Part shown: one piece after another, positions 1-55,162 of the stretch
Position numbering within the stretch: position 1 is the first letter of the stretch
Layout of the letters: every line of letters begins with the position of its first letter
NCBI GenBank assembly: GCA_019912885.1
Contig: JAIOHV010000028.1
Location: 1-55,162 of the forward strand
Source: a bacterium
Lineage (GTDB): Bacteria > Lernaellota > Lernaellaia > JACKCT01
Length of the DNA stretch: 55,162 nt
Direction of reading: 5' to 3'
Notes under the pieces: generated by a model
What the model was told of the DNA's origin: nothing
Database searches by the model: none
Seen by the model: the letters and a program-made list of their open reading frames with translations, nothing else
Position numbers and translations under genes: made by a program

Positions 1-580
1 TCACCGCCGCGGCGGCCGGCGTCGCGTCCTCGTCGCGCTCCGCCATGAGCACGGCCAGAAGCACCGCCGCCGCGTACCACATCGTCTCCATGCCCGACAG
101 CGCGTAATGCACCAGGGCCGGATTCGCGATCACCGCGACAAACGCGAAATCCGCCGCGCGCCGGTCGACCTCCGTCGCCTTAGCATCGGTCGAAGGATCC
201 GCGAGAATGCGCGCGCGTACGAGCGTCGCGACAAGCGCGAGCGCCGCGAGTGAGACAACGACGGTCACGACGCGAAGGTCCAGGCCGAGCATCGCGAACG
301 GCGCGAGCAATAGCATCTGCAAAAACGCCGTGCAGCCTTCCACGCGCTCGCCCGCATTGAAAACCGGCCCGATCCCCTCGCCGAGATTTCGCGCGTAGAC
401 GAGCGTGATGTACGCGTCGTCGATGAGCGCGAGCCCGCGCGCGGCGAAGCCGACGGTGGCAAGGACCGCGAAGCCGCCGAAAAACACGCGTGCGATGCCG
501 CCGCGCGCCAGGACACGCGCCGTGACACGCGCCGTCGCGCCGGCCGGAGAGTCTCGCGACGTCGTGTGGAAATCGTTCAT
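1..580 (-). CDS. GT-C family membrane glycosyltransferase, N-terminal part (cut by window edge)
   Basis: An open frame runs leftward from the ATG at 580 to the window edge (193 codons). After a short charged N terminus there is a first membrane segment near residues 24-40, then a conserved loop reading DDAYITLVYARNLGEG (about 45-60) and FNAGERVEGCT. This DDAYI..RYARN..G loop with the following ERVEG is characteristic of polytopic GT-C glycosyltransferases of the PMT/ArnT/arabinofuranosyltransferase-like type, where the acidic pair is in the first periplasmic loop and contributes to catalysis. More hydrophobic segments follow. The substrate would be a polyprenyl-phosphate sugar, but acceptor and sugar cannot be told. 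No good ribosome-binding site precedes this ATG. It lies just downstream of the 645-2252 gene on the same strand, separated by a hairpin terminator. Confidence 0.7.
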   Translation of the reverse strand, partial: MNDFHTTSRDSPAGATARVTARVLARGGIARVFFGGFAVLATVGFAARGLALIDDAYITLVYARNLGEGIGPVFNAGERVEGCTAFLQMLLLAPFAMLGLDLRVVTVVVSLAALALVATLVRARILADPSTDAKATEVDRRAADFAFVAVIANPALVHYALSGMETMWYAAAVLLAVLMAERDEDATPAAAAV

Positions 581-592
581 GAATGGCAAAAC

Positions 593-617
593 GCCCGCGG
601 GCGACAAACCCGCGGGC
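593..617 (-). terminator. Intrinsic terminator after the BNR/PKD gene
   Basis: A perfect 9-bp inverted repeat (GCCCGCGGG) flanks a 7-nt loop. On the minus strand it is followed by GTTTTG. It sits 28 bp beyond the stop of the gene ending at 645 and just before the start of the next gene at 580. Confidence 0.7.
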
Positions 618-644
618 GCATCATTCTTGCGTCAGATCCTTCGA

Positions 645-2252
645 TCAGCAGCCGCAGCAGCCGTCGTCGTCATCGTCGTCATCGTCATCGTCATCGTCAT
701 CGTCGTCGGTCGCCGCGTCATCGTCATCCGCGTCATCGTCGTCGCTGTCGTCGTCGTCCGCGTCGTCGTCGTCCGTGTCGTCATCGTCCCCGTCCGGGCC
801 CTCGACCGTGATCGACACCGTATCCGGCGCCGAGCTGTCGATGCCGTCGGACACGACAAGCTCGAATTCGTACGTTCCGGACAGAAGCGCGGTGAAGCTC
901 GGCGCCGCGGCGGTCGCATCCGACAGAATCACCGTCTCCGGGCCGGACAGTTGATCCCAGATAAAGGTCAATGGATCGCTATCCGGATCGAACGAGCCGG
1001 TGCCGTCCAGATTGACCACGGTGCCGATCGGCACGGTGGCGTCGTCGCCCGCGTCCGCGACCGGCTCGGTGTTCGACGTGTTGAAGAACTTGAGGACCAG
1101 AAGATCCGCCCCGCCCGCGTAGCCGTTTCGCCCGTCGAAGAAGCCGACCGAAAGCAGCGCGCCCGCGCCGCTGTAGTCGTCCGCTTGCCACGTCTGCCCG
1201 CCGTCTTCCGTTTTGACGATGACGGCCTGGTTGCTGTAGGAGAAACCGACACCCCAGCCGACCTGCGGATTCAGCATCTGGAAATCCGCGATCAGGTAGA
1301 ACGAATTGGGATCGCCGATGCCCGGCACCGACGGCATCGTTGCCTCGTCCCACGTCGCGCCGCCATTGGTGGTGTAATTCAGCGAGAACGACGCCGAGAA
1401 CAGGCTCGACGCCAGGTACCAGCCCGTATTCGCATCCAGGAATTGAACCTTGCGGATACCGCGCGGCCCGTCGGAGGCGATGATGTTCCAGGACGCGCCG
1501 CCGTTATCCGTGCGGATGATCTCGCCGTTGACGCCTTGCACGTCCTCGAATTCGACGTATTCGTCATGCGTCTCGAACGATATGAAGAAGGTCTGATTAT
1601 CGACGACCGACACGCTTGTCGCCGTCGATTCGTCGGAAACCAGCGCCGGCGCCATCAGCGACCAGCTCGTGCCGCCATTGCCGGTGATCCAGAGGTTGTC
1701 GAACTCGCCCGCCGCCACGCCGAGGTTCGTATCCGCGAATCCCGCCGCCGTCAGCGTCGCGGATTGCGGCGCGCCCGTCAGCGCGATCGGCGTCCATTCG
1801 GTCGTGTAGTCGCCGCCGCCGGTCGCCGTGTTCGCGATGTACGGGTACGGAGCGTTGAGATCGAAAAGACTGCATCCCGTGTAGCCGTTGCCCCAGGAAC
1901 CGAAGGCCAGGCCGTTGTTCGCGTCGAAGAAATGCGTGTCGCGTACGTAAAGGTACGCGCGGCACCCGAAGTCCGGACCCGGGAACTGATTCACCTCGAA
2001 CGGATAGGTCAGCGTCACGCCGCTATCCACCGATTTCATCAGGAACTTCGCCGTGATGAGCGACGGCGCGATAAAGGCCTCGCCGACACCGACGAAGGTC
2101 GACTCCGACTGCGGATACATTTTCGTGATCGATCCGTAATCCGCGAACCCCGTCAGTTGGTGCTGCTCGGTCCAGAACGTCGCATGGGCGCCCGTTGCGA
2201 ACACGAGCGTCAGCGCGGCGCATATCGCCGCCGCCGTGAATTTCGACCGCAT
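645..2252 (-). CDS. Secreted BNR/Ycf48-like repeat protein with PKD domain and polyAsp-Cys C-terminal tail
   Basis: The 535-residue product starts at an ATG preceded by GAGGAGGG, which decides this start over a longer upstream frame. It has a signal peptide (about 1-24, cleavage after GAHA) with no lipobox. Residues ~30-380 hold repeated T.NGG.SW / DGGQTW units typical of BNR/sialidase or photosystem-II-assembly (Ycf48-like) propellers. A PKD-type domain follows (~410-500; ADAGDDATVPIG, LDGTGSFDPD, WDQLSG, YEFELVVSDG). The last ~50 residues are almost pure Asp broken by single T, A or S, ending in GCCGC. The tail is at the extreme C terminus with no transmembrane helix or Arg cluster, so it is not a MYXO-CTERM, GlyGly-CTERM or LPXTG signal. 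Likely surface-exposed or secreted; the propeller's ligand is unknown. Confidence 0.88.
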   Translation of the reverse strand: MRSKFTAAAICAALTLVFATGAHATFWTEQHQLTGFADYGSITKMYPQSESTFVGVGEAFIAPSLITAKFLMKSVDSGVTLTYPFEVNQFPGPDFGCRAYLYVRDTHFFDANNGLAFGSWGNGYTGCSLFDLNAPYPYIANTATGGGDYTTEWTPIALTGAPQSATLTAAGFADTNLGVAAGEFDNLWITGNGGTSWSLMAPALVSDESTATSVSVVDNQTFFISFETHDEYVEFEDVQGVNGEIIRTDNGGASWNIIASDGPRGIRKVQFLDANTGWYLASSLFSASFSLNYTTNGGATWDEATMPSVPGIGDPNSFYLIADFQMLNPQVGWGVGFSYSNQAVIVKTEDGGQTWQADDYSGAGALLSVGFFDGRNGYAGGADLLVLKFFNTSNTEPVADAGDDATVPIGTVVNLDGTGSFDPDSDPLTFIWDQLSGPETVILSDATAAAPSFTALLSGTYEFELVVSDGIDSSAPDTVSITVEGPDGDDDDTDDDDADDDDSDDDDADDDDAATDDDDDDDDDDDDDDDGCCGC

Positions 2253-2350
2253 GATTTCCCTCCTCATGGCCTGGTCAATGGAATCGCGAAAACCGCGCCC
2301 GCGCGCGGGCCGTGATCCTGGCTGTATTTTCGGCCAAGGTCGTAACACGG

Positions 2351-2554
2351 AAGTAAGAAATAGGAAATAGGAAATAGGAGATAGAAAACAGCGCATCGCA
2401 ACGTGCCGCGTGGGCGCGCCGGCGGCGATGGTGCCCGTCGCTTTCGTGAAGGCGCGCCGCATTTTCCGTCGACGATCGCTTCGTCGTCGCGGAGCCGACG
2501 CGATGGCGCCTCTTTCCTCTTTCCTATTTCCTATTTCCTACTTTCCGTTTCCTG
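2351..2554. repeat. Inverted pair of AAATAGG heptamer tracts
   Basis: Positions 2351-2390 carry tandem AAATAGG units on the plus strand; 2512-2554 carry the complementary TATTTCC units. About 120 bp of unrelated GC-rich sequence lies between. The arms could pair over 20 or more bases. The pair fills the gap between two minus-strand genes, and the right arm supplies the TAG stop of the sulfatase-fold gene ending at 2538. No gene was seen between the arms. Confidence 0.8.
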
Positions 2555-4178
2555 CCCCCGCGCACAGCCGTTTCACCGTCGCAAGGCGCATGAATTCGCA
2601 TTTCTTGCGGTAATTGAAATTCGAGGCCTTCGCGCAACGCTCGGCCTTGAGCCCGTCAAGCGCGCTATCGACGCACAGGATCCGTTCGGCCTCCGGCTTC
2701 GCGCCGCAATCCGCCTCGATCTTTTCGACCGCCGGGCAAATGTCGAGCTCGACAACCCACGACACCGGTGTTTCCGGCGCTGGCGTGGCGCCCGGCCCCG
2801 TCAAATACCCCAGCGAACGCAGTTGCTCCGGATCAGTGACCTCCGGATTTTCGATGAGCTGCGGTGTCACGATCGGAGCGAGCGTCGCGGCGGCGTCGGC
2901 CGCGGCCGCGAGATCTTCCGGCGGCGATGTATCCGGCAGCAGATTCGTGCGCTCGCCGGGATCGGCCGCAAGGTCGTACATCTCGCGGGTGCTCCGAAAC
3001 GTGTCGTGGATGAGCTTGTACGGCCAGGCGATCGCTCCGTGCGCCTCGATCGGTCCGCGCTTCAAATGCAGGGGGAACGCGCGGCCGGTGGGAATGTTTC
3101 CGCGCAGGTCCACGCCCGGCACGTTCGGCGGAAGCGGCGCCTTTCCGAGCGTAAGAAGCGTCGGCAACACGTCGACGAGCGCGACCGGCTCCGTGACACG
3201 CCGCGCCGGGATCGCCTCGCCGCCTTGCTCCGGTACGTGGACCAACAGCGGGACGCGCACGGTTTCGTTGTAGAGATCGAAGCCGTGCAACATGTTGCCG
3301 TGGTCGTTGAAACCCTCGCCATGGTCCGAGACAAAGACGATCGCCGCGCGATCCGCGCCCGGCAGATCGGCGAGGATGCGGCCGATCACCTCGTCGGTGG
3401 CGGCGATCTCCGAGTCGTACGCGTCCGAAAGCGCGGCAAGCTGCTTCGCGTTCTCCGGCCGGTCGAAGTAGTCGTCCGCCAGGCCGAGTTGCACGTCGCC
3501 GTGATCCGCGTTCACCGACAAAAACGCCTCGTTGTCGAAGCCGGGCGCAACAGCGGTGATTTGCGGCTCACGCACGATGTAGGGTGCATGCGGATCGAAA
3601 AAGTGCATGAAGACGAAATACGGTTGCCCGTCTTTTTCCCGCTCGGACAGGGACGTGAAGTCCTCGCGGATGAGCTGCTCGATCATCTCCGCGTTCGCGG
3701 TCGCCGGACTCTCGAAGTGCGTGAATCCCTGGCCGAAACCCGTCTGCCGCGTGATGTGCGCGTTCGTGGAATATCCGTACGTCTCGTAGCCGGCGCCGGC
3801 GAGGCGCTCGGCGATCGTCTCGTACGCCTCGGGGAGCTGGTGCTGAAAGCTCACCTTGCCCATGAACTGCAAGCCTTCCGTGACGCCGTGCTCGCGCGGC
3901 CAAAGACCCGTGAACATCGTCGCCACGCTCGGCACCGTCCAGGAACTTGGCGCGAACGCGTTGTCAAAAACGAGCGATTCGGACGCGAGCCTGTCGAAAA
4001 CGGGCGAGGTCGGCCGCGTATAGCCGTACGCTCCCATGCGATCCGCGCGCAGCGTATCGACGATGATCAAAACGATGTGCGGACGGCTCATCGGCGCGCG
4101 CGGCCGCGCGTACCGAAACACCACCGCCGCCGTCAGCGCGGCGACTACGACTGTAAGGGCCAGAACAAGCTTTTTCAT
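2538..4178 (-). CDS. Membrane-anchored or exported sulfatase-superfamily hydrolase
   Basis: 546 residues. An N-terminal hydrophobic segment (2-21) is followed by the alkaline-phosphatase/sulfatase fold: IVLIIVDTLRADRMGAYGY (metal-binding Asp41) and SSWTVPSVATMFTG at ~79-91. The nucleophile position in the latter is Thr81 (W-T-x-P-S), not the Cys/Ser of the CxPSR motif that is matured to formylglycine. It therefore resembles the Thr-type phosphoglycerol/phosphoethanolamine transferase-like members, and sulfatase activity should not be assumed. A second metal motif SDHGEGFNDHG lies near residue 285. After the catalytic domain, ~65 C-terminal residues contain six Cys, an unusual extension probably disulfide-bonded outside the membrane. 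The stop codon lies within an AAATAGG repeat arm. Confidence 0.85.
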   Translation of the reverse strand: MKKLVLALTVVVAALTAAVVFRYARPRAPMSRPHIVLIIVDTLRADRMGAYGYTRPTSPVFDRLASESLVFDNAFAPSSWTVPSVATMFTGLWPREHGVTEGLQFMGKVSFQHQLPEAYETIAERLAGAGYETYGYSTNAHITRQTGFGQGFTHFESPATANAEMIEQLIREDFTSLSEREKDGQPYFVFMHFFDPHAPYIVREPQITAVAPGFDNEAFLSVNADHGDVQLGLADDYFDRPENAKQLAALSDAYDSEIAATDEVIGRILADLPGADRAAIVFVSDHGEGFNDHGNMLHGFDLYNETVRVPLLVHVPEQGGEAIPARRVTEPVALVDVLPTLLTLGKAPLPPNVPGVDLRGNIPTGRAFPLHLKRGPIEAHGAIAWPYKLIHDTFRSTREMYDLAADPGERTNLLPDTSPPEDLAAAADAAATLAPIVTPQLIENPEVTDPEQLRSLGYLTGPGATPAPETPVSWVVELDICPAVEKIEADCGAKPEAERILCVDSALDGLKAERCAKASNFNYRKKCEFMRLATVKRLCAGAGNGK

Positions 4179-4268
4179 GGCCGGGAATGCTAGGGGTGCG
4201 CGGGACGTGTGTCAAAACCGCGCGCCTTGATCCGGCGAACGACGCGCGTTAGGAGGCGGCGCGGGCCG

Positions 4269-4592
4269 CTAGACCGTTCGCTCGCCTCCCGATGTCAGCC
4301 GGAGCGCGAACGCGCCGAGGGCCTCGGTCGCCGCCGCGGAGCATTCCACGTAGGTGTCGATCATCTCGCGCGGCAAAACCTCGCCCTGGGGAAGAAGCTT
4401 GCGCCCGCAGTCGTGCTGAAGACGGACCGTGCCCCGGAGCAGCCGGAGCGCGTCTGATTCCGTGGGAGCGTCCGCGGACGATCGCGTTTTGAAGGCCGCG
4501 GCCCGGCGCAGAAGCATCTTTCGCGTTTGCGCGAGCCGGGGGAGTTTTTCCGGGACGTTTTCGTCAATACGGTCTTGGGTATCGATTTTCAT
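4269..4592 (-). CDS. Hypothetical 107-residue protein
   Basis: A short open frame beginning ATG AAA ATC GAT, in a gap between a minus-strand sulfatase gene and a plus-strand one. Third positions are strongly G/C, as in the resident genes. The product is soluble and largely helical in look, rich in Arg, Leu and Ala (LPRLAQTRKMLLRRAAAFKT), with two Cys and no signal peptide or recognised motif. The ribosome-binding site is poor. It could be a real small cytosolic protein or a fortuitous frame in GC-rich DNA. Confidence 0.5.
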   Translation of the reverse strand: MKIDTQDRIDENVPEKLPRLAQTRKMLLRRAAAFKTRSSADAPTESDALRLLRGTVRLQHDCGRKLLPQGEVLPREMIDTYVECSAAATEALGAFALRLTSGGERTV

Positions 4593-4752
4593 TTCCCAAG
4601 GCTAGCATAATCCGCCGTTTTCGGATACACGCTCCGTTCCCTGCGCGTCTCGTGCGCCCGGCCGCGCCCTTCGCGCCGCTCGGCCCCGCCTTGATTTCGC
4701 CCGCCCGCGCAACGTATGTTGGCCTCGTTTCCGACATGAAGACGCCGCCAAC

Positions 4753-6747
4753 TTGAACACCGATTCAACCGCCGACGATCGCATTTCCGTCGCCGTCGCC
4801 TCCCCCGCGCCCACGCGCGCCGAGCGCGTCGCGTTCGCGCTCTGGAGGTTTTTCAACGTTAGCCTCATGACCGTGGCGGTATTCGGCGCGCTCGGCCTCG
4901 CGACCGGCCTTCTGAACGTCTGGCCGTACGACTACCTCTCCCGCGATCTTGACGCGGTTTTTTACGCCTCGCTCAAGGCGCCCATTGGCGCGGCGCTGCG
5001 CCATGGCGCGCTGGCCGGTTTCTGGAACGCCCTGCTCGTCCTCTGCTCACGCGCGCTTGGCGGGCGATACCGCGCCCGGCTGGCCGCCGTCGCGGCCATC
5101 ATCGTGCCGATCGTCGTGTTCATCGCAATCCTGCGCACGATTGTCGCCGCGCAGGGCGCGCTCGTGGCGGTGCGTTTCATGCTGCGCTGGGGATCGCTCC
5201 CGCAGATCCTGCGCTCCATCGTGTGGCTCGGGCAGGAGGACGACCCCTTTGCCCGGATCGCCGCCCGCGTAACGATCGTCGGCCTCATCGCGCTCGCGAC
5301 GCTGTTCGCGGCGTGGTACGTGGCGCGCCGCGCGCGCGGGCCGGCCGCGCCCGTTCCCTCGAAGCGGCCCTCGCGCGTGGTGACATCGCTCGCGTTTCTG
5401 ACCGTCGCCGGGTTCGGCTTTTTTCTCGGCGCCCCGGCAAGGACGCCGGTGCCCGGATCGCCCGATATCGTTCTCGTCAGCATCGACACACTGCGCGCCG
5501 ACCGATTGTCGATCTACGGCAACGAACGCAAGACCTCTCCGAACATCGACCGCCTGGCCCGCGAAGGCGTGATGTTCGAGCAGGCGATCGCGCACGCTCC
5601 CTGGACGCTGCCCTCGCACGCCTCGATGTTCACCGGCCTTCTGCCCTACGAGCACGGCGCGGTGGAACCCGATCGCCCTTTGCCGCCGGACATGCGCGTG
5701 TTTCCCGAGCGCCTGCTCCAGAGAGGCTATCGGACCGGCGCGTTCGTCACCGGCATTCTCGTCTCGCGGAGATTCGGCTTTGACCGCGGATTCGACACAT
5801 TCCGCTTCCGCGATCGTCGTCTCGCCGCCGACACCGCGATCGACGCCATGCACTGGTTTCTCGCATCGAGGCAGCCGTCATTCCTGTTCCTGCACCTGTT
5901 CGACATGCACTACCCGTACCACCCGCCGCCGGAGTACTACACGCGCTTTGGCCCGGCCTCGCCGATGCTCGTGTCCCCGCAATCGGTCGACTTCGGCGCT
6001 TTTCTCAATTACGCGAACGAGCACCCCCATTGGGTCGCGAAAGTCGCGCTCGACCGATACGACGAGACGCTCGCCTACGTCGATGACGTCCTCGGCCGCC
6101 TGTTCAAGAAACTCCGCGACGAGCGGCGCTGGGATAACACGCTCATCATCGTGACGTCCGATCACGGAGAGGAATTCTACGACCACGGCTCCTGGGGACA
6201 TTCGCAGTATCTGTACGAGGAAAGCCTGCGCGTGCCGCTCATCGTCAAGCTGCCGCGCGGCGCGTGCGGGCCGGCGCGCCTTGCCGGGAAGGCCGCGCCG
6301 CTGACGGCGATCGCCGACCTGATCCTGAAAACCGCGAACGGCCCGAGCAAGGACAACCCGATGCTGGATTGCCGCGCCGGCGGCGTGGCGGCGGCGATCG
6401 ACGACATGATCGACATGTCGCCGATCCTCGCCGAGACGCAGTTCGCCTGGGAGCTCAAGGCCCGCGGCACGCACCGATTCGCCGCGCGCTCGCCGGGCGC
6501 AAAATTGATCGAGCCTTACGAGCCCCCCGACCCCGCGCTCGAGTTCTATCGCCGCGGTTGGGAGTACTACGACCTCGCGGACGATCCGCTCGAACGCCTC
6601 AACCTCTACGCGCCCGGCGCCGCGCCCGAGCTGGAATCCGCCCTGGCCGACGCGAACAAAAGCCTCATGGAAACCGAGCGCGCGCACGACATCGAACTCG
6701 ATCCCGCGACGATCGAGCGCCTGCGTTCACTGGGCTATTTGCAGTAG
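4753..6747 (+). CDS. Polytopic-membrane sulfatase-superfamily hydrolase
   Basis: 664 residues from a TTG start; the nearby ATG at 4736 is out of frame. Residues ~35-220 contain several hydrophobic segments forming an N-terminal membrane domain, as in LtaS/EptA-type enzymes. The C-terminal periplasmic domain begins with DIVLVSIDTLRADRLSIYG (Asp245). The nucleophile loop APWTLPSHASMFTG has Thr at ~285 instead of a formylglycine Cys/Ser. A second metal site VTSDHGEEFYDHG follows. The architecture suggests a phospho-group or sulfate-ester hydrolase/transferase acting on an envelope or extracellular substrate. It ends 16 bp before a block of 78-bp tandem repeats and converges with the sdh operon. 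Confidence 0.85.
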   Translation: MNTDSTADDRISVAVASPAPTRAERVAFALWRFFNVSLMTVAVFGALGLATGLLNVWPYDYLSRDLDAVFYASLKAPIGAALRHGALAGFWNALLVLCSRALGGRYRARLAAVAAIIVPIVVFIAILRTIVAAQGALVAVRFMLRWGSLPQILRSIVWLGQEDDPFARIAARVTIVGLIALATLFAAWYVARRARGPAAPVPSKRPSRVVTSLAFLTVAGFGFFLGAPARTPVPGSPDIVLVSIDTLRADRLSIYGNERKTSPNIDRLAREGVMFEQAIAHAPWTLPSHASMFTGLLPYEHGAVEPDRPLPPDMRVFPERLLQRGYRTGAFVTGILVSRRFGFDRGFDTFRFRDRRLAADTAIDAMHWFLASRQPSFLFLHLFDMHYPYHPPPEYYTRFGPASPMLVSPQSVDFGAFLNYANEHPHWVAKVALDRYDETLAYVDDVLGRLFKKLRDERRWDNTLIIVTSDHGEEFYDHGSWGHSQYLYEESLRVPLIVKLPRGACGPARLAGKAAPLTAIADLILKTANGPSKDNPMLDCRAGGVAAAIDDMIDMSPILAETQFAWELKARGTHRFAARSPGAKLIEPYEPPDPALEFYRRGWEYYDLADDPLERLNLYAPGAAPELESALADANKSLMETERAHDIELDPATIERLRSLGYLQ

Positions 6748-6765
6748 GGGATTGCGTCAGGCGCC

Positions 6766-7001
6766 CCGCCCGTCAGGGCTACTCCGTCAGGGCCGCAAAC
6801 GGAGTCCCGCTCCGAGCGGGACGGAGTGCGCGGTCGATACCGCCGCCCGTCAGGGGCCCCTCCGTCAGGGCCGCAAACGGAGTCCCGCTCCAAGCGGGAC
6901 GGAGTGCGCGGTTGATACCGCCGCCCGTCAGGGGCCCCTCCGTCAGGGCCGCAAACGGAGTCCCGCTCCAAGCGGGACGGAGTGCGCGGTTGATACCGCC
7001 C
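6766..7001. repeat. Three tandem copies of a 78-bp repeat, each with a hairpin
   Basis: The motif CCGTCAGGGCCGCAAACGG recurs at 6784, 6862 and 6940, so the period is 78 bp. Copies 2 and 3 are almost identical; copy 1 is diverged at its left end. Each unit carries the inverted repeat GTCCCGCT-CCA-AGCGGGAC. The block sits between convergent genes and may act as a bidirectional terminator. There are no variable spacers. Confidence 0.9.
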
Positions 7002-7063
7002 CGGCATCTCCGATTTCCGCGGAATTTGCCAAGGCGTGGCCGGCCGCGCCCGGGAGAAATCGC

Positions 7064-7813
7064 CTACCGCCGCTCGGCGAACCAGGCTTTGCGGAATTCC
7101 TTGTTCATGCGCGCGATGTGGCGGATCGGGATCTCCTTGGGGCAGTAGGCCTCGCACTCGCGATGGTTCGAGCAGCCGCCGAACCCCATTTCGTCCATGC
7201 GCTCGACCATGTTCTTCACGCGGAGCGCGGACTCGGGCCGGCCTTGCGGCAGCATCGCGAGGTGCGACACCTTCGCGCTGACGAACAACATGGCGCTGCC
7301 GTTCGGGCACGCGGCGACGCACGCCCCGCACCCGATGCACGCCGCCGCGTCCATCGCCTCTTCCGCGTCGTCGGCCGCGATGGGTATCGCGTTGCCGTCC
7401 GGCGCGCCGCCGGTGGAGGCCGAGATGTATCCGCCCGCCTGGATGATGCGGTCGAACGCGGCGCGATCGACGATGAGATCGCGCAACACGGGAAACGCCA
7501 CCGAGCGCCACGGCTCGATGGTGATCGTCTCGCCGTCGGAGTAATGCCGCATGTGCCGCTGGCAAAGCGTGGTGCCCGGCTCGCCGCCGTGGGGATGGCC
7601 GTTCACGACGCACCCGCACGTCCCGCAGATGCCTTCGCGGCAGTCGGAATCGAACGCGACGGGCGCCTGCCCCTTGCGGATGAGATCGTCGTTCAGGTGA
7701 TCGAGCATTTCCAGGAACGACCAGTCGCTCGACACGCCGTCGACCGTGTAGGTTTCGAACGCGCCCTTTTGCGACGGGCCCGCCTGTCTCCAGATTTTCA
7801 GCGTCAGCTTCAT
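7064..7813 (-). CDS. sdhB: Succinate dehydrogenase/fumarate reductase iron-sulfur subunit
   Basis: 249 residues carrying all three cluster motifs. The [2Fe-2S] ligands are Cys58, 63, 66 and 84 ([11 protein letters not shown]...C). The [4Fe-4S] ligands are Cys159, 162 and 165 (CIGCGAC) with Cys169 nearby. The third cluster region is Cys214, 220 and 224 ([13 protein letters not shown]). It transfers electrons from the FAD subunit to the membrane quinone/haem subunit. The start is preceded by GAGAAGAAAG, 10 bp after sdhA. It is the last gene of the sdhC-sdhA-sdhB operon. The direction of catalysis (succinate oxidation or fumarate reduction) cannot be read from sequence. Confidence 0.96.
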
Positions 7814-7823
7814 GTCTTTCTTC

Positions 7824-9740
7824 TCACTTGTAGCTGCGCGTCGTGGGGGTAACGTTCTCGAACACGAGCGGCTCCTTGTGGAGCGTCTGCTCCTTGCCCG
7901 CGCCGTTCCACTCCCACGCGCTGACGAACTGGAAGTTCGCGTCGTCGCGCCGGGCCTCGCCGTCTTCCGTCTGGCTTTCCTCGCGGAAGTGGCCGCCGCA
8001 GCTTTCCCGTCGCGTCAGCGCGTCGCGCGCCAGCAACTCCGCAAATTCCAGATAGTCCGCCACGCGCCCGGCGCGCTCGAGGTCCTGATTCAGCTCCTGC
8101 CCCGTGCCGGTGATTTTCAGGTTCTGCCAGAATTCGTCGCGAATCCGGGGGATGCGTTCGAGCAGCATCTTCAGGCCGGTTTCGTTGCGCGCCATGCCGC
8201 AGTGGTCCCAAAGCAGCTTGCCGAGCTCGCGATGGATGTCGCGCGCCGGGCGGCTGCCGCCGATGGCGAGCAACTTCTGCACGCGCGCCTCGACGTCGGC
8301 TTCCACGTCCTTGAACGCGGCGTCCGTCGTCGAAACGGCGTCGAGCTTCTCGCCCGCGAAGTAGCCGCCGATCGTGTAGGGAATGACGAAAAATCCGTCC
8401 GCGAGGCCCTGCATCAGCGCGCTTGCGCCCAGGCGATTGGCGCCGTGGTCGGAGAAGTTCGCTTCGCCCAGCACGAACAGGCCGGGGATCGTGGACATCA
8501 GGTTGTAGTCCACCCACAGCCCGCCCATCGCGTAGTGGATGGCCGGGTAGATGCGCATCGGTCTCTCGTACGGATTCTCGTTCGTGATCTTCTCGTACAT
8601 CTGGAAGAGGTTGCCGTAGCGCTTGCGGATTGTGTCCTCGCCCTCGCGCTTGATGGCGTCGCGGAAGTCCAGATACACGGCCTGTTTGCTCTCGCCGACG
8701 CCAAGGCCGTCGTCGCAAACCATCTTCGCGTTGCGGCTGGCCACGTCGCGCGGCACGAGATTGCCGAAGCTCGGGTAGCGCTCTTCCAGATAGTAGTAGC
8801 GCTCCGCCTCCGGGATGTCCGACGCCTTGCGCGTGTCGCCGGCGTTTTTCGGCACCCACACGCGCCCGTCGTTGCGAAGGCTCTCGCTCATCAGCGTGAG
8901 TTTTGATTGCCCCTCGCCGTGGACCGGAATGCAGGTCGGGTGGATCTGCGTGAAGCACGGATTCGCGAAATACGCCCCGCGCCGGTGCGCGCGCCAGCTC
9001 GCGGTGACGTTGCTGTTGACCGCGTTCGTCGAAAGATAGAACGCGTTGCCGTAGCCGCCGGTCGCCAGCACGACGGCGTCCGCCGCGTAGCTCTCGATCG
9101 CGCCGGTGACGAGGTTGCGGCACACGATGCCGCGCGCCTTGCCGCCGGCGAGCACCAGATCGAGCATCTCGCGGCGCGCGAACACCTTGACGCGCCCGGC
9201 CTCGACCTGCCGGCTCATCGACGCGTAGCAGCCGAGCAGAAGCTGCTGGCCCGTCTGGCCGCGCGCGTAGAAGGTGCGCGAAACCTGCGCGCCACCGAAG
9301 CTGCGGTTGTCGAGCAGCCCGCCGTACTCGCGCGCGAAGGGCACGCCGATCGCCACGCAGTGGTCGATGATATCGACCGACGCTTCGGCAAGGCGGTGGA
9401 CGTTGGCCTCGCGCGAGCGGTAATCGCCGCCCTTGATCGTGTCGTAGAACAGGCGATGGACCGAGTCGCCGTCATTGCGGTAGTTCTTCGCGGCGTTGAT
9501 ACCGCCCTGCGCGGCGATGGAATGCGCGCGGCGGGGGCTGTCCTGAAAGCAGAACGACATCACGTTGTAGCCCAGTTCGGCAAGCGACGCCGCCGCCGCG
9601 CCGCCGGCAAGGCCCGTCCCCACGACGATGATGCGGAATTTCCGCTTGTTGGCGGGATTGACGAGCTTGAGCTCGAACTTGTGACACTCCCACTTCCTGT
9701 CGAGCGGTCCGCCGGGAATCTTCGCGTCGAGCGCGGTCAT
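7824..9740 (-). CDS. sdhA: Succinate dehydrogenase/fumarate reductase flavoprotein subunit
   Basis: 638 residues, normal for type-B enzymes. The N-terminal FAD dinucleotide fold reads [22 protein letters not shown] (~37-58). His73 in [17 protein letters not shown] is the usual covalent FAD attachment site. The start lies 18 bp after sdhC with TAAGGA upstream. Together with the single-subunit cytochrome b neighbour this matches the SdhC-A-B order of Bacteroidetes, epsilon/deltaproteobacterial and related type-B complexes. Confidence 0.96.
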
Positions 9741-9758
9741 GGCTTGCGGTCCTTACGG

Positions 9759-10391
9759 TCAGTTCGTGAAGTAGACGAAGAACGGAATGAGCCCGAACCC
9801 GATGCCGAACACCGTCGCGAGCGCCACCGACACGACGCGCACCGCCCCGAAGATGCGATTGCGTTCCATGCCGAAACCAAGGGTGTGGAACGAGCTCCAC
9901 AACCCATGCGACACGTGCAGCGCCACGATGAGCATCGAGAACGTGTAGAAGGCGGCCCAGCCCGGATTTTCGAACAGCCCCGCGGTCTGGTTATAAATGA
10001 GAGCGTCGCCGCGCTTGGCGCGGAAGTTGACGAGGTGGATGACCAGAAAAACGAGCATGTAGATGCCTGAGGCCGCCATGAAGCGGCTCATGAAATTCGT
10101 CTTGTTCTGCTTGCCGCCCTGATAACGCACCGGGCGCGCCTGCCGGTTTTTCACCGTCACCCAAAGGCCGGAGGCGATGTGCAGGATGAACGCCGCGAAC
10201 AGGCCGACCTCGATGTAGTTCAAAAGGATGCCGAAGCCGTGCAGATGTTCGGCGTATTCGTTGAAGTGCTCGGCGCCGAAATAGATCGTGCTGTTGCCCG
10301 TGACGTGGGCGACCAGGAACAGGATCAGCGCGATGCCGGAGGCGGCGACGATTTCCTTGCGACCTAAGGTCGAAAACCGGACGGCGGGCAC
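9759..10391 (-). CDS. sdhC: Succinate dehydrogenase/fumarate reductase cytochrome b subunit (type B, sdhC-b558 family)
   Basis: I start the gene at a GTG (10391) preceded by CAGGGAGC, giving 210 residues (VPAVRFSTLGRKEIVAASG...). A longer upstream frame lacks that support and runs into repeat sequence. Several hydrophobic helices are visible (IALILFLVAHVTGNSTIYFG; YIEVGLFAAFILHIASGLWV; GIYMLVFLVIHLVNF; FSMLIVALHVSHGLWSSF) with His residues placed to ligate two b haems. It is the membrane anchor and quinone site of the complex, and the first gene of the operon. The fusion of SdhC/SdhD roles in one five-helix subunit defines type B. Confidence 0.92.
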   Translation of the reverse strand: MPAVRFSTLGRKEIVAASGIALILFLVAHVTGNSTIYFGAEHFNEYAEHLHGFGILLNYIEVGLFAAFILHIASGLWVTVKNRQARPVRYQGGKQNKTNFMSRFMAASGIYMLVFLVIHLVNFRAKRGDALIYNQTAGLFENPGWAAFYTFSMLIVALHVSHGLWSSFHTLGFGMERNRIFGAVRVVSVALATVFGIGFGLIPFFVYFTN

Positions 10392-10506
10392 GGGGAGCTC
10401 CCTGAGGCGAATTCCAAATCCAGATGCCGGACAACTTTGTCCGATGGTCTTTTCCGCGTTTTGACGCACCCTGTCAAGAAATGGAAATTGATTTGGGACA
10501 TGGCTG

Positions 10507-10523
10507 TTCGGGCTTCGCCCGAA
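10507..10523. terminator. Small hairpin upstream of sdhC
   Basis: TTCGGGC-TTC-GCCCGAA is a perfect 7-bp stem with a TTC loop, about 115 bp upstream of the sdhC start. No T-run follows. It could be an attenuator or 5' leader structure; the role is unknown. Confidence 0.35.
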
Positions 10524-10530
10524 TGGACGA

Positions 10531-10692
10531 AAATAGAAAAGAGGAAACAGGAAATAGACCGTCACCGACGGCGCTGCTTCCGCGTGGCCGTCAGCACCGA
10601 CGATACGAAACCTTGGCGTCGCTCAGGATGGCGGAAAACCAAACCCCGGTGATGCAATGACCTATTTCTTATTTCCTGTTTTCTACTTCCTG
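10531..10692. repeat. Inverted pair of GGAAATA-type tracts
   Basis: Tract AAATAGAAAAGAGGAAACAG at 10531-10558 and a complementary tract at 10661-10692 surround ~100 bp of unrelated sequence. The unit resembles the pair at 2351-2554. It fills the gap between the nadB stop and the sdhC leader. Confidence 0.7.
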
Positions 10693-10697
10693 AACCG

Positions 10698-12320
10698 CTA
10701 CCACCGATACCGCAGCACCGTGTCCGCGGCCGGCCGCGCCGGATTCGTGTCCGGCCAGTCCAGGTTGTCGTGCAGGCCGCGCGATTCCTTGCGCTGCATT
10801 GCCGACACGATGATCAAGTCCGCGACGACGGCGATGTTGCGAAGCTCCAGCAGGTCGCGCGTGACCAGGAAGTTCCAGTAGTACTCGCTGATCTCCCGGC
10901 GCAAAAGGTCGATGCGCGCCTTGGCCCGCTCGAGCCGCCGGTCGGTGCGCACGATGCCCACGTAGTTCTGCATGAAGCGGCGGATCTCGTCCCAGTTTTG
11001 CGTCACGATGACTTCCTCGTCCGAAGGCGTGGCGCCGCCGATATCCCACGCGGGCGCGTCCGGCGGCGCGGGCCACTCGTGCTGGTGCGCGCGAGCATAC
11101 TCCGCCGCCTGATGCGCAAACACCGCGCCCTCGAGCAGCGAGTTCGACGCCAGGCGATTGGCCCCGTGCAACCCCGTACACGCGCATTCGCCGATCGCCG
11201 ACAGCCCGGGGATCGACGTCTGCGCCATGTCGTCCGTGCGCACGCCGCCGCACTGGTAATGCGCGGCCGGCGCGACGGGAATGCGGTCGCGCGTGATGTC
11301 GATGCCCAACGCGAGGCAGCGCGCGTGGATGTTCGGGAACTCCGCGCGGATCGTGTCGGCCGCGACGCGCGTGAAATCGAGGAACACGTTGTGCCGGCCG
11401 GAGGATTTGATCTCGTGGTCGATCGCGCGGGCGACGATGTCGCGCGGCGCGAGGCTCCCGCGCGGGTCGTGCCGCTTGACGAACTCTTCCCCCTCCTCGT
11501 TGACGAGCACCGCGCCCGCGCCGCGCACCGCCTCGCTGATGAGGAAGTTTTTCGCGTGCGGGTGAAAAAGCACGGTGGGATGGAACTGCACAAACTCCAT
11601 GTTCGCGATCTCCGCGCCCGCGCGCGCGGCCATGGCGACGCCGTCGCCCGTCGCGACATCGGGATTGGTCGTCAGCAGATAGACCTTCCCCGAGCCGCCG
11701 GTCGCGAGCGCCGTGTGCCGCGCGAGAATCGTCTCCACCTCGCCGGTGGGGACATTCAAAACGTACGCGCCGTGGCAGCGATCCGGCCCGGAGCCGCCCA
11801 GGTGCTTGCGCCGCGTCAAAAGGTCGATCGCCATGTGGTGCTCGACGATGCGGATGTTCGGCTCGTTGCGCGCGCGAGCCAGCAGGGCGCGCTGGATCTC
11901 CTCGCCCGTGATGTCGCCCGCGTGCAACACGCGCCGGCGCGTGTGCCCGCCCTCCAGGTGCAGGTCGTATTGATCCTCGCCGAAGCCGCCGTGCGTCCCT
12001 CGGCCGTTATGCGCGCGCGTGAAACGCACGCCCCACGCGATCAGCTCCTGCATGCGATCCGGCGCGGACGAGACCGTCAGCCGCACGATGTCCTCGTGGC
12101 AAAGCCCCGCGCCCGCGTTGAGCGTATCGATGACGTGAAGCTCGATGTCGTCGTCGTCCGCGACCACCGTCGCCACGCCGCCCTGCGCCCAGGCGGTGTT
12201 GGTATCCGCCGCCTCGCGCTTGGCGAGCACGATGACCTCGCCGAGCGAGGCGGCCTTGATGGCAAACGATAGCCCGGCGATGCCGGTGCCGATGACGAGA
12301 AAGTCGGTGCGGATGGTCAT
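10698..12320 (-). CDS. nadB: L-aspartate oxidase
   Basis: 540 residues, typical NadB length. FAD fold at the N terminus (VIGTGIAGLSFAIKAASLGE) and the flavoprotein motifs THGGFGEDQYDLHLEGGHTRRRV and GVAMAARAGAEIANMEFVQFHPT. The C-terminal helical domain and the segment CGGVRTDDMAQTSIPGLSAIGECACTGLHGANRLASNSLLEG are strongly NadB-like. It oxidises L-aspartate to iminoaspartate, which NadA condenses with dihydroxyacetone phosphate to quinolinate for NAD synthesis. nadA and nadC are not in this window. No clear ribosome-binding site precedes the ATG; an 8-bp tandem repeat lies just upstream. Confidence 0.95.
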   Translation of the reverse strand: MTIRTDFLVIGTGIAGLSFAIKAASLGEVIVLAKREAADTNTAWAQGGVATVVADDDDIELHVIDTLNAGAGLCHEDIVRLTVSSAPDRMQELIAWGVRFTRAHNGRGTHGGFGEDQYDLHLEGGHTRRRVLHAGDITGEEIQRALLARARNEPNIRIVEHHMAIDLLTRRKHLGGSGPDRCHGAYVLNVPTGEVETILARHTALATGGSGKVYLLTTNPDVATGDGVAMAARAGAEIANMEFVQFHPTVLFHPHAKNFLISEAVRGAGAVLVNEEGEEFVKRHDPRGSLAPRDIVARAIDHEIKSSGRHNVFLDFTRVAADTIRAEFPNIHARCLALGIDITRDRIPVAPAAHYQCGGVRTDDMAQTSIPGLSAIGECACTGLHGANRLASNSLLEGAVFAHQAAEYARAHQHEWPAPPDAPAWDIGGATPSDEEVIVTQNWDEIRRFMQNYVGIVRTDRRLERAKARIDLLRREISEYYWNFLVTRDLLELRNIAVVADLIIVSAMQRKESRGLHDNLDWPDTNPARPAADTVLRYRW

Positions 12321-12333
12321 GGGAAACGCAGAA

Positions 12334-12402
12334 TAGACTGAAAGTCTGAAAGTCTGAAAGACTGGAAGTCTGAAAGTCTGAAAGACTGGAAGGCTGGAAG
12401 GT
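12334..12402. repeat. Tandem 8-bp repeat (CTGAAAGT-type)
   Basis: About eight degenerate copies of CTGAAAGT / CTGGAAG units lie immediately upstream of nadB. A further degenerate tract (CCGCAGATTACGCAGATGGC) lies at 12489-12508. The 252-bp gap up to 12572 shows no gene. Confidence 0.75.
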
Positions 12403-12572
12403 CAGCGCAAAGTCAAGCCGCCTGGGAGCGCCGAACGCCAGTTCAGCCCTGGGACCGCGGGCGGCCCGCCCGCTTCAATACCGCTTGAACGGAATCCGCA
12501 GATTACGCAGATGGCACAGATTTAAAGGATATCAAGTCGCGCGAAAGTGGCGCGACGAATCGCACACCTACC

Positions 12573-13403
12573 TCAACACCCGCACGCGCCCCCGGAATCG
12601 GCGTTGTCATCGTCATCGTCAACGGGCGTACCGGTATCGTCGTCGTCGTTCGCGGAATCGTCGTTGGTCGCATCGTCGTCCAAATCATCGTCGCCGCACG
12701 AAGGACACACGATTTCCGTATCTAGTTGACACTCACCGTAGCTCGAATATCTGTATCCCTCGCAGTATGAAATACAGTTGCAGTAATCGTCATATTGCGC
12801 TTCGACGCCGACCCACTCTCCGTTCACTTCGTCGAAGACGCATCGTTCATCCACGAAATTTCCGCCACACATATCGTCTAAGCAATCCAAATATTGGTAC
12901 TCGACGTCGACATAGCATTCCCCAATTTCTAGTTCATAACATACATTCGGAGAATATTTACTCTTTCTATCACGAGAAGCGGCATTATCGCTGCCGCATT
13001 TTTTATTTTCGTTACATGATGGGCAGAAATCACGATGCTCGTTTTGACAATTAATACGGCAATTGCCCTTAATCTCAAAGTCACACACGGAATAGCAGGA
13101 ACAATAATCATCGTATTCCGGCGCGACACCCTCCCACGCCTGCGTATCCTCATTATAGATACACCGTTCATCGGCATAGTCGCCGCCACATTCGTCATCG
13201 ACGCAACCAATGAATTCATATTCACAATCGAGATAACATGGACCCAAAAGCACGCTATAACATTCTTCACCCGCTGCGCCTCCGCGCGCTTTTTGATCGT
13301 GCGCGTAAGAATTCCGCGAGTGTGTCACCGTAACCGCCAAAGCGCCGATCACCACAAACCCAACGGCGAACGCAAATAATGTATAGTGCGCACTACGAAT
13401 CAC
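12573..13403 (-). CDS. Secreted two-domain Cys-rich protein with Asp-rich tail ending GGACGC
   Basis: 276 residues from a GTG with GGAG ten bases upstream. A hydrophobic signal segment (~7-29) is not followed by a lipobox. Two internal copies of a ~90-residue Cys-rich domain follow (CYSVLLGPCYLDCEYEF... ending CPSC, and CYELEIGECYVDVEYQY... ending CPSC). Each shares the core C(V/L)DD.CGG.......C.....W.GV...YDDYC.C. The C-terminal ~45 residues are Asp-rich and end in GGACGC. It is a tandem paralogue of the gene at 13423-14253 (19 bp apart, same strand, same length). The DNA is AT-richer than the core genes. Function unknown; the Cys density suggests an extracellular disulfide-stabilised fold. 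Confidence 0.85.
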   Translation of the reverse strand: MIRSAHYTLFAFAVGFVVIGALAVTVTHSRNSYAHDQKARGGAAGEECYSVLLGPCYLDCEYEFIGCVDDECGGDYADERCIYNEDTQAWEGVAPEYDDYCSCYSVCDFEIKGNCRINCQNEHRDFCPSCNENKKCGSDNAASRDRKSKYSPNVCYELEIGECYVDVEYQYLDCLDDMCGGNFVDERCVFDEVNGEWVGVEAQYDDYCNCISYCEGYRYSSYGECQLDTEIVCPSCGDDDLDDDATNDDSANDDDDTGTPVDDDDDNADSGGACGC

Positions 13404-13422
13404 TTTTTATGCTCCGCATCGA

Positions 13423-14253
13423 TCAGCCTCCGCACGCGCTTTTGCCGGAATCGTCGTCGTCATCGTCACCCGCCGCGCCCGTGTCATCGTCATCGGCGGC
13501 CGAATCGTCGTCGGTCGCGTCGTCGTCAAGATCGCCGTCGTTGCAGGAAGGGCAACGGATCTCTGTATCGGTATCGCACGCGAGAAAGCAATTGATGCGA
13601 TCAAGCTTACATGCCTCATTGGCGCAATCGCAATACTCGTCATATTGCGGCTCCGCCCCTTTCCAGCCGTGGCTATCATCGTCAAAGACGCACCACTCAA
13701 GGACATGATTGCCATCGCACTGCTCTTCTACGCAGTCGAACCAATCGTATTCACAACCGACGTAACATTCGCCGATTTCCAGATCTTGACACGAATACGG
13801 CGTATCTTTCTGCTTGACGGAGCGTACTTCCAAGTTCCCGTAGACCCCCTTTTTATTGTCGCACGTGGGGCAGGAGTCAATAAACTCCTCGCGGCAGTCC
13901 GCTTGGCAGGCTCCCTTGAGCTCAATGTCACAATGGTTAAAGCAAATGCAATACTCGCCGTATTCGGGTGCGACGCCTTGCCACGTTCCAGTTTCTTCAT
14001 TAAAGACACATTGCTCGCCTGAAAAATCACCTCCGCAGTCGTCATTTACACAAACAAAGAATTCGTACGCGCAGTTGATGTAGCAAATCCCCAAGAGACT
14101 ACTGTAGCAGACATCGCCCGGTTCGCCTTCGCGAGATTTTTGCTGCTGCTCAACTGAATTCGCACCCGTAAAAGAATATATACTAAACATCGTAATTGCA
14201 AGGAGCATAACATAAAACGACGGTCGCGCGTGCCTAGTACTTGTCAAACTCAT
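13423..14253 (-). CDS. Secreted two-domain Cys-rich protein with Asp-rich tail ending KSACGG (paralogue)
   Basis: 276 residues; ATG preceded by GGGAGGAA. The signal segment (~12-31) lacks a lipobox. Two Cys-rich domains match those of the downstream neighbour: CYSSLLGICYINCAYEF.CVNDDCGGDF...W.GVAPEYGEYC.C (ending CPTC) and CQDLEIGECYVGCEYDWFDC...W.GAEPQYDEYCDC (ending CPSC). The acidic tail (DLDDDATDDDSAADDDDTG...) ends in SGKSACGG. First gene of the pair, probably co-transcribed with 12573-13403. The four domain copies imply an internal duplication followed by gene duplication. Confidence 0.85.
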   Translation of the reverse strand: MSLTSTRHARPSFYVMLLAITMFSIYSFTGANSVEQQQKSREGEPGDVCYSSLLGICYINCAYEFFVCVNDDCGGDFSGEQCVFNEETGTWQGVAPEYGEYCICFNHCDIELKGACQADCREEFIDSCPTCDNKKGVYGNLEVRSVKQKDTPYSCQDLEIGECYVGCEYDWFDCVEEQCDGNHVLEWCVFDDDSHGWKGAEPQYDEYCDCANEACKLDRINCFLACDTDTEIRCPSCNDGDLDDDATDDDSAADDDDTGAAGDDDDDDSGKSACGG

Positions 14254-14397
14254 TTTCGATTCCTCCCAACTTAAGCGCGATTCCGCAAGGCTTTTCGAAT
14301 TAACGCTGGTAGAGCTCGGAATTCAAAGCTCTTTTTATGGACGATTTTACCACAACTCGCATTATAATTTCGATCCTCCTTGAACGGGCGCCAAAGT

Positions 14398-15576
14398 TTA
14401 CGGACAGCTGTTCGCGATCGTGATTTTACCCCGCAGCGGAATCCAGTTGTTCTGCACGCTGTCTTCTGACGGGTTTAGCAATGGGTCGATACGCATAATG
14501 ACGTAATATTCCGCTCCCAAGGACACACTACTCGGGATCGAGTATTGTGTATGTATAAGCTGCGACTGATTGCCGCCAATATTCTGAGTAAATGTCGTCG
14601 TAGATTTTTTGTCTTGAAAAAAGTTCCAGTTTTCGTCTGTCGAAAGCCAAAATTGCAAATTTACAGTCTCGCTCACGATGCCTTTATTTTGAGAAGCAAC
14701 GGCAATTTTTACGTTGTCTCCCGGACACAACCCGGTTGTCGTTGCCGGAATAGAGCAATATGTATCACCTAACAGCGTGTAATAATTTGAGCCGCTTGAT
14801 GGCCAGCAAAGCCGGACCATATCGCAAACGTAACCACCTTCCGCTTCCTCACACGTACCGATAACTTCATATATGTCTATCCAAAAATTTGCCAATGCCA
14901 AATCTCGCTCGTCAAGGTAGTCTGAGGAATCCCAATACAAAATGCGTAATCCCAACCTATCGTTAGGCAACGCCTCGACCATTTCATGAGAAGGATTATT
15001 TGTAAACAGCCCCGTAGTACTGGGTGTACGGTAATTCATATATGACAAAACGTCATCTTCATGTTTTAGACCAATCGCGTGGCCTAATTCATGGACGTGT
15101 TCCATGCGTGCATATCGTTGGCCACCGTCAGCAGTCGCGCTTGGATTATAATACGTACTTGGAACGTCCCATACCCAGTCAATGCCGGAATTCAAGTGGA
15201 TATTAGCCTCGACAATTTTACAGTCGTCATTCGCGTCCGTTGTCCAATTCGCCCAACCAGCTGAACTGCTACCTGTAGAAAGCCAGATTTCCGAAATCCC
15301 GTTTGCGTCACTCGGCACCGCAGTCTTTGTACTCCAAGTTGGACTAATCCATACGCCCGCGATCGGGCCGACTCGCTCGAGTATTTCTGTTATTGAGTCG
15401 CGTCTTTCTTGCGTGTTGTATTGACCCACACTCGTAATAATCTCGAAATTCGGATCAGACTCCCATTTAACACATCCGCAGTTTCGCCACCAGCAATTCC
15501 ACGCTTGTGCGTCGGACGGGAAATTTATTGCGACTATGGCAGCGATGATCGCGAGTATCATGCCGATCGTTTTCAT
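14398..15576 (-). CDS. Secreted metzincin-like zinc metalloprotease
   Basis: 392 residues with a clear signal peptide (1-25, cleavage after DAQA). ATG preceded by GGAGGAATAA. The catalytic motif HVHELGHAIGLKHED contains HExxHxxGxxH, and a Met-turn candidate SYMNY follows ~12 residues later, the hallmark of matrixin-type (M10/M12-like) proteases. The N-terminal part (WNCWWRNCGCVKWESDP) is Cys-rich. The C-terminal ~120 residues look like a beta-sandwich adhesion domain (CPGDNVKIAVASQNKGIVSETVNLQFWLSTDE resembles CARDB). It lies downstream of the exported protein gene at 15641 on the same strand and in the same AT-richer tract, so the two may be functionally paired. Confidence 0.85.
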   Translation of the reverse strand: MKTIGMILAIIAAIVAINFPSDAQAWNCWWRNCGCVKWESDPNFEIITSVGQYNTQERRDSITEILERVGPIAGVWISPTWSTKTAVPSDANGISEIWLSTGSSSAGWANWTTDANDDCKIVEANIHLNSGIDWVWDVPSTYYNPSATADGGQRYARMEHVHELGHAIGLKHEDDVLSYMNYRTPSTTGLFTNNPSHEMVEALPNDRLGLRILYWDSSDYLDERDLALANFWIDIYEVIGTCEEAEGGYVCDMVRLCWPSSGSNYYTLLGDTYCSIPATTTGLCPGDNVKIAVASQNKGIVSETVNLQFWLSTDENWNFFQDKKSTTTFTQNIGGNQSQLIHTQYSIPSSVSLGAEYYVIMRIDPLLNPSEDSVQNNWIPLRGKITIANSCP

Positions 15577-15640
15577 TTATTCCTCCGTCCGCTTCGATAA
15601 GGCTCGCACAAAAATTGACGGCCCGTGCGATGCGACGCCG

Positions 15641-16354
15641 TCACGGCTGCAAGAACGCCTTATATTCATCAAGAAACTTATCCTTGGTTATTTCGACGTT
15701 CTCGGGTGATTCATTTGAGACGGAAATCATTTCGTCGATCGTGAGTTCAAATGCATCCAATACCATTGCCTCGGTTCGCACGGCATCGTTCTCCGTTGAA
15801 TATGTTCCCCACTCGCTCGCCCATTTGACACAAGACCGCTTGTCGGTTTTTTCGGTCCAGCAATGAATTTGTTTTTGGGACTTGCGCTTCGCCGAATCGA
15901 ACGCTGTGATTGCCCGCCAATCGTGATCGAACACGATCGTCTTTCCGGCACCGTTGGCGACGCGAAACACGCCCGCGTCGCCATGAACGGTCGCCCAAAG
16001 TGGATATTTGCGCGGATTCAAAAAAACAATCACTTCTTCGCCAGCGTGATAATCCGGCTGGCCGGATATGAAAAAATTTCGACCGTTCTCCAATCTTCCG
16101 CCGCCGGTGTAAAAAACCAGATCGACCCCTTCGTTCGTGCCGCGATAGGCGTGCGCCACCGCCAATGTAACGATGCTATAGGGAGTTCGTATGCCTTGAG
16201 AATTTTCGACGTATTCCCAGTCAACGCTCTTCACAACGCCGCGCGCGACGATGCCCGCTTCGTTGAGCATGCCCATTGGGGTCGGATCGTCGGCCCGAAA
16301 TTCGTGCGCCGGTGCAATTTGCGGCACGAGGACTAACGCCGCAGCGAATATCAC
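15641..16354 (-). CDS. Exported protein of unknown function (start ambiguous)
   Basis: From the GTG at 16354 the product is 237 residues: a signal peptide (MIFAAALVLVPQIAPA) and a mature domain starting HEFRADD. The frame stays open to a GTG at 16435, which would add 27 residues encoded mostly by a heptamer repeat (AAGCYGC)6 and lacks an upstream Shine-Dalgarno. The perfect AAGGAGG lies after that GTG and instead serves an ATG at 16419 in another frame. That frame stops at TAA 16357, two bases before the GTG at 16354, suggesting translational coupling. The mature protein includes VDLVFYTGGGRLENGRNFF and GEEVIVFLNPRKYP; similar proteins often accompany secreted metalloproteases. I do not recognise the function. 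Confidence 0.7.
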   Translation of the reverse strand: MIFAAALVLVPQIAPAHEFRADDPTPMGMLNEAGIVARGVVKSVDWEYVENSQGIRTPYSIVTLAVAHAYRGTNEGVDLVFYTGGGRLENGRNFFISGQPDYHAGEEVIVFLNPRKYPLWATVHGDAGVFRVANGAGKTIVFDHDWRAITAFDSAKRKSQKQIHCWTEKTDKRSCVKWASEWGTYSTENDAVRTEAMVLDAFELTIDEMISVSNESPENVEITKDKFLDEYKAFLQP

Positions 16355-16356
16355 CC

Positions 16357-16419
16357 TTAGAAGAATACTTGCGGCTTGCGGCTTGCGGCTTGCGGCTTGC
16401 AGCTTGCAGCTTCGAACAT
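16357..16419 (-). CDS. Putative 20-codon leader peptide on a heptamer repeat
   Basis: ATG at 16419 with an ideal AAGGAGG six bases upstream. Its 20 codons are almost entirely made of the (AAGCYGC)6 repeat, and it ends at TAA 16357. The next gene's GTG follows two bases later. One more heptamer (or two fewer) would fuse this ATG in frame to the downstream signal peptide. Confidence 0.4.
   Translation of the reverse strand: MFEAASCKPQAASRKPQVFF
16371..16412. repeat. Six tandem heptamers GCRGCTT
   Basis: Plus strand GCGGCTT x4 then GCAGCTT x2, 42 bp. It overlaps the translation start region of the exported protein gene at 15641. Confidence 0.95.
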
Positions 16420-16561
16420 TGCGCGCCTCCTTCACCAGTGTCTTGACGTGTACGCCCGTTGAAACGCACCGTCAAGAAAATAAAAATTGATTTGGATCAA
16501 ATTTGAATATCGCGCCCTGGAGGGGCGCTCCTACAAGTCCATCGGCACCGTGAGAGCGTCG

Positions 16562-17227
16562 TCAATATTCCGTGGAGCCCGCTCGCGGGACGGAAGGGGC
16601 GGCCGCTTGCTGACGCGCGCGGCTCCGTTCGTCGCGGCGTTCGCGCCACTCATCCGGCAACGCACCGGTATCCGCGAGGTGCGCGAGGAGGATGGCGGCG
16701 CCGGGCTGCCGGGAGGCGGCCGTCGGCGAGAAGCGGCCGTCGGCGACGTACCGACCGCGCGTGTGGTGATTGGAGAACGACCACAGGTACGGCGAAAGCG
16801 TGCCGGGGTGATAGCGCCGGTAGCCCCAGCCGTTGTAGCCCTCGATGCGATACAGCGCGCCGGCGACGGACCAATCGTCCCAATCGAACATCCCCGTCAT
16901 CGCGAGCGCGTCCGCGGCGCTTTGCTCCCACGTGAACGGCGGATCGCCCTCGCGCGGGCGGTTGCGCGGCACGTGCCGCGTGCGCGCGGTGAGCGGATCG
17001 CCGTTGTGGAGATGCCGGTCGAAACGCAAGCCCGACTCCATCGCGTGGATGACGCCGATCACAAACCAGGGCGGCGCGCCGCCGGGCGCGACCGCCTCGT
17101 ATCGCGCGCGCGCACCCTGAATTTTTTCCACGACCGTCGCCACTTCGTGCGCGCGTTCCGGGCGGACGACGCACGTCGAAAACAGGTGGTTGTATTCGTC
17201 GCGCAGCGTGTCGGTGAATTTGATCAT
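16562..17227 (-). CDS. Lysozyme-like (muramidase family) protein
   Basis: The ATG at 17227 is chosen because GGAGGTATCG precedes it; an in-frame ATG five codons earlier has none. 221 residues, no signal peptide. The conserved core PPWFVIGVIHAMESGLRFDRHLHNGD, PLTARTRHVPRNRP, FTWEQSAADAL and LYRIEGYNGWGYR matches a family of phage- and host-encoded lysozyme-superfamily proteins, with the Glu of HAMESGL a plausible catalytic acid. It may be a peptidoglycan hydrolase released by a holin or a domesticated phage/tailocin lysin. The C-terminal ~25 residues are Arg/Ala-rich and low complexity. It stands alone here. Confidence 0.75.
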   Translation of the reverse strand: MIKFTDTLRDEYNHLFSTCVVRPERAHEVATVVEKIQGARARYEAVAPGGAPPWFVIGVIHAMESGLRFDRHLHNGDPLTARTRHVPRNRPREGDPPFTWEQSAADALAMTGMFDWDDWSVAGALYRIEGYNGWGYRRYHPGTLSPYLWSFSNHHTRGRYVADGRFSPTAASRQPGAAILLAHLADTGALPDEWRERRDERSRARQQAAAPSVPRAGSTEY

Positions 17228-17280
17228 CGATACCTCCGTCATCCTTCGCGGATTGACCGGGTATCGATGGCGTTATTTTT

Positions 17281-17362
17281 ACCGCAAAGACGCCAAGAAG
17301 ACGCGAAGAGCGCAAAGTTTTCGTTCTTTGCGGTCTTTGCGACCCTTCGCGCCTTTGCGGTG
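17281..17362. repeat. Inverted pair of CGCAAAGA-type tracts
   Basis: ACCGCAAAGACGCCAAGAAG-type units at 17281-17318 and the complementary CTTTGCGGTCTTTGCG-type units at 17326-17362 could form a near-continuous hairpin between two minus-strand genes. Related tracts occur at 41437 and 42795. Confidence 0.8.
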
Positions 17363-17367
17363 AAAAA

Positions 17368-17688
17368 TCACTCCGGAGCGGTGAGGCGCAAGCCCACGAT
17401 CGACGCGACGAGAAGCGCGATGAAAAAGCCGCGCGCGAAGGTGAGCGGCTCGCGGAAGACGATGACGCCGAGGATCGCCGCGCCCGTCGCGCCGATGCCG
17501 ACCCACACCGCGTACGCCGTGCCGATGGGGATCGAACGCACCGCGAGCGCAAGCAGCCACGTGCTGCCGATCATCGCGAGCACGGTGAGGACCGACGGCA
17601 CCGGGCGCGTGAAGCCGTGCGTCAGCTTGAGGCCGATCGCCCAGCCGGTTTCGAGAAGGCCGGCGATGAAAAGTTGAATCCACGGCAT
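17368..17688 (-). CDS. sugE: Small multidrug resistance family transporter, SugE/Gdx type
   Basis: 106 residues, four transmembrane helices. The essential membrane Glu is in LLETGWAIGLKLTHGFTR. That motif plus TAYAVWVGIGATGAAILG places it with SugE/Gdx guanidinium exporters more than with EmrE-type drug pumps. ATG preceded by GGAG. Gdx proteins exchange guanidinium for protons; some act on quaternary ammonium compounds. No partner SMR gene or guanidine riboswitch is visible, since a 120-bp inverted-repeat element occupies the upstream region. Confidence 0.92.
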   Translation of the reverse strand: MPWIQLFIAGLLETGWAIGLKLTHGFTRPVPSVLTVLAMIGSTWLLALAVRSIPIGTAYAVWVGIGATGAAILGVIVFREPLTFARGFFIALLVASIVGLRLTAPE

Positions 17689-17711
17689 GGGAACTCCAAT
17701 GACGATTGACG

Positions 17712-17834
17712 ACGCATTCGACGGTACACAGAGGGCACAGGGGAGCCACAGAGAGCACAGAGAATTTATGGCTCAGAATTTTTCTCCGTGTCCTCCGTGT
17801 CTTCTCCGTGTTCTCCGTGTACCGTCGAATGCGT
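17712..17834. mobile_element. MITE-like element with 18-bp terminal inverted repeats
   Basis: ACGCATTCGACGGTACAC (17712-17729) and its perfect reverse complement (17817-17834) bound a 123-bp segment. Inside each end, complementary 8-9-bp tandem units continue (CACAGAGAGC-type left, TCTCCGTGT-type right). It carries no gene and lies between the lipoprotein gene stop (17836) and the sugE start. No target-site duplication could be assigned. Confidence 0.6.
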
Positions 17835-17835
17835 T

Positions 17836-19947
17836 TCAGGGATCGAGGCCAAGCCAGAAATCGCCCGACCGCACGAGCTGTCCGTCGCCGTCGTGGCCCG
17901 CGACGCGGAAGGGGCGGCGCTCGCGATCGCCGGGGTTGATCAGAACCTCGTGCAGCGTTTGCAACTCGTCCGTTCCGGGCGTCGTGTGCGTGTAGATGGG
18001 AAGCCGCTCGCCCCATTCGACAAACGACGACGCGCCGCTCGTCGACATCCAGGAGATCGTGTACGTGCCGTCGCCGTGGTCGGTAGCCTCGATATCGTAG
18101 AGCGTCGTCGGCTCCCACGCCTCGGAGTCCACCTGTTCGGGGAAGCCCTGGCGCAGGTCGACGACAAAGTTTCGGATGCGGTTCGGGTTGCCCGGCGAAA
18201 TCCCGGCGCCCCAGCGCGCCTCGATGGAATCCGCGAGGTCGAGAAGCGTATCGGCGTTCCACTCCAGGATGTCGTCGTCCTCCGGGTGGCCGTACTGCTT
18301 GTGCAGGAAGCGGAAGACGGTGTCGTCGAGCAAGCGCCAGACGTACGCGATGTCGCGGTGCAGTTCGAGCTTGTCGTGCAGCTCGTCGTAATCGTCCGAA
18401 TCGGCGAACGCATCCTCGATCGATTCGAGCGCGGCCAGGTTGTCCTCCGCCAGCTCGATCGCCTCGGTCGATTCCTGCCACAGATCGACGAGCGTCTGCA
18501 CCGTGGGGACGATGAGCGCATCGAACACCGGACGCCAGACGGCGTCGTAGAGCGTCGTGTTGCGCCCGAGCAGCATCGCCGGGAAGCGCGCGGAGTCGGT
18601 GACGTCCGAGCCTTTTTCGAGCGTCCACATGCCGAGCGAGTAATACATCTTGCGCATGGCGAAGTGCGAATTGCGGAAGATCGCCTTCAGCGTGCCGGAC
18701 GCGGGGTCGCTCGCGGCGATGCCGTAGCGTTCGTCGAACCAGGCGCGATACACGTCGTCCGGCGTCGCGGCCGCGTCGTCCATGTAGGCTGCGTACGCAA
18801 ACAGGTTCACCTCGTTCGCGTCGCCGAGCGCGTGGTTGCCGCCGCGTTCGATGCGCGCCGCCGCGCCGAGCGCGCCGATGGCGACGTCGTATTGCCAGCG
18901 CCAGCGGATGTAATCGACCTGGCCGTTCAGGATGCGCGAGGCGCCCCAATATTCGTTGCCGAGATCCATCTCGATGATCTGGTGCCGGTGGCCGACGTTG
19001 CCGATCAAAAGGTTGTCCGGATAATACGGCTGCCAGTCCTGCGGCACGTCCTTGCTCATCACCGCGAGGCGATGATCGCCGTAGGTCGAAAGCGACTCAC
19101 GCAGCCACTCGATCTCCGCGCGCTGGTGCATGAACGTACGCACGCGCAACTCCTTGCCGAACTCGTCCATCACCACGCCGCCGACCTCGTCGTAGATCTG
19201 CTTAAGGCGCGCGGGCGGATCGGAATTGATGAGATCGAGCAGCGGATTGCCGGTGTCCGGCTGATCCACGCACCACTGGCAAAAACACACGGCATACCAC
19301 GGCTCCACGTCGGAGCTGCCGAACATCAGGATGACGCCGTCGATCTCGGGCACGGCGGAAAGCGCGTCGCGATACGCCTTGCGCCTCCTCTCCCAGAGCT
19401 TGTCGTCGGGATCGAGACACAACACATAAAACTCGCGCGCGAACTCGTGCGCCCACACCCAGACGCTAAGCCCGAGCGCGTGCGCCTCATCGGCGATGTC
19501 CTTGATCTCGACGGCCTTCGCGGGGCTCTCGTTGATCTCGTCGATGTCCATGATGATGTCGTGCGAGAGCTGCACGTTGTCCATGCCGTATTCGACGGCG
19601 GCGGAAAGCGCCTCCGAGATGTGCTCGCGATTGTCGTCCAGGAGGATGAAGCCGTAGGTCGGATCGCCAAGCGGCGTGGTGTCGTCATCGCCGGTGTCGT
19701 CGTCGGCATCGTCGTCATCGAAAGTGTCGTCGTCGTCGGCGTCGTCATCATCGTCGATGTCGTCGTCGGCGTCGTCGTCGTCGGTGTCGTCGTCATCGAT
19801 GGCGGTGTCGTCGTCGGGCGAGGCATCATCGTCGTCGTCATCGTCGCCGCACGAACACCCGGCGGCGGCGACCAACGCAAGGACGCCAAGCCATACGAGC
19901 AGATGTAGGAGCGCCGCGCGCCGCGCCGCGGATCGAAGCGGATTCAT
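17836..19947 (-). CDS. PolyAsp lipoprotein with a glycoside-hydrolase-like domain
   Basis: 703 residues from the ATG preceded by GGGAGAGGG. Lipobox ...LVAAAGC (Cys31), then SCG and ~50 residues of Asp in short runs separated by T, A, I, S or G. The large domain starts near residue 85 (TYGFILLDDNREHISEALSA), with TIM-barrel-like features: VEYGMDNVQLS, ALGLSVWVWAHE, IDGVILMFGSSDVEPWY, RTFMHQRAEIEWL, and Trp/Arg-rich QVDYIRWRWQYDVAIGAL. It recalls alpha-glucuronidase (GH67)-like or related carbohydrate-active folds, but I cannot assign an activity. A beta-sandwich-like C-terminal domain (~620-703) follows. The acidic linker would hold the enzyme away from the membrane. Confidence 0.82.
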   Translation of the reverse strand: MNPLRSAARRAALLHLLVWLGVLALVAAAGCSCGDDDDDDDASPDDDTAIDDDDTDDDDADDDIDDDDDADDDDTFDDDDADDDTGDDDTTPLGDPTYGFILLDDNREHISEALSAAVEYGMDNVQLSHDIIMDIDEINESPAKAVEIKDIADEAHALGLSVWVWAHEFAREFYVLCLDPDDKLWERRRKAYRDALSAVPEIDGVILMFGSSDVEPWYAVCFCQWCVDQPDTGNPLLDLINSDPPARLKQIYDEVGGVVMDEFGKELRVRTFMHQRAEIEWLRESLSTYGDHRLAVMSKDVPQDWQPYYPDNLLIGNVGHRHQIIEMDLGNEYWGASRILNGQVDYIRWRWQYDVAIGALGAAARIERGGNHALGDANEVNLFAYAAYMDDAAATPDDVYRAWFDERYGIAASDPASGTLKAIFRNSHFAMRKMYYSLGMWTLEKGSDVTDSARFPAMLLGRNTTLYDAVWRPVFDALIVPTVQTLVDLWQESTEAIELAEDNLAALESIEDAFADSDDYDELHDKLELHRDIAYVWRLLDDTVFRFLHKQYGHPEDDDILEWNADTLLDLADSIEARWGAGISPGNPNRIRNFVVDLRQGFPEQVDSEAWEPTTLYDIEATDHGDGTYTISWMSTSGASSFVEWGERLPIYTHTTPGTDELQTLHEVLINPGDRERRPFRVAGHDGDGQLVRSGDFWLGLDP

Positions 19948-20008
19948 GCACCCTCTCCCGAAAAGGAAAGACGGCGCAGGATAGCAAAGCGCACGCGGCG
20001 CAAACAGA

Positions 20009-20077
20009 GTCGCACGTCGCCCGTGCGCCAGCACTGCAAACAGAGCCGCACGCGTGAGCAAGCGGCCTCCCCAACCG
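20009..20077. repeat. Short dispersed repeats in a 368-bp gene-free stretch
   Basis: GCAAACAGAGTCGCACG and GCAAACAGAGCCGCACG are near-identical direct repeats ~30 bp apart upstream of the lipoprotein gene starting at 19947. The rest of 19948-20315 has no gene; near its left-hand gene it holds the palindrome GGGACTGTCCC (20297-20307). Confidence 0.6.
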
Positions 20078-20315
20078 CACAGCGATCCGACCGCAGGGAG
20101 AATTTTTTCTACTCGCGAACAAAGCGCTGTTTCAAATAGGCCGCGACCCCGTCCCCGACAGGCCTAACCGAACCGAACCCCTGAACGCTTAAACGACGAC
20201 CGAAAAACTACCAAATCCTCAACAAACGCCCGACACGAACTCCGCGAAATCCAGCACCGAAGCCGATACGCAAAAGGCTTATCTTAGCGCCATTCGGGAC
20301 TGTCCCTGTTATCCC

Positions 20316-20828
20316 TTAGCACATTTCCGTATCGCACCAGATCGACAACACGACCTCAATATCGTCATTCTCCGCATCGCACTTCAGATCTTTATGGATG
20401 ATTTTGCCGCCGCAGCATCGAGACCATGGATCCCCATTAGGTGGCTCGTAAACCCAATTAAAGTCCATTCGATACGACCACGATAAACCATCAAATTCGT
20501 AGTTCACCATACCCAACTCATCACTATATCCACTCCAGAACAATATATTCTCTTTGGCGTCCCCTATTTGGACAAGCACCTTCTCCAGAGGACCGGGTTC
20601 AATATTGTATTTATCGACCGCTTGTTCGTTTAACACTCGAATTACGCCAATCACTATCCCGTAATTGCAATCCTCCCATTCATCGTCATCGACATTCTCA
20701 CCATCTGCATCGCCCTCATCGCCTTCACCTTCGTCATCGTCTTTATCACCGTTTTCTTTTGCATCAATACAGCCGCCGCAGACAAACAAGATTAGCATAG
20801 AACTGGCTATTACCATTCGCCAACACAT
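20316..20828 (-). CDS. Lipoprotein with acidic Asp/Glu linker
   Basis: 170 residues. The ATG at 20828 lies eight bases after AAGGAGG and two bases after the upstream gene's TGA, so it is probably translationally coupled. Lipobox FVCGGC (Cys20), then an acidic Asp/Glu/Gly linker (~25-52) and a compact domain (GIVIGVIRVLNEQAVDKYN ... VLVQIGDAKENILFWSGYSDELGMVNYEFDG) resembling an extracellular beta-sandwich with C-terminal Cys pairs (SRCCGGK, CDTEMC). AT-richer than core genes. Last gene of a three-gene operon with the beta-helix protein. Function unknown. Confidence 0.75.
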   Translation of the reverse strand: MCWRMVIASSMLILFVCGGCIDAKENGDKDDDEGEGDEGDADGENVDDDEWEDCNYGIVIGVIRVLNEQAVDKYNIEPGPLEKVLVQIGDAKENILFWSGYSDELGMVNYEFDGLSWSYRMDFNWVYEPPNGDPWSRCCGGKIIHKDLKCDAENDDIEVVLSIWCDTEMC

Positions 20829-20830
20829 CC

Positions 20831-22654
20831 TCACCGCCTCCTTAAATGCGGCTCAAGCGGCGGCCCAAACGGCATGGCAAATCCATCCTCGCGATTATAC
20901 TCGTCACTTTGCCGATACTCTGCCCAGATCAGTGTCCTGCGATACGGATTATTACGCGCTTGCTGAAACCAAAGCCGGTGAGAAAATATATCGTTGACGC
21001 GGACAATATTAAATACGGCATAAGATACCGTTCGCCCAATGTTGCCGCCTTGATTGGCGCCTATTGTCAAAAATCGATTTACCGAAGCATTTGGATCAAA
21101 ATACGACGCCATTTGGTCTCCAAATTTTGCGAAAGGCAACGACGTATCTTCGTTGTAGGGATCGTTGTAGGGATGACCCGGAAACGAGACGATAGGGACA
21201 TGAGGCGGCTTCAGCCAATACAAAAATATACCCATGTGCATCGGGCCAGCCTCGCCAGGTTCGGCGTCGGGGTTGCCGTTCGTATACGCCGGGAAACCGG
21301 GCAATACAAATTGTCCCAGTCGATCCCAACGCAGAGTTCTCGGTGATATATACCGATCGAGATCATGATATTCATCCATCAAGTCGCCATAACCGTAGGT
21401 TCTTGGCCACGTTACTTCTTCTCGCCGAACTATCGCATTAATAACATCGCGACTGATAAAATCATGCTCGGCGGCCACCTTCAATAGAAAGTAAATACTT
21501 CCCTCGGAACTCCAGTTTCTCGGTCCGCCGCGATACGGAGGGAAATTTTGAAAATTGAACCATTCATCGCCGTATTTGGGTAGCCACGAACATCCGAGTT
21601 CTTTAACAAACGACTGCACGATGGGGCTCGCATACGCTTGACCAACGAGTATTTCCGGTCTGATAGCGTGATCACTATTATTGCTCGTGGACGGCTCATA
21701 AAATCTAGGCAGAAGGGTGTTTAGTCGATATCGCCGAATCCCGTCCTTAAAGGACACAGGCGGAATGTTGTCTCTGGGCAGCAGTACAATTGGATCAAGG
21801 GAACTGTTGCCCAAGGCATCGTAATCAAATATTGTTATATTATTTAGTACTATTTCAATCCGATAAATCGTTATGGGCAGACTTAAGCCATCGCCCTGAT
21901 CGTGAGCTTTAAATGCAATGCTATCAAAAAAATCGCCGAAAAGCCCCATAGCGTTTGGAGGAAATCCTGACAAGAACTCGTCTGGATTCAGGTCAAACAA
22001 TCGATTATAACGCGTAAGATCTTCATAACAACCCTCCCAAATGTCGCGATTCCAAACAACAACATCGCCGTAACTGGTTACGGGCCTGCCAAGATTGTCA
22101 CCCGATCCCTGCTGGATAAACTCGTAAATTATTGGATCGACGTCGATTCCAGTTGTGGTCAATTGTTGAAATATGATGTTCAACTCCTGTGCCGATGGTT
22201 GATTAACGCGATTTGTTACATTTGTCGCTATATGATAGACGAATTCTTCGCCGCCGCTCGGAAATCGAACTCGCATTTCGCGCGCACACCCGTGAATCGA
22301 ATTATGACCGAAAATGATTGAGCCCAGTGCATTAGATCGACTACATTGAGACGTCACCGATATATGTGTGTGTTGAACAAACCCCATATACCATGGAGGA
22401 TGCGGCATAATAACTTCAAATTCTAACCTTGGCACATTAACGAGTTCGGATTCAGCTAATTCGGCGAGACCTCGTCGTTGCAAATATTCAAGAATGTTTG
22501 CGATTCGTTGTTTTCGAGTGGTTTCTTTAAGTTGCGATTGTATGCTGCTTAATTCAACCAACCCGTCCCCCGCCTTCACAAAGCCTTGTTCTTCGGGGGG
22601 GACGGACACGAACACCTTCTTCCCCGGTTGCAGGGAAATGTACTTCGTCGTCAT
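20831..22654 (-). CDS. Unknown 607-residue protein of the beta-helix operon
   Basis: 607 residues, no signal peptide or membrane segment; ATG preceded by GAGG. The DNA is notably AT-rich with many A/T third positions. I recognise no domain. A short N-terminal region (MTTKYISLQPGKKVFVSVPP) is followed by a putative coiled segment (IQSQLKETTRKQRIANILEYLQ) and a long globular part rich in aromatic residues, Asn and Pro. It lies 10 bp after the beta-helix gene and 2 bp before the lipoprotein gene. A leaderless structural protein or a dispensable phage-like cargo gene are both possible. Confidence 0.75.
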   Translation of the reverse strand: MTTKYISLQPGKKVFVSVPPEEQGFVKAGDGLVELSSIQSQLKETTRKQRIANILEYLQRRGLAELAESELVNVPRLEFEVIMPHPPWYMGFVQHTHISVTSQCSRSNALGSIIFGHNSIHGCAREMRVRFPSGGEEFVYHIATNVTNRVNQPSAQELNIIFQQLTTTGIDVDPIIYEFIQQGSGDNLGRPVTSYGDVVVWNRDIWEGCYEDLTRYNRLFDLNPDEFLSGFPPNAMGLFGDFFDSIAFKAHDQGDGLSLPITIYRIEIVLNNITIFDYDALGNSSLDPIVLLPRDNIPPVSFKDGIRRYRLNTLLPRFYEPSTSNNSDHAIRPEILVGQAYASPIVQSFVKELGCSWLPKYGDEWFNFQNFPPYRGGPRNWSSEGSIYFLLKVAAEHDFISRDVINAIVRREEVTWPRTYGYGDLMDEYHDLDRYISPRTLRWDRLGQFVLPGFPAYTNGNPDAEPGEAGPMHMGIFLYWLKPPHVPIVSFPGHPYNDPYNEDTSLPFAKFGDQMASYFDPNASVNRFLTIGANQGGNIGRTVSYAVFNIVRVNDIFSHRLWFQQARNNPYRRTLIWAEYRQSDEYNREDGFAMPFGPPLEPHLRRR

Positions 22655-22664
22655 CGCGCTTGCC

Positions 22665-23681
22665 TCAGAAGCCCGAATCGCTGTTTCGGGTCGAGGTCGT
22701 CAGGCGGCTCGATTCCGACCGCACCTGCTGCGCCTTTGGCAACTCGATCGTCTTCCCGTCCGGGTCGCGCGTGGTGTACGAAATGTTCTCCCCGCCCGCG
22801 AGAAGCGCGCCCGTCTCCAGCCGAATCCCGGTGACGCCCGGATTCAGCGAGGTCACGGCGAAGTCGATCTGGACGTGCCCGATCTCCGTGGTATTTCGGT
22901 TGAAGTCCTGGCCGTGAACGAACACCGTCGCTCCCGTGTTCGCCAGGATCATCGAAAAATCCGCGTTGCGCGGGCCGGTCACCTGCATCAGCGTCTTATA
23001 TTTCGTGCGCGGGTGGTTGTCCCACGCGTTGAAAAACAGCGTGGCGTCGCCGGCCGCCCACGCGCCCATTCCTAGCGGGTTTTCGACGTAGGACTCGCCG
23101 ACTATGCGAACGATCGCGCGAAACCCGGCGATAATGCCGACTCCATTCTCCACGTAATAGCAGTTCTCGGCCGTCACCAGAGCGCCGAAGATGCCCTGAA
23201 GCCCGGATTCCAGGCCGCGAAACTCGCAATAGCGAAGCAAGACGTTGCTTTGCCCTTCGATCTTGAGCGGCGCCTCGCCGTCTTCGGAATTCCACGCCAG
23301 CCCGTCGATCTGCACGCCGTTGGAATCGACGATCTCAAGCTTCAGGCGCAGGTCCGTCGTGTGCGTCTCCTTGGGGTTCCACGTCCCCACGCCGTCCGTT
23401 GGATTGAACGGGCTGCCGTCCGTGCTGTTGTAGTTGTTCTCGTTGAACACTTCGCAGACGATCCTCAATAAGGAGCTTTCGCCGACGCACAGGATACCAC
23501 GAAGCGTGGCGTCGCCGGTATAGGGGTTGGTCGTGCCCGCCTTCACGTGGATCGTCGTCACGTCCGTGATCAGCCCCGTAATCAGGCTGAAAACGCCCGT
23601 GAACGTCTGCTTCGCGGTGGCCCAGCTTAAGCCATCGCCCGTGTCGTCCGGCCGGTCCGCACTAACATAAAAGTCTGCCAT
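22665..23681 (-). CDS. Leaderless right-handed beta-helix protein, tailspike-like
   Basis: 338 residues; ATG preceded by GGAAGGAG. The N terminus MADFYVSADRPDDTGDGLSWATAKQTF is the signature of parallel beta-helix (pectate-lyase-fold) proteins common in phage tailspikes and bacterial adhesins. The middle has repeated coil-like turns (VQIDGLAWN, NVLLRYCEF, ALVTAENCYYVENG). There is no signal peptide, which favours a phage-derived or contractile-injection structural role over classical secretion. First gene of the operon 23681-20316, with paired palindromes ~225 bp upstream. GC content is closer to the host average than in the two downstream genes. Confidence 0.78.
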   Translation of the reverse strand: MADFYVSADRPDDTGDGLSWATAKQTFTGVFSLITGLITDVTTIHVKAGTTNPYTGDATLRGILCVGESSLLRIVCEVFNENNYNSTDGSPFNPTDGVGTWNPKETHTTDLRLKLEIVDSNGVQIDGLAWNSEDGEAPLKIEGQSNVLLRYCEFRGLESGLQGIFGALVTAENCYYVENGVGIIAGFRAIVRIVGESYVENPLGMGAWAAGDATLFFNAWDNHPRTKYKTLMQVTGPRNADFSMILANTGATVFVHGQDFNRNTTEIGHVQIDFAVTSLNPGVTGIRLETGALLAGGENISYTTRDPDGKTIELPKAQQVRSESSRLTTSTRNSDSGF

Positions 23682-23778
23682 AACCCGCTCCTTCCGGTTT
23701 TTCGTTTAGCCTCGGTGACTCGCCCAAATCCGGCGTCCACGCGCCGCTTCGCCTTCATTGCATAGTGACATTTACCCA

Positions 23779-23791
23779 TTTTTTTTTTTCC
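23779..23791. repeat. T11 homopolymer tract
   Basis: A run of about eleven T on the plus strand (A on the minus strand) lies ~100 bp upstream of the beta-helix gene start. It could be an intrinsic bend or a slippage-prone spacer in the promoter region. Confidence 0.6.
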
Positions 23792-23905
23792 CGGTGTCAA
23801 GCGCTTGTTGCGCGAGTAAAATCACTTTTGATTTCGCCAAGTTATGCGTTTATTGCCGCACCGTCGAATCGTCCGCGGCATGATCATGATCCGCGGCGTG
23901 TGAGC

Positions 23906-23942
23906 TTGAACGGATATTCAAAATATTTGAACGATCGTTCAA
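23906..23942. promoter_or_regulatory. Paired operator-like palindromes, 21 bp apart
   Basis: TTGAACGATCGTTCAA (23927-23942) is a perfect 16-bp palindrome. TTGAACGGATATTCAA (23906-23921) shares its TTGAA/TTCAA arms. Their centres are 21 bp apart, two helical turns, as expected for a cooperatively bound dimeric repressor. The site lies between the HTH gene (24037-24354) and the beta-helix operon. Further palindromic sequence (GATCATGATC within CCGCGG arms) is at 23873-23896. Confidence 0.6.
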
Positions 23943-24012
23943 ACCGTCTGGCGCGGCGCGGGAAGGAAAACAACCCATGCGCGAGAACGGTCGCGCCAAA
24001 CGGCACGGCCGC

Positions 24013-24055
24013 TCTCTCTATTCTCTTTTCTACTTTCTATTTCCTGCTTTCCCTG
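24013..24055. repeat. Single TTTCTATTTCCTG-type tract
   Basis: A degenerate pyrimidine tract of the same family as 2351-2554 and 10531-10692, at the 3' end of the HTH gene. It supplies that gene's last codons and TAG stop. No complementary arm was found nearby. Confidence 0.6.
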
Positions 24056-24354
24056 ATCAGGCGATACAGCACGTACCCGCCGAACGCGACGCCAAGCAGC
24101 GGTCCGACGCGCGAGAGCGTCTTGAGCCCCGTCCACGCAGTCGTGGCGAGCATGGCATTCAGCACCGCGCGCGTGGCGCCGTGGGGTTTGGTCCAGCCCT
24201 CCTCCCAGCGCGCCAGCGTGCCCGGACGCACGCCAAGCACGCGCGCGAATTCCTCGCGGGTCAGCCCGCGCGATTCACGCAATTCCTGAATATCCTCCGG
24301 AAAAAGTTCGGTGCCGCCATTGGCGCCGGCGGCGGTGTGTTTTTGGCCTTTCAT
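24037..24354 (-). CDS. HTH (XRE-type) DNA-binding protein with hydrophobic C-terminal segment
   Basis: 105 residues; ATG preceded by AGGGGA. An antitoxin-like helix-turn-helix occupies ~18-62 (LFPEDIQELRESRGLTREEFARVLGVRPGTLARWEEGWTKP split over two lines of helices; core GLTREEFARVLGV then TLARWEEG). This is the pattern of XRE and HigA/MqsA-type regulators. Residues ~80-100 are hydrophobic (VGPLLGVAFGGYVLYRLI), suggesting a membrane-tethered regulator. It is the nearest regulator to the paired palindromes at 23906-23942 and divergent from the HicB-like pair at 24644. The last residues and stop come from a repeat tract. Confidence 0.8.
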   Translation of the reverse strand: MKGQKHTAAGANGGTELFPEDIQELRESRGLTREEFARVLGVRPGTLARWEEGWTKPHGATRAVLNAMLATTAWTGLKTLSRVGPLLGVAFGGYVLYRLIRESRK

Positions 24355-24497
24355 AGAAAAAATCCCCTGAAACGTTGAGAAAAAACGCCGCGCGAACGTG
24401 CGCGCAACCTGACGTTAGCAAGCCTTGCACGGCGTCCGCCGTGGTCGGGGTTACAAGGCGCGCGTACCGATGCGCGCACCGGAACATGACGACGGCG

Positions 24498-24541
24498 GGC
24501 GGCGCCCGCATGCGACCTGCTCTCTTTCGGTCGTGGCTCCG
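24498..24541. repeat. Left direct repeat flanking the toxin-antitoxin pair
   Basis: The 15-mer GGCGGCGCCCGCATG followed by YGACC..GCTC and CGGTCGTGGCTCCG. A diverged copy lies at 25234-25287. Confidence 0.65.
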
Positions 24542-24590
24542 ATTGCCGGGAAGGCGAGAAAGATGCCGCTGCCTGGCTCAGAAGAATTCG

Positions 24591-24599
24591 TGTTATATT
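24591..24599 (+). promoter_or_regulatory. Extended -10 promoter candidate
   Basis: TGTTATATT matches TGnTATAAT at all but one position, about 45 bp upstream of the HicB-like start. The surroundings are otherwise GC-rich. No good -35 box. Confidence 0.4.
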
Positions 24600-24643
24600 G
24601 CTTTTTGGCGCCGCCGTCGGTGCGTTGGCGTGTAATCATAAGG

Positions 24644-24964
24644 ATGGCCGTCGTGGGTAACGTTGCTGAAATCCCTTCGCGCGAGGGCGAAACGCGTACG
24701 GCGATCGACTCGTTCGCGCCGGAGCCGTATTCCATCGCCCGGCCGATCCCGGTTGTGGTCAGCGCCGACGAAAGCGGGTACGTCGCCACATTTTCGGAAG
24801 CGAATATCAGCACGTCCGGCGAAACGCCCCAAGACGCCGTGGACAACCTGAAATCGCTCATCCTCGATTTTTTCGACACGCTGTCGGAAACGCCGGACGG
24901 CGAGCTCGGCCCGGAACCCAAACGTCAGTTCGCGATTTTGCGTGCGTTCATTTCGCGGCGTTAG
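24644..24964 (+). CDS. HicB-like antitoxin
   Basis: 106 residues from ATG 24644, inside a longer GC-rich open frame that I reject. The core IPVVVSADESGYVATFSEANISTSGETPQDAVDNLKS is the HicB/HicB-like degenerate RNase-H fold: the D-x-x-G-Y-V-A strand and the G-x-T-P-x-E/D-A-x-x-N helix. An N-terminal extension of ~30 residues has no recognised motif. The partner gene begins 3 bp after its stop. In known systems HicB neutralises an RNA-cleaving partner and represses its own promoter. Confidence 0.75.
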   Translation: MAVVGNVAEIPSREGETRTAIDSFAPEPYSIARPIPVVVSADESGYVATFSEANISTSGETPQDAVDNLKSLILDFFDTLSETPDGELGPEPKRQFAILRAFISRR

Positions 24965-24967
24965 TTT

Positions 24968-25234
24968 GTGATCACCACGGACGACGCAAACGCGATCGCA
25001 AAAAAACTGAAGGCCGAAATCGTCTCCGGGCGCAGGCACGACATCGCGCGTATCAGGATTGACGGCCGAAACGTGATCCAGTTTGGAATCCGGCGAGGCT
25101 CACGTCGCGATTTGGGGCACAATTTCGTCGCCGCGCAAATTCACGTCTCGCAAAACCAGGCAAAGGCTCTTGCCCGCTGCACGATCAGCCGCGAGGAATG
25201 GATTGCGATCCTCCGTGAGAAAGGACTGATCTAG
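24968..25234 (+). CDS. Small basic partner of the HicB-like antitoxin, putative toxin
   Basis: 88 residues from a GTG 3 bp after the upstream stop. It is basic: KLKAEIVSGRRHDIARIRIDGRNVIQFGIRRGSRRDLGHNFVAAQIHVSQNQAKALARCTISREEWIAILREKGLI is too long to be a classic HicA and lacks the usual HicA G-S-H-x-x-(F/Y) segment, but GIRRGSRRDLGHNF..QIHVSQ fills a similar role. Proteins of this shape (ending EEW...LR.KGL) are often found beside HicB-like genes. I infer a toxin or toxin-like partner; the activity is not shown. The final residue is followed at once by the right flanking repeat. Confidence 0.65.
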   Translation: MITTDDANAIAKKLKAEIVSGRRHDIARIRIDGRNVIQFGIRRGSRRDLGHNFVAAQIHVSQNQAKALARCTISREEWIAILREKGLI

Positions 25235-25287
25235 GCGGCGCCCGCATGTGACCCCGCTCCCCTGCTCGGAGCGCGGTCGCGGCTCCG
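25234..25287. repeat. Right direct repeat flanking the toxin-antitoxin pair
   Basis: Same 15-mer GGCGGCGCCCGCATG as at 24498, then TGACC.CGCTC and CGGTCGCGGCTCCG with ~10 extra bases between. It overlaps the last base of the toxin-like gene's stop. Confidence 0.65.
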
Positions 25288-25394
25288 TTTCGCGCCCTTC
25301 ATCCCCCGCCCCGCCCGTGCTAAGTTGCGCGCGCCGTTTCGGCCGGCAGGCCGCGCGGAGCGCTCGAAACCCGATTGGCGAAGGACGATCCGAG

Positions 25395-26372
25395 GTGGCT
25401 AAAGCCCTCACCCAAACGCATGCGTCGGCCGCGGCCGAGGGCGCCGAGGAGGCCGCCGGCGTCCTGGAGTCGCCGCAGGGCACGCTGATCTGGCTGTGCA
25501 CGCCGCAGTCGCCGGCGGAGGAGTTGCCGCGCGTCTTCAAGCTCATCCGCGAGCGCTTTGAGCGGGCCTTCCGCGAGATCCCCATGGACGACGCGCGCCG
25601 CTTCCTGACGCGCGTGGTCGGCGAGGTCAACGGCGCCCTGTTCGCCGCCGGCCAGCAAATGCAGGACGAGGGCCTGCGCGCAAGCATCGTGTGCCTGTTC
25701 ATCTCCGGCGATCGCGCGGCTTACACCCACGTCGGCGACGCGCGGCTCTACCTCCTTCGCGACGGGCTCTTCCAGCAGGTAACGCAAGACCACACCAAGG
25801 CGCAGCAGATGGTGGATCAGGCGCTGCTCAAGCCCCAGGAGGCCAAAAACCACCCGTTCGCGCGGACGCTGCTTCGGACGATCGGCGCCAAGCCGGTCAT
25901 CGAAGTCGCGTCGCAGGGGCCCCTGCCGGTCAAGCGCGGCGACCACTACGTCCTGTGCTCCGGCGGGCTCGTGCGCCGCGTCGACAATACCGCCATGGGT
26001 TCGCGCATCGCCGAGGGCGATCTGCTGGCCGCCTGCGACATGCTGTGCATCGAGGCGGCGAACGTGGACGACGAGACGGGCGGCGGCGAGAAGGCTGACG
26101 GCGACCTGATCGCCATGGCGGCGGTGCGTTTTGGCGATCCGGCGCCAAGGAAGGTCGTCGCCTACAACCCGCTCGACAACATCGCCCGCTCGCTGATGAG
26201 CGCCGAGGGCGAAATCCCCGGGCAGCGTCCCCGCGACCGCGGGTTTATCGCGCGCATTGCGATCGCCACCGTGCTCGCGATCTATCTCCTGTTCCACCTC
26301 GTCGCCGCGCCGGACTGGTCCGGGTCGCCCGCGAAGACGCCGCCCGCCGCGGGCGAGACGGGCGAGCCATGA
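25395..26372 (+). CDS. PP2C-like protein lacking a metal-binding Asp (probable pseudophosphatase), membrane-anchored
   Basis: 325 residues from the GTG at 25395 (AAGGA nine bases upstream); a longer frame to 25248 is less likely. The PPM/PP2C fold is recognisable: GLRASIVCLFISGDRAAYTHVGDARLYLLRDG (Asp115) and RGDHYVLCSGGLVRRVDNTAMG. In active enzymes the latter reads LCSDGL; here the metal-binding Asp is Gly190. I see no N-terminal DGMGGH. It is therefore probably catalytically dead or altered. A C-terminal transmembrane helix (~288-306) ends with a short Pro/Ala tail. Its stop overlaps the start of the next gene (ATGA), so the two are coupled. Possible role: a signalling scaffold at the membrane. 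Confidence 0.75.
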   Translation: MAKALTQTHASAAAEGAEEAAGVLESPQGTLIWLCTPQSPAEELPRVFKLIRERFERAFREIPMDDARRFLTRVVGEVNGALFAAGQQMQDEGLRASIVCLFISGDRAAYTHVGDARLYLLRDGLFQQVTQDHTKAQQMVDQALLKPQEAKNHPFARTLLRTIGAKPVIEVASQGPLPVKRGDHYVLCSGGLVRRVDNTAMGSRIAEGDLLAACDMLCIEAANVDDETGGGEKADGDLIAMAAVRFGDPAPRKVVAYNPLDNIARSLMSAEGEIPGQRPRDRGFIARIAIATVLAIYLLFHLVAAPDWSGSPAKTPPAAGETGEP

Positions 26373-27025
26373 ACCCGCGCGTCAAACGCGGCCTGGATGC
26401 CGCGATCGCCGTGCTCGCGGTGGCGTGCGTTTTCGTGACGTATCGCGCCTTCCAGCCGAGGAAGGCCGCGCCGCCCTCGGCGATCGAATCCCCGAGCGCC
26501 GCTCCCGCGGCCGGGGAAACACCGATGCCGGGCGAAATGCCCGTGGCGGCGGCGTCCGACGCGCCGGATCCGAATCCCGAGCGCACGCTGATGCTTCGGA
26601 TGCGCGAGTTTTTTGAGTCGATCGCCAAAGGCCGGGCGGGCGACGCGGCGGTGCTGTTTCTCGATCCGCAAAAGCGCGCGTCCTGGAAGGAAAACCTGGA
26701 GCGGGTCGAAAAGCGCGGCAATCCGATCGCCGCCTACGACATCCCGCACCTGTTCGAGGCGCCGTATTGCGCAGTAGAAGCGGCGGACCGGGGAAAGGGC
26801 CGCTGCCGCTTCCCAATCCTGATCTATCGCCGCGAAAACGACGTCGTGGAATGGGCCATCATCGCCACGCGCATGATGCGTAAGGACGGCGAATGGTGGA
26901 TCGACGAATACGAGCAGGAACGCATCGACGAGGCTGCTTTCACGCGCGCGGCCAAGGCCGCCGGTCAGGGCAAGGAGCCCCCCGAACCCGAGTCCGGCGA
27001 GGCCTCGGCGCCCGGATCGGGATAA
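26369..27025 (+). CDS. Membrane-anchored protein of unknown function, partner of the PP2C-like protein
   Basis: 218 residues; its ATG overlaps the TGA of the upstream gene by 4 bp. One N-terminal transmembrane helix (~8-26), a Pro/Ala/Glu linker (~33-68), then a soluble domain at ~70-190: RTLMLRMREFFESIAKGRAGDAAVLFLDPQKRASWKENL and IIATRMMRKDGEWWIDEYEQE, like a small SnoaL/NTF2-type or lumazine-binding-like fold. The C-terminal tail is Pro/Glu/Gly-rich. The domain assignment is a guess. Confidence 0.7.
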   Translation: MNPRVKRGLDAAIAVLAVACVFVTYRAFQPRKAAPPSAIESPSAAPAAGETPMPGEMPVAAASDAPDPNPERTLMLRMREFFESIAKGRAGDAAVLFLDPQKRASWKENLERVEKRGNPIAAYDIPHLFEAPYCAVEAADRGKGRCRFPILIYRRENDVVEWAIIATRMMRKDGEWWIDEYEQERIDEAAFTRAAKAAGQGKEPPEPESGEASAPGSG

Positions 27026-27121
27026 ACACCGCAAAAACGCGCACATCACCCGGACATCCGTTCTCTCCTCGCTCGGCAAAATGCGGTAAGATTCACCCGA
27101 AAAATCGGGAGGGGCGGGAAC

Positions 27122-28699
27122 GTGAGAAACGCAGCCGATCCGAAATCCGCGTTGCGGGCGAATTCGCGGACGCCGAAAGAACGTCAAAAATCGGTGCGCG
27201 AAAGTCGGTGCTTGTCCCATTTTCCCCAAGTTCTATTGGGATTTTTTATAGTTTATCGCATGTTGGCCGTCGCCGCAAACGCCGAATTCCTTTTACCAAA
27301 CAATCCGAATTGGGATTTTGACGGAGGATATGATTGTGCTTTCTTATATGGAGGGTTCGACCTGAATGGGGACGATTTCGAAGATCTCGTCATTGATTGT
27401 GGCGATAGATTGCTAATTTTTTTTGGGTCAACTGAAGGTTTAACCAGTGATTATAATTATGACATATTTCTACAATCCGCGCATGGCAGCTACGCTATTA
27501 TTGGGAGCGATTTAAATAACGACGGGTATGATGATTTAGTAGTGCCCAATCCAGGCTGGAATCTATTGCATGACAACAATGGAGCAGCTGGCCGCGTCGT
27601 TATATTGTATGGAGATTCGCTTCAAATTGAATCAGCAACGATTCTCACGGGCGATGCCAGTCGTCGGAATTATGGCCAAGTCGTCGCCGACAATATTGAC
27701 GTTAACGGAGACGGTTTTGGCGATTTAATCATTCAGTATCAGTCTCTCGAAGGCACGCGCACCGACGCAGAAAAAGTCGTCGTCCAAGCTTCTTATCATG
27801 GCACCAATGCGGGCGTTTCCAACACACCTTCTTGGATATATTCGTACGATGATTGTGATGCACTATGGGCGCAGATTACTCCCTTGGGCGACTTCAACAA
27901 CGATGGATACGACGACATAGCAATTACTTGTGGACTTGCCAATCCTGCAGAGATTTTATTTTTCCTAGGATCGCAATACGGCTTACCTCAATCACCAAAT
28001 GTTATTATAAATAGTGACAATCAATATTTCCATGATTGGCTATCCGTGTTCCACCTCGGCGACGTTAATGGCGATGGCGTTGATGACCTAGCGAGCACCG
28101 ACTCAGATATTATTTATATATTTTACGGGAATAATTTGAGATTCGACGACCTCTCATACTCCAAAACCTTAAATCTATTCTCCGATGACGGCTCTCCAGT
28201 TGGACCTGCCACATTATTTTACAGCAATCGAAGTAATTCCACGAATTTTAATGGCGATATATTTGACGACTTAATAGTAACTTGGCTTAATGATAAAGAT
28301 CTGGTGCCGTATCTCGGATACATCACCGGCTCTGCGTCCGGCATTCAAAATGATATTTCTTGGTCCGCTCTTATTAGTGATCCGCAGCAACTTGCCATTT
28401 CGAATGCAGCCAGTGGCGACGTTAACGGAGACGGATCCGATGACTTGCACTATGTCGGTATTTACTACTCGGAGTTTATACCGGGTGAAATATACTTTTG
28501 GGTATTCGGCTATGAGTCAGGAAACGTTTCTAATTCTACCACAACTACGACTACTTCCACAACCGTCCAGTCGAATACGACAACGACGCAACCAACAGAT
28601 GGCAACAGCGACAACGGGGCCGATCGATTATTTTACGGCGAAGGTAAAAACGAAGATGATGACGAAGAATCCAATATAGGATGCGGATGTTCATTCTAG
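27122..28699 (+). CDS. Secreted FG-GAP (integrin-like) repeat protein with acidic Cys tail
   Basis: 525 residues from GTG 27122 (GGGAGGGG upstream). The N-terminal ~35 residues are basic, followed by a hydrophobic stretch (VLLGFFIVYRMLAVAANA) as signal segment. At least six FG-GAP-type calcium-binding loops follow: DLNGDDFEDLVI, DLNNDGYDDLVV, DVNGDGFGDLII, DFNNDGYDDIAI, DVNGDGVDDLAS, DVNGDGSDDLHY. A Thr/Ser-rich linker (~480-500) leads to an acidic end, EDDDEESN, and finishes IGCGCSF, a variant of the polyAsp-Cys tails elsewhere in the window. AT-rich compared with its neighbours, suggesting transfer. Probably a beta-propeller surface or secreted protein. Confidence 0.85.
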   Translation: MRNAADPKSALRANSRTPKERQKSVRESRCLSHFPQVLLGFFIVYRMLAVAANAEFLLPNNPNWDFDGGYDCAFLYGGFDLNGDDFEDLVIDCGDRLLIFFGSTEGLTSDYNYDIFLQSAHGSYAIIGSDLNNDGYDDLVVPNPGWNLLHDNNGAAGRVVILYGDSLQIESATILTGDASRRNYGQVVADNIDVNGDGFGDLIIQYQSLEGTRTDAEKVVVQASYHGTNAGVSNTPSWIYSYDDCDALWAQITPLGDFNNDGYDDIAITCGLANPAEILFFLGSQYGLPQSPNVIINSDNQYFHDWLSVFHLGDVNGDGVDDLASTDSDIIYIFYGNNLRFDDLSYSKTLNLFSDDGSPVGPATLFYSNRSNSTNFNGDIFDDLIVTWLNDKDLVPYLGYITGSASGIQNDISWSALISDPQQLAISNAASGDVNGDGSDDLHYVGIYYSEFIPGEIYFWVFGYESGNVSNSTTTTTTSTTVQSNTTTTQPTDGNSDNGADRLFYGEGKNEDDDEESNIGCGCSF

Positions 28700-28705
28700 A
28701 TCATG

Positions 28706-28921
28706 CTAATCATTCGCGCAATCCTCGGATGGGCCATTGAGATTTTTACGCAATTCGCAGAAATTGAGTACACCATGAAACACAGACGTGCCATACAAAT
28801 CTTCGTTATAGTTTGGAGAACCATCAGGATATTTTGTTTTTCCCGGCCATGTCGAAACCGCACGGCTGAACCACAAAACATCTGTTTCGTCACTTTGCAG
28901 ATCGCGTTTTTCACGTAGCAT
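28706..28921 (-). CDS. Small hypothetical ORF or gene remnant
   Basis: 71 codons (MLREKRDLQSDETDVLWFSR...) converging on the FG-GAP gene with a 6-bp gap. It is AT-rich like that gene. The composition looks protein-like (LWFSRAVSTWPGKTKYPDG), but there is no clear Shine-Dalgarno and no recognised domain. The open frame continues upstream into less protein-like sequence. It could be the 3' remnant of a lost gene. The rest of 28922-29100 holds a GGGGACAGTCACC repeat at 28931-28943 and nothing else I can support. Confidence 0.3.
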   Translation of the reverse strand: MLREKRDLQSDETDVLWFSRAVSTWPGKTKYPDGSPNYNEDLYGTSVFHGVLNFCELRKNLNGPSEDCAND

Positions 28922-29100
28922 AAAATATAGGGGACAGTCACCTATTTTTGCTTTACCTTCGGTCTTCCGATGGGCATTGGTCGGAGTCGGCGGTTGACGG
29001 TAGATTCGAGTTTGGAGAGTAGGGAATCGGACGCGAGGGGTCGTCCGGTGTGCGTACAAAGGCGCCCTTGCGATGTGTTCGGTGTCTTCGTGTTCGTTGA

Positions 29101-29496
29101 GACAGGCTTTCCCAGCGTGGCGGCGGATCGGCGCGCCCATTCGCGTTTTTTTACGGGGACGCATTCGAAACCGTGGGCTGCTCGGAGGCGACGTTCGATC
29201 CCGCAATCTCCGCGCTTCGCTGCCTGAGTGTCGATAAGACCGGCTTGCCTTTAAACAACGATAGCGACGTTTCGTCCGGCGGGCCGTACAACGGCGAGGG
29301 GACCAACCCCGACTCGCCGGTGTTTTTCGCCTTCAACCTCACGCCCGGCGCATACGAACTGACGATCGACGCCGATGCGAACGCGCTCGTCCACGAAATC
29401 GGCGACCTCCCCGCCGGCTCGGTCGCCGTCGCGCCCGTGGTCTATCCCGAAAGCGTCTACGCGACGAATCCCACCGGGACGTGGTGCACGGAGTAG
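29101..29496 (+). pseudogene. 5'-truncated remnant of an exported-protein gene
   Basis: The frame is open from 29101 (stop TGA at 29098), giving SARPFAFFYGDAFETVGCSEATFDPAISALRCLSVD..., then PYNGEGTNPDSPVFF, LTPGAYELTIDADANAL and a terminal WCTE. The protein-like sequence begins before the only start codon available (GTG 29173), so the gene has lost its 5' end. The surviving part looks like a beta-sandwich domain of a secreted protein (two Cys in the first third, one at the end). The upstream rearrangement point may be near the REP-like repeat at 28931. Confidence 0.55.
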
Positions 29497-29667
29497 GCGA
29501 GGAATCAAGGCGCCAACAATTTTGGCACGAAGCAACGATTTGCATCAGGCCAAGCTGTTGCGCGCTCCAAGCGCGGCTGCCTATAATGCGCCCCTTCGCG
29601 CCCGGATTGTCGAGACAGGGGGCCCGGTTGGCGGTCTTGGTGCGACGTGCCGAACAAGTGGGGGAAT

Positions 29668-31887
29668 ATGCCGCCGAGAATCCTGGTCGTGGACGACGAC
29701 CGCAACATCGGTCAAATCCTGCATGCGTCGTTTTCCGCGAAGGGCTATGAAGTCTTCACCGCGCGGAACGGCGAGGATGCCCTGACCGAATTCGCCAAGG
29801 TCCGTCCCGACCTGGTCCTGCTCGACGTCCTGCTTCCAAAGATGAACGGCTGGGAGGTTTGCAGCCGGCTGAAGGCGACGCCCGAGGGCCGCATCACGCC
29901 CATTGTCCTCATGAGCGCCGTTTACAAGACCCCCAAAATGCAGCTCGAGGCCAAGAACAAATACGGCGCCGACGAGTTCGTCGAAAAGCCGTTCCAGCTT
30001 TCGCGCCTCATGGATCTGGTCAACCGCTTCCTGGCCAGCCGCGACCAGACCCCCCTGCCGCGGGAAATCGATGCCGCCGGGGAACCCGTGATGCCGGCCG
30101 AGGTCGAACGCCCGGAATTGCCGCCCGTCGTGCTCGAGGGCGAACTGGCGTCCGTCCCGTTTCCCGAACTCCTTCACGACCTCTACGTGCTCAACAAGTC
30201 CGGCCGCCTGACGGTGCGTTCGGACGGCAAGGAAAAGCGCATCGACGTGATGAGCGGCTACCCCGTTTCCGTCACGACGAACATCGAGGACGAGTTTTTC
30301 GGAAACTACCTCGTTCGCCAGCACGTGGTCACCGAGGAGCAGCGCGACGAGGCGGTCTCGCGCATGCAAAAAAGCGGACGCCTGATCGGAACCGTCCTCA
30401 TCGAAATGGACGCGATGTCCCCGCAGCAGGTCGTCAACTACCTGCGCATGCAGGTGCGCGACAAGCTGTTCGAAATTTTCTCCTGGTCGGCCGGCACCTA
30501 TCGTTTCGCCGAGGACAACAGCGTCACCGGCGATATCCAGAACGTCGATATGTCGGTCGCGAACATCATCAACGAGGGCATCCGCCGCCACTACCGCTTC
30601 GACCGCCTGGAACCGATCATCGAGGGCTACGCCGACAAGTTCCTGCATCTGGGCGCCGACCGGCGTTACCGCTTTCAGGACCTCGACCTGACGCCCACCG
30701 AATCGCAGCTTCTGGCCAGCATCGACGGCACGCGCACGGTCCGCGATCTCATGAGCGTCACGCCGCTGCCGGTCGAGCGATCGTACCAGATTGTCTACAC
30801 ACTGATCGTCAGCGGAATGGTCGAGACCGTCCTGGAATCAAGGGAGGAGCCGCAAACGCGCTTTTTCACGCGCGCGGAAGTGGACGACCAGGACGCACAG
30901 CTACTGGCCGAATCCATGACGCAACCGGTCTCCGCGGCCGACGTGCTCGCGCAAGAGGTTTCCGAGGCGCAGGCGCCGGCGGCCGACTCGCCCGCGGCGG
31001 CGGACGCCGGCGGCGACATGACACCGCCCGAAGGCAAGCCGATCACCTCGTTTCCCTCGCATGTTCGCGAATCTGAACGCGCCGGCGACGAGGCAAAAAC
31101 GCGCGAGCGCGTCATCAGGTTCTACGAAAAGCTCGCGGACGCGAGCGATTTTCAGGTTCTCGGCGTCGGCGACAATCCGACCGAACACGAGGTTCGCGTC
31201 TCGTATCATCGGCTCGCCAAGGAATTCCACCCCGACCGCTTTTTCGGAAAGTCGAGCCCGGAAATCAAGGCGAAGGTCGAGGACATCTTCCGCGCGGTCA
31301 GCGACGCGTACGATCGGCTGAACACGCAGGAAAAGATCATCCAGTACAAAAGCGAACTGGCGGGCGGCAAGACGAAAGAAGATCAAGCCGGCGATCGCGT
31401 CAGCGGCGTGCGGCGCGTCATCATGGCCGAACAGCGGTTCCAGGCCGGCCTGCAATTCCTGAAAGACAAGCGTTTCACGCGCGCCTCCCATGCCTTCCGC
31501 GAGTCGCTCGAGGTTTCGCCGAACGAACCCGAATACGTCGCGTATTACGGGTGGGCGCTTTATAACATCCCCTTCGAGAAGGACCCCGACGAGGAGGAGA
31601 TGACGCTGCGTCCCAAGGACTCCATGGCCGACCTGCAGTTCGAGGCCCGCGAGTCGCTGAACCGCGCCATCTCCATCAACCCGCGAACGGAAAAGGCGTA
31701 CCTCTTCCTCGGCGCGATCTACAAACAGCAGGGCCTCGCCGAGTTCGCCGAAAAGCAGTACGAAAAGGCGCTGATCTGCAACCCCAATTCCATCGAGGCG
31801 CTGCGCGAGCTTCGTCTCATCAAGCTCAAGGAACAGCAGAGCAAGCAGAAAAAGCGCGGCCTGTTCGATCGTTTCCTCAAACGCTGA
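29668..31887 (+). CDS. Response regulator with DUF4388, DnaJ and TPR domains
   Basis: 739 residues from the ATG at 29668 with GTGGGGGAAT upstream; a GTG seven codons earlier is weaker. Receiver domain 1-~125 with acidic pocket DDD (9-11), phospho-acceptor Asp53 (LLDVLLPK) and Lys at DEFVEKPF. DUF4388/PATAN-like domain ~155-285 (LEGELASVPFPELLHDLYVLNKSGRLTV). J-domain-like segment ~490-560 with an intact HPD (521-523; KEFHPDRFFGKSSPE). TPR repeats ~590-730 (RFQAGLQFLKDKRFTRASHAFRESLEVSPNEPEYVAYYGWALYN). This combination is typical of myxobacterial/deltaproteobacterial polarity and motility regulators. No cognate kinase is adjacent; the next gene (comF) starts 10 bp downstream. Confidence 0.92.
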   Translation: MPPRILVVDDDRNIGQILHASFSAKGYEVFTARNGEDALTEFAKVRPDLVLLDVLLPKMNGWEVCSRLKATPEGRITPIVLMSAVYKTPKMQLEAKNKYGADEFVEKPFQLSRLMDLVNRFLASRDQTPLPREIDAAGEPVMPAEVERPELPPVVLEGELASVPFPELLHDLYVLNKSGRLTVRSDGKEKRIDVMSGYPVSVTTNIEDEFFGNYLVRQHVVTEEQRDEAVSRMQKSGRLIGTVLIEMDAMSPQQVVNYLRMQVRDKLFEIFSWSAGTYRFAEDNSVTGDIQNVDMSVANIINEGIRRHYRFDRLEPIIEGYADKFLHLGADRRYRFQDLDLTPTESQLLASIDGTRTVRDLMSVTPLPVERSYQIVYTLIVSGMVETVLESREEPQTRFFTRAEVDDQDAQLLAESMTQPVSAADVLAQEVSEAQAPAADSPAAADAGGDMTPPEGKPITSFPSHVRESERAGDEAKTRERVIRFYEKLADASDFQVLGVGDNPTEHEVRVSYHRLAKEFHPDRFFGKSSPEIKAKVEDIFRAVSDAYDRLNTQEKIIQYKSELAGGKTKEDQAGDRVSGVRRVIMAEQRFQAGLQFLKDKRFTRASHAFRESLEVSPNEPEYVAYYGWALYNIPFEKDPDEEEMTLRPKDSMADLQFEARESLNRAISINPRTEKAYLFLGAIYKQQGLAEFAEKQYEKALICNPNSIEALRELRLIKLKEQQSKQKKRGLFDRFLKR

Positions 31888-31896
31888 CCCTCCGCC

Positions 31897-32679
31897 GTGC
31901 GGCCGGCCCCCCTTCTCTATCGCGAATCCCCGATCCGGCGCGCCCTGCGCGGGGTGCTCGACGCTGTCATGCCGCCCGTTTGCGCGTTTTGCGGGAGGCT
32001 CGCCGGCGGCGGGCACGCCTCGCTTTGCGTCGAATGCCGCGCGGCACTGCGCCCGGTGGCGCCGCCGTTTTGCCGCGCGTGTGGTTGGCCGTTCGAGGGC
32101 GGCACGGGCGATCGCCCCTGCGGCGAGTGCATCGTCTCGCCGCCCGCGTTTGATGTCGCCCGCGCGGCGTGGCGATACGAAGGACCCCTGCGTGAGGCGC
32201 TGATCGCGTTCAAGTTCCGCCGCCGCGTCGCTTGCGCTCCGCCGCTGGCGTCGCTTCTGGCCGACGCGCTGCCGCTCGGTCTCGATCCGCGCGAATACGA
32301 TTTCGTCTGCCCCGTCCCGTTGCATCCCCGGCGGCTGCGCGAACGCGGTTTCAATCAGTCCCTCCTTCTCGCGCGGCGCCTGACCGCGGCCACGGGCTTG
32401 CCGCTGCGGCGCGATACGCTTGTCCGCACGCGGCCCACCGTGCCGCAGGTGGGGCTGCCGCGAAAGGCGCGACGCGAAAACGTGCGCATGGCGTTCGAGG
32501 CGGCGCGTCCCATCCCCGAAGGCGCGCGCGTGCTGCTGGTCGACGACGTCATCACGACGGGTGCCACCGTGTCCGCGTGCGCCGCGGCGCTCAAGCGTGC
32601 GGGCGCATCGGTCGTCGACGCGGCGGCCGTCGCGCGCGTCATCGGCCCGGAACCCGGCCCGGCGCATCCTTTCATCTGA
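31897..32679 (+). CDS. comF: ComF-family phosphoribosyltransferase-like protein
   Basis: 260 residues from a GTG 10 bp after the upstream gene. N-terminal zinc-ribbon-type Cys clusters (CAFCGRLAGGGHASLCVEC, CRACGWPFEGG, CGEC) and a C-terminal phosphoribosyltransferase fold with the PRPP loop VLLVDDVITTGAT and the conserved FNQSLLLAR and RTRPTVPQVGL segments. ComF proteins take part in natural DNA uptake or in nucleotide salvage-like roles; the exact reaction here is unproven. No other competence genes are nearby. Confidence 0.9.
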   Translation: MRPAPLLYRESPIRRALRGVLDAVMPPVCAFCGRLAGGGHASLCVECRAALRPVAPPFCRACGWPFEGGTGDRPCGECIVSPPAFDVARAAWRYEGPLREALIAFKFRRRVACAPPLASLLADALPLGLDPREYDFVCPVPLHPRRLRERGFNQSLLLARRLTAATGLPLRRDTLVRTRPTVPQVGLPRKARRENVRMAFEAARPIPEGARVLLVDDVITTGATVSACAAALKRAGASVVDAAAVARVIGPEPGPAHPFI

Positions 32680-32992
32680 TTCCGTCCCCCATCCTGTTCC
32701 CAATCCCGATTCCGTTCGCGTTCCCGTCCCCAATACGGTTGGAACCGCGACCGTGAGGGCGCGGGTACGCAAACCCGCGCTGACCTCCGCATTCGATTTC
32801 CGGATACAGGCTCCGAAAATCAAACAAGTCACCGCGCCGTTTCGAACGACACAACGACCCCTTCTGTCGCATCAGGGGCGTAATTCCGTGGTATTCGACG
32901 GGCCACGCGCCGTGGCACCGCGGTTGCAGTTATTGACGGCAATCGCCAGCCGGGCGCCCACGGCAGGCAAGAAAATCAACGAGGAGGCTCGC
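32680..32992. other. 313-bp gap upstream of the TetR gene
   Basis: The left third holds degenerate repeats of ATCCCGATTCCGTTC / CCCGTCCCCAATAC type; the rest shows no gene. The right end contains the strong GAGGAGG ribosome-binding site of the TetR gene. Confidence 0.6.
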
Positions 32993-33802
32993 ATGGCTGT
33001 CTACACGCAGCCGCGCCCGTCGATTTGGCGCCCGCAATTTTTACCGGATCACGCAAGCCGAATGAGCGACAAAGCACGCCAGCGACGGGAAGACCTGATG
33101 AAATCCGCGATACGCGTTTTTGCACACCGTGGATACAAAAACACGACGGTCCACGATCTGCAGACCGAAATGGGGATGAGCCGCAGCGCTTTCTATCAAT
33201 ACTTCGTCAACAAATACGGCGTGGTGGACGAGATGCTGACGCAGCTTCTGCAATGCCTGGCCGACGAAGCCGGGCGCATCGCGCTCACCGAAACGCGCGT
33301 CGATCCGCGCGAGCGCGTTCGCGTGACGCTGTCGCGCGTGCTGCGCATCCTGCTGTCCGAGCGCGACCTCATGCGCGTGCTGGTGTCCGCGCCCATCGAC
33401 GGCGACGCGCGCTTGCGCGAGCGCGCCGACCGTTTTTTCCACGACTTCCGCATCGTCGTGTTTCGGCAACTCGTCGCCGGGCGCGACCTCGGCGCGATTC
33501 GCGAACTGCATATCGAGATCGCCTCCTACGCGGTACTTGGCGCCGTGAAGGAGGCAATGAACTGGTTTCTGGAAGGCGAAAGCCGCGACGAAAGCCCGCG
33601 CGTCGGCCAGCTCGCATCGGCGCTCATGGCCATTCTCGGCGACGGGCTATTCGTTGCGCCGCGCGCTTTGGCGCCCGCGGCCGCCCGCGGCGAATCGGCG
33701 GCCGGCGCCGCCGAAAAATCCGTGCTCGCGTCCGCCGAACCGGATCGCGTCGCGGCCAACGGCTCGCCGCCGCACGTGGCGGCGCCGGAGAAAAAGCGAT
33801 GA
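32993..33802 (+). CDS. TetR/AcrR-family transcriptional regulator
   Basis: 269 residues from an ATG with GAGGAGG six bases upstream. The N-terminal HTH is at ~34-73: AIRVFAHRGYKNTTVHDLQTEMGMSRSAFYQYFVNK, with the recognition helix MSRSAFYQYF. A helical ligand/dimer domain follows (~80-225). The last ~40 residues are Ala/Gly-rich and low complexity. The regulator stands alone; neighbours on either side are unrelated, and no palindromic operator was obvious in its own upstream region. Confidence 0.92.
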   Translation: MAVYTQPRPSIWRPQFLPDHASRMSDKARQRREDLMKSAIRVFAHRGYKNTTVHDLQTEMGMSRSAFYQYFVNKYGVVDEMLTQLLQCLADEAGRIALTETRVDPRERVRVTLSRVLRILLSERDLMRVLVSAPIDGDARLRERADRFFHDFRIVVFRQLVAGRDLGAIRELHIEIASYAVLGAVKEAMNWFLEGESRDESPRVGQLASALMAILGDGLFVAPRALAPAAARGESAAGAAEKSVLASAEPDRVAANGSPPHVAAPEKKR

Positions 33803-33939
33803 TGCCGGCTCCGCGCCGGCAACCGCCCGAGCCCGTCCCTGGCTTCGCGCAAGGCGCGGAAGGATCAAGGTCAACGCGCGGACGCTCGCCATCTGGGCGC
33901 TTCGCGCCGTCGACGAACCTCGATCCTCAAATCTCGGAC

Positions 33940-35043
33940 TTATCCGCCCGGCGACAAAATCGGCAACACCAATTCCGACTCGTCCACGCCTTCCACCGCC
34001 GCCGAGACAAGCGGCGCGTCGGGCGCGTCGCCAACGCGTTTGATGGCTGCGGCTACGTCGAACGCCGCGATGGCGTCCTCCCGATAACGCACCGGGTACC
34101 GATCGCGGCGCAGCGCGAACGCGAGTTCCTTGCGCACCCGCGCGCGCTTGCGTTCGGTGGCCCGGGTTCGCGCATCCTCCTTCGCCTCGGCAAACGGCTT
34201 GTCGAACTCCTCCGGATGATCCGAGTAATATGCCTCGGCTTCGACCGAGGTCGCCACGACGTTCGTCCCCGTGATCTTCTCGGCCGTGATGTGCCCGAGC
34301 AGATTCGTCTCCGCCACGAAGCGTCGCGTCTTGAACTCCGGCGTCTTGTCGCGTTTATTTGCGACCGCTTCGAGCTGCCAAAGTTCCTGCTCCAGGTACA
34401 GACGCCCAAGATAGCGCCGCCCCGGCGCGGACCCGACCAGTTCGCGCAACGGTTTGGGCAGGGTTTTGATCCACTCGATGAATTCATTCATTTCCAGGTC
34501 GAACGCCCTCCCGGCGATCACCGGCGCCGAGCCTTCGAGATCGAGCGGATTCTTTTCGAGCGTGTCGTCGTGGATCGTGACCTCGTATTCCTGCGAAAGC
34601 GCCGCGACACGCTCTTTCAACGCTTCCCGAAACGCCGCTGCGTCGGCGCCTTCCGGCAAACCGCGAAAGACGGCGTCCTTGGCCATGTCGATAAGAATGA
34701 TCTTCGAGGCGACATCCATTGCCTCGTGAAAGGCGGGCGAGTTCTGCAACCCGCGCCGCCGCCCTTCCTTGGCGTAGGCAACAAGGTCGATCTGCGTTTC
34801 GAGAATTTCTTTCAGGCCGTCCTCGGTTCTTGCTTCCTTCAAGCCCGTTTCCGGAAGCGCGGCGATGACGTAGGCCAGATGATCGCGCGTGATCTTGTGA
34901 TCCGAAATGGTCGCCAGCGTGGGGTCGGCGGGATCGTCCGGCGGCGGCTTGGCCGCGTGCCGGGGACGGCACGCCGAAACCGATGCGGCGAACATGACGG
35001 CGACGCAAACCGCCGCGGAAAGGCAAGACAATTTTCGGAACAT
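33940..35043 (-). CDS. SurA-like periplasmic lipoprotein (peptidyl-prolyl isomerase family N-domain)
   Basis: 367 residues from ATG 35043; an in-frame ATG 13 codons upstream (35082) is possible. Lipobox AASVSAC (Cys25), then a Pro-rich linker and SurA-N-like segments: LATISDHKITRDHLAYVIAALP, LKEILETQIDLVAYAKEGRRRGL, and later FVAETNLLGHITAEKITGTNVVATSVEAEAYYSDHPEEFDKPF, the pattern seen in SurA/PrsA-type chaperones. No convincing parvulin catalytic domain, so it may act as chaperone only. Divergent from bioF across 156 bp, which must hold both promoters. Confidence 0.8.
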   Translation of the reverse strand: MFRKLSCLSAAVCVAVMFAASVSACRPRHAAKPPPDDPADPTLATISDHKITRDHLAYVIAALPETGLKEARTEDGLKEILETQIDLVAYAKEGRRRGLQNSPAFHEAMDVASKIILIDMAKDAVFRGLPEGADAAAFREALKERVAALSQEYEVTIHDDTLEKNPLDLEGSAPVIAGRAFDLEMNEFIEWIKTLPKPLRELVGSAPGRRYLGRLYLEQELWQLEAVANKRDKTPEFKTRRFVAETNLLGHITAEKITGTNVVATSVEAEAYYSDHPEEFDKPFAEAKEDARTRATERKRARVRKELAFALRRDRYPVRYREDAIAAFDVAAAIKRVGDAPDAPLVSAAVEGVDESELVLPILSPGG

Positions 35044-35199
35044 GATGGGGCGTTTTCCCGTCAAGGCTCGGATTCGATTCATGGCGTTGCGTGGACGAAT
35101 GACGCCACGGAAGCGGCGAGGATACGGGCAAGCCGCCGCGCATTTCAAGCGCGCCGCCGCGCGATGACATCCCGGCGACACGCCGCTATTGTTCGCCCC

Positions 35200-36378
35200 A
35201 TGCGAATCGACGATCGCATCGACGACATCCTTCGCGCGATCGACGCCGCCGGCCGGCGGCGATCGCTGCTTCCGATCGAAGGTGCGGCGGGGCCGTGGAT
35301 CCGCGTCGCGGGGCGCGATCTCGTCAACTTCTGCGGCAACGACTACCTCGGTCTCGCGCACGATCAGCGCGTCATCGACGCGGCGGCGCGCGCGGCGGAG
35401 ATCCACGGCGCGGGCGCGGGCGCGAGCCGTCTCGTCACCGGCAATCCCGCCGGATACGAGGAACTGGAAAGCGCCCTCGCCGGCTTCGTCGGCAAGGACG
35501 CCGCGCTACTTTTCGGGTCCGGCTGGCACGCGAACACCGGCCTTCTACCCGCGCTTGCCGGCGCGGGCGACGTCATTTTTTCCGATGATCTCAATCACGC
35601 GAGCATCATCGACGGAGCGCGCCTTTCGCGCGCGAAGTGCATCGTCTACCGCCATGCGGACCTCGACGACCTGGAAAACAAGCTGAAAGACGAGCGTGCC
35701 CGCGCGCGCTCCGCCATCGTTGTCACCGAGTCCATTTTTTCGATGGACGGCGACGCGCCCGATCTTGCCGCCATCGCCGGACTATGCGGGCGTCACGACG
35801 CCGCGCTCGTGGTCGACGAGGCGCACGCCCTTGGCGTGACGAACGATGGCCGCGGGCGCGTCGCCGGGCTGGGGCTTTCCGGCGCGGTCTTCGCGGTCGT
35901 CGGCACCTTCGGAAAGGCGCTCGGATCGTTCGGCGCGTTTGTCGCGGGGAACGCGCGGCTGCGCGAACTCTTGATCAACACCGCCCGGCCCGCAATTTTT
36001 TCGACCGCGTTGCCGCCGCCGGCCGTCGGCGCGGCGCGCGAGGCTCTGCGCATTCTGGCCGATGAAGGCGAACCGCTCGTTTCGCGCCTGCGCGAAAATT
36101 CGGTCGCCATGGCGCGTTGGGCGCGCGCGGCGGGATTCGAGACGCCGGATCCGCCGGGCGCAATTATGTCGATCGTTCTCGTCGAGGAGGCGCGCGCGGT
36201 CGCGGCCGAATCCGCGCTGGCCGACGCGGGCGTCCTCGCCCGCTCCATCCGACCGCCGACGGTCCCGCCCGGCACGAGCCGTTTGCGTTTGACGGCTTGC
36301 GCCGCGCACGCCGACGGCGATATCAGCCGCCTGGGCCGTGCCCTGCGCACCATCAAGGGGGCGCCCAACGAAACGTAG
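35200..36378 (+). CDS. bioF: 8-amino-7-oxononanoate synthase-type PLP enzyme
   Basis: 392 residues. Alpha-oxoamine synthase signatures: NFCGNDYLGLAHDQRV (44-59), HGAGAGASRLVTGN (69-82), the PLP-binding SFD-like region ESIFSMDGDAPDL, DEAHALGV (206-213) and the Schiff-base Lys239 in VVGTFGKALGSFGAF. The product condenses an acyl-CoA/ACP with an amino acid. BioF (pimeloyl + alanine, biotin pathway) is the best fit by length and motif. 2-amino-3-ketobutyrate CoA ligase or another alpha-oxoamine synthase cannot be excluded, as no other bio gene is here. Confidence 0.85.
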   Translation: MRIDDRIDDILRAIDAAGRRRSLLPIEGAAGPWIRVAGRDLVNFCGNDYLGLAHDQRVIDAAARAAEIHGAGAGASRLVTGNPAGYEELESALAGFVGKDAALLFGSGWHANTGLLPALAGAGDVIFSDDLNHASIIDGARLSRAKCIVYRHADLDDLENKLKDERARARSAIVVTESIFSMDGDAPDLAAIAGLCGRHDAALVVDEAHALGVTNDGRGRVAGLGLSGAVFAVVGTFGKALGSFGAFVAGNARLRELLINTARPAIFSTALPPPAVGAAREALRILADEGEPLVSRLRENSVAMARWARAAGFETPDPPGAIMSIVLVEEARAVAAESALADAGVLARSIRPPTVPPGTSRLRLTACAAHADGDISRLGRALRTIKGAPNET

Positions 36379-36403
36379 TTGAATCGCCAAACAACCGCCG
36401 CTT

Positions 36404-36702
36404 TGCGATGTCGGTGCCGCGAGCGCCAGCCAGCGGTCCGCCACGAACCGCCACACCGCGCCGCCGCGTCAAAAGGCGCGTTGCGATGTCGGTGGCCGCG
36501 AGCGCCAGCGAGCGGGCTCGTGGCGCCACCGGCAGAGGCGTTCTTCACCGCGACGTTGCAGCCCGCGCACTTCGCCGCCTGCGGCGACTTCGTTTGCGGA
36601 CTCCGAGGCTGAACTGGTGTTCGCCGTTCCCGGGGAAATCGCTGCGCCGCTCGCGGGCGATTGGCCCGGCCGAACGGGTGTTCGGCGGACCCAGGGAAAG
36701 CG
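36404..36702. repeat. Gene-free stretch with two families of direct repeats
   Basis: GCGATGTCGGTGCCGCGAGC (36406) recurs ~77 bp later as GCGATGTCGGTGGCCGCGAG (36483). GGTGTTCGCCGTTCCCGGGG (~36615) recurs ~60 bp later as GGTGTTCGGCGGACCCAGGG (~36676). The region lies between convergent bioF and the membrane protein gene. No gene was seen. Confidence 0.65.
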
Positions 36703-38997
36703 CTACCCCTCGTCCGCGGGATAAACCGCGGCGGCCAGACCGTAGGCGGCCAGGCCCGCGAGCGTCGCCGCGGTGAAGCCGAACGACATCGCCAGAACTA
36801 TCGCCGCCACCGAGCCCAGCACGGACGCCGCGGAATTGACCGCGAACATCCACGGCACCGTCTCGTCTTCATTGACCGCGCGCACGCCGAGCGGAAACGG
36901 CATGCCCATCAGGAATCCCAGCGGGAAAAGCAGCAAAACGGTGATGAACGCGCGCTGCGCGACAGGCAACCCGAGCGTCGCGGCGAACACGCGCGGCGAA
37001 CCGGCGCGCAATAGCAGCGCCGCGCCGATCAGCAGCACAACGACGACAACAAGCGACAAACGCGGTTTTCGCTTGCCGAGGAACGACGACGCGCCCGAAC
37101 CCGCCGCGCTCGACGCCAAAAGCGTCGCCAGGAACACCGCGAGCGTCAGCGTCGGGTGGCCCAGGTAAAGGATGAACGACTGCATCACCGCGATCTCGAG
37201 TACGAGATAACCGACGCCGATCGCCGCGAAAAACAACGCCGCGCGCAGGTGGCCGGAAAGCAACAGGCGATGCCGGCGGATGACGACAAGAGGCCCCAGC
37301 ATCAGCAGCGCAACAAAGGCCGACGCGATGCCGAACAGGGCGAAAACGATGAGCAGACCGACATTGCGGATCTTCGCGCTCCACGCCAGCTTGAACGATT
37401 CGGCCAGGTCCGACAGACGCAGCGTGTTGAAAAAGAACGGCCGGTTGTCGGTCGGCGGCGCAAGATCGAGGTGCTGCGCGCGAAGCCAATCGGCCAGCAC
37501 CGGCGCGCGCAGCATCTGCTTGATGGCGGCCAGTCCCGTCTCGGTGTACGGGGAGTAGAGAATCTCAAGGCCGAGCGCCAAGGCATCGGCGTGCAATTCG
37601 TGGATGTCGTCGAGCGTGAAGGGCGTGTTGCGGATCATCACGTTCGCGAACTTGTCGTTCGTGGCGACGAAGACGCAATTTTCCGGCGAATCCACGCCGC
37701 GCTCCTCGAGCACCGCGCGGCCGAGCGCCGCCATGCGCAGCACGTATTCCGGCGCGTCGCGCCAGCGCTTCACGGCGAGCATGCCGCGCGGCGTCAGGTG
37801 GTCGAAGTACTCGTGAAACGCTTCCTTGGTGAACAGGTAGTTTTCCGTCAGCGCGAACGCACCCCCGGCGGTCGCGGCCCAGGTGTCCACAAGCGTGAAG
37901 TTGATGACGTCGAATTTCTTTGGCGCGCGCGCGATATACGAGCGCCCCTCCGCGAGCACCACGTCCACGTTCGGCGCCTGAAAAAGCCCGCCCGCCATGG
38001 ACGCGAACTCCTGCTCGACCATGCCGATGATGATCGGGTTCATCTCCACGCCAAGCACGTGCCGCGCGCCGGCCGCGAGAGCGGTCAGGATGTGCTCGCC
38101 GCCGCCGGAGCCGACCACCAGCACGTCCTCGTTTTCGAGAAACTCGTACGGCAGGCGCTGCAGGTTCGCGTCCGGCGTCTGCGTCGCCTGGGCGTCGCCC
38201 GTGTACGGCGTGACCGGCGTGTGCGCGACGCCATCGATCTCGAGCATGATGTCGCCGATCTGGGGCCGGTGGTACGCGATGACGCGCGAGAACGTGTTCC
38301 AGCGCACGACGATCGGATCCGGCTCGTCGTTGCCCTTGGAGTGATGGATTGTCAGAAATCCCGTGGCCGAATGGACGCCGATGATCGAGGCGAGCACGAG
38401 TGCCGCGCCGGCGAGCGAATACGTCTCCTCGCGCGGGGCGATACCGGCGCACGCGACCAGCCCGCCCGCGATCGCGACGAGCGCCGTGCCAAGCAGCGCC
38501 GCCTCGCCGCCAAGGACATCCAGAAGGAATATCGTCGCGACGCACCCCGCCGCCGCGCCCGCGAGGTCGGAAAGGTAGATCGCGCCGATGCGGTCGGCGC
38601 CGCGCGAAAAGACAAGGCCAAGGAAAAACCCGGCGCCCGCGAACGGCGCGGACGCGGCAAGAAAGACGACGGACATCTTCGCGAGGAAGGCGACGGAAAG
38701 ATCCATGTCGCCGAGCTTCATCGTGCGCAGCAGGGCGACGACGGCGATCTGCGAAAGCGCCATGACGACCGCCGCGCGCCCGAGGTGCCGTGGCATTTCG
38801 CCGGCGCGGATGCGTGAGCCGAACAGGTGCAGCGCAAGCGCGCCGAGCCCGAGGCCGAACAGGCACACGCTGATGGCGAGAAACGCGAAGTGATACCACA
38901 TCACCACGCTGAACACGCGCGTGAGGATGATCTCGGTCGCCAGCACCGCGGCGGCGACAAGGAAGGTCGCGACAAGCGTGCGGAATGGGTGCGTCAA
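36703..38997 (-). CDS. Polytopic membrane protein with spermidine-synthase-like domain
   Basis: 764 residues from a TTG whose TTGA overlaps the preceding gene's TGA, with GAGG eight bases upstream, so the pair is translationally coupled. About six N-terminal helices (residues 5-240), a central SAM-dependent-methyltransferase-like (spermidine-synthase) domain with VLVVGSGGGEHILTALAAGARHVLGVEMNPIII and an acidic DVINFTLVDTWAATAG, and about six further C-terminal helices (FGIASAFVALLMLGPL, AALFFAAIGVGYLVLEIAVMQSF). Membrane SpeE-like proteins of this layout are known but biochemically obscure; polyamine synthesis is not certain. Confidence 0.85.
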   Translation of the reverse strand: MTHPFRTLVATFLVAAAVLATEIILTRVFSVVMWYHFAFLAISVCLFGLGLGALALHLFGSRIRAGEMPRHLGRAAVVMALSQIAVVALLRTMKLGDMDLSVAFLAKMSVVFLAASAPFAGAGFFLGLVFSRGADRIGAIYLSDLAGAAAGCVATIFLLDVLGGEAALLGTALVAIAGGLVACAGIAPREETYSLAGAALVLASIIGVHSATGFLTIHHSKGNDEPDPIVVRWNTFSRVIAYHRPQIGDIMLEIDGVAHTPVTPYTGDAQATQTPDANLQRLPYEFLENEDVLVVGSGGGEHILTALAAGARHVLGVEMNPIIIGMVEQEFASMAGGLFQAPNVDVVLAEGRSYIARAPKKFDVINFTLVDTWAATAGGAFALTENYLFTKEAFHEYFDHLTPRGMLAVKRWRDAPEYVLRMAALGRAVLEERGVDSPENCVFVATNDKFANVMIRNTPFTLDDIHELHADALALGLEILYSPYTETGLAAIKQMLRAPVLADWLRAQHLDLAPPTDNRPFFFNTLRLSDLAESFKLAWSAKIRNVGLLIVFALFGIASAFVALLMLGPLVVIRRHRLLLSGHLRAALFFAAIGVGYLVLEIAVMQSFILYLGHPTLTLAVFLATLLASSAAGSGASSFLGKRKPRLSLVVVVVLLIGAALLLRAGSPRVFAATLGLPVAQRAFITVLLLFPLGFLMGMPFPLGVRAVNEDETVPWMFAVNSAASVLGSVAAIVLAMSFGFTAATLAGLAAYGLAAAVYPADEG

Positions 38998-40178
38998 CGG
39001 CGTCCTCGCTCGATCACGCGCTTGAGCGTGCGGCGCACGGCCGGGTCGGTGTTGATGAACGCGCGCGCGAAAAACCGCATGGCGGCAATCGTACGGCCCG
39101 ACAGGAATTGCACAAGCCGCCGCGATCCGTTCGACCAGTGCAGCTTGTACTCCGCCTCGCCGCGCAGGAATTCGTACCGTTTCGCGCCTCGCGCGCACGC
39201 GTCCTGAAGCGAAAACGAAAGCGCCGCGTAACCGAGGTTGTATTTCGGATAGTTCGACGATCCGCCCTGCTGATAGAGGTAGTACCGGTTGCCGGCGTGG
39301 ATCGCGTAGGTCACGAACGCGGGCTCGCCGTCGATGTCGAGAAACCCGAGCCGCAACTCGCCGCGCGAAAGCGCGCCCGCCGCGTACTCGCGATGAAACG
39401 CGCGCATCGCGTCCGTGGCAAATGCCTCGCTGCCGCCCTCGGCTTTCCAGCGCTCTTCGTGCAATTCGAACAGGCGCGTCATCGCGGCGGGCAGCGTGGC
39501 GGGGTCCTCGTGATAGCGATGCCCGATCTTGTGATACACACCGATCTGCTTCACCTTCTTGCGCGCGTTGTAGCGGCTCTTTTTCGAGAGCGTATCTAGG
39601 TAGGCGTCGTAGCCGCCCGGCAGGTCCGCGTACGGCGCGCCGTACAGCACGCGATAGCGCGAAACGCGCCCGGACATTGCCGCGTATTGCAGCGCCTCAA
39701 GCCCCGGCGTCTCGTCGTCCGCGTCGGCCAGATCGAGGATGTCCCAATCGCCGGCGTCGCGCGAAAGAAATCCGTATAGCGCGGACCACACCTCGTCCAC
39801 GCGCCCGTTGGCCGCGATAAAGCCGAGAAGGTCCGAGCAGTTTTCGCCGTTGCCGAGGCCTTGTAGCACGCGATAGGCCCCGCCGCGCGTTGCGATCGGA
39901 ACGCGCACGTCACCGACCATCTCGCGCTCGAGTTCGCGCGCGGTCATCGTGCGCCGGTACATCGGCGCGAGGCCGACAAGCCGGCCGTCCTCGTCGCGCG
40001 CGATCGCGAGGCGCAGCATATGGCCCGCGCCGTAATGCCGCCACCACGCGCGACACCAGGCGTGCGAGGAAAAAAGCGGGTCCGCGGGCGAATCGGCCAG
40101 CAGCGACGCCCACTCGCCAGCCAGACGGTCGAAGCCCGCGTCGTCCTCGACGAGATCGAAGCTCAGCGGCCCCGCCAC
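38994..40178 (-). CDS. GNAT-fold acyltransferase, CelD/FemAB-like (Acetyltransf_6)
   Basis: 394 residues from GTG 40178 with GGAGG five bases upstream. A frame extending to 40331 runs into a TGTCCATCC repeat and is rejected. Features of the CelD/BcsL-type family: PLFSSHAWCRAWWRHYG near the start, KSRYNARKKVKQIG, and the C-terminal GNAT core LGFLDIDGEPAFVTYAIHAGNRYYLYQQGGSSNYPKYNLGYAALSFSLQDACARGAKRYEFLRGEAEYKLHW. Such enzymes acylate polysaccharide precursors or, as FemAB, add amino acids to cell-wall stems. Upstream partner of the coupled membrane protein at 36703. Confidence 0.85.
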   Translation of the reverse strand: MAGPLSFDLVEDDAGFDRLAGEWASLLADSPADPLFSSHAWCRAWWRHYGAGHMLRLAIARDEDGRLVGLAPMYRRTMTARELEREMVGDVRVPIATRGGAYRVLQGLGNGENCSDLLGFIAANGRVDEVWSALYGFLSRDAGDWDILDLADADDETPGLEALQYAAMSGRVSRYRVLYGAPYADLPGGYDAYLDTLSKKSRYNARKKVKQIGVYHKIGHRYHEDPATLPAAMTRLFELHEERWKAEGGSEAFATDAMRAFHREYAAGALSRGELRLGFLDIDGEPAFVTYAIHAGNRYYLYQQGGSSNYPKYNLGYAALSFSLQDACARGAKRYEFLRGEAEYKLHWSNGSRRLVQFLSGRTIAAMRFFARAFINTDPAVRRTLKRVIERGRR

Positions 40179-40295
40179 GCACACCTCCATGAATGCGGCG
40201 AAAAAGTCCGGCCCGTATCTATCGGCAGCAAGGGCAACGTGGTGAATCTTATAGTCGCGCGCGCGGGAAATGTCGAAGGCCTGGGCACGGAATAT

Positions 40296-40335
40296 GTTGT
40301 CCATCCCGTCCATCCTGTCCATATTGTCCATGTCC
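40296..40335. repeat. Tandem 9-bp repeat (TGTCCATCC-type)
   Basis: Four degenerate units (TGTCCATCC, CGTCCATCC, TGTCCATAT, TGTCCATGT) between the divergent GNAT and mtnA genes. Confidence 0.8.
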
Positions 40336-40372
40336 GCGGCACATCACGCCGCGAAATTGGGGGAGCCGACCG

Positions 40373-41413
40373 TTGGTCAAGACAATCGAATGGAACGACG
40401 GCGACGTGGTGATGATCGATCAGCGCGCGCTGCCGGACGAGGAAATCTATCTCGCCTGCAAGAACACGGACGAGGTCGCGGACGCGATCCGCACGCTCGC
40501 GGTCCGCGGCGCGCCGGCGATCGGCATCGCCGCGGCGTACGGCCTCGCGCAGGCCGTCGTGCGCGGGCCGGACGATCCGGCGAAATTGCGCGAAACCTTC
40601 GACGCGGCGGCGGCGCTTCTCGCCTCCACGCGGCCGACCGCCGTCAACCTGTTCTGGGCGATCGAACGCATGACGCGCCGTTACGCCGGGACGATCGGTG
40701 ACGGCCCCGACGCGGCGCGCGAGGCGCTCATCGACGAGGCGCGCGCGATCCACGAGGAAGATATTGCGGCCTGCCGGCGCATGGGCGCGTTCGGCGCCAA
40801 ATTCGTGCCCGACGGCGCGACGATCCTGACCTACTGCAACGCCGGCGCGCTCGCGACCGGCGGCTACGGCACGGCGCTCGGCGTCGTGCGCGCGGCGGCC
40901 GAGGCGGGGAAGAAGGTGCGCGTGTTCGCCTGCGAGACGCGCCCGCTTCTGCAGGGCGCGCGGCTGACCGCGTTCGAGCTTGCCGCGGACGGCATCGATG
41001 TGACGATCATCCCGGATAACGCGGCCGGGCACATCATGTCGCGCGGCGGAGTCGACCTCGTGGTCACCGGCGCGGATCGCATCGCGGCGAATGGCGACGT
41101 GGCCAACAAGATCGGCACGTACACCGTGGCGGTGCTCGCGCGCGAAAACGGCGTGCCGTTCTACGTCGCAGCGCCGCTGTCGACGATCGACCCGGCCACG
41201 AAAGGCGGCGCGGACATCCCCATCGAGGAGCGTGCGCAGGACGAGGTGACGAACGTGCGCGGCCGGCTTGTCATCGCGCCGAAAGGCGTCGCCGCGCGGA
41301 ACCCCGCGTTTGATGTCACCCCCGCACGCTTCGTGCGCGCGATCTTCACCGAGCGCGGCGTCGCCGAGCCGCCGTCGGAGGCGAGCATCCGGAAGCTGGT
41401 GGAGACGTCGTAG
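40373..41413 (+). CDS. mtnA: Methylthioribose-1-phosphate isomerase
   Basis: 346 residues from a TTG (LVKTIEW...) with GGAG eight bases upstream. Family motifs are all present: [13 protein letters not shown] (45-57), the catalytic Cys155 in [14 protein letters not shown] and Asp235 in [23 protein letters not shown]. It converts S-methyl-5-thioribose-1-phosphate to the ribulose isomer in methionine salvage. No other mtn gene is in the window. An intrinsic terminator follows. Confidence 0.95.
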
Positions 41414-41414
41414 G

Positions 41415-41432
41415 GGCGCGATTCATCGCGCC
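41415..41432 (+). terminator. Intrinsic terminator after mtnA
   Basis: GGCGCGA-TTCA-TCGCGCC, a perfect 7-bp stem, then AGGGTTTT. It overlaps the start of a dispersed GTAGGGGCGCGATTC-type repeat. Confidence 0.75.
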
Positions 41433-41436
41433 AGGG

Positions 41437-41475
41437 TTTTCACCGCGAAGGCGCTAAGGACGCTGAGAAGGTTCG
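41437..41475. repeat. Left tract of a pair flanking a polyAsp-tail gene
   Basis: TTCACCGCGAAGGCGCTAAG and following GAC/GCTGAGAAGG units. The complementary tract is at 42795-42828, on the other side of the gene 41498-42673. Confidence 0.65.
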
Positions 41476-41497
41476 GTCGTTCGGGTGAAACGCCAGA

Positions 41498-42673
41498 TCA
41501 GCAATTGAAAAACCCGCCGTTGCCATCGTCGTCGTCATCGTCGTCCGCGGAATCGTTGTTGCTCGAATCGTCGTCGCCGGAAGCCGCGGCATCGTCGTCA
41601 TCGTCATAGTCGGACATTTCATCGTCGTCCGCGGAATCGTCATCGGGCGTATCGTCGTCGGATGCGTCGTCGTCAACCGCGTCGTCGTCTGGGTCGCGAG
41701 GCAAGGAAAAATTACCGGTCGACCACGGTCCAAGGTACGACCATGCGGTAAATTCAAATTTTCGCCCCGGAAGACTGTCGGTCGTCGCGTAGAACAAAAA
41801 CGTCTGCTTCTCGCCTTCGCGAACGTCACCGCCGGTCGAGGAGTCGTAGGGCACGTATTCCCAGCGGATCGCGGGCGGATCGTAAGACAGGGAATTGATC
41901 CAGTCGCCTTCGCCATGCAACGAAGGGGGATTAATCGCGTCGCCCGGCTGAAGAAGCCACCGGTCCGGCGCCAATAAGTTGACCGCGTCGATCCAATTGC
42001 CGTTTCCCATCGGGCTCGTGTTTTCGACTTCGAATTCAAACAAATAACGTGTGTCTGGCTTGATTTGCGGCGGCGACGCGATCGCGGCCGCAACCGTAAA
42101 CCCTTCCGGGGGCAGCCAATCCGGCCAGTCGCCAACGCACTCGTAGTAATCGCATGGTAATTCGAAAAACGAGGTCATCGACGCTTCAAGGGTGCACGCG
42201 AAGTAGTTGAGAAAATCGTCGGGATTACAATGGGCGGAAGCTTCTCCGTAATTCGTTTCGTAGTTCACCATGGCGAAATCACGACAAGTCATATCGTCAA
42301 CGTCAAAAATCGTTTCAATGTTTGGATACAAGGGCGCGCCGACACTGAGGAGAAACATGTCGAACGCGACGCGAGTGCAGTCTGTCCGTGCCAAATCGGT
42401 CTCACACCAGGCATAAAACGCTAAAAACGACGTTAAAGCCCAAGTCGCTCTTTCGGCGTCCGGTATGGGGACAAACGCCCAGTATCGCCCTGCACAAGAC
42501 AGACCTGGATTCGCTTTCGCGTCGGCAGGCGTACTAACGTTCTTTTCGGCGAATACGTCCGAGAGTCTGGAAATTTCCGATATTTGGGGGAACCGCTCAA
42601 TCGACGCAATAACTGGAACGGATATCAAGGACGAAAAAGCGACGAGAAGCCGTAGCACCAAGTAGCGACTCAT
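41498..42673 (-). CDS. Exported protein with polyAsp tail ending GGFFNC
   Basis: 391 residues; the ATG at 42673 follows GAGGGTGG, two codons after an alternative GTG. Signal peptide (~1-23, VPVIAS) without lipobox. Residues ~30-190 contain many Cys (SCAGRYWAF, WCETDLARTDC, DMTCRDF, HCNPDD, PCDYYECVG). A beta-rich domain with family-like motifs (TRYLFEFEVENTSPMGNGNW, REGEKQTFLFYATTD) covers ~190-325. The C-terminal ~65 residues are Asp in runs of three to eight and end GNGGFFNC. The whole gene lies between inverted copies of a short repeat (41437 and 42795), unlike its neighbours. Function unknown. Confidence 0.82.
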   Translation of the reverse strand: MSRYLVLRLLVAFSSLISVPVIASIERFPQISEISRLSDVFAEKNVSTPADAKANPGLSCAGRYWAFVPIPDAERATWALTSFLAFYAWCETDLARTDCTRVAFDMFLLSVGAPLYPNIETIFDVDDMTCRDFAMVNYETNYGEASAHCNPDDFLNYFACTLEASMTSFFELPCDYYECVGDWPDWLPPEGFTVAAAIASPPQIKPDTRYLFEFEVENTSPMGNGNWIDAVNLLAPDRWLLQPGDAINPPSLHGEGDWINSLSYDPPAIRWEYVPYDSSTGGDVREGEKQTFLFYATTDSLPGRKFEFTAWSYLGPWSTGNFSLPRDPDDDAVDDDASDDDTPDDDSADDDEMSDYDDDDDAAASGDDDSSNNDSADDDDDDDGNGGFFNC

Positions 42674-42794
42674 GGCCACCCTCGATCATTGCAACGACGT
42701 CACACTATACCCCTCCCTTGGGTTCTGCCAGCGAATTCTATCGCCGCGACAATGCGACGAGCACGGATGAGGGACCCATGCCTTGTTTCCGAAA

Positions 42795-42828
42795 GACCTT
42801 CGCGTTCTTTCCGCCTTCGCGGTGAATC
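42795..42828. repeat. Right tract of the pair
   Basis: GACCTTCGCGTTCTTTCCGC-type tract ending GCGGTGAA, complementary to 41437-41475. Confidence 0.65.
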
Positions 42829-42831
42829 CCC

Positions 42832-43620
42832 TCAGCAGAGATTCATGCAGTCGATCGCCGTGTCGATGTCGCCCGGGCAGTAGGTGTCGGCGCAGATTTC
42901 GTAGCACGACCACGGATGGCCGGTTTTGCCGCAGACCTTCATCATTTCGGCCTCGAAGATCTGGTAGTCCGTGCCGTTGATGACGAACCCGATGCCGCAG
43001 TCGTAAATCTTGTCGACGGAAACCGTGCAGCCGCCCGTGGGCTCCACGTCGAGGCAGGCATTGAAGCAATCGACCTCGCAGGTCGTCTGCGCGCAGTCGT
43101 CAAAACAGCTCCACGTGGGGCTCGTCGTTTTGGCGAATTGCGCCAGCCAGGTTTCGAGCTCCTCGCACCAGTCCTGGTGATAAGCCGCGTCCTCGCCGCC
43201 GAATCCCACCAGGCAGCCGTTCACCATGTCGTCGGCGATTTCCGCGCACGTGGCGGGGGAGAGATCGTCGTCCGACACGTCGTCATCCGTCGCGTCGTCG
43301 TCGGAGGCGTCGTCATCGGCCCCATCGTCGTCCACGGCATCGTCATCCAGCGCGTCGTCATCATCGACGGCGTCGTCATCGTCCGCGCCGTCGTCGTCAT
43401 CGCCCAGGTCGTCGTCATCGTCATCGTCGTCCGCGCCGTCATCGTCGTCGTCATCGTCGTCGTCGTCGCCGCCGATGCCGCCGGGACCGGGAAACTCGTC
43501 GTCGATCTCGTCGTCCTCGTCGTCGTCGTCCCCGCCCCCACCGACGCAGGCGATCAACGCGCTCGATGCAACGAACGCGATCGAAATCATCAGCGTCAAC
43601 CACACGAAACGCGCGCTCAT
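42832..43620 (-). CDS. PolyAsp lipoprotein with Cys-rich C-terminal domain
   Basis: 262 residues; ATG preceded by GGGGGAT. Lipobox ASSALIAC (Cys25), then VGGGG and a ~95-residue segment that is mostly Asp in runs of up to ten, interrupted by Gly/Ala/Leu/Ser. The mature domain (~130-262) has over ten Cys (CAEIADDMVNGC, DWCEELETWL, SCFDDCAQTTCEVDCFNAC, YDCGIGF, SCYEICADTYC, DCMNLC), probably a disulfide-rich extracellular fold. Function unknown. A decayed copy of its 5' end lies upstream at 44516-44685. Confidence 0.85.
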   Translation of the reverse strand: MSARFVWLTLMISIAFVASSALIACVGGGGDDDDEDDEIDDEFPGPGGIGGDDDDDDDDDDGADDDDDDDDLGDDDDGADDDDAVDDDDALDDDAVDDDGADDDASDDDATDDDVSDDDLSPATCAEIADDMVNGCLVGFGGEDAAYHQDWCEELETWLAQFAKTTSPTWSCFDDCAQTTCEVDCFNACLDVEPTGGCTVSVDKIYDCGIGFVINGTDYQIFEAEMMKVCGKTGHPWSCYEICADTYCPGDIDTAIDCMNLC

Positions 43621-43753
43621 GGCGTATCCCCCGATGTGCCCCATTCCGACTGTGCAATTTAGCGGAATTTTCGCGTTTCGCCCAACACCGCGGGCGTATG
43701 GCCGGTCCGTCGCGCAACGCCGCGGCTCCAGGCATAACGCAGGCGCGCCTTGA

Positions 43754-44362
43754 TTAATCCGGATCCCAGCACCATTCGTCGATGCAGTCTTCGACCGTAT
43801 CGCAGGAGTCTCCATTCAAGGCGCAACCCGCGAGGCACTCCATGAACAAATCCTGCTGCCAGCACCCGTCCTCGGCTTGGTCGCGGTCAAACGGCCAACT
43901 CGGCCAGGGCGACTCCCAGCCGCAATCGTCAAAAAGGATCTCCATGGCCGTGTCGCACGGAATATCCTCACCGACTCCCGCATATTCCAGGATGCAGTCG
44001 TTCACGCACCATCCCAGGTCGCCGCAATTATCGGATGCCCACGCGCAATCGACCATGCAAAGGATCATCTCCTCACCGGATTCGCACAACTCGACCCACT
44101 GCTCGGGAGTCACTTCGTGCGCGCCGGTAATCAAGGCGACGGTCTGGCATTCGACGACGATCTCCCAAACGCCGTCCCAGCAATAACCCGATCCGCCGGG
44201 CTCGGGCTGGTCCTCCGGTAGCGCGGCCGCGGCGTCGTCATTGTCATCCACCGCCGTTTCGTCACGCGACACGCCGTGGTCGCCGCCGTCGCACCCAATC
44301 GAAACGGCATGCGCGAATGCGAAAATCAGGGCGAAAACGGACAGCCTGGAAAGAACCTGCAT
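43754..44362 (-). CDS. Cys-rich lipoprotein with short acidic linker
   Basis: 202 residues; ATG preceded by GGGAG. Signal peptide ends SIGC (Cys24), a slightly unusual lipobox, followed directly by Asp at +2, which in enterobacteria favours inner-membrane retention. A short acidic segment (DETAVDDNDDAAAALPEDQPE) leads to a Cys-rich domain (CWDGVWEIVVECQT, CMVDCAWASDNCGDLGWCVNDCILE, DDCGWES, CLAGCALNGDSCDTVEDCIDEWCWDPD). The pattern resembles the Cys domain of the downstream lipoprotein (42832-43620) in size and spacing, so the two are probably paralogous. Confidence 0.8.
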   Translation of the reverse strand: MQVLSRLSVFALIFAFAHAVSIGCDGGDHGVSRDETAVDDNDDAAAALPEDQPEPGGSGYCWDGVWEIVVECQTVALITGAHEVTPEQWVELCESGEEMILCMVDCAWASDNCGDLGWCVNDCILEYAGVGEDIPCDTAMEILFDDCGWESPWPSWPFDRDQAEDGCWQQDLFMECLAGCALNGDSCDTVEDCIDEWCWDPD

Positions 44363-44515
44363 GCGCAACTCCCGGTTCCGACCGACATCGCCGCGCACCC
44401 GCATGCCTTTTGCCGTCATTTTCAGATCCTGGCGTCTCGAGGTACACACCGTCCGTTGAAACGTTCCACGATCGCGTCGGCAAATGCGTCGCCACAGGAC
44501 GCCTTGCCGGCGGAA

Positions 44516-44685
44516 TTATCGCACCCCGCGTCCACCGACGCACGCGATCGACGCGCTCGATGCGACAAATGCGATCGACATCAACAGCGACATTCACGCG
44601 AAACGCGCGTTCAAACGCGATCTCCCCCATAACCCCATTCCAACGGGCGATTTATCCGCCGTTTCGCATTTCCGAACGAAGTCGT
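44516..44685 (-). pseudogene. Decayed duplicate of the lipoprotein 5' end
   Basis: Minus strand 44593-44516 reads MSLLMSIAFVASSASIACVG then GRGVR and a stop. The functional lipoprotein 42832-43620 reads LTLMISIAFVASSALIACVG. The signal peptide and lipobox are nearly the same, but the frame then closes before any acidic linker. Similarity continues upstream into the leader (CCCCATTCC..., CGCATTTCCG vs CGCGTTTCGCC). The unit including its promoter region was duplicated and then lost its body. Confidence 0.75.
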
Positions 44686-44849
44686 CGGGCAACACATAAA
44701 ATCCGCGCGCCTCGTCGACCCACTCCGGCCGACAAACCGCTGAAAACCGTGCCCGCCGCCGCGTTTTTCCCGGTCGCGCGTTGTGTCGATGCGCGATTCG
44801 GTGCATTAAGGCACGTGGATTCACGCGCTCGATTCCGGCGATTTGTTTT

Positions 44850-46751
44850 ATGAACGACCCGTCGTTTCTGACCGATTACGATCTGCACCTTTTCGGCGAG
44901 GGGAATTTTTACCGCTCGTACGAAAAGTTCGGCGCGCATGTCACGACGCGCGACGGCGTTCCGGGCACGCGATTCGCCGTCTGGGCGCCGAACGCGCGCG
45001 AGGTGTCGGTCATCGGCGATTTCAACGGCTGGCGCTGGGGCGCGACGCCGCTTTCCTCGCGCGGCGGCTCCGGCGTGTGGGACGGATTCGTCCCCGGCGT
45101 CGGCGCGGGCACGCTCTACAAATTCGGGATCAAGTCGAACGTCCACGATTTCGCGGCGGAGAAGATCGATCCCTACGCGACGTTGTTCGAGCTTCGGCCG
45201 AAGTCGGCGTGCGTCGTGTGGGATATTGCCGGGTATGGATGGACCGACGGCGAGTGGGCGGAGTGCCGCTGGCGGCGAAACGCCCTCGACGCGCCGATTT
45301 CGATATACGAGGTGCACATGGGCTCGTGGCGGCGCGTGCCGCACGAGGGCAACCGATGGATGACCTATCGCGAGATGGCGCAGGTGCTTCCGCCATACGT
45401 CGCGGAAATGGGATTCACGCACGTCGAGCTGCTGCCGATGACGGAGCACCCGTTCGACGGCTCCTGGGGCTATCAGACGATCGGCTATTTCGCGCCGACG
45501 TCGCGATTCGGCACGCCGCAGGATTTCATGCATCTCGTGAACGAGCTGCACCGCGCGGGGATCGGCGTCATCCTCGACTGGGTGCCGGCGCATTTTCCGC
45601 GTGACTGGCACGGCCTGGCGTATTTCGACGGCACGCACCTCTACGAGCACGCGGACCCGCGCCAGCGCGAGCACAAGGACTGGGGCACGTACATCTTCAA
45701 TTATGGCCGCAACGAGGTGGGCAACTTCCTCATCTCGAGCGCGCTTTACTGGCTCGACAAGTTCCACATCGACGGCCTTCGCGTGGACGCCGTGGCGTCG
45801 ATGCTCTACCTCGACTATTCGCGCAAGGCGGGCGAGTGGATCCCGAACCGCCACGGCGGGCGCGAGAACCTGGAGGCGATCGCGTTCGTCAAGCGGTTCA
45901 ACGCGGCGGTGTTTCAGTATCACCCCGGCTGCACGACGTACGCGGAGGAATCGACGTCGTTTCCGGCGGTGTCGCGGCCGACGTACGTCGGGGGCCTGGG
46001 GTTCGGGTACAAGTGGAACATGGGGTGGATGCACGACACGTTGCAGTATTTTTCGCGCGATCCGATTCACCGCAAATTTCATCACGACAAGCTGACCTTC
46101 GCGATGATCTACGCGCACCACGAAAACTTCGTGCTGCCGTATTCGCATGACGAGGTCGTCCACGGCAAAGGTTCGATGCTCGGAAAGATGCCCGGCGACG
46201 GCTGGCAAAAGTTCGCGAACCTGCGCGCGCTTTACGGCTACATGTGGGGCTTTCAGGGCAAGAAGCTCCTGTTCATGGGCTGCGAGTTCGGACAGGGCGA
46301 CGAGTGGAATCACGATGGCGAACTGCAATGGGGGCTCTTGCAATTCGACTTCCAGCGCGGACTGAAGGAGTGGGTGCGCCATCTGAATCACCTGCTCAAA
46401 AGCGAGCCCGCGCTCTGGCGCGATTTCGACGCCGGCGGATTTTCCTGGATCGACTGCAACGACACCGAGCAGTCCATCCTGTCGTTCCTGCGAACATCGC
46501 ACGACGGCGCGCGGCAGGTGGCCGTCATCGGCAACTTCACGCCGGTCCCGCGTTTCGGCTATCGCATCGGGGTGCCGCGTGCCGGCTTCTGGCGCGAGGT
46601 GCTGAACAGCGATGCGCACGCCTACGGCGGAAGCGGCGCCGGCAACTGGGGCGGTGTCGCGGCCGAGCCCATCCCCATGCACGGTCACCCGTACTCGATT
46701 TCGCTCACGCTCCCGCCGCTTTCGACGGTGTTTCTCGCGCCGGAGGATTGA
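44850..46751 (+). CDS. glgB: 1,4-alpha-glucan branching enzyme
   Basis: 633 residues from ATG 44850; a longer frame upstream is not protein-like. N-terminal CBM48-type domain ([23 protein letters not shown]) then the GH13 barrel. Catalytic residues: nucleophile Asp313 in GLRVDAVAS, acid Glu366/367 in [10 protein letters not shown], and Asp434 in YSHDEV. Also [10 protein letters not shown] and [15 protein letters not shown]. It makes alpha-1,6 branches in glycogen. No other glg gene in the window. Terminator at 46823-46842. Confidence 0.96.
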
Positions 46752-46822
46752 GGGATTCACGCGAAGGCGCATAGAGCGCGGAGGCCGGGAGCGCAGGCGG
46801 CCTGGCGGCGTAGCCTTGGCGA

Positions 46823-46842
46823 AGGCGGATCCCGCCTGTTTT
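46823..46842 (+). terminator. Intrinsic terminator after glgB
   Basis: AGGCGG-ATC-CCGCCT followed by GTTTTG, 72 bp after the glgB stop. Confidence 0.6.
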
Positions 46843-46988
46843 GAGTGAAAAACCTCGCCATGAAAGTTCCGCTCTTTCCGGTTACGACTCACTTCCGCTA
46901 AAATCCCTATCCCGCTTCCTAGCGGCTTGGCATTTTTCAACGACCACGAACGCCGTTCGCAAAACGCGCGTTCGACCAAAGGACTCTC

Positions 46989-48635
46989 ATGATGCGACTT
47001 GCGACCGCCACGCCGTGGCTTTTGGTGCTCATGCTTTTCGTCGCGGCGGCGCTGCCCGCGTGTTCGTGTGGCGACGATGACGACGATGACGACGATGACG
47101 CCGCGCCGGACGACGACACGTCGTTTGACGACGACGACGCCGACGACGACACAAGCGTCGATGACGACACGGACGATGACGCCGACGACGACACGTCCGA
47201 TGACGACGCGGATGACGACACGTCCGACGACGATACGTTCGATGACGATACCGGCGATGACGATACGGGCGACGACGATTTCGCCGACGATTTCGTCGCG
47301 GACTGGCCGCAGTCGAACATCGAGCCGGACACCTACAACGAGGCGCCGGCCGCGGGCCCCATGCGCGAAAAGGCGATCGACTACGACGACTTCCACCTCG
47401 CGAACCATCAGCCCTGGTACGGCAGCACCGTCGGCACGACGAGCTACAGCGACGACACGCACACGACGATCACCGGCCACGGCGATTTCGGCGACAGCTC
47501 GATCTGGTCGGGCACGTACTTGTCGGGCCAGGCGTTCCGCTACCACGTCACCGGCGACGCGCAGGCAAAAACGAATGCGCTCAAGACCGCGTCCTCGCTG
47601 TCGCGCCATCTGCACGTCACGGGACGCACGGGCTTCATTGCGCGCTACGTGGCGCCGCAGGATCCGCTGATCTACCCGAGCGACGCGTGGTGCGAAGGCC
47701 GCGACCACTGCCACCACATCGAAACCGGCGAATACGCGGGCGACTGGTGGGAAGGCAACACGAGCCGCGACCAATACACCGGCTGGTTCTTCGGCATGGT
47801 GACCGCGTACGACCTCATCGACGATCAGGCGATGCGCGACCAGATCGCCGACGACGTGGCCGAGGTGCTCGACGAATTGATCGCCGAGGACTGGTGGATC
47901 ACCGACGTGGACGGCGTCCCCACGACGGCCGGGCCGAACGTGCTGCCGTCGCAGCAGCTCACGTGGTCGCTCATCGGCTATCACATCACGGGCGAGGAGC
48001 GCTTCGCGGATGTCGTGCGTCACTGGGTCGAGGACTCGCGCCGCGGGTTCCTGCGCCTGATGAATATCTCGTTCATGAACCGCTACGCGCAGTTCTACGG
48101 CAACAACCTCGGCCACCAGAACATGTATTCGCTGCTGCGCCTGGGGAAGGTGTACCTGTCGCCGGACGACTACGCGAACATTCTCGACATGTTCGAGACG
48201 CAGACACACACGTTCAACCGCCTGGCGCACAATGCGTTTTTCAACACGATCTTCATGAGCCAGGGCGACTACAATCCGGCGGACACCGAATATCAGGATC
48301 AGCTCGAGGAGGACCTCGGCGATTTCCGCGATGCGCCGAACACCGTGTATTACGTCGATCCGACCGACCTGCCGATCGATCCGGTCTCCGTGCTGCTCGA
48401 CAACCTGCAAACGCAGTATCCGTTCCTCGAGGAACTTTTCGGCAGCGTCGATCCACAGTCGATCGACGCGCACCCGGTGCTCGAGCAGTGCACCACGGAC
48501 TTCCTGTGGCAGCGCAGCCCGTACCGGAACGAGCCTTGCGGATCGGACAACCCGCTCGTCACGCGGCCGGGCGTCGATTACATCACGGCCTACTGGATGG
48601 CGAGCTACCACAAGTTCCTGACCAAGGATCAATAG
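46989..48635 (+). CDS. PolyAsp lipoprotein with alpha/alpha-barrel-like domain
   Basis: 548 residues (an ATG ATG pair, first at 46989). Lipobox LPAC at Cys25, then SCG and ~75 residues dominated by Asp in three- to nine-residue runs separated by T, S, A, F or G. The mature domain (~105-548) is Trp/Tyr-rich and helical: DYDDFHLANHQPWYGSTVG, GTYLSGQAFRYHVTGDAQAKTNAL, WWEGNTSRDQYTGWFFGMVTAYDLI, NNLGHQNMYSLLRLGKVYLS. This looks like a (alpha/alpha)6 toroid as in many polysaccharide lyases and hydrolases. The enzymatic class is not determined. A hairpin terminator follows (48666-48696). Confidence 0.82.
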   Translation: MMRLATATPWLLVLMLFVAAALPACSCGDDDDDDDDDAAPDDDTSFDDDDADDDTSVDDDTDDDADDDTSDDDADDDTSDDDTFDDDTGDDDTGDDDFADDFVADWPQSNIEPDTYNEAPAAGPMREKAIDYDDFHLANHQPWYGSTVGTTSYSDDTHTTITGHGDFGDSSIWSGTYLSGQAFRYHVTGDAQAKTNALKTASSLSRHLHVTGRTGFIARYVAPQDPLIYPSDAWCEGRDHCHHIETGEYAGDWWEGNTSRDQYTGWFFGMVTAYDLIDDQAMRDQIADDVAEVLDELIAEDWWITDVDGVPTTAGPNVLPSQQLTWSLIGYHITGEERFADVVRHWVEDSRRGFLRLMNISFMNRYAQFYGNNLGHQNMYSLLRLGKVYLSPDDYANILDMFETQTHTFNRLAHNAFFNTIFMSQGDYNPADTEYQDQLEEDLGDFRDAPNTVYYVDPTDLPIDPVSVLLDNLQTQYPFLEELFGSVDPQSIDAHPVLEQCTTDFLWQRSPYRNEPCGSDNPLVTRPGVDYITAYWMASYHKFLTKDQ

Positions 48636-48665
48636 CGCGCGGCGCGCGATCGCGAAAACCAACGC

Positions 48666-48696
48666 GGCCCGGCTTGCGATAACGCAAGGCCGGGCC
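48666..48696 (+). terminator. Hairpin terminator after the polyAsp lipoprotein
   Basis: GGCCCGGCTTGCG-ATAA-CGCAAG(G)CCGGGCC, a 13-bp stem with one bulged base, followed by GTCGTTTA. Confidence 0.75.
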
Positions 48697-48784
48697 GTCG
48701 TTTATCCGCCGCGCGTTTTCGCAGCGAACGCCCTCGTGCTACGCTTCGAGATTCCCCCGCACGGATCGCGGGAACTGGAGGCGT

Positions 48785-50479
48785 ATGAGTCAGGAAATCC
48801 GAGACGTGAGCGCGATCGCCGAGGCGCGCCTTTTCGACGTGACGCTCAACGGCGTGCGTTTCAAGGCCAGGCGCGGCGACCGGATCGAGAACTATCTGCA
48901 CATGGCGCCGCATCCGGGCAAGCTTGCGCCCCTTGGCGCGATCATGAACAACCGCCTGGAGAGCCTCGCGCGGACCATCAGCGGCAACGCCACCGCGCGC
49001 ACCGTCGATTACGGCACGAAGGAAGGCGCGTTCATCTACCGCCGCACGTGCTGCCTGATCCTCTATGCGGCGGTGCGCCGCCTGTGGCCCGAGGCGGAGG
49101 TCCACACGGGACAGAGCATCCACCACGGGTATTTTTTCGAGCTTTCGGGCAAGAAGGCGACGCCCGCCATCGTCCGGAAGATCGGCGCGGAGATGGAGCG
49201 CATCGTCGCCGACAACGTGCGCATCGAGACGCGGCCCGTGTACGCCGACGAGGCCGTCGAGATCCTTACGGCGATGGGGCACATGGAGAAGGTCCGGTAC
49301 GTGACGCAGATGCCGCGCTCGCGCCTGTCCATCGTGGAGCTGCTCGGATTTTTCGATCTTCTGCGGGGGCCGATCGCAACGGCGACGGGCTCGATCCGTG
49401 GCTTTTCCGTCGAGCCGTTCCGCCACGGATTCATCGTTCGTTTCCCGCTGCGCAACGGAAAGCCCGCGCCGCCGCCGGAACGCGAGCAGGCCAAACTGTT
49501 CGACACCATGGTCCAGACGCGGCGCGAGGACGAGATCCTCGGCGTGTCGAACGTGCCGCAGCTCATCGATGCGTGCGTTTCCGGCCAGATCAACCAGGTC
49601 ATCGAGGGCGCGGAGGCGTTATTCAAGAAACGCATCGTCGAGGCGTCCGCGCTGATCGAAAAGGAGCGCAAGCGCGTTCGCGTCATCCTCATCGCCGGCC
49701 CGAGCAGTTCGGGCAAGACGACGTTCTCGCGGCGCCTGGCGACGTATCTGCGCATCCTCGGCATTCGCCCGGTGACGCTGTCGATGGACAACTACTACGT
49801 CAACCGCGAGCTGACGCCCAAGCACCCGGACGGCTCGTACGACTTCGAGCACATCGAGGCGCTCGACATCCCGCTCTTCAACGAGCACTTAAAGCGCCTC
49901 ATCGACGGGCAGGACGTCGAAAGCCCGATCTTCGATTTTCTGTCGGGACAACGCGTCGGCACGCGGACGATTCCGTTGCGCCTGGAATCCGACCAGGTGC
50001 TCATCATGGAGGGCATCCACGCGCTGAACGACCGCCTGCACGAGCTGGTGCCGGCGGAACGCAAGTACAAGGTTTTCGTCTCCGCGCTGACGCAACTCAT
50101 GATCGATCAGCACAACCGCGTGTTCACGTCCGACACGCGCCTGGTGCGCCGCATCGTGCGCGACCGGCTGTATCGCGGCTATTCCGCGGCGCAGACGATC
50201 CACACGTGGGCGTCGGTGCGCGCGGGCGAGGAGCGGTATATCTTCCCGTTCCAGGAGGACGCGGATCTGATGTTCAACACCGCGCTCGTTTACGAGCACG
50301 CGGTGCTGACAACGTACGCCAAGCGTTTCCTGCTCGAGGTGCCGCAGGACGATCCGGCGTGGGTGGAGGCGCACCGTCTTTATGAGTTCCTCGACCTTTT
50401 CCTGTCGATCTTCCCGGAGGAAGTGCCGCGCGATTCGGTGCTGAGGGAGTTTATCGGCGGACAGCCAAGCCAGTATTAA
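48785..50479 (+). CDS. udk: Uridine kinase-like protein with N-terminal TGS/SAD-type domains
   Basis: 564 residues; ATG with GGAGG four bases upstream. Residues ~15-80 resemble the TGS domain and ~90-230 the threonyl-tRNA-synthetase-like second additional domain (GYFFELSGK..., HTGQSIHHGY). The C-terminal half is a uridine/phosphoribulokinase-type P-loop kinase: Walker A GPSSSGKTTF (305-314), SMDNYYVNRELTP, DFEHIEALDIPLF and VLIMEGIHALN. Such fusions are common in bacteria and are usually annotated as nucleoside kinases; the real substrate of the TGS-fused subgroup is unclear. Confidence 0.9.
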   Translation: MSQEIRDVSAIAEARLFDVTLNGVRFKARRGDRIENYLHMAPHPGKLAPLGAIMNNRLESLARTISGNATARTVDYGTKEGAFIYRRTCCLILYAAVRRLWPEAEVHTGQSIHHGYFFELSGKKATPAIVRKIGAEMERIVADNVRIETRPVYADEAVEILTAMGHMEKVRYVTQMPRSRLSIVELLGFFDLLRGPIATATGSIRGFSVEPFRHGFIVRFPLRNGKPAPPPEREQAKLFDTMVQTRREDEILGVSNVPQLIDACVSGQINQVIEGAEALFKKRIVEASALIEKERKRVRVILIAGPSSSGKTTFSRRLATYLRILGIRPVTLSMDNYYVNRELTPKHPDGSYDFEHIEALDIPLFNEHLKRLIDGQDVESPIFDFLSGQRVGTRTIPLRLESDQVLIMEGIHALNDRLHELVPAERKYKVFVSALTQLMIDQHNRVFTSDTRLVRRIVRDRLYRGYSAAQTIHTWASVRAGEERYIFPFQEDADLMFNTALVYEHAVLTTYAKRFLLEVPQDDPAWVEAHRLYEFLDLFLSIFPEEVPRDSVLREFIGGQPSQY

Positions 50480-50480
50480 T

Positions 50481-50705
50481 GAGGAATTGCGAATTGCGAA
50501 TTGGGAATGCCGTCGCGAGTAACCGCTTCCAAAAAGAGGAGGATAAGGGGCGATGCGTAATATTGAGCGGGAACAACGACTCACGGTCTTGATGCGCGAG
50601 GCGTCGGCGATTTTCAACTCATCGTCACGTCACAAAAAACCGCGAACTCCCGATTATGCCCGTTGCGATGGCATTCCCAATTCGCAATTCCCAATTCCCC
50701 ATTCG
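50481..50705. repeat. Inverted pair of GAATTGC heptamer tracts
   Basis: GAGGAATTGCGAATTGCGAA at 50481-50510 and the complementary ATTCCCAATTCGCAATTCCC tract at 50671-50705 flank 160 bp between the convergent uridine kinase and exported protein genes. Confidence 0.85.
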
Positions 50706-50708
50706 TAA
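50553..50708 (+). CDS. Possible small ORF inside the heptamer inverted-repeat element
   Basis: 51 codons from an ATG with a strong AGAGGAGGATAAGGGG upstream (MRNIEREQRLTVLMREASAIFNSSSRHKK...), ending PNSQFPIPHS, where the last ten codons are encoded by the right repeat arm. It contacts the stop of the convergent gene. The ribosome-binding site is better than most here, but repeat-encoded C termini of this type are often annotation artefacts. Confidence 0.3.
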   Translation: MRNIEREQRLTVLMREASAIFNSSSRHKKPRTPDYARCDGIPNSQFPIPHS

Positions 50709-51377
50709 TCACTCGACAATAAGGTAGACGTTCTTCCACAAATCTTCCCACCTCACCCCATCCGGCCGGTCGCGCGGATCGGGGAAGTGGCCGGTGACGT
50801 CCGCGGCGGTTCCGTCCCACGCGTTGACGAGCGGGTAGCTCACCGTCATGCCGAGGCCGTAGCCCTTGTAGACGATCTCCACGCCCGCCTCCGGCACAAG
50901 CATGCCGAAGCGCCCGGTGTCAAACGCGCTCGCCGTCATGTCCGCGGGAAGGGCCACGGTCCCGCCCGCGCCGGTCATGCGCATGACCGGACGGACGACG
51001 CCGCCGAACAGGCCGTGATAGCGCCAGGTGACGGAGGTGTATCCGACGTCCGTTCCGAACGGCGCGCCGAACGGCGAGGCAAACGGCGTGCGTGTGGAGA
51101 ATGCTCCGTACGATCCGCCGTCGAGAACGACATCGAACGGGCCGCGCCGATAGAGCGTTTCGCGCCGCATTTTGAAAAGCGCGCCGCTATCGGTGCTGAA
51201 CGTGTCGAAGTTTCCGGGCGCGGTGATGTAGAGATCGTCGACGTTGGTGCGTGGGGCGAGCGTCAATGCGTTGCCGGACTCGGCGGGCCCGGTGGCGCCA
51301 TCTTTCGCGGCCGCGCTCATGGCGATCGCGAGGACGGCGGCCAGCACGCAGGTGATCAGAACGTTCACCCGGGCCAC
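50709..51377 (-). CDS. Exported protein of unknown function next to an O-acetylation pair
   Basis: 222 residues from GTG 51377, chosen for GAGGGAGGCGC upstream. Signal peptide ~1-24 (VLITCVLAAVLAIAMSAAA). The mature part is Gly/Phe/Thr-rich with alternating beta-like stretches (GPFDVVLDGGSYGAFSTRTPFASPFG, VGYTSVTWRYHGLFGGVVRPVMRM) and ends DLWKNVYLIVE. No family recognised. It follows the MBOAT gene on the same strand (143-bp gap), so a link with the exopolysaccharide-acetylation pair is possible but unproven. Confidence 0.7.
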   Translation of the reverse strand: MARVNVLITCVLAAVLAIAMSAAAKDGATGPAESGNALTLAPRTNVDDLYITAPGNFDTFSTDSGALFKMRRETLYRRGPFDVVLDGGSYGAFSTRTPFASPFGAPFGTDVGYTSVTWRYHGLFGGVVRPVMRMTGAGGTVALPADMTASAFDTGRFGMLVPEAGVEIVYKGYGLGMTVSYPLVNAWDGTAADVTGHFPDPRDRPDGVRWEDLWKNVYLIVE

Positions 51378-51520
51378 GCGCGCCTCCCTCTTCGCGTTGC
51401 TACGTTTCGCGCCTTGCCTTGTGTTGCCGACCGGCATCATGACGCTCACCCCGATTCGATCGTACCACCATCCGCGCACGCCGGATCGAAAATCTTGCGG
51501 GACTTGACGCGCGTCAAGCG

Positions 51521-52804
51521 TCATGGCGCCTCGAACATCTCCGGCGCGAGGAACACGCTGGGGTCAAACCCGGTATACGCCAGGCCGAACATCTTCATAT
51601 AAACGTGGATCGCCATGTCGAGCGGCAGCACGAAGATCGGCCAGCCGAGCACGATCGCGATGAACGTGAACAGCCACGCCAGGGAGCGCCCGCCGCGTCC
51701 TTCGGGAAGCGGAATTCGGTCGCGGCCGCCGGTGCGCCACCAGCGGAAGAGGGTCAAAAGCGCGGCGTGATACGCGCCGAACAGCGCGTAGTGCAGCCCG
51801 AATCCGTGCCACACGCCGACGAGCACCATCGCCGCGAACGTGTTGACGGTCGCGCGGCGCGGCCCCTTTCGGTTGCCGCCCATCGGGATGTACACGTAGT
51901 CCTGCACCCAGCCCGTCAGCGACATGTGCCAGCGCCGCCAGAACGCGGCGATGTTCGTCGCGAGAATCGGCCAGGCGAAATTCTCGCGGATGCGATAACC
52001 GAACACGAGCGCAAGCCCGATGGCGATGTCGCTGTAGCCCGCGAAGTTGAAGTAGATGTGGAAGTAATACGCGATCGTCGAGATCCACATCTGGTCGACG
52101 CTCGTCTGGATCAGGATCAATGGCCCGTCCGGCGAGGTAAGCGAGGTCAGCGGCTTGGCGATCCGTCCGAAAAACTCGCCGATCATGAGCGCCTTCACCG
52201 CGCCGGACGCGATGCGCATCAGTCCCTCGGCGAGGTTGGGCGAGGTCATCGGCGGCGCGGTGTCCTGTTCGTCGAACGGCCGCGGCCGCTCGATCGGGCC
52301 GGAGATCAGTGTCGGCCAGAAGGCGGCATAGTGCAGAAGCCTCGCGAACGGGAGCGGCGTCATCCGCCCCGCGCGCACCTCGAAGACGTAGGCGAGCACG
52401 CGGAACGTCAGGTAGCTGATGCCAAGCGGTGCGAGAAAGCGGATGTCCACGTGCGGGAACATCGCATCGGCCAGGCGCACGAACGTCGGCGGCAGGATCG
52501 CCATGATCGCCTTGAAGAAAACAAGCGGCGCGACGATCGCGAGGATCGCGTTGCGCAACAGCGTGCGCGTTTCGCCGGGCGGGCGGCCGGAGAGGCGCCT
52601 GGCGAAATGTTGCCCCGCCGCGACGACGAAAAACGTGACGAGCGCGAACGCGAAGCCGATCGGCAGGATCGGCCCCTGCGAGAAGATCGCGAAGATCGAG
52701 ACGAATAGCAGGATCTTCGGCCGAAAGCGCGCGGGCACAAGAAAACGCAGCGCGAGATAAAGGACGATGCCCCAGAAAATGACGACAAGGCTCGTCAGCT
52801 TCAT
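51521..52804 (-). CDS. MBOAT-family O-acyltransferase (AlgI-like)
   Basis: 427 residues with about ten hydrophobic segments. AlgI/MBOAT signatures: WPTLISGPIERP, the FWRRWHMSLTGWVQDYVYIPMGGNRKG loop and the catalytic His333 in MVLVGVWHGFGLHYALFG. MBOAT proteins move acetyl groups across the membrane to polysaccharide or peptidoglycan acetyltransferases. The ATG overlaps the upstream gene's TGA (ATGA), so it is coupled to the SGNH gene, as in algI/algJ- or patA/patB-type pairs. Confidence 0.92.
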   Translation of the reverse strand: MKLTSLVVIFWGIVLYLALRFLVPARFRPKILLFVSIFAIFSQGPILPIGFAFALVTFFVVAAGQHFARRLSGRPPGETRTLLRNAILAIVAPLVFFKAIMAILPPTFVRLADAMFPHVDIRFLAPLGISYLTFRVLAYVFEVRAGRMTPLPFARLLHYAAFWPTLISGPIERPRPFDEQDTAPPMTSPNLAEGLMRIASGAVKALMIGEFFGRIAKPLTSLTSPDGPLILIQTSVDQMWISTIAYYFHIYFNFAGYSDIAIGLALVFGYRIRENFAWPILATNIAAFWRRWHMSLTGWVQDYVYIPMGGNRKGPRRATVNTFAAMVLVGVWHGFGLHYALFGAYHAALLTLFRWWRTGGRDRIPLPEGRGGRSLAWLFTFIAIVLGWPIFVLPLDMAIHVYMKMFGLAYTGFDPSVFLAPEMFEAP

Positions 52805-54072
52805 GGCGTCTTGCGCTCCGCCAGAAGCTCGGCGATGGGCGGCGCGAGCGCCTCGGCAAGCATCGCGTGTCCGCGCCGCGTCAGGTGATCCAGGTCCGTG
52901 AAATGCGCGGGCGGAATCGCGTGCGACAGATCGACGACGCGCGCGCCCTCATCCTTCGCGGCGCGCGCGACGACCTCGCGGAAGTTGTCGAAACTCTGCC
53001 ACGTGAAGTAGCGCTGCTCGTCGTTCAACGCGCGATTGATCGGAGTGAGATAGACAAGGATCGGCACGCCCGCGTCGTGCACCTGGGCGATCGTCCGCCG
53101 CAAAAGGCGCAGGTACACGTTGTAGCGGTTCAGGTGCACCTGTTCGTAGATCTCCCGCTCGCGCTCGTGGTGAAACTCGATCATCTCCTTCCAGATGTTC
53201 GTGCGGTCGCGGCGCGCGGGATCCAGGTTGCGCAGCACATTGCGGCCCACGTCGCCCTCTAGGTTCACGCCGATGCGCCGCGCCCACGCGTCCTGGAGCT
53301 GGTCAAACGGCGAGTCCATCGAGCCGGTGACGGAATTCCAGAAAACGCTGCGCAGGCGGTAGAGCGCCCAGACGTTTTCGAGGTTGCCGCGCAGGCGGAT
53401 GCGCAGCCATTCGGTCGCGTCGATCTCGTAGTCCTTGCGCAAATCGCCGAGACTCGGATCCCCGCGCACGTGGAACGCCAATTCCCGGTAACGCAACGGA
53501 TTGCCGACCGCGATGTGCGACGAAAAGAGTTTGTAGTGCGTTGACAGGACGATCGCATCCGCGCCGGATTTCAGCGCCGCGCGGGCGATGGCGTATTGAT
53601 CGCCGAAGTTCGCGCCCATCGTCGCGGTGTTGAAGGTGTGCGCCTGGATGCCCTGTTCGCGAAGCATCGCCTCGACGAGCACCGGCGCGGTTTCCTCGGG
53701 CGTCGTGTTCGTCACGCCCTGCAACACGGACGCGCCCAGAAACGCGACGGACGGATCGACGCGTTTCATGCGCGCGAGCATGTAGGAAAGCGCGTTGGTC
53801 GATTGATATTCGTTGCGAAGCGCAAGGCCGGGTCGGCTTTCGAGCGAGAGCATCGCACGGTCGAGCACAAGCAGCAGCACCGCGGCGACAAGGAGTGCCA
53901 CCCACGGCCGGACCATCCGCGCCTGACGCAATAGCCACGAGTCCGGCCCCGGCGCCGCCTGCCCCGCCGCGCCCGGCGCGCCGGGATCGATCGCCGTCGC
54001 CGCGCCTTCGCCGGAGGCGATGTTCATGCCGGCTGCGTCCGGGCGGCCGTTGTCGTCGCTTGATTCGGGCAT
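52801..54072 (-). CDS. Membrane-anchored SGNH-like acetyltransferase (AlgX/AlgJ-like)
   Basis: 423 residues from ATG 54072 with AAGAGAT upstream. One N-terminal transmembrane helix (~55-72), then a soluble domain with FLGASVLQGV (nucleophile-type Ser115) and, near the C terminus, DLDHLTRRGH giving the DxxH-type Asp393/His396 pair. This Ser...DxxH arrangement marks AlgJ/AlgX-type SGNH-fold acetyltransferases. It would accept acetyl groups from the coupled MBOAT protein and place them on an exported polymer. The polymer is unknown; no synthase gene is in the window. Confidence 0.82.
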   Translation of the reverse strand: MPESSDDNGRPDAAGMNIASGEGAATAIDPGAPGAAGQAAPGPDSWLLRQARMVRPWVALLVAAVLLLVLDRAMLSLESRPGLALRNEYQSTNALSYMLARMKRVDPSVAFLGASVLQGVTNTTPEETAPVLVEAMLREQGIQAHTFNTATMGANFGDQYAIARAALKSGADAIVLSTHYKLFSSHIAVGNPLRYRELAFHVRGDPSLGDLRKDYEIDATEWLRIRLRGNLENVWALYRLRSVFWNSVTGSMDSPFDQLQDAWARRIGVNLEGDVGRNVLRNLDPARRDRTNIWKEMIEFHHEREREIYEQVHLNRYNVYLRLLRRTIAQVHDAGVPILVYLTPINRALNDEQRYFTWQSFDNFREVVARAAKDEGARVVDLSHAIPPAHFTDLDHLTRRGHAMLAEALAPPIAELLAERKTP

Positions 54073-54201
54073 CGCGATATCTCTTGAGGAAACGCGCGTT
54101 AACTTGGCGCGCCGCGCGGTTTTTGGCAACGCGAGGCTGGGAGCCTTGCCCCCAACCGCGCCCCGCGCTTACGATTCGCCGAACCTTTGGGAGATACCAA
54201 T

Positions 54202-54957
54202 ATGCGTTCTGTCTATTCGATTCTGATGCTCGCGGCGGTGGCCGCGATTTGCCTGTCCGCGGCGCCGGCGTTTGCCGCGACCATCGCGACCGAAGAATTC
54301 ACGAGCGGCATCCCGGCGGACTGGGTCGCCGCGGACGCCCTTGCCGGCGGCGTGATCTGGCGCGACGACGATCCCCGCTCCCGCGCGGGCACGGCCGGCT
54401 GGGCGCAGATCGCCGGCGGTTTTGTCATCGCCGACGCGGGCTTTTTCTTAGACGTTATCGCCAACGGCACCGGCGACACGACGCTGACCACGGCCGCCGT
54501 CGATTGCACGAACTTCGGCGAGGTGCAGCTTGTGTTCGCAAGTTCGTTCCTGTCCAAGGACGCGGCGGACGCGGCCGAGGTGCTCGTCGGCAACGAGACC
54601 GACGGCTTCACCGCGCTCACCCCGACGATCAACGACGACGGCACGGAGCAGGTCGTCATTGCGCCGCTCGGCGACTGGGCCGACACGAACCCCGACGTGC
54701 AGGTGCGTTTCCACTACACGAGCGGCTTTGTCAGCGACGGCTACTGGGCGATCGACGCGGTGCGTTTCACGGGCATCGACGTGACGGGCGACGACGACAC
54801 TGCGGACGACGATGACGCGGCGGACGACGACATGGGCGGCGACGACGACGCGGCGGACGATGACGACGATGATGACGATGACGATGATGACGACGACGAC
54901 GCGGCCACGGGCGATGACGACGACGATGACGATGACGGGGGTTGCTGCGGCGGCTGA
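54202..54957 (+). CDS. Secreted beta-sandwich protein with polyAsp tail ending GGCCGG
   Basis: 251 residues; ATG with GGGAGAT upstream. Signal peptide ~1-25 (cleavage after APAFA), no lipobox. The ~165-residue domain (TIATEEFTSGIPADWVAADALAGG..., ADTNPDVQVRFHYTSGFVSDGYWAIDAVRF) resembles a jelly-roll choice-of-anchor or MAM-like domain that often precedes anchoring signals in secreted proteins. The last ~55 residues are Asp-rich in runs up to fifteen or more and end GGCCGG. Upstream of another polyAsp lipoprotein gene (34-bp gap), so both ends of the system occur side by side. Confidence 0.85.
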   Translation: MRSVYSILMLAAVAAICLSAAPAFAATIATEEFTSGIPADWVAADALAGGVIWRDDDPRSRAGTAGWAQIAGGFVIADAGFFLDVIANGTGDTTLTTAAVDCTNFGEVQLVFASSFLSKDAADAAEVLVGNETDGFTALTPTINDDGTEQVVIAPLGDWADTNPDVQVRFHYTSGFVSDGYWAIDAVRFTGIDVTGDDDTADDDDAADDDMGGDDDAADDDDDDDDDDDDDDDAATGDDDDDDDDGGCCGG

Positions 54958-54991
54958 GGGGACTTTACGCGATCATTCCGAGGCTTCGGCG

Positions 54992-55162
54992 ATGAAAATC
55001 ATCCCGGCGTGTCTTGCGGCCTTGACGGTGTTGACCGCTTTCTTCGCGGCCGGCGCTTGCGGCGGCGGTGACGATGATTCGTCTGCCGCCGGCGACGATG
55101 CCGACGACGACATCGATGACGATAGCTCCGCCGCCGACGACGATGACGACGAAGATGACGAT
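54992..55162 (+). CDS. PolyAsp lipoprotein, N-terminal part (cut by window edge)
   Basis: 57 codons to the window end from an ATG with GAGG eight bases upstream. Signal peptide with lipobox AAGAC (Cys23) followed by GGG and Asp runs broken by Ser, Ala and Ile. The frame is open at the edge. It lies 34 bp after the polyAsp-tail gene and may form an operon with it. Confidence 0.75.
   Translation, partial: MKIIPACLAALTVLTAFFAAGACGGGDDDSSAAGDDADDDIDDDSSAADDDDDEDDD

Follow-up and report, generated by a model that had tools for sequence, protein, structure and literature searches.

Dozens of exported proteins other than lipoproteins carry, in the candidate phylum analyzed here, a dedicated and conserved C-terminal signal, a run of Asp residues followed by a short Gly/Cys motif at the very end of the protein; our data support its restriction to this lineage. 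We consider it somewhat probable, from sequence comparisons, that D(n)-G-C-[CG]-G-C-COOH represents a genetically encoded sorting or anchoring tag without a transmembrane (TM) segment, that its Cys is most likely lipidated, and that it is functionally equivalent both to MYXO-CTERM and to the lipobox.

The window, i.e., the whole stretch of 55,162 nucleotides that was analyzed, comes from a member of the candidate phylum FEN-1099, known as Ca. Lernaellota or Podoxiota. The twelve ORFs with acidic/Cys ends listed in a preliminary description were all found at their coordinates and with the described termini. Six carry the tag at the C terminus (C-tagged), and the other six are lipoproteins with the Cys at the mature N terminus (N-type):

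645..2252, reverse strand: C-tagged exported protein with YCF48/sortilin-like repeats, a PKD domain and an Asp tail ending in DDDDDGCCGC
12573..13403, reverse strand: C-tagged exported Cys-rich repeat protein with a GTG start, ending in DSGGACGC
13423..14253, reverse strand: C-tagged exported Cys-rich protein, paralogue of 12573..13403, ending in SGKSACGG
17836..19947, reverse strand: N-type lipoprotein, mature start CSCGDDDDDDD
20316..20828, reverse strand: N-type lipoprotein, acidic segment after the lipobox Cys of mixed D/E/G composition
27122..28699, forward strand: C-tagged FG-GAP repeat protein with the variant tail DDDEESNIGCGCSF, which extends two residues beyond GCGC
41498..42673, reverse strand: C-tagged exported protein, single-Cys variant ending in DDGNGGFFNC
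42832..43620, reverse strand: N-type lipoprotein, mature start CVGGGGDDDD
43754..44362, reverse strand: N-type lipoprotein, weak acidic segment (CDGGDHGVSRDETAVDDND)
46989..48635, forward strand: N-type lipoprotein, mature start CSCGDDDDD
54202..54957, forward strand: C-tagged exported protein with weak, sub-cut-off similarity to choice-of-anchor J, ending in DDDDGGCCGG
54992..55162, forward strand: N-type lipoprotein start, CGGGDDDSS, cut by the contig end

The acidic run attributed to all six N-type proteins is clear in those starting at 17836, 42832, 46989 and 54992, mixed in 20316-20828 and weak in 43754-44362. The 42832..43620 lipoprotein also has a C-terminal Cys (CMNLC) without an acidic C-terminal run. 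A homologue of the 645..2252 protein, L063:3981, ends with GGSCGSCS, and the GNGGFFNC end of 41498..42673 is comparable to the GGGLFSC end of a tandem family in L019.

The composition and position of the tag are well defined. Among 93 tagged proteins, 86 have a Cys at position -3, 84 a Gly at -2 and 79 a Cys at -1. The reading frame ends zero to two residues past the CGC motif, and the final residue straight after the motif is C, G, S, N, K or R. Acidic runs followed by CxC lie within two residues of the C terminus in 47/47 cases in the genome of the window (G000) and in 26/27 cases in a relative (G001). In a sample of approximately 1.3 Mb of G000, partly picked around matches, a Cys is present among the last six residues of 60 of the 73 proteins whose C-terminal segment is acidic versus 54 of 856 others (p=2e-49); in an unselected contig subset of the same genome the tag was again present, at a lower density. 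The association greatly exceeds chance expectation: the pattern D4-x(0-4)-CGC-stop yielded 84 raw matches in G000 versus none for the reversed-pattern control. Terminal Cys residues are thus enriched after Asp runs genome-wide, as the preliminary description required. Its proposal of a C-terminal sorting or anchoring signal is borne out in that a dedicated C-terminal signal exists, but the motif is CGx-COOH rather than one invariant terminal Cys: tags contain one to three Cys (two or three in 73 of 82 tagged proteins), with no single invariant position, as seen in the variants GGGLFSC and CCGG. Export is supported by a signal-like N terminus in 87 of 96 proteins ending with CGx; the exceptions probably reflect mostly wrong start calls. 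The tagged cargo consists of hydrolases and adhesin-like repeat proteins. The acidic/Cys ends are conserved among orthologues at 30 to 63% identity, including proteins of 1,300 residues. Tagged and untagged homologues at times occur side by side, and anchoring may therefore be optional.

The Asp runs are of low complexity and encoded by GAC/GAT repeats, and the tail might in principle be an artefact of such repeats, of mobile DNA repeats or of stop-codon read-through masking a membrane helix. We regard this as hardly credible. Thirteen distinct DNA sequences underlie 22 GCCGC ends, a synonymous diversity that rules out a repeat artefact at the DNA level, and the tag is kept across genera. The tagged genes use all three stop codons, and in-frame helices downstream of the stop are at background level (5/79 versus 44/1273, p=0.2), which rules out read-through into a hidden helix.

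The tag is present in all seven genomes of the class that were examined. Ca. Lernaellota is known mostly through metagenomes. We estimate that G000 has 45 to 75 tagged genes, almost all of which code for exported proteins, and G001, which is 99% complete, has 64 tag matches. An initial assignment of genome G006 as devoid of the tag, based on zero pattern matches, was wrong, as its proteins have looser Asp runs followed by GGCGC or GSACGM ends. The strict pattern, D(n)-G(0-4)-C-[CG]-G-C-stop, had no match among 53 unrelated genomes, two stray matches in 95 Kofleriaceae-related genomes, and one stray that looks real across approximately 85,000 species. We found no family model covering the tag in Pfam and NCBIfam, and no description of a helix-less C-terminal Cys tag in the literature searched.

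The tag and the lipobox, defined as [LVI][ASTVI][GAS]C at the end of the signal peptide, are almost mutually exclusive. In G000, none of 79 strict lipobox proteins has an acid-plus-Cys C terminus versus 53 of 217 other exported proteins (p=2e-8), and the same contrast holds in G001 (1/39 versus 26/62, p=5e-6). This near-exclusion and the conservation in orthologues agree with the tests set in the preliminary description. The claim that no protein has both ends is correct within the window but not in the genomes, where two or three borderline proteins combine a lipobox-like Cys with a Cys tail (L147:6632-8671, L203:8737 and perhaps L203:11294). Similarly, the acidic run was said to occur at exactly one end, but a small family (e.g., L011:9464 and L025:2273) has Asp runs at both ends, with Cys at the C terminus only. 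The acidic lipoproteins have a mature N terminus of the form C-[GS]-C-G-D(n), a mirror image of the tag, with the second Cys present in 28 of 62 acidic lipoproteins versus 6 of 83 others (p=1e-7). In both the lipobox lipoproteins processed by Lgt and LspA and the tagged proteins, Cys adjoins the Asp run; the tag differs by being C-terminal, without a lipobox or a signal peptidase II site. In Bacteroidota, acidic residues near the lipidated Cys, in the form K-(D/E)2 or Q-A-(D/E)2, direct surface exposure of lipoproteins (Lauber et al. 2016, PMC5080379); that signal likewise places acidic residues beside Cys, but it is N-terminal, short, and found in another phylum.

Homologous proteins exchange the two anchors, in support of the idea that the tag substitutes for the lipobox. 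The C-tagged protein L018:1908-3578 is a paralogue of the lipoprotein encoded at 46989..48635 in the window (34% identity over 425 residues, E=1e-60), and the C-tagged L082:12699 has homologous lipoproteins in L101. In the tree of the swap family, which includes partial and frameshifted MAG sequences, the placement of FR14 L044 has weak support (65), and a swap between orthologues is therefore suggestive only. The tag is also exchanged with MYXO-CTERM, as the C-tagged subtilase L091:11807 is 45.6% identical over 419 residues (E=1e-96) to the MYXO-CTERM subtilase L145:4694; the same GCGC core therefore exists both with and without a helix.

These relationships bear on the possibility that the tail is a surface brush whose Asp run and CxC bind cations such as Ca, Zn or Cu. 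Asp is used almost to the exclusion of Glu in the tags (973 versus 21 residues), as might suit such a role, and for SaoC a role of the C-terminal Cys-Cys/Sec end in metal coordination has been considered (PMC13188914). However, metal binding explains neither the strictly terminal position nor the near-exclusion with the lipobox and the swaps with lipobox and MYXO-CTERM anchors, and lipoproteins have acidic tails without Cys, making it a very unlikely explanation. SaoC (NF040734), a (seleno)protein ending with Cys-Cys-COOH, resembles tagged proteins by its Cys pair at the extreme C terminus, but it represents one protein family rather than a transferable tag. The model NF040734 matched one window protein below threshold, in an unrelated region (10.7 versus 80 bits, E=0.33).

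The closest known system is MYXO-CTERM (TIGR03901) with its myxosortase MrtX, described in Myxococcota, whose generic motif is GCGC (Guo, Haft and Wall 2025, PMC11980579). Its Cys is proposed to be lipidated by an acyltransferase, and cargo proteins lacking the MYXO-CTERM sequence leave the cell through the type II secretion system (T2SS) (PMC11980579). The tag shares with it a short Cys signature of the GCGC type, an N-terminal signal peptide, a disordered linker before the motif, the presence of a T2SS, and, as reported for MYXO-CTERM (PMC11980579), hydrolase and adhesin-like cargo, with homologous subtilases bearing either form. In contrast, the tag has no TM helix after the motif, nor downstream of the stop above background, and no Arg-rich cytoplasmic C terminus. 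A cleaving CPBP myxosortase as the responsible enzyme is unsupported: there is no PF02517 match in G001, and since this nearly complete genome is rich in tags, a protease of this type is not needed. Genuine MYXO-CTERM proteins, with GCGC, helix and Arg, score above the curated cut-off in all seven genomes of the class. None of the tagged window proteins matches TIGR03901; the G000 match above its cut-off is a separate, helix-bearing protein. The preliminary description rightly noted the lack of a helix and of a basic cluster but missed that the GCGC core is the MYXO-CTERM signature. As the same genomes hold true MYXO-CTERM proteins, one of them closely homologous to a tagged protein, the tag is better termed a TM-less MYXO-CTERM counterpart than a signal with no relation to the known ones. 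GlyGly-CTERM/rhombosortase, PEP-CTERM/exosortase and LPXTG/sortase signals are also found at the C termini of many unrelated exported proteins, but they are tripartite, with motif, helix and basic cluster, whereas the tag consists of the motif alone.

A T2SS secretin match was found in 7/7 class genomes, and the tagged proteins are likely exported by this system. A distinct and rather improbable view is that the tail is a recognition signal, e.g., for the T2SS, that releases proteins to the medium instead of anchoring them. The secretin matches and the numerous secreted hydrolases among the cargo would fit, as would the release of untagged MYXO-CTERM cargo by the T2SS (PMC11980579), but a secretion cue does not require conserved Cys residues at -3 and -1, the swap partners are anchors, and the near-exclusion of the lipobox is easier to reconcile with two alternative anchors than with an independent export cue.

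CxC motifs have known redox roles, and the tag might provide a covalent disulfide or thioether attachment point, with the CGC pair linking exported proteins together or to a surface layer rich in Cys and the Asp run serving as spacer. The several Cys of most tags and the Cys-rich nature of several tagged proteins are consistent with this idea, which makes a lipid transferase unnecessary. We nevertheless find it unlikely, because an internal pair is impossible in the single-Cys ends GGGLFSC and GNGGFFNC, no partner layer protein was found, and the reported habitats (bioreactors, sludge) suggest mainly anoxic conditions. Moreover, the swap partners are lipid anchors, namely the lipobox and MYXO-CTERM, for which Cys lipidation has been proposed (PMC11980579).

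Under the lipidated anchor model that we favor, tagged proteins would be exported by Sec via an ordinary signal peptide, which signal peptidase I would remove, and would probably pass through the T2SS. The terminal Cys of CGC would then receive a modification, most likely a lipid, by which the protein may be held at the cell surface; the flexible Asp run would act as a spacer and possibly as a surface-export cue. The tag would thereby do at the C terminus the job of C-x-C-G-D(n) at the lipoprotein N terminus. It would correspond to the GCGC of MYXO-CTERM without the TM helix and the Arg tail, and hence dispense with the cleaving protease. Three Lgt paralogues are present in all seven class genomes but in only 1/53 unrelated genomes, a weak correlation that makes the two extra, phylum-restricted copies (LgtB and LgtC) candidate modifying enzymes. 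Sharing of LgtB/LgtC with Myxococcota found no support, as neither was seen in 20 sampled Kofleriaceae-related loci, several of them incompletely translated. The Kofleriaceae genome G060, where 22 MYXO-CTERM matches coexist with what seems to be a single Lgt gene, weakens the case for multiple Lgt copies as a marker of MYXO-CTERM in general. Several observations count against the anchor model: signal-peptide cleavage leaves no membrane segment, which makes the access of a membrane enzyme to the terminal Cys hard to explain, the number and position of Cys vary, and there are the two or three both-ended proteins, the untagged homologues that at times accompany tagged ones, and the Lgt count of G060. 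The stronger proposal, that bare -D(n)GCGC-COOH represents a categorically new class of uncleaved C-terminal anchor lipidated after export by a dedicated acyltransferase (LgtB/LgtC), is tentative and, in our view, rather doubtful.

The known C-terminal sorting signals considered combine a membrane helix with a basic tail, whereas a whole phylum attaches only the Cys motif to dozens of proteins, where it alternates with lipoprotein and MYXO-CTERM anchors. The tag would uncouple modification from cleavage in MYXO-CTERM sorting and could serve as a minimal natural substrate in the search for the modification. It also provides a one-line rule that would predict a large share of the surface proteome of the phylum. 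If LgtB/LgtC modify the tag, surface proteins would be lipidated at the end opposite to that of ordinary lipoproteins, and the finding could point to the acyltransferase of the MYXO-CTERM pathway.

The C-terminal tag of this lineage, an Asp run followed by zero to four Gly residues and C-[CG]-G-C-stop, is a phylum-specific, transferable feature of exported non-lipoproteins. All twelve acidic/Cys proteins listed in the preliminary description are present in the window, which is one contig (C28) of a genome comprising 4.8 Mb in 230 contigs. The pattern D4-x(0-4)-CGC-stop gave 84 raw matches in this genome, equivalent to approximately 45 genes because overlapping matches within one run are counted separately, and the reversed pattern gave none, which bears out the proposed genome-wide enrichment of Cys next to C-terminal Asp runs. 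Comparison genomes were relatives from the window's own family and class, the remainder sharing only its domain. Matches numbered 64, 69, 43, 55, and 5 in the relatives G001, G002, G004, G005, and G003, respectively; 53 unrelated genomes had none, and a set of 95 Kofleriaceae-related genomes yielded two stray matches. G006 had no match, yet tags with less tightly spaced acidic runs are present there (NGGCGC, GGSCGC, GGCGR, GSACGM, and NTGCGC), so every one of the seven class members has the tag.

A scan for DDDGCGC-stop across approximately 85,000 named species returned real in-frame exported proteins essentially only in MAG JAOSJX "FR-FEN-1099-1", whose tagged proteins reach 62% identity with those from the family of the window. 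Candidate phylum Lernaellota, for which Podoxiota is another name, appears in GTDB as FEN-1099 (PMC11382960), and the window is inferred from these matches to belong to it. The only other convincing match, L046:4027-4050 in a Kofleriaceae MAG with 22 MYXO-CTERM matches, is a single exported-looking protein ending in DFEDDDDGCGC, possibly an independent origin of a helix-less tag.

Three genomes supplied 93 tagged proteins, in which the third residue from the end is C in 86, the second G in 84, and the final one C in 79, preceded by Gly and, before it, the Asp run; acidic residues of the tag are overwhelmingly Asp (973, versus 21 Glu). The acid-CxC element lies at most two residues from the C terminus in 47/47 cases in the window's genome and 26/27 in G001, and at least 12 acidic residues occur among the last 60 in 91/93 CGx-ending proteins versus 167/1279 others. 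Variants have one Cys (GGGLFSC, GNGGFFNC) or lack the last one (CCGG, CGN, CGK, CGS). Synonymous codons are used freely, and all three stop codons occur. Membrane helices encoded past the stop were not in excess (5/79 tagged versus 44/1273 others, p = 0.2). Four tandem paralogues at L019:3174-8264 end in the single-Cys variant GGGLFSC or GGGVFSC, next to a fifth protein ending in GGCCGS. A small family (L011:9464, L025:2273, and L027) has Asp runs at both ends of the mature protein, one immediately following signal peptidase I cleavage and the other preceding the C-terminal GCGC.

Genes were called with a simple codon-usage caller on approximately 1.3 Mb of the window's genome, and signal peptides and lipoboxes by heuristic rules rather than SignalP. 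Cys occurred within the last six residues in 60/73 proteins whose final 38 residues include an acidic segment, versus 54/856 others (p = 2e-49). Of these 60, 53 have a signal-like N terminus, and most of the remainder look as if their starts were miscalled. A lipobox is present in each of the five exported proteins that have an acidic C terminus but no Cys. Under a stricter lipobox rule, the tag was found in 0/79 lipoproteins versus 53/217 other exported proteins (p = 2e-8), and in G001 in 1/39 versus 26/62 (p = 5e-6). As expected, tagged proteins thus mostly have signal peptides and lack lipoboxes. Absolute densities are inflated because part of the DNA was fetched around pattern matches; contigs picked regardless of the pattern gave approximately 5 tagged among 248 proteins. 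The claim that no protein has both ends stands as a strong tendency but not as a rule, since both-ended proteins exist. A reprolysin-like metallopeptidase (L147:6632-8671) that combines a lipobox-like Cys with a long Thr-rich linker and ends in SCGCGC is possibly doubly anchored. Two neighboring G001 paralogues (L203:8737 and 11294), homologous to the FG-GAP protein L068:9231, appear to carry both a lipobox and a tail containing Cys (GGCCGC; GSGCSV).

The tag mirrors the acidic N termini of the same organisms' lipoproteins, and the "mirror image" first described proved literal: C-[GS]-C-G-D-D-D-D against D-D-D-D-G-C-G-C. An acidic run follows the lipobox Cys in 62/145 lipoproteins from three genomes; the mature N termini of these 62 follow that pattern, with Cys at position +3 in 27 and Gly at position +4 in 29, and 28 of them have a second Cys by +5, versus 6/83 other lipoproteins (p = 1e-7).

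Homologues also differ in their anchors. The window lipoprotein 46989-48635 is 34% identical over 425 residues (E = 1e-60) to L018:1908-3578, which ends in DDDDGCGC, and both forms of this family occur in the window's genome and in G001; a tagged member in the MAG FR_14 is closer to lipobox members by pairwise identity, with weak support for its tree position. L082:12699 (GCCGC-stop) is approximately 30% identical to L101 lipoproteins. Subtilase L091:11807-13468, ending in DDDDDDGGSCGC-stop, is 45.6% identical over 419 residues (E = 1e-96) to L145:4694-6424, a true MYXO-CTERM protein ending in EDGGCGC-RAASGEPPLSAVFVLGLLTIGVGFARRVQRRE. Each of the seven genomes has at least one MYXO-CTERM match over the curated cut-off (for example, ...DEDEEEEGCGCQTAKNGPTSATLIFVLLGMLFLLVARRRA), so within one genome the GCGC core occurs both bare and followed by a helix and Arg tail. 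The tag is evolutionarily interchangeable with both lipobox and MYXO-CTERM. It is not a MYXO-CTERM member, lacking the helix, the Arg tail, the required model score, and the associated protease of that class. No CPBP (Rce1-like; myxosortase family) protease was found in the tag-rich genome G001 (99% complete); the tag is therefore independent of this protease, which fits a motif requiring no cleavage. G001 lacks CPBP despite having MYXO-CTERM-like proteins.

A type II secretion secretin was matched in 7/7 genomes (split across contigs in the window's genome). As for a co-occurring enzyme family, each of the seven has three Lgt genes, compared with 1/53 unrelated genomes having that number. Loci of the three paralogues:

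L146:3053-5063, Lgt paralogue
L147:9260-10090, Lgt paralogue
L103:6178-7245, Lgt paralogue

Each of the three paralogues aligns with 5AZB, the structure of E. coli Lgt. Two lspA genes in tandem lie before LgtA. The other two, LgtB and LgtC, are each other's sister groups and have a residue inserted into the HR-x-x-GC motif; neither turned up in 20 sampled Kofleriaceae-related loci, and the pair appears phylum-restricted. In the window's genome, LgtB lies one gene from the tagged metallopeptidase L147:6632-8671, which is upstream. Lgt is the top candidate of Guo et al. for the MYXO-CTERM acyltransferase (PMC11980579). The correlation between Lgt multiplicity and tag argues only weakly for such a role, because the Kofleriaceae genome with 22 MYXO-CTERM matches has apparently one Lgt gene.

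Tagged proteins include subtilases, a reprolysin-like metallopeptidase, a metallophosphatase, an N-acetylglucosaminidase, phospholipase C, FG-GAP, Kelch, and PKD proteins, and L085:11660, with a choice-of-anchor J domain over the cut-off. MYXO-CTERM cargo in M. xanthus is reported to comprise hydrolases and cell-surface adhesins (PMC11980579). The tag would fix proteins at the surface, most likely via a lipid on the CGC cysteines, and probably functions like the processed form of MYXO-CTERM.

Follow-up and report, generated by a model that had tools for sequence, protein, structure and literature searches.

Two adjacent genes of the window (the whole analyzed stretch of DNA, 55,162 nucleotides) encode exported proteins composed of a repeated Cys-rich domain and a short acidic C-terminal tail with Cys residues. 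The question raised by this locus is what these two elements, the domain and the tail, represent.

In the gene pair, designated P0002 and P0001, most of what the preliminary description had proposed from the letters of the DNA was confirmed. The genes are tandem paralogues of equal length, placed on the same strand with 19 bp between the ORFs, and in both products a signal segment, two Cys-rich domains and an Asp-rich tail (...DDDDDNADSGGACGC and ...DDDDDDSGKSACGG) were distinguished (Table 1); inspection of the N-termini revealed no lipobox in either protein. The BLASTP similarity between P0001 and P0002 (E = 2e-70) and between copies 1 and 2 of the P0001 domain (E = 1e-23) excludes chance resemblance. 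The identity of domain copies at corresponding positions (d1-d1 55%, d2-d2 49%) is higher than that between d1 and d2 (34-42%), and therefore the internal duplication is older than the gene duplication, in the order already suggested. Diversifying selection, put forward as a possible driver, was not supported, as the divergence of the pair amounts to dN ~0.38 with saturated synonymous sites. The location of the pair in AT-richer DNA was borne out, with a GC of 0.45-0.57 at the pair itself vs. ~0.65 in its surroundings. Such islands (window positions 12000-16000, 20000-23000 and 27000-29000; GC 0.44-0.57 vs. ~0.65) overlap genes that are exported or lineage-specific, among them the P0001/P0002 pair and an FG-GAP tail protein. 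The region directly upstream of the pair (14398-15576, minus strand) encodes an exported protein with a weak Peptidase_M10 match (HELGHAIGLKH) and without the tail. The best explanation of the two sequences is that P0001 and P0002 are small exported surface proteins, each displaying two copies of a lineage-restricted domain.

Table 1. Positions of the gene pair, its domains and tails, and of other Asp-rich exported proteins in the window.
Feature	Position	Strand	Description
P0002, gene 1 of the pair	13423..14253	-	276 aa, ATG start; signal segment, two Cys-rich domains, Asp-rich tail ending ACGG-stop
P0002 domain copy 1	13861..14118	-	13 Cys
P0002 domain copy 2	13543..13800	-	13 Cys
P0002 Asp-rich C-terminal tail	13423..13542	-	ends KSACGG-stop, variant terminus
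P0001, gene 2 of the pair	12573..13403	-	276 aa, GTG start; signal segment, two Cys-rich domains, Asp-rich tail ending ACGC-stop
P0001 domain copy 1	13014..13271	-	13 Cys
P0001 domain copy 2	12696..12950	-	11 Cys; Cys at domain positions 16 and 71 lost together
P0001 Asp-rich C-terminal tail	12573..12695	-	ends GGACGC-stop
Exported tail protein	645..2252	-	...DDDDDGCCGC-stop
FG-GAP repeat protein, variant tail	27212..28699	+	...NEDDDEESNIGCGCSF-stop; upstream start at 27122 also listed
Exported protein, Asp-rich tail and variant end	41498..42679	-	...DDDDDDGNGGFFNC-stop
Exported protein, Asp-rich tail	54202..54957	+	...DDDDDDDDGGCCGG-stop
Mirror-case lipoprotein	46989..48635	+	Asp-rich tract after lipobox Cys (PACSCGDDDDDD); no C-terminal tail
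Mirror-case lipoprotein	17836..20061	-	AAGCSCGDDDDDDD...; no C-terminal tail
Mirror-case lipoprotein	42832..43815	-	ALIACVGGGGDDDD...; no CxC tail

The domain, previously estimated at about 90 residues, is 86 aa long, with 20 columns, including 10 Cys, invariant across the four copies. No family of Pfam or NCBIfam matches it, and searches by tblastn and genome scan, which covered the genome of origin, 97 other genomes and the GTDB 220 contigs, returned no relative beyond these four copies. A profile search recovered only P0001 and P0002 in the genome of origin and six class mates. AlphaFold2, run on the four-row alignment, predicted a beta-alpha-beta-beta-alpha-beta order with helices at positions 9-28 and 51-78 (mean pLDDT 88.1, pTM 0.72; the pLDDT of the five models spans 88 to 30), and a repeat with another copy leading the alignment gave the same element order at lower confidence (68.2). 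The helical hairpin accommodates the Cys residues in an antiparallel register: positions 12/75, 16/71, 23/63 (64 in one copy) and 28/59, paired from sequence positions and not from model coordinates, sum to 86-87, as expected for two antiparallel helices, and positions 16 and 71 are lost jointly in copy 2 of P0001. The domain is thus probably an alpha-helical hairpin zipped by a disulfide ladder. A Foldseek search of the PDB with the predicted domain gave nothing at E < 1. Its weak neighbor, the phospholipase A2 fold, also has two long antiparallel helices joined by disulfides; at E > 1 and a TM-score of ~0.4 the similarity is not significant and no homology is claimed. As judged by these searches of Pfam, NCBIfam, PDB and genomes, the domain is undescribed, in agreement with the preliminary description, and lineage-restricted. 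Elsewhere in the window (42832-44449, minus strand) there are two further Cys-rich exported proteins without Pfam matches, which contain helical-looking C-x(3)-C motifs.

The acidic Cys tail, mentioned in passing in the preliminary description, is genome- and class-wide, and more important than the domain pair. In the genome of the window (G000), the pattern C-G-C-stop gave 91 raw matches vs. 7 for the reversed-pattern control, and a pattern of Asp-rich DNA followed by Cys and a stop gave 325 matches (a count inflated by nested matches) vs. 7 in reverse. The 70 tails that were parsed from 60 genomic regions of G000 most often end with GCGC (34) or CCGC (23), followed by ACGC (4), SCGC (2) and a few variants; Cys occupies position -3 in 69 of them, Gly position -2 in 68 and Cys position -1 in 64. 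The CGG end of P0002 indicates that the final Cys is not obligatory. The terminus is preceded by an Asp-rich tract (median 44 residues), whose charged residues, summed over 62 proteins, are 1573 D, 47 E and only 14 K/R, and Cys makes up 41% of the last six residues vs. 1.4% of the bodies of the carriers. Ten different codon spellings encode the CGC terminus; with the low reversed-pattern control, they led us to reject a low-complexity artefact or codon slippage as its origin. Long Thr-rich stretches are present ahead of the Asp tract in several tail proteins (L043, L063, L076 and L158).

Nearly all full-length carriers have a Sec signal peptide, and a signal segment was found in 62 of the catalogued ones. 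The bodies of these 62 proteins are unrelated (mean column identity 8%). Those recognized by Pfam include FG-GAP, S8 (subtilase), PKD, Kelch, M14 (zinc carboxypeptidase) and metallophosphatase types, and others match choice-of-anchor J and myxosortase-dependent M36 models. In other systems such body types carry surface anchors, and the sharing of one short terminus by many unrelated exported proteins is a general feature of C-terminal sorting tags. A lipoprotein-like N-terminus was seen in only one of the 62 carriers (L087). In the mature parts of the carriers, no window exceeds the hydrophobicity threshold. A hidden transmembrane (TM) segment reached by readthrough or recoding was rejected, as an in-frame scan past 70 tail stops detected no consistent TM or hydrophobic continuation.

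The tail is not a peculiarity of one genome. The seven class genomes gave 142, 97, 119, 9, 73, 110 and 30 matches to the pattern Asp-C-G-C-stop, in which nested starts make a single tail count repeatedly, against control values of 0-2. Each of 91 genomes outside the class gave 0-3 matches, and the C-G-C-stop excess is likewise present in all six class mates of G000. Among 84,980 genomes, a set that may leave out the window's own genome, matches to D4-G(G/C)CGC-stop were confined to one metagenome-assembled genome of FEN-1099 (FR-FEN-1099-1); FEN-1099 of GTDB corresponds to Candidatus Lernaellota (PMC11382960). At the sequence level, the tail is restricted to the class and present in 7/7 of its genomes examined. 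The literature searched, which left out most subscription papers, holds no description of such a TM-less tag.

The closest known system is MYXO-CTERM (TIGR03901) with its myxosortase MrtX (NF040593). In MYXO-CTERM, a GCGC core precedes a TM helix and an Arg cluster. Carriers of this tag, 35 in M. xanthus, are believed to undergo lipidation, cleavage by myxosortase and export through the type II secretion system (T2SS); the Cys-modifying enzyme of this pathway is still unknown (PMC11980579). Both systems show an acidic run-up to a GCGC core with an invariant Cys, Sec-exported surface proteins and many carriers per genome, and the generic signature core is present in the tail (ACGC and ACGG in P0001 and P0002). 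The tail proteins differ in lacking the TM helix and the Arg cluster, the stop codon following directly after CGC or CGG. The TIGR03901 model did not match P0001 or P0002 above the cut-off, and its one match in the whole genome of the window is a TM-bearing S8 protease. TM-type ends resembling MYXO-CTERM coexist there with TM-less tails (L101 on G000:C34 and L139 on G000:C127), the TM-type versions of G000 being EDGGCGCRAASGE...TM...RR of a subtilase and DEGCGGCSASS...TM...RRRRK of a phosphoesterase. For MrtX, only CPBP relatives below the cut-off were found, in 6/7 class genomes, the exception being G001. One class genome (G001) matches neither TIGR03901 nor NF040593, yet it contains dozens of tails, and the tail therefore does not appear to need myxosortase. 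By its features, the tail is the GCGC core of MYXO-CTERM minus the TM and Arg parts and not a MYXO-CTERM member; by analogy, it may work like the processed form of MYXO-CTERM. The GlyGly-CTERM/rhombosortase, PEP-CTERM/exosortase and LPXTG/sortase systems likewise use a short C-terminal tag common to unrelated exported proteins; unlike the tail, all of these tags are known to include a TM segment and a basic end (PMC11980579).

A mirror arrangement is found in the lipoproteins of the same genome. An unbiased sample of 362 kb yielded 25 exported proteins in which a strong Asp tract was distinguished; they were assigned to the lipoprotein or signal-peptidase-I class from sequence, with the N-termini partly judged by eye. 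By this assignment 18 are lipoproteins. None of these has a CxC tail, and in 17 the Asp tract lies on the side of the N-terminal Cys, frequently in the form CSCGDDDD. The remaining seven have signal-peptidase-I type signals, and all of them combine a C-terminal tract with Cys in the last four residues (tails in 0/18 vs. 7/7; Fisher P = 2e-6). The Asp tract thus adjoins a putative anchor Cys at either end of the protein (CSCG-DDDD vs. DDDD-GCGC). The tail differs from lipobox lipoproteins of the Lgt/LspA pathway in that its Cys is C-terminal instead of N-terminal, the lipobox is absent and the signals are of the signal-peptidase-I type.

We propose, with a probability of about 0.6, that the class-wide, TM-less C-terminal Cys tail is a sorting and surface-anchoring tag. 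It probably acts through modification of Cys, a chemistry that we infer. The carriers would first be exported by Sec via the N-terminal signal peptide, after which the terminal Cys would undergo modification, most likely lipidation through an enzyme of the Lgt type. The folded protein would then cross the outer membrane via T2SS and stay on the surface, where the negatively charged Asp tract may serve as a spacer or stalk. This end state would be the one thought to be reached by MYXO-CTERM proteins after myxosortase removes the TM part; here the gene already stops at GCGC. Against this proposal, no bacterial system is known to lipidate the C-terminal Cys of proteins that lack a TM segment to keep them at the membrane.

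Candidate components are encoded in the class genomes. A T2SS secretin match was found in 7/7, although that of G000 is spread across two contigs and scores under the cut-off. Each genome contains three Lgt-like loci (L148-L168), some of them split or frameshifted, which in a quick tree group for the most part as three clades, each with a single representative of every genome. A candidate modifier of the terminal Cys is an extra enzyme of the Lgt type. A connection of the tail with one of the Lgt paralogues, drawn from one genome and the quick tree, is a lead only. In the class genome with the fewest tails (G003), one Lgt clade has no clear representative, and on contig G000:C133 a lipoprotein-like tail gene lies ~0.6 kb upstream of an Lgt-like gene of that clade, on the same strand (L087 and L158). 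More tentatively, the phylum may possess an unprecedented type of anchoring: the C-terminal C-G-C that follows the polyaspartate stalk of Sec-exported, TM-less proteins would be the site of lipidation or of another covalent attachment, carried out by a dedicated enzyme, possibly one of the three Lgt-like paralogues.

Further points count against the anchoring role: the Asp tract might by itself bind calcium or act as a spacer for some other purpose, the CGG end of P0002 dispenses with the final Cys, and L087 carries the tail together with what looks like a lipoprotein N-terminus. A structural explanation, in which the terminal Cys cross-links the proteins into an extracellular matrix or S-layer-like sheet through disulfides between molecules or through bound metal, with the Asp tract as a cation binder and no sorting role for the tail, we consider rather unlikely. 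It is in keeping with the two or more terminal Cys (GCGC, CCGC, CGCGC) beside a polyanionic tract and with the Cys-richness of P0001 and P0002 themselves; however, the near-exclusion with N-terminal lipoproteins and the position of the Asp tract beside the lipobox Cys fit an anchor better, and the terminus matches the core motif of MYXO-CTERM.

An improbable alternative is that the tail is a signal for outer-membrane export, e.g., for substrate recognition by T2SS, with subsequent release of the proteins. The secretin of every class genome and the nature of the carriers, which are typical secreted hydrolases and repeat proteins, would suit such a role, but a short linear C-terminal signal is not known for T2SS, and anchoring systems are the ones typified by an invariant Cys. 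It is highly improbable that the tail is a decayed MYXO-CTERM, whose TM parts were lost and whose leftover GCGC is a functionless relic. The coexistence of TM-type versions in the same genomes speaks for such decay, but a relic would erode, whereas the motif hardly varies among 70 proteins although its codons are mixed; moreover, the tail is class-wide and persists in G001, where MYXO-CTERM and MrtX were not detected.

Known C-terminal sorting tags depend on a TM segment to keep the protein at the membrane during enzyme action. If the sorting and anchoring role is true, a tag with nothing beyond the Cys motif, carried by dozens of proteins per genome in one candidate phylum, would represent a different mode of anchoring; alternatively, it may mean that the first step of the MYXO-CTERM pathway, the modification of Cys, is separable. 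The tail would also offer a straightforward way to predict which proteins make up the surface proteome of an uncultured phylum.
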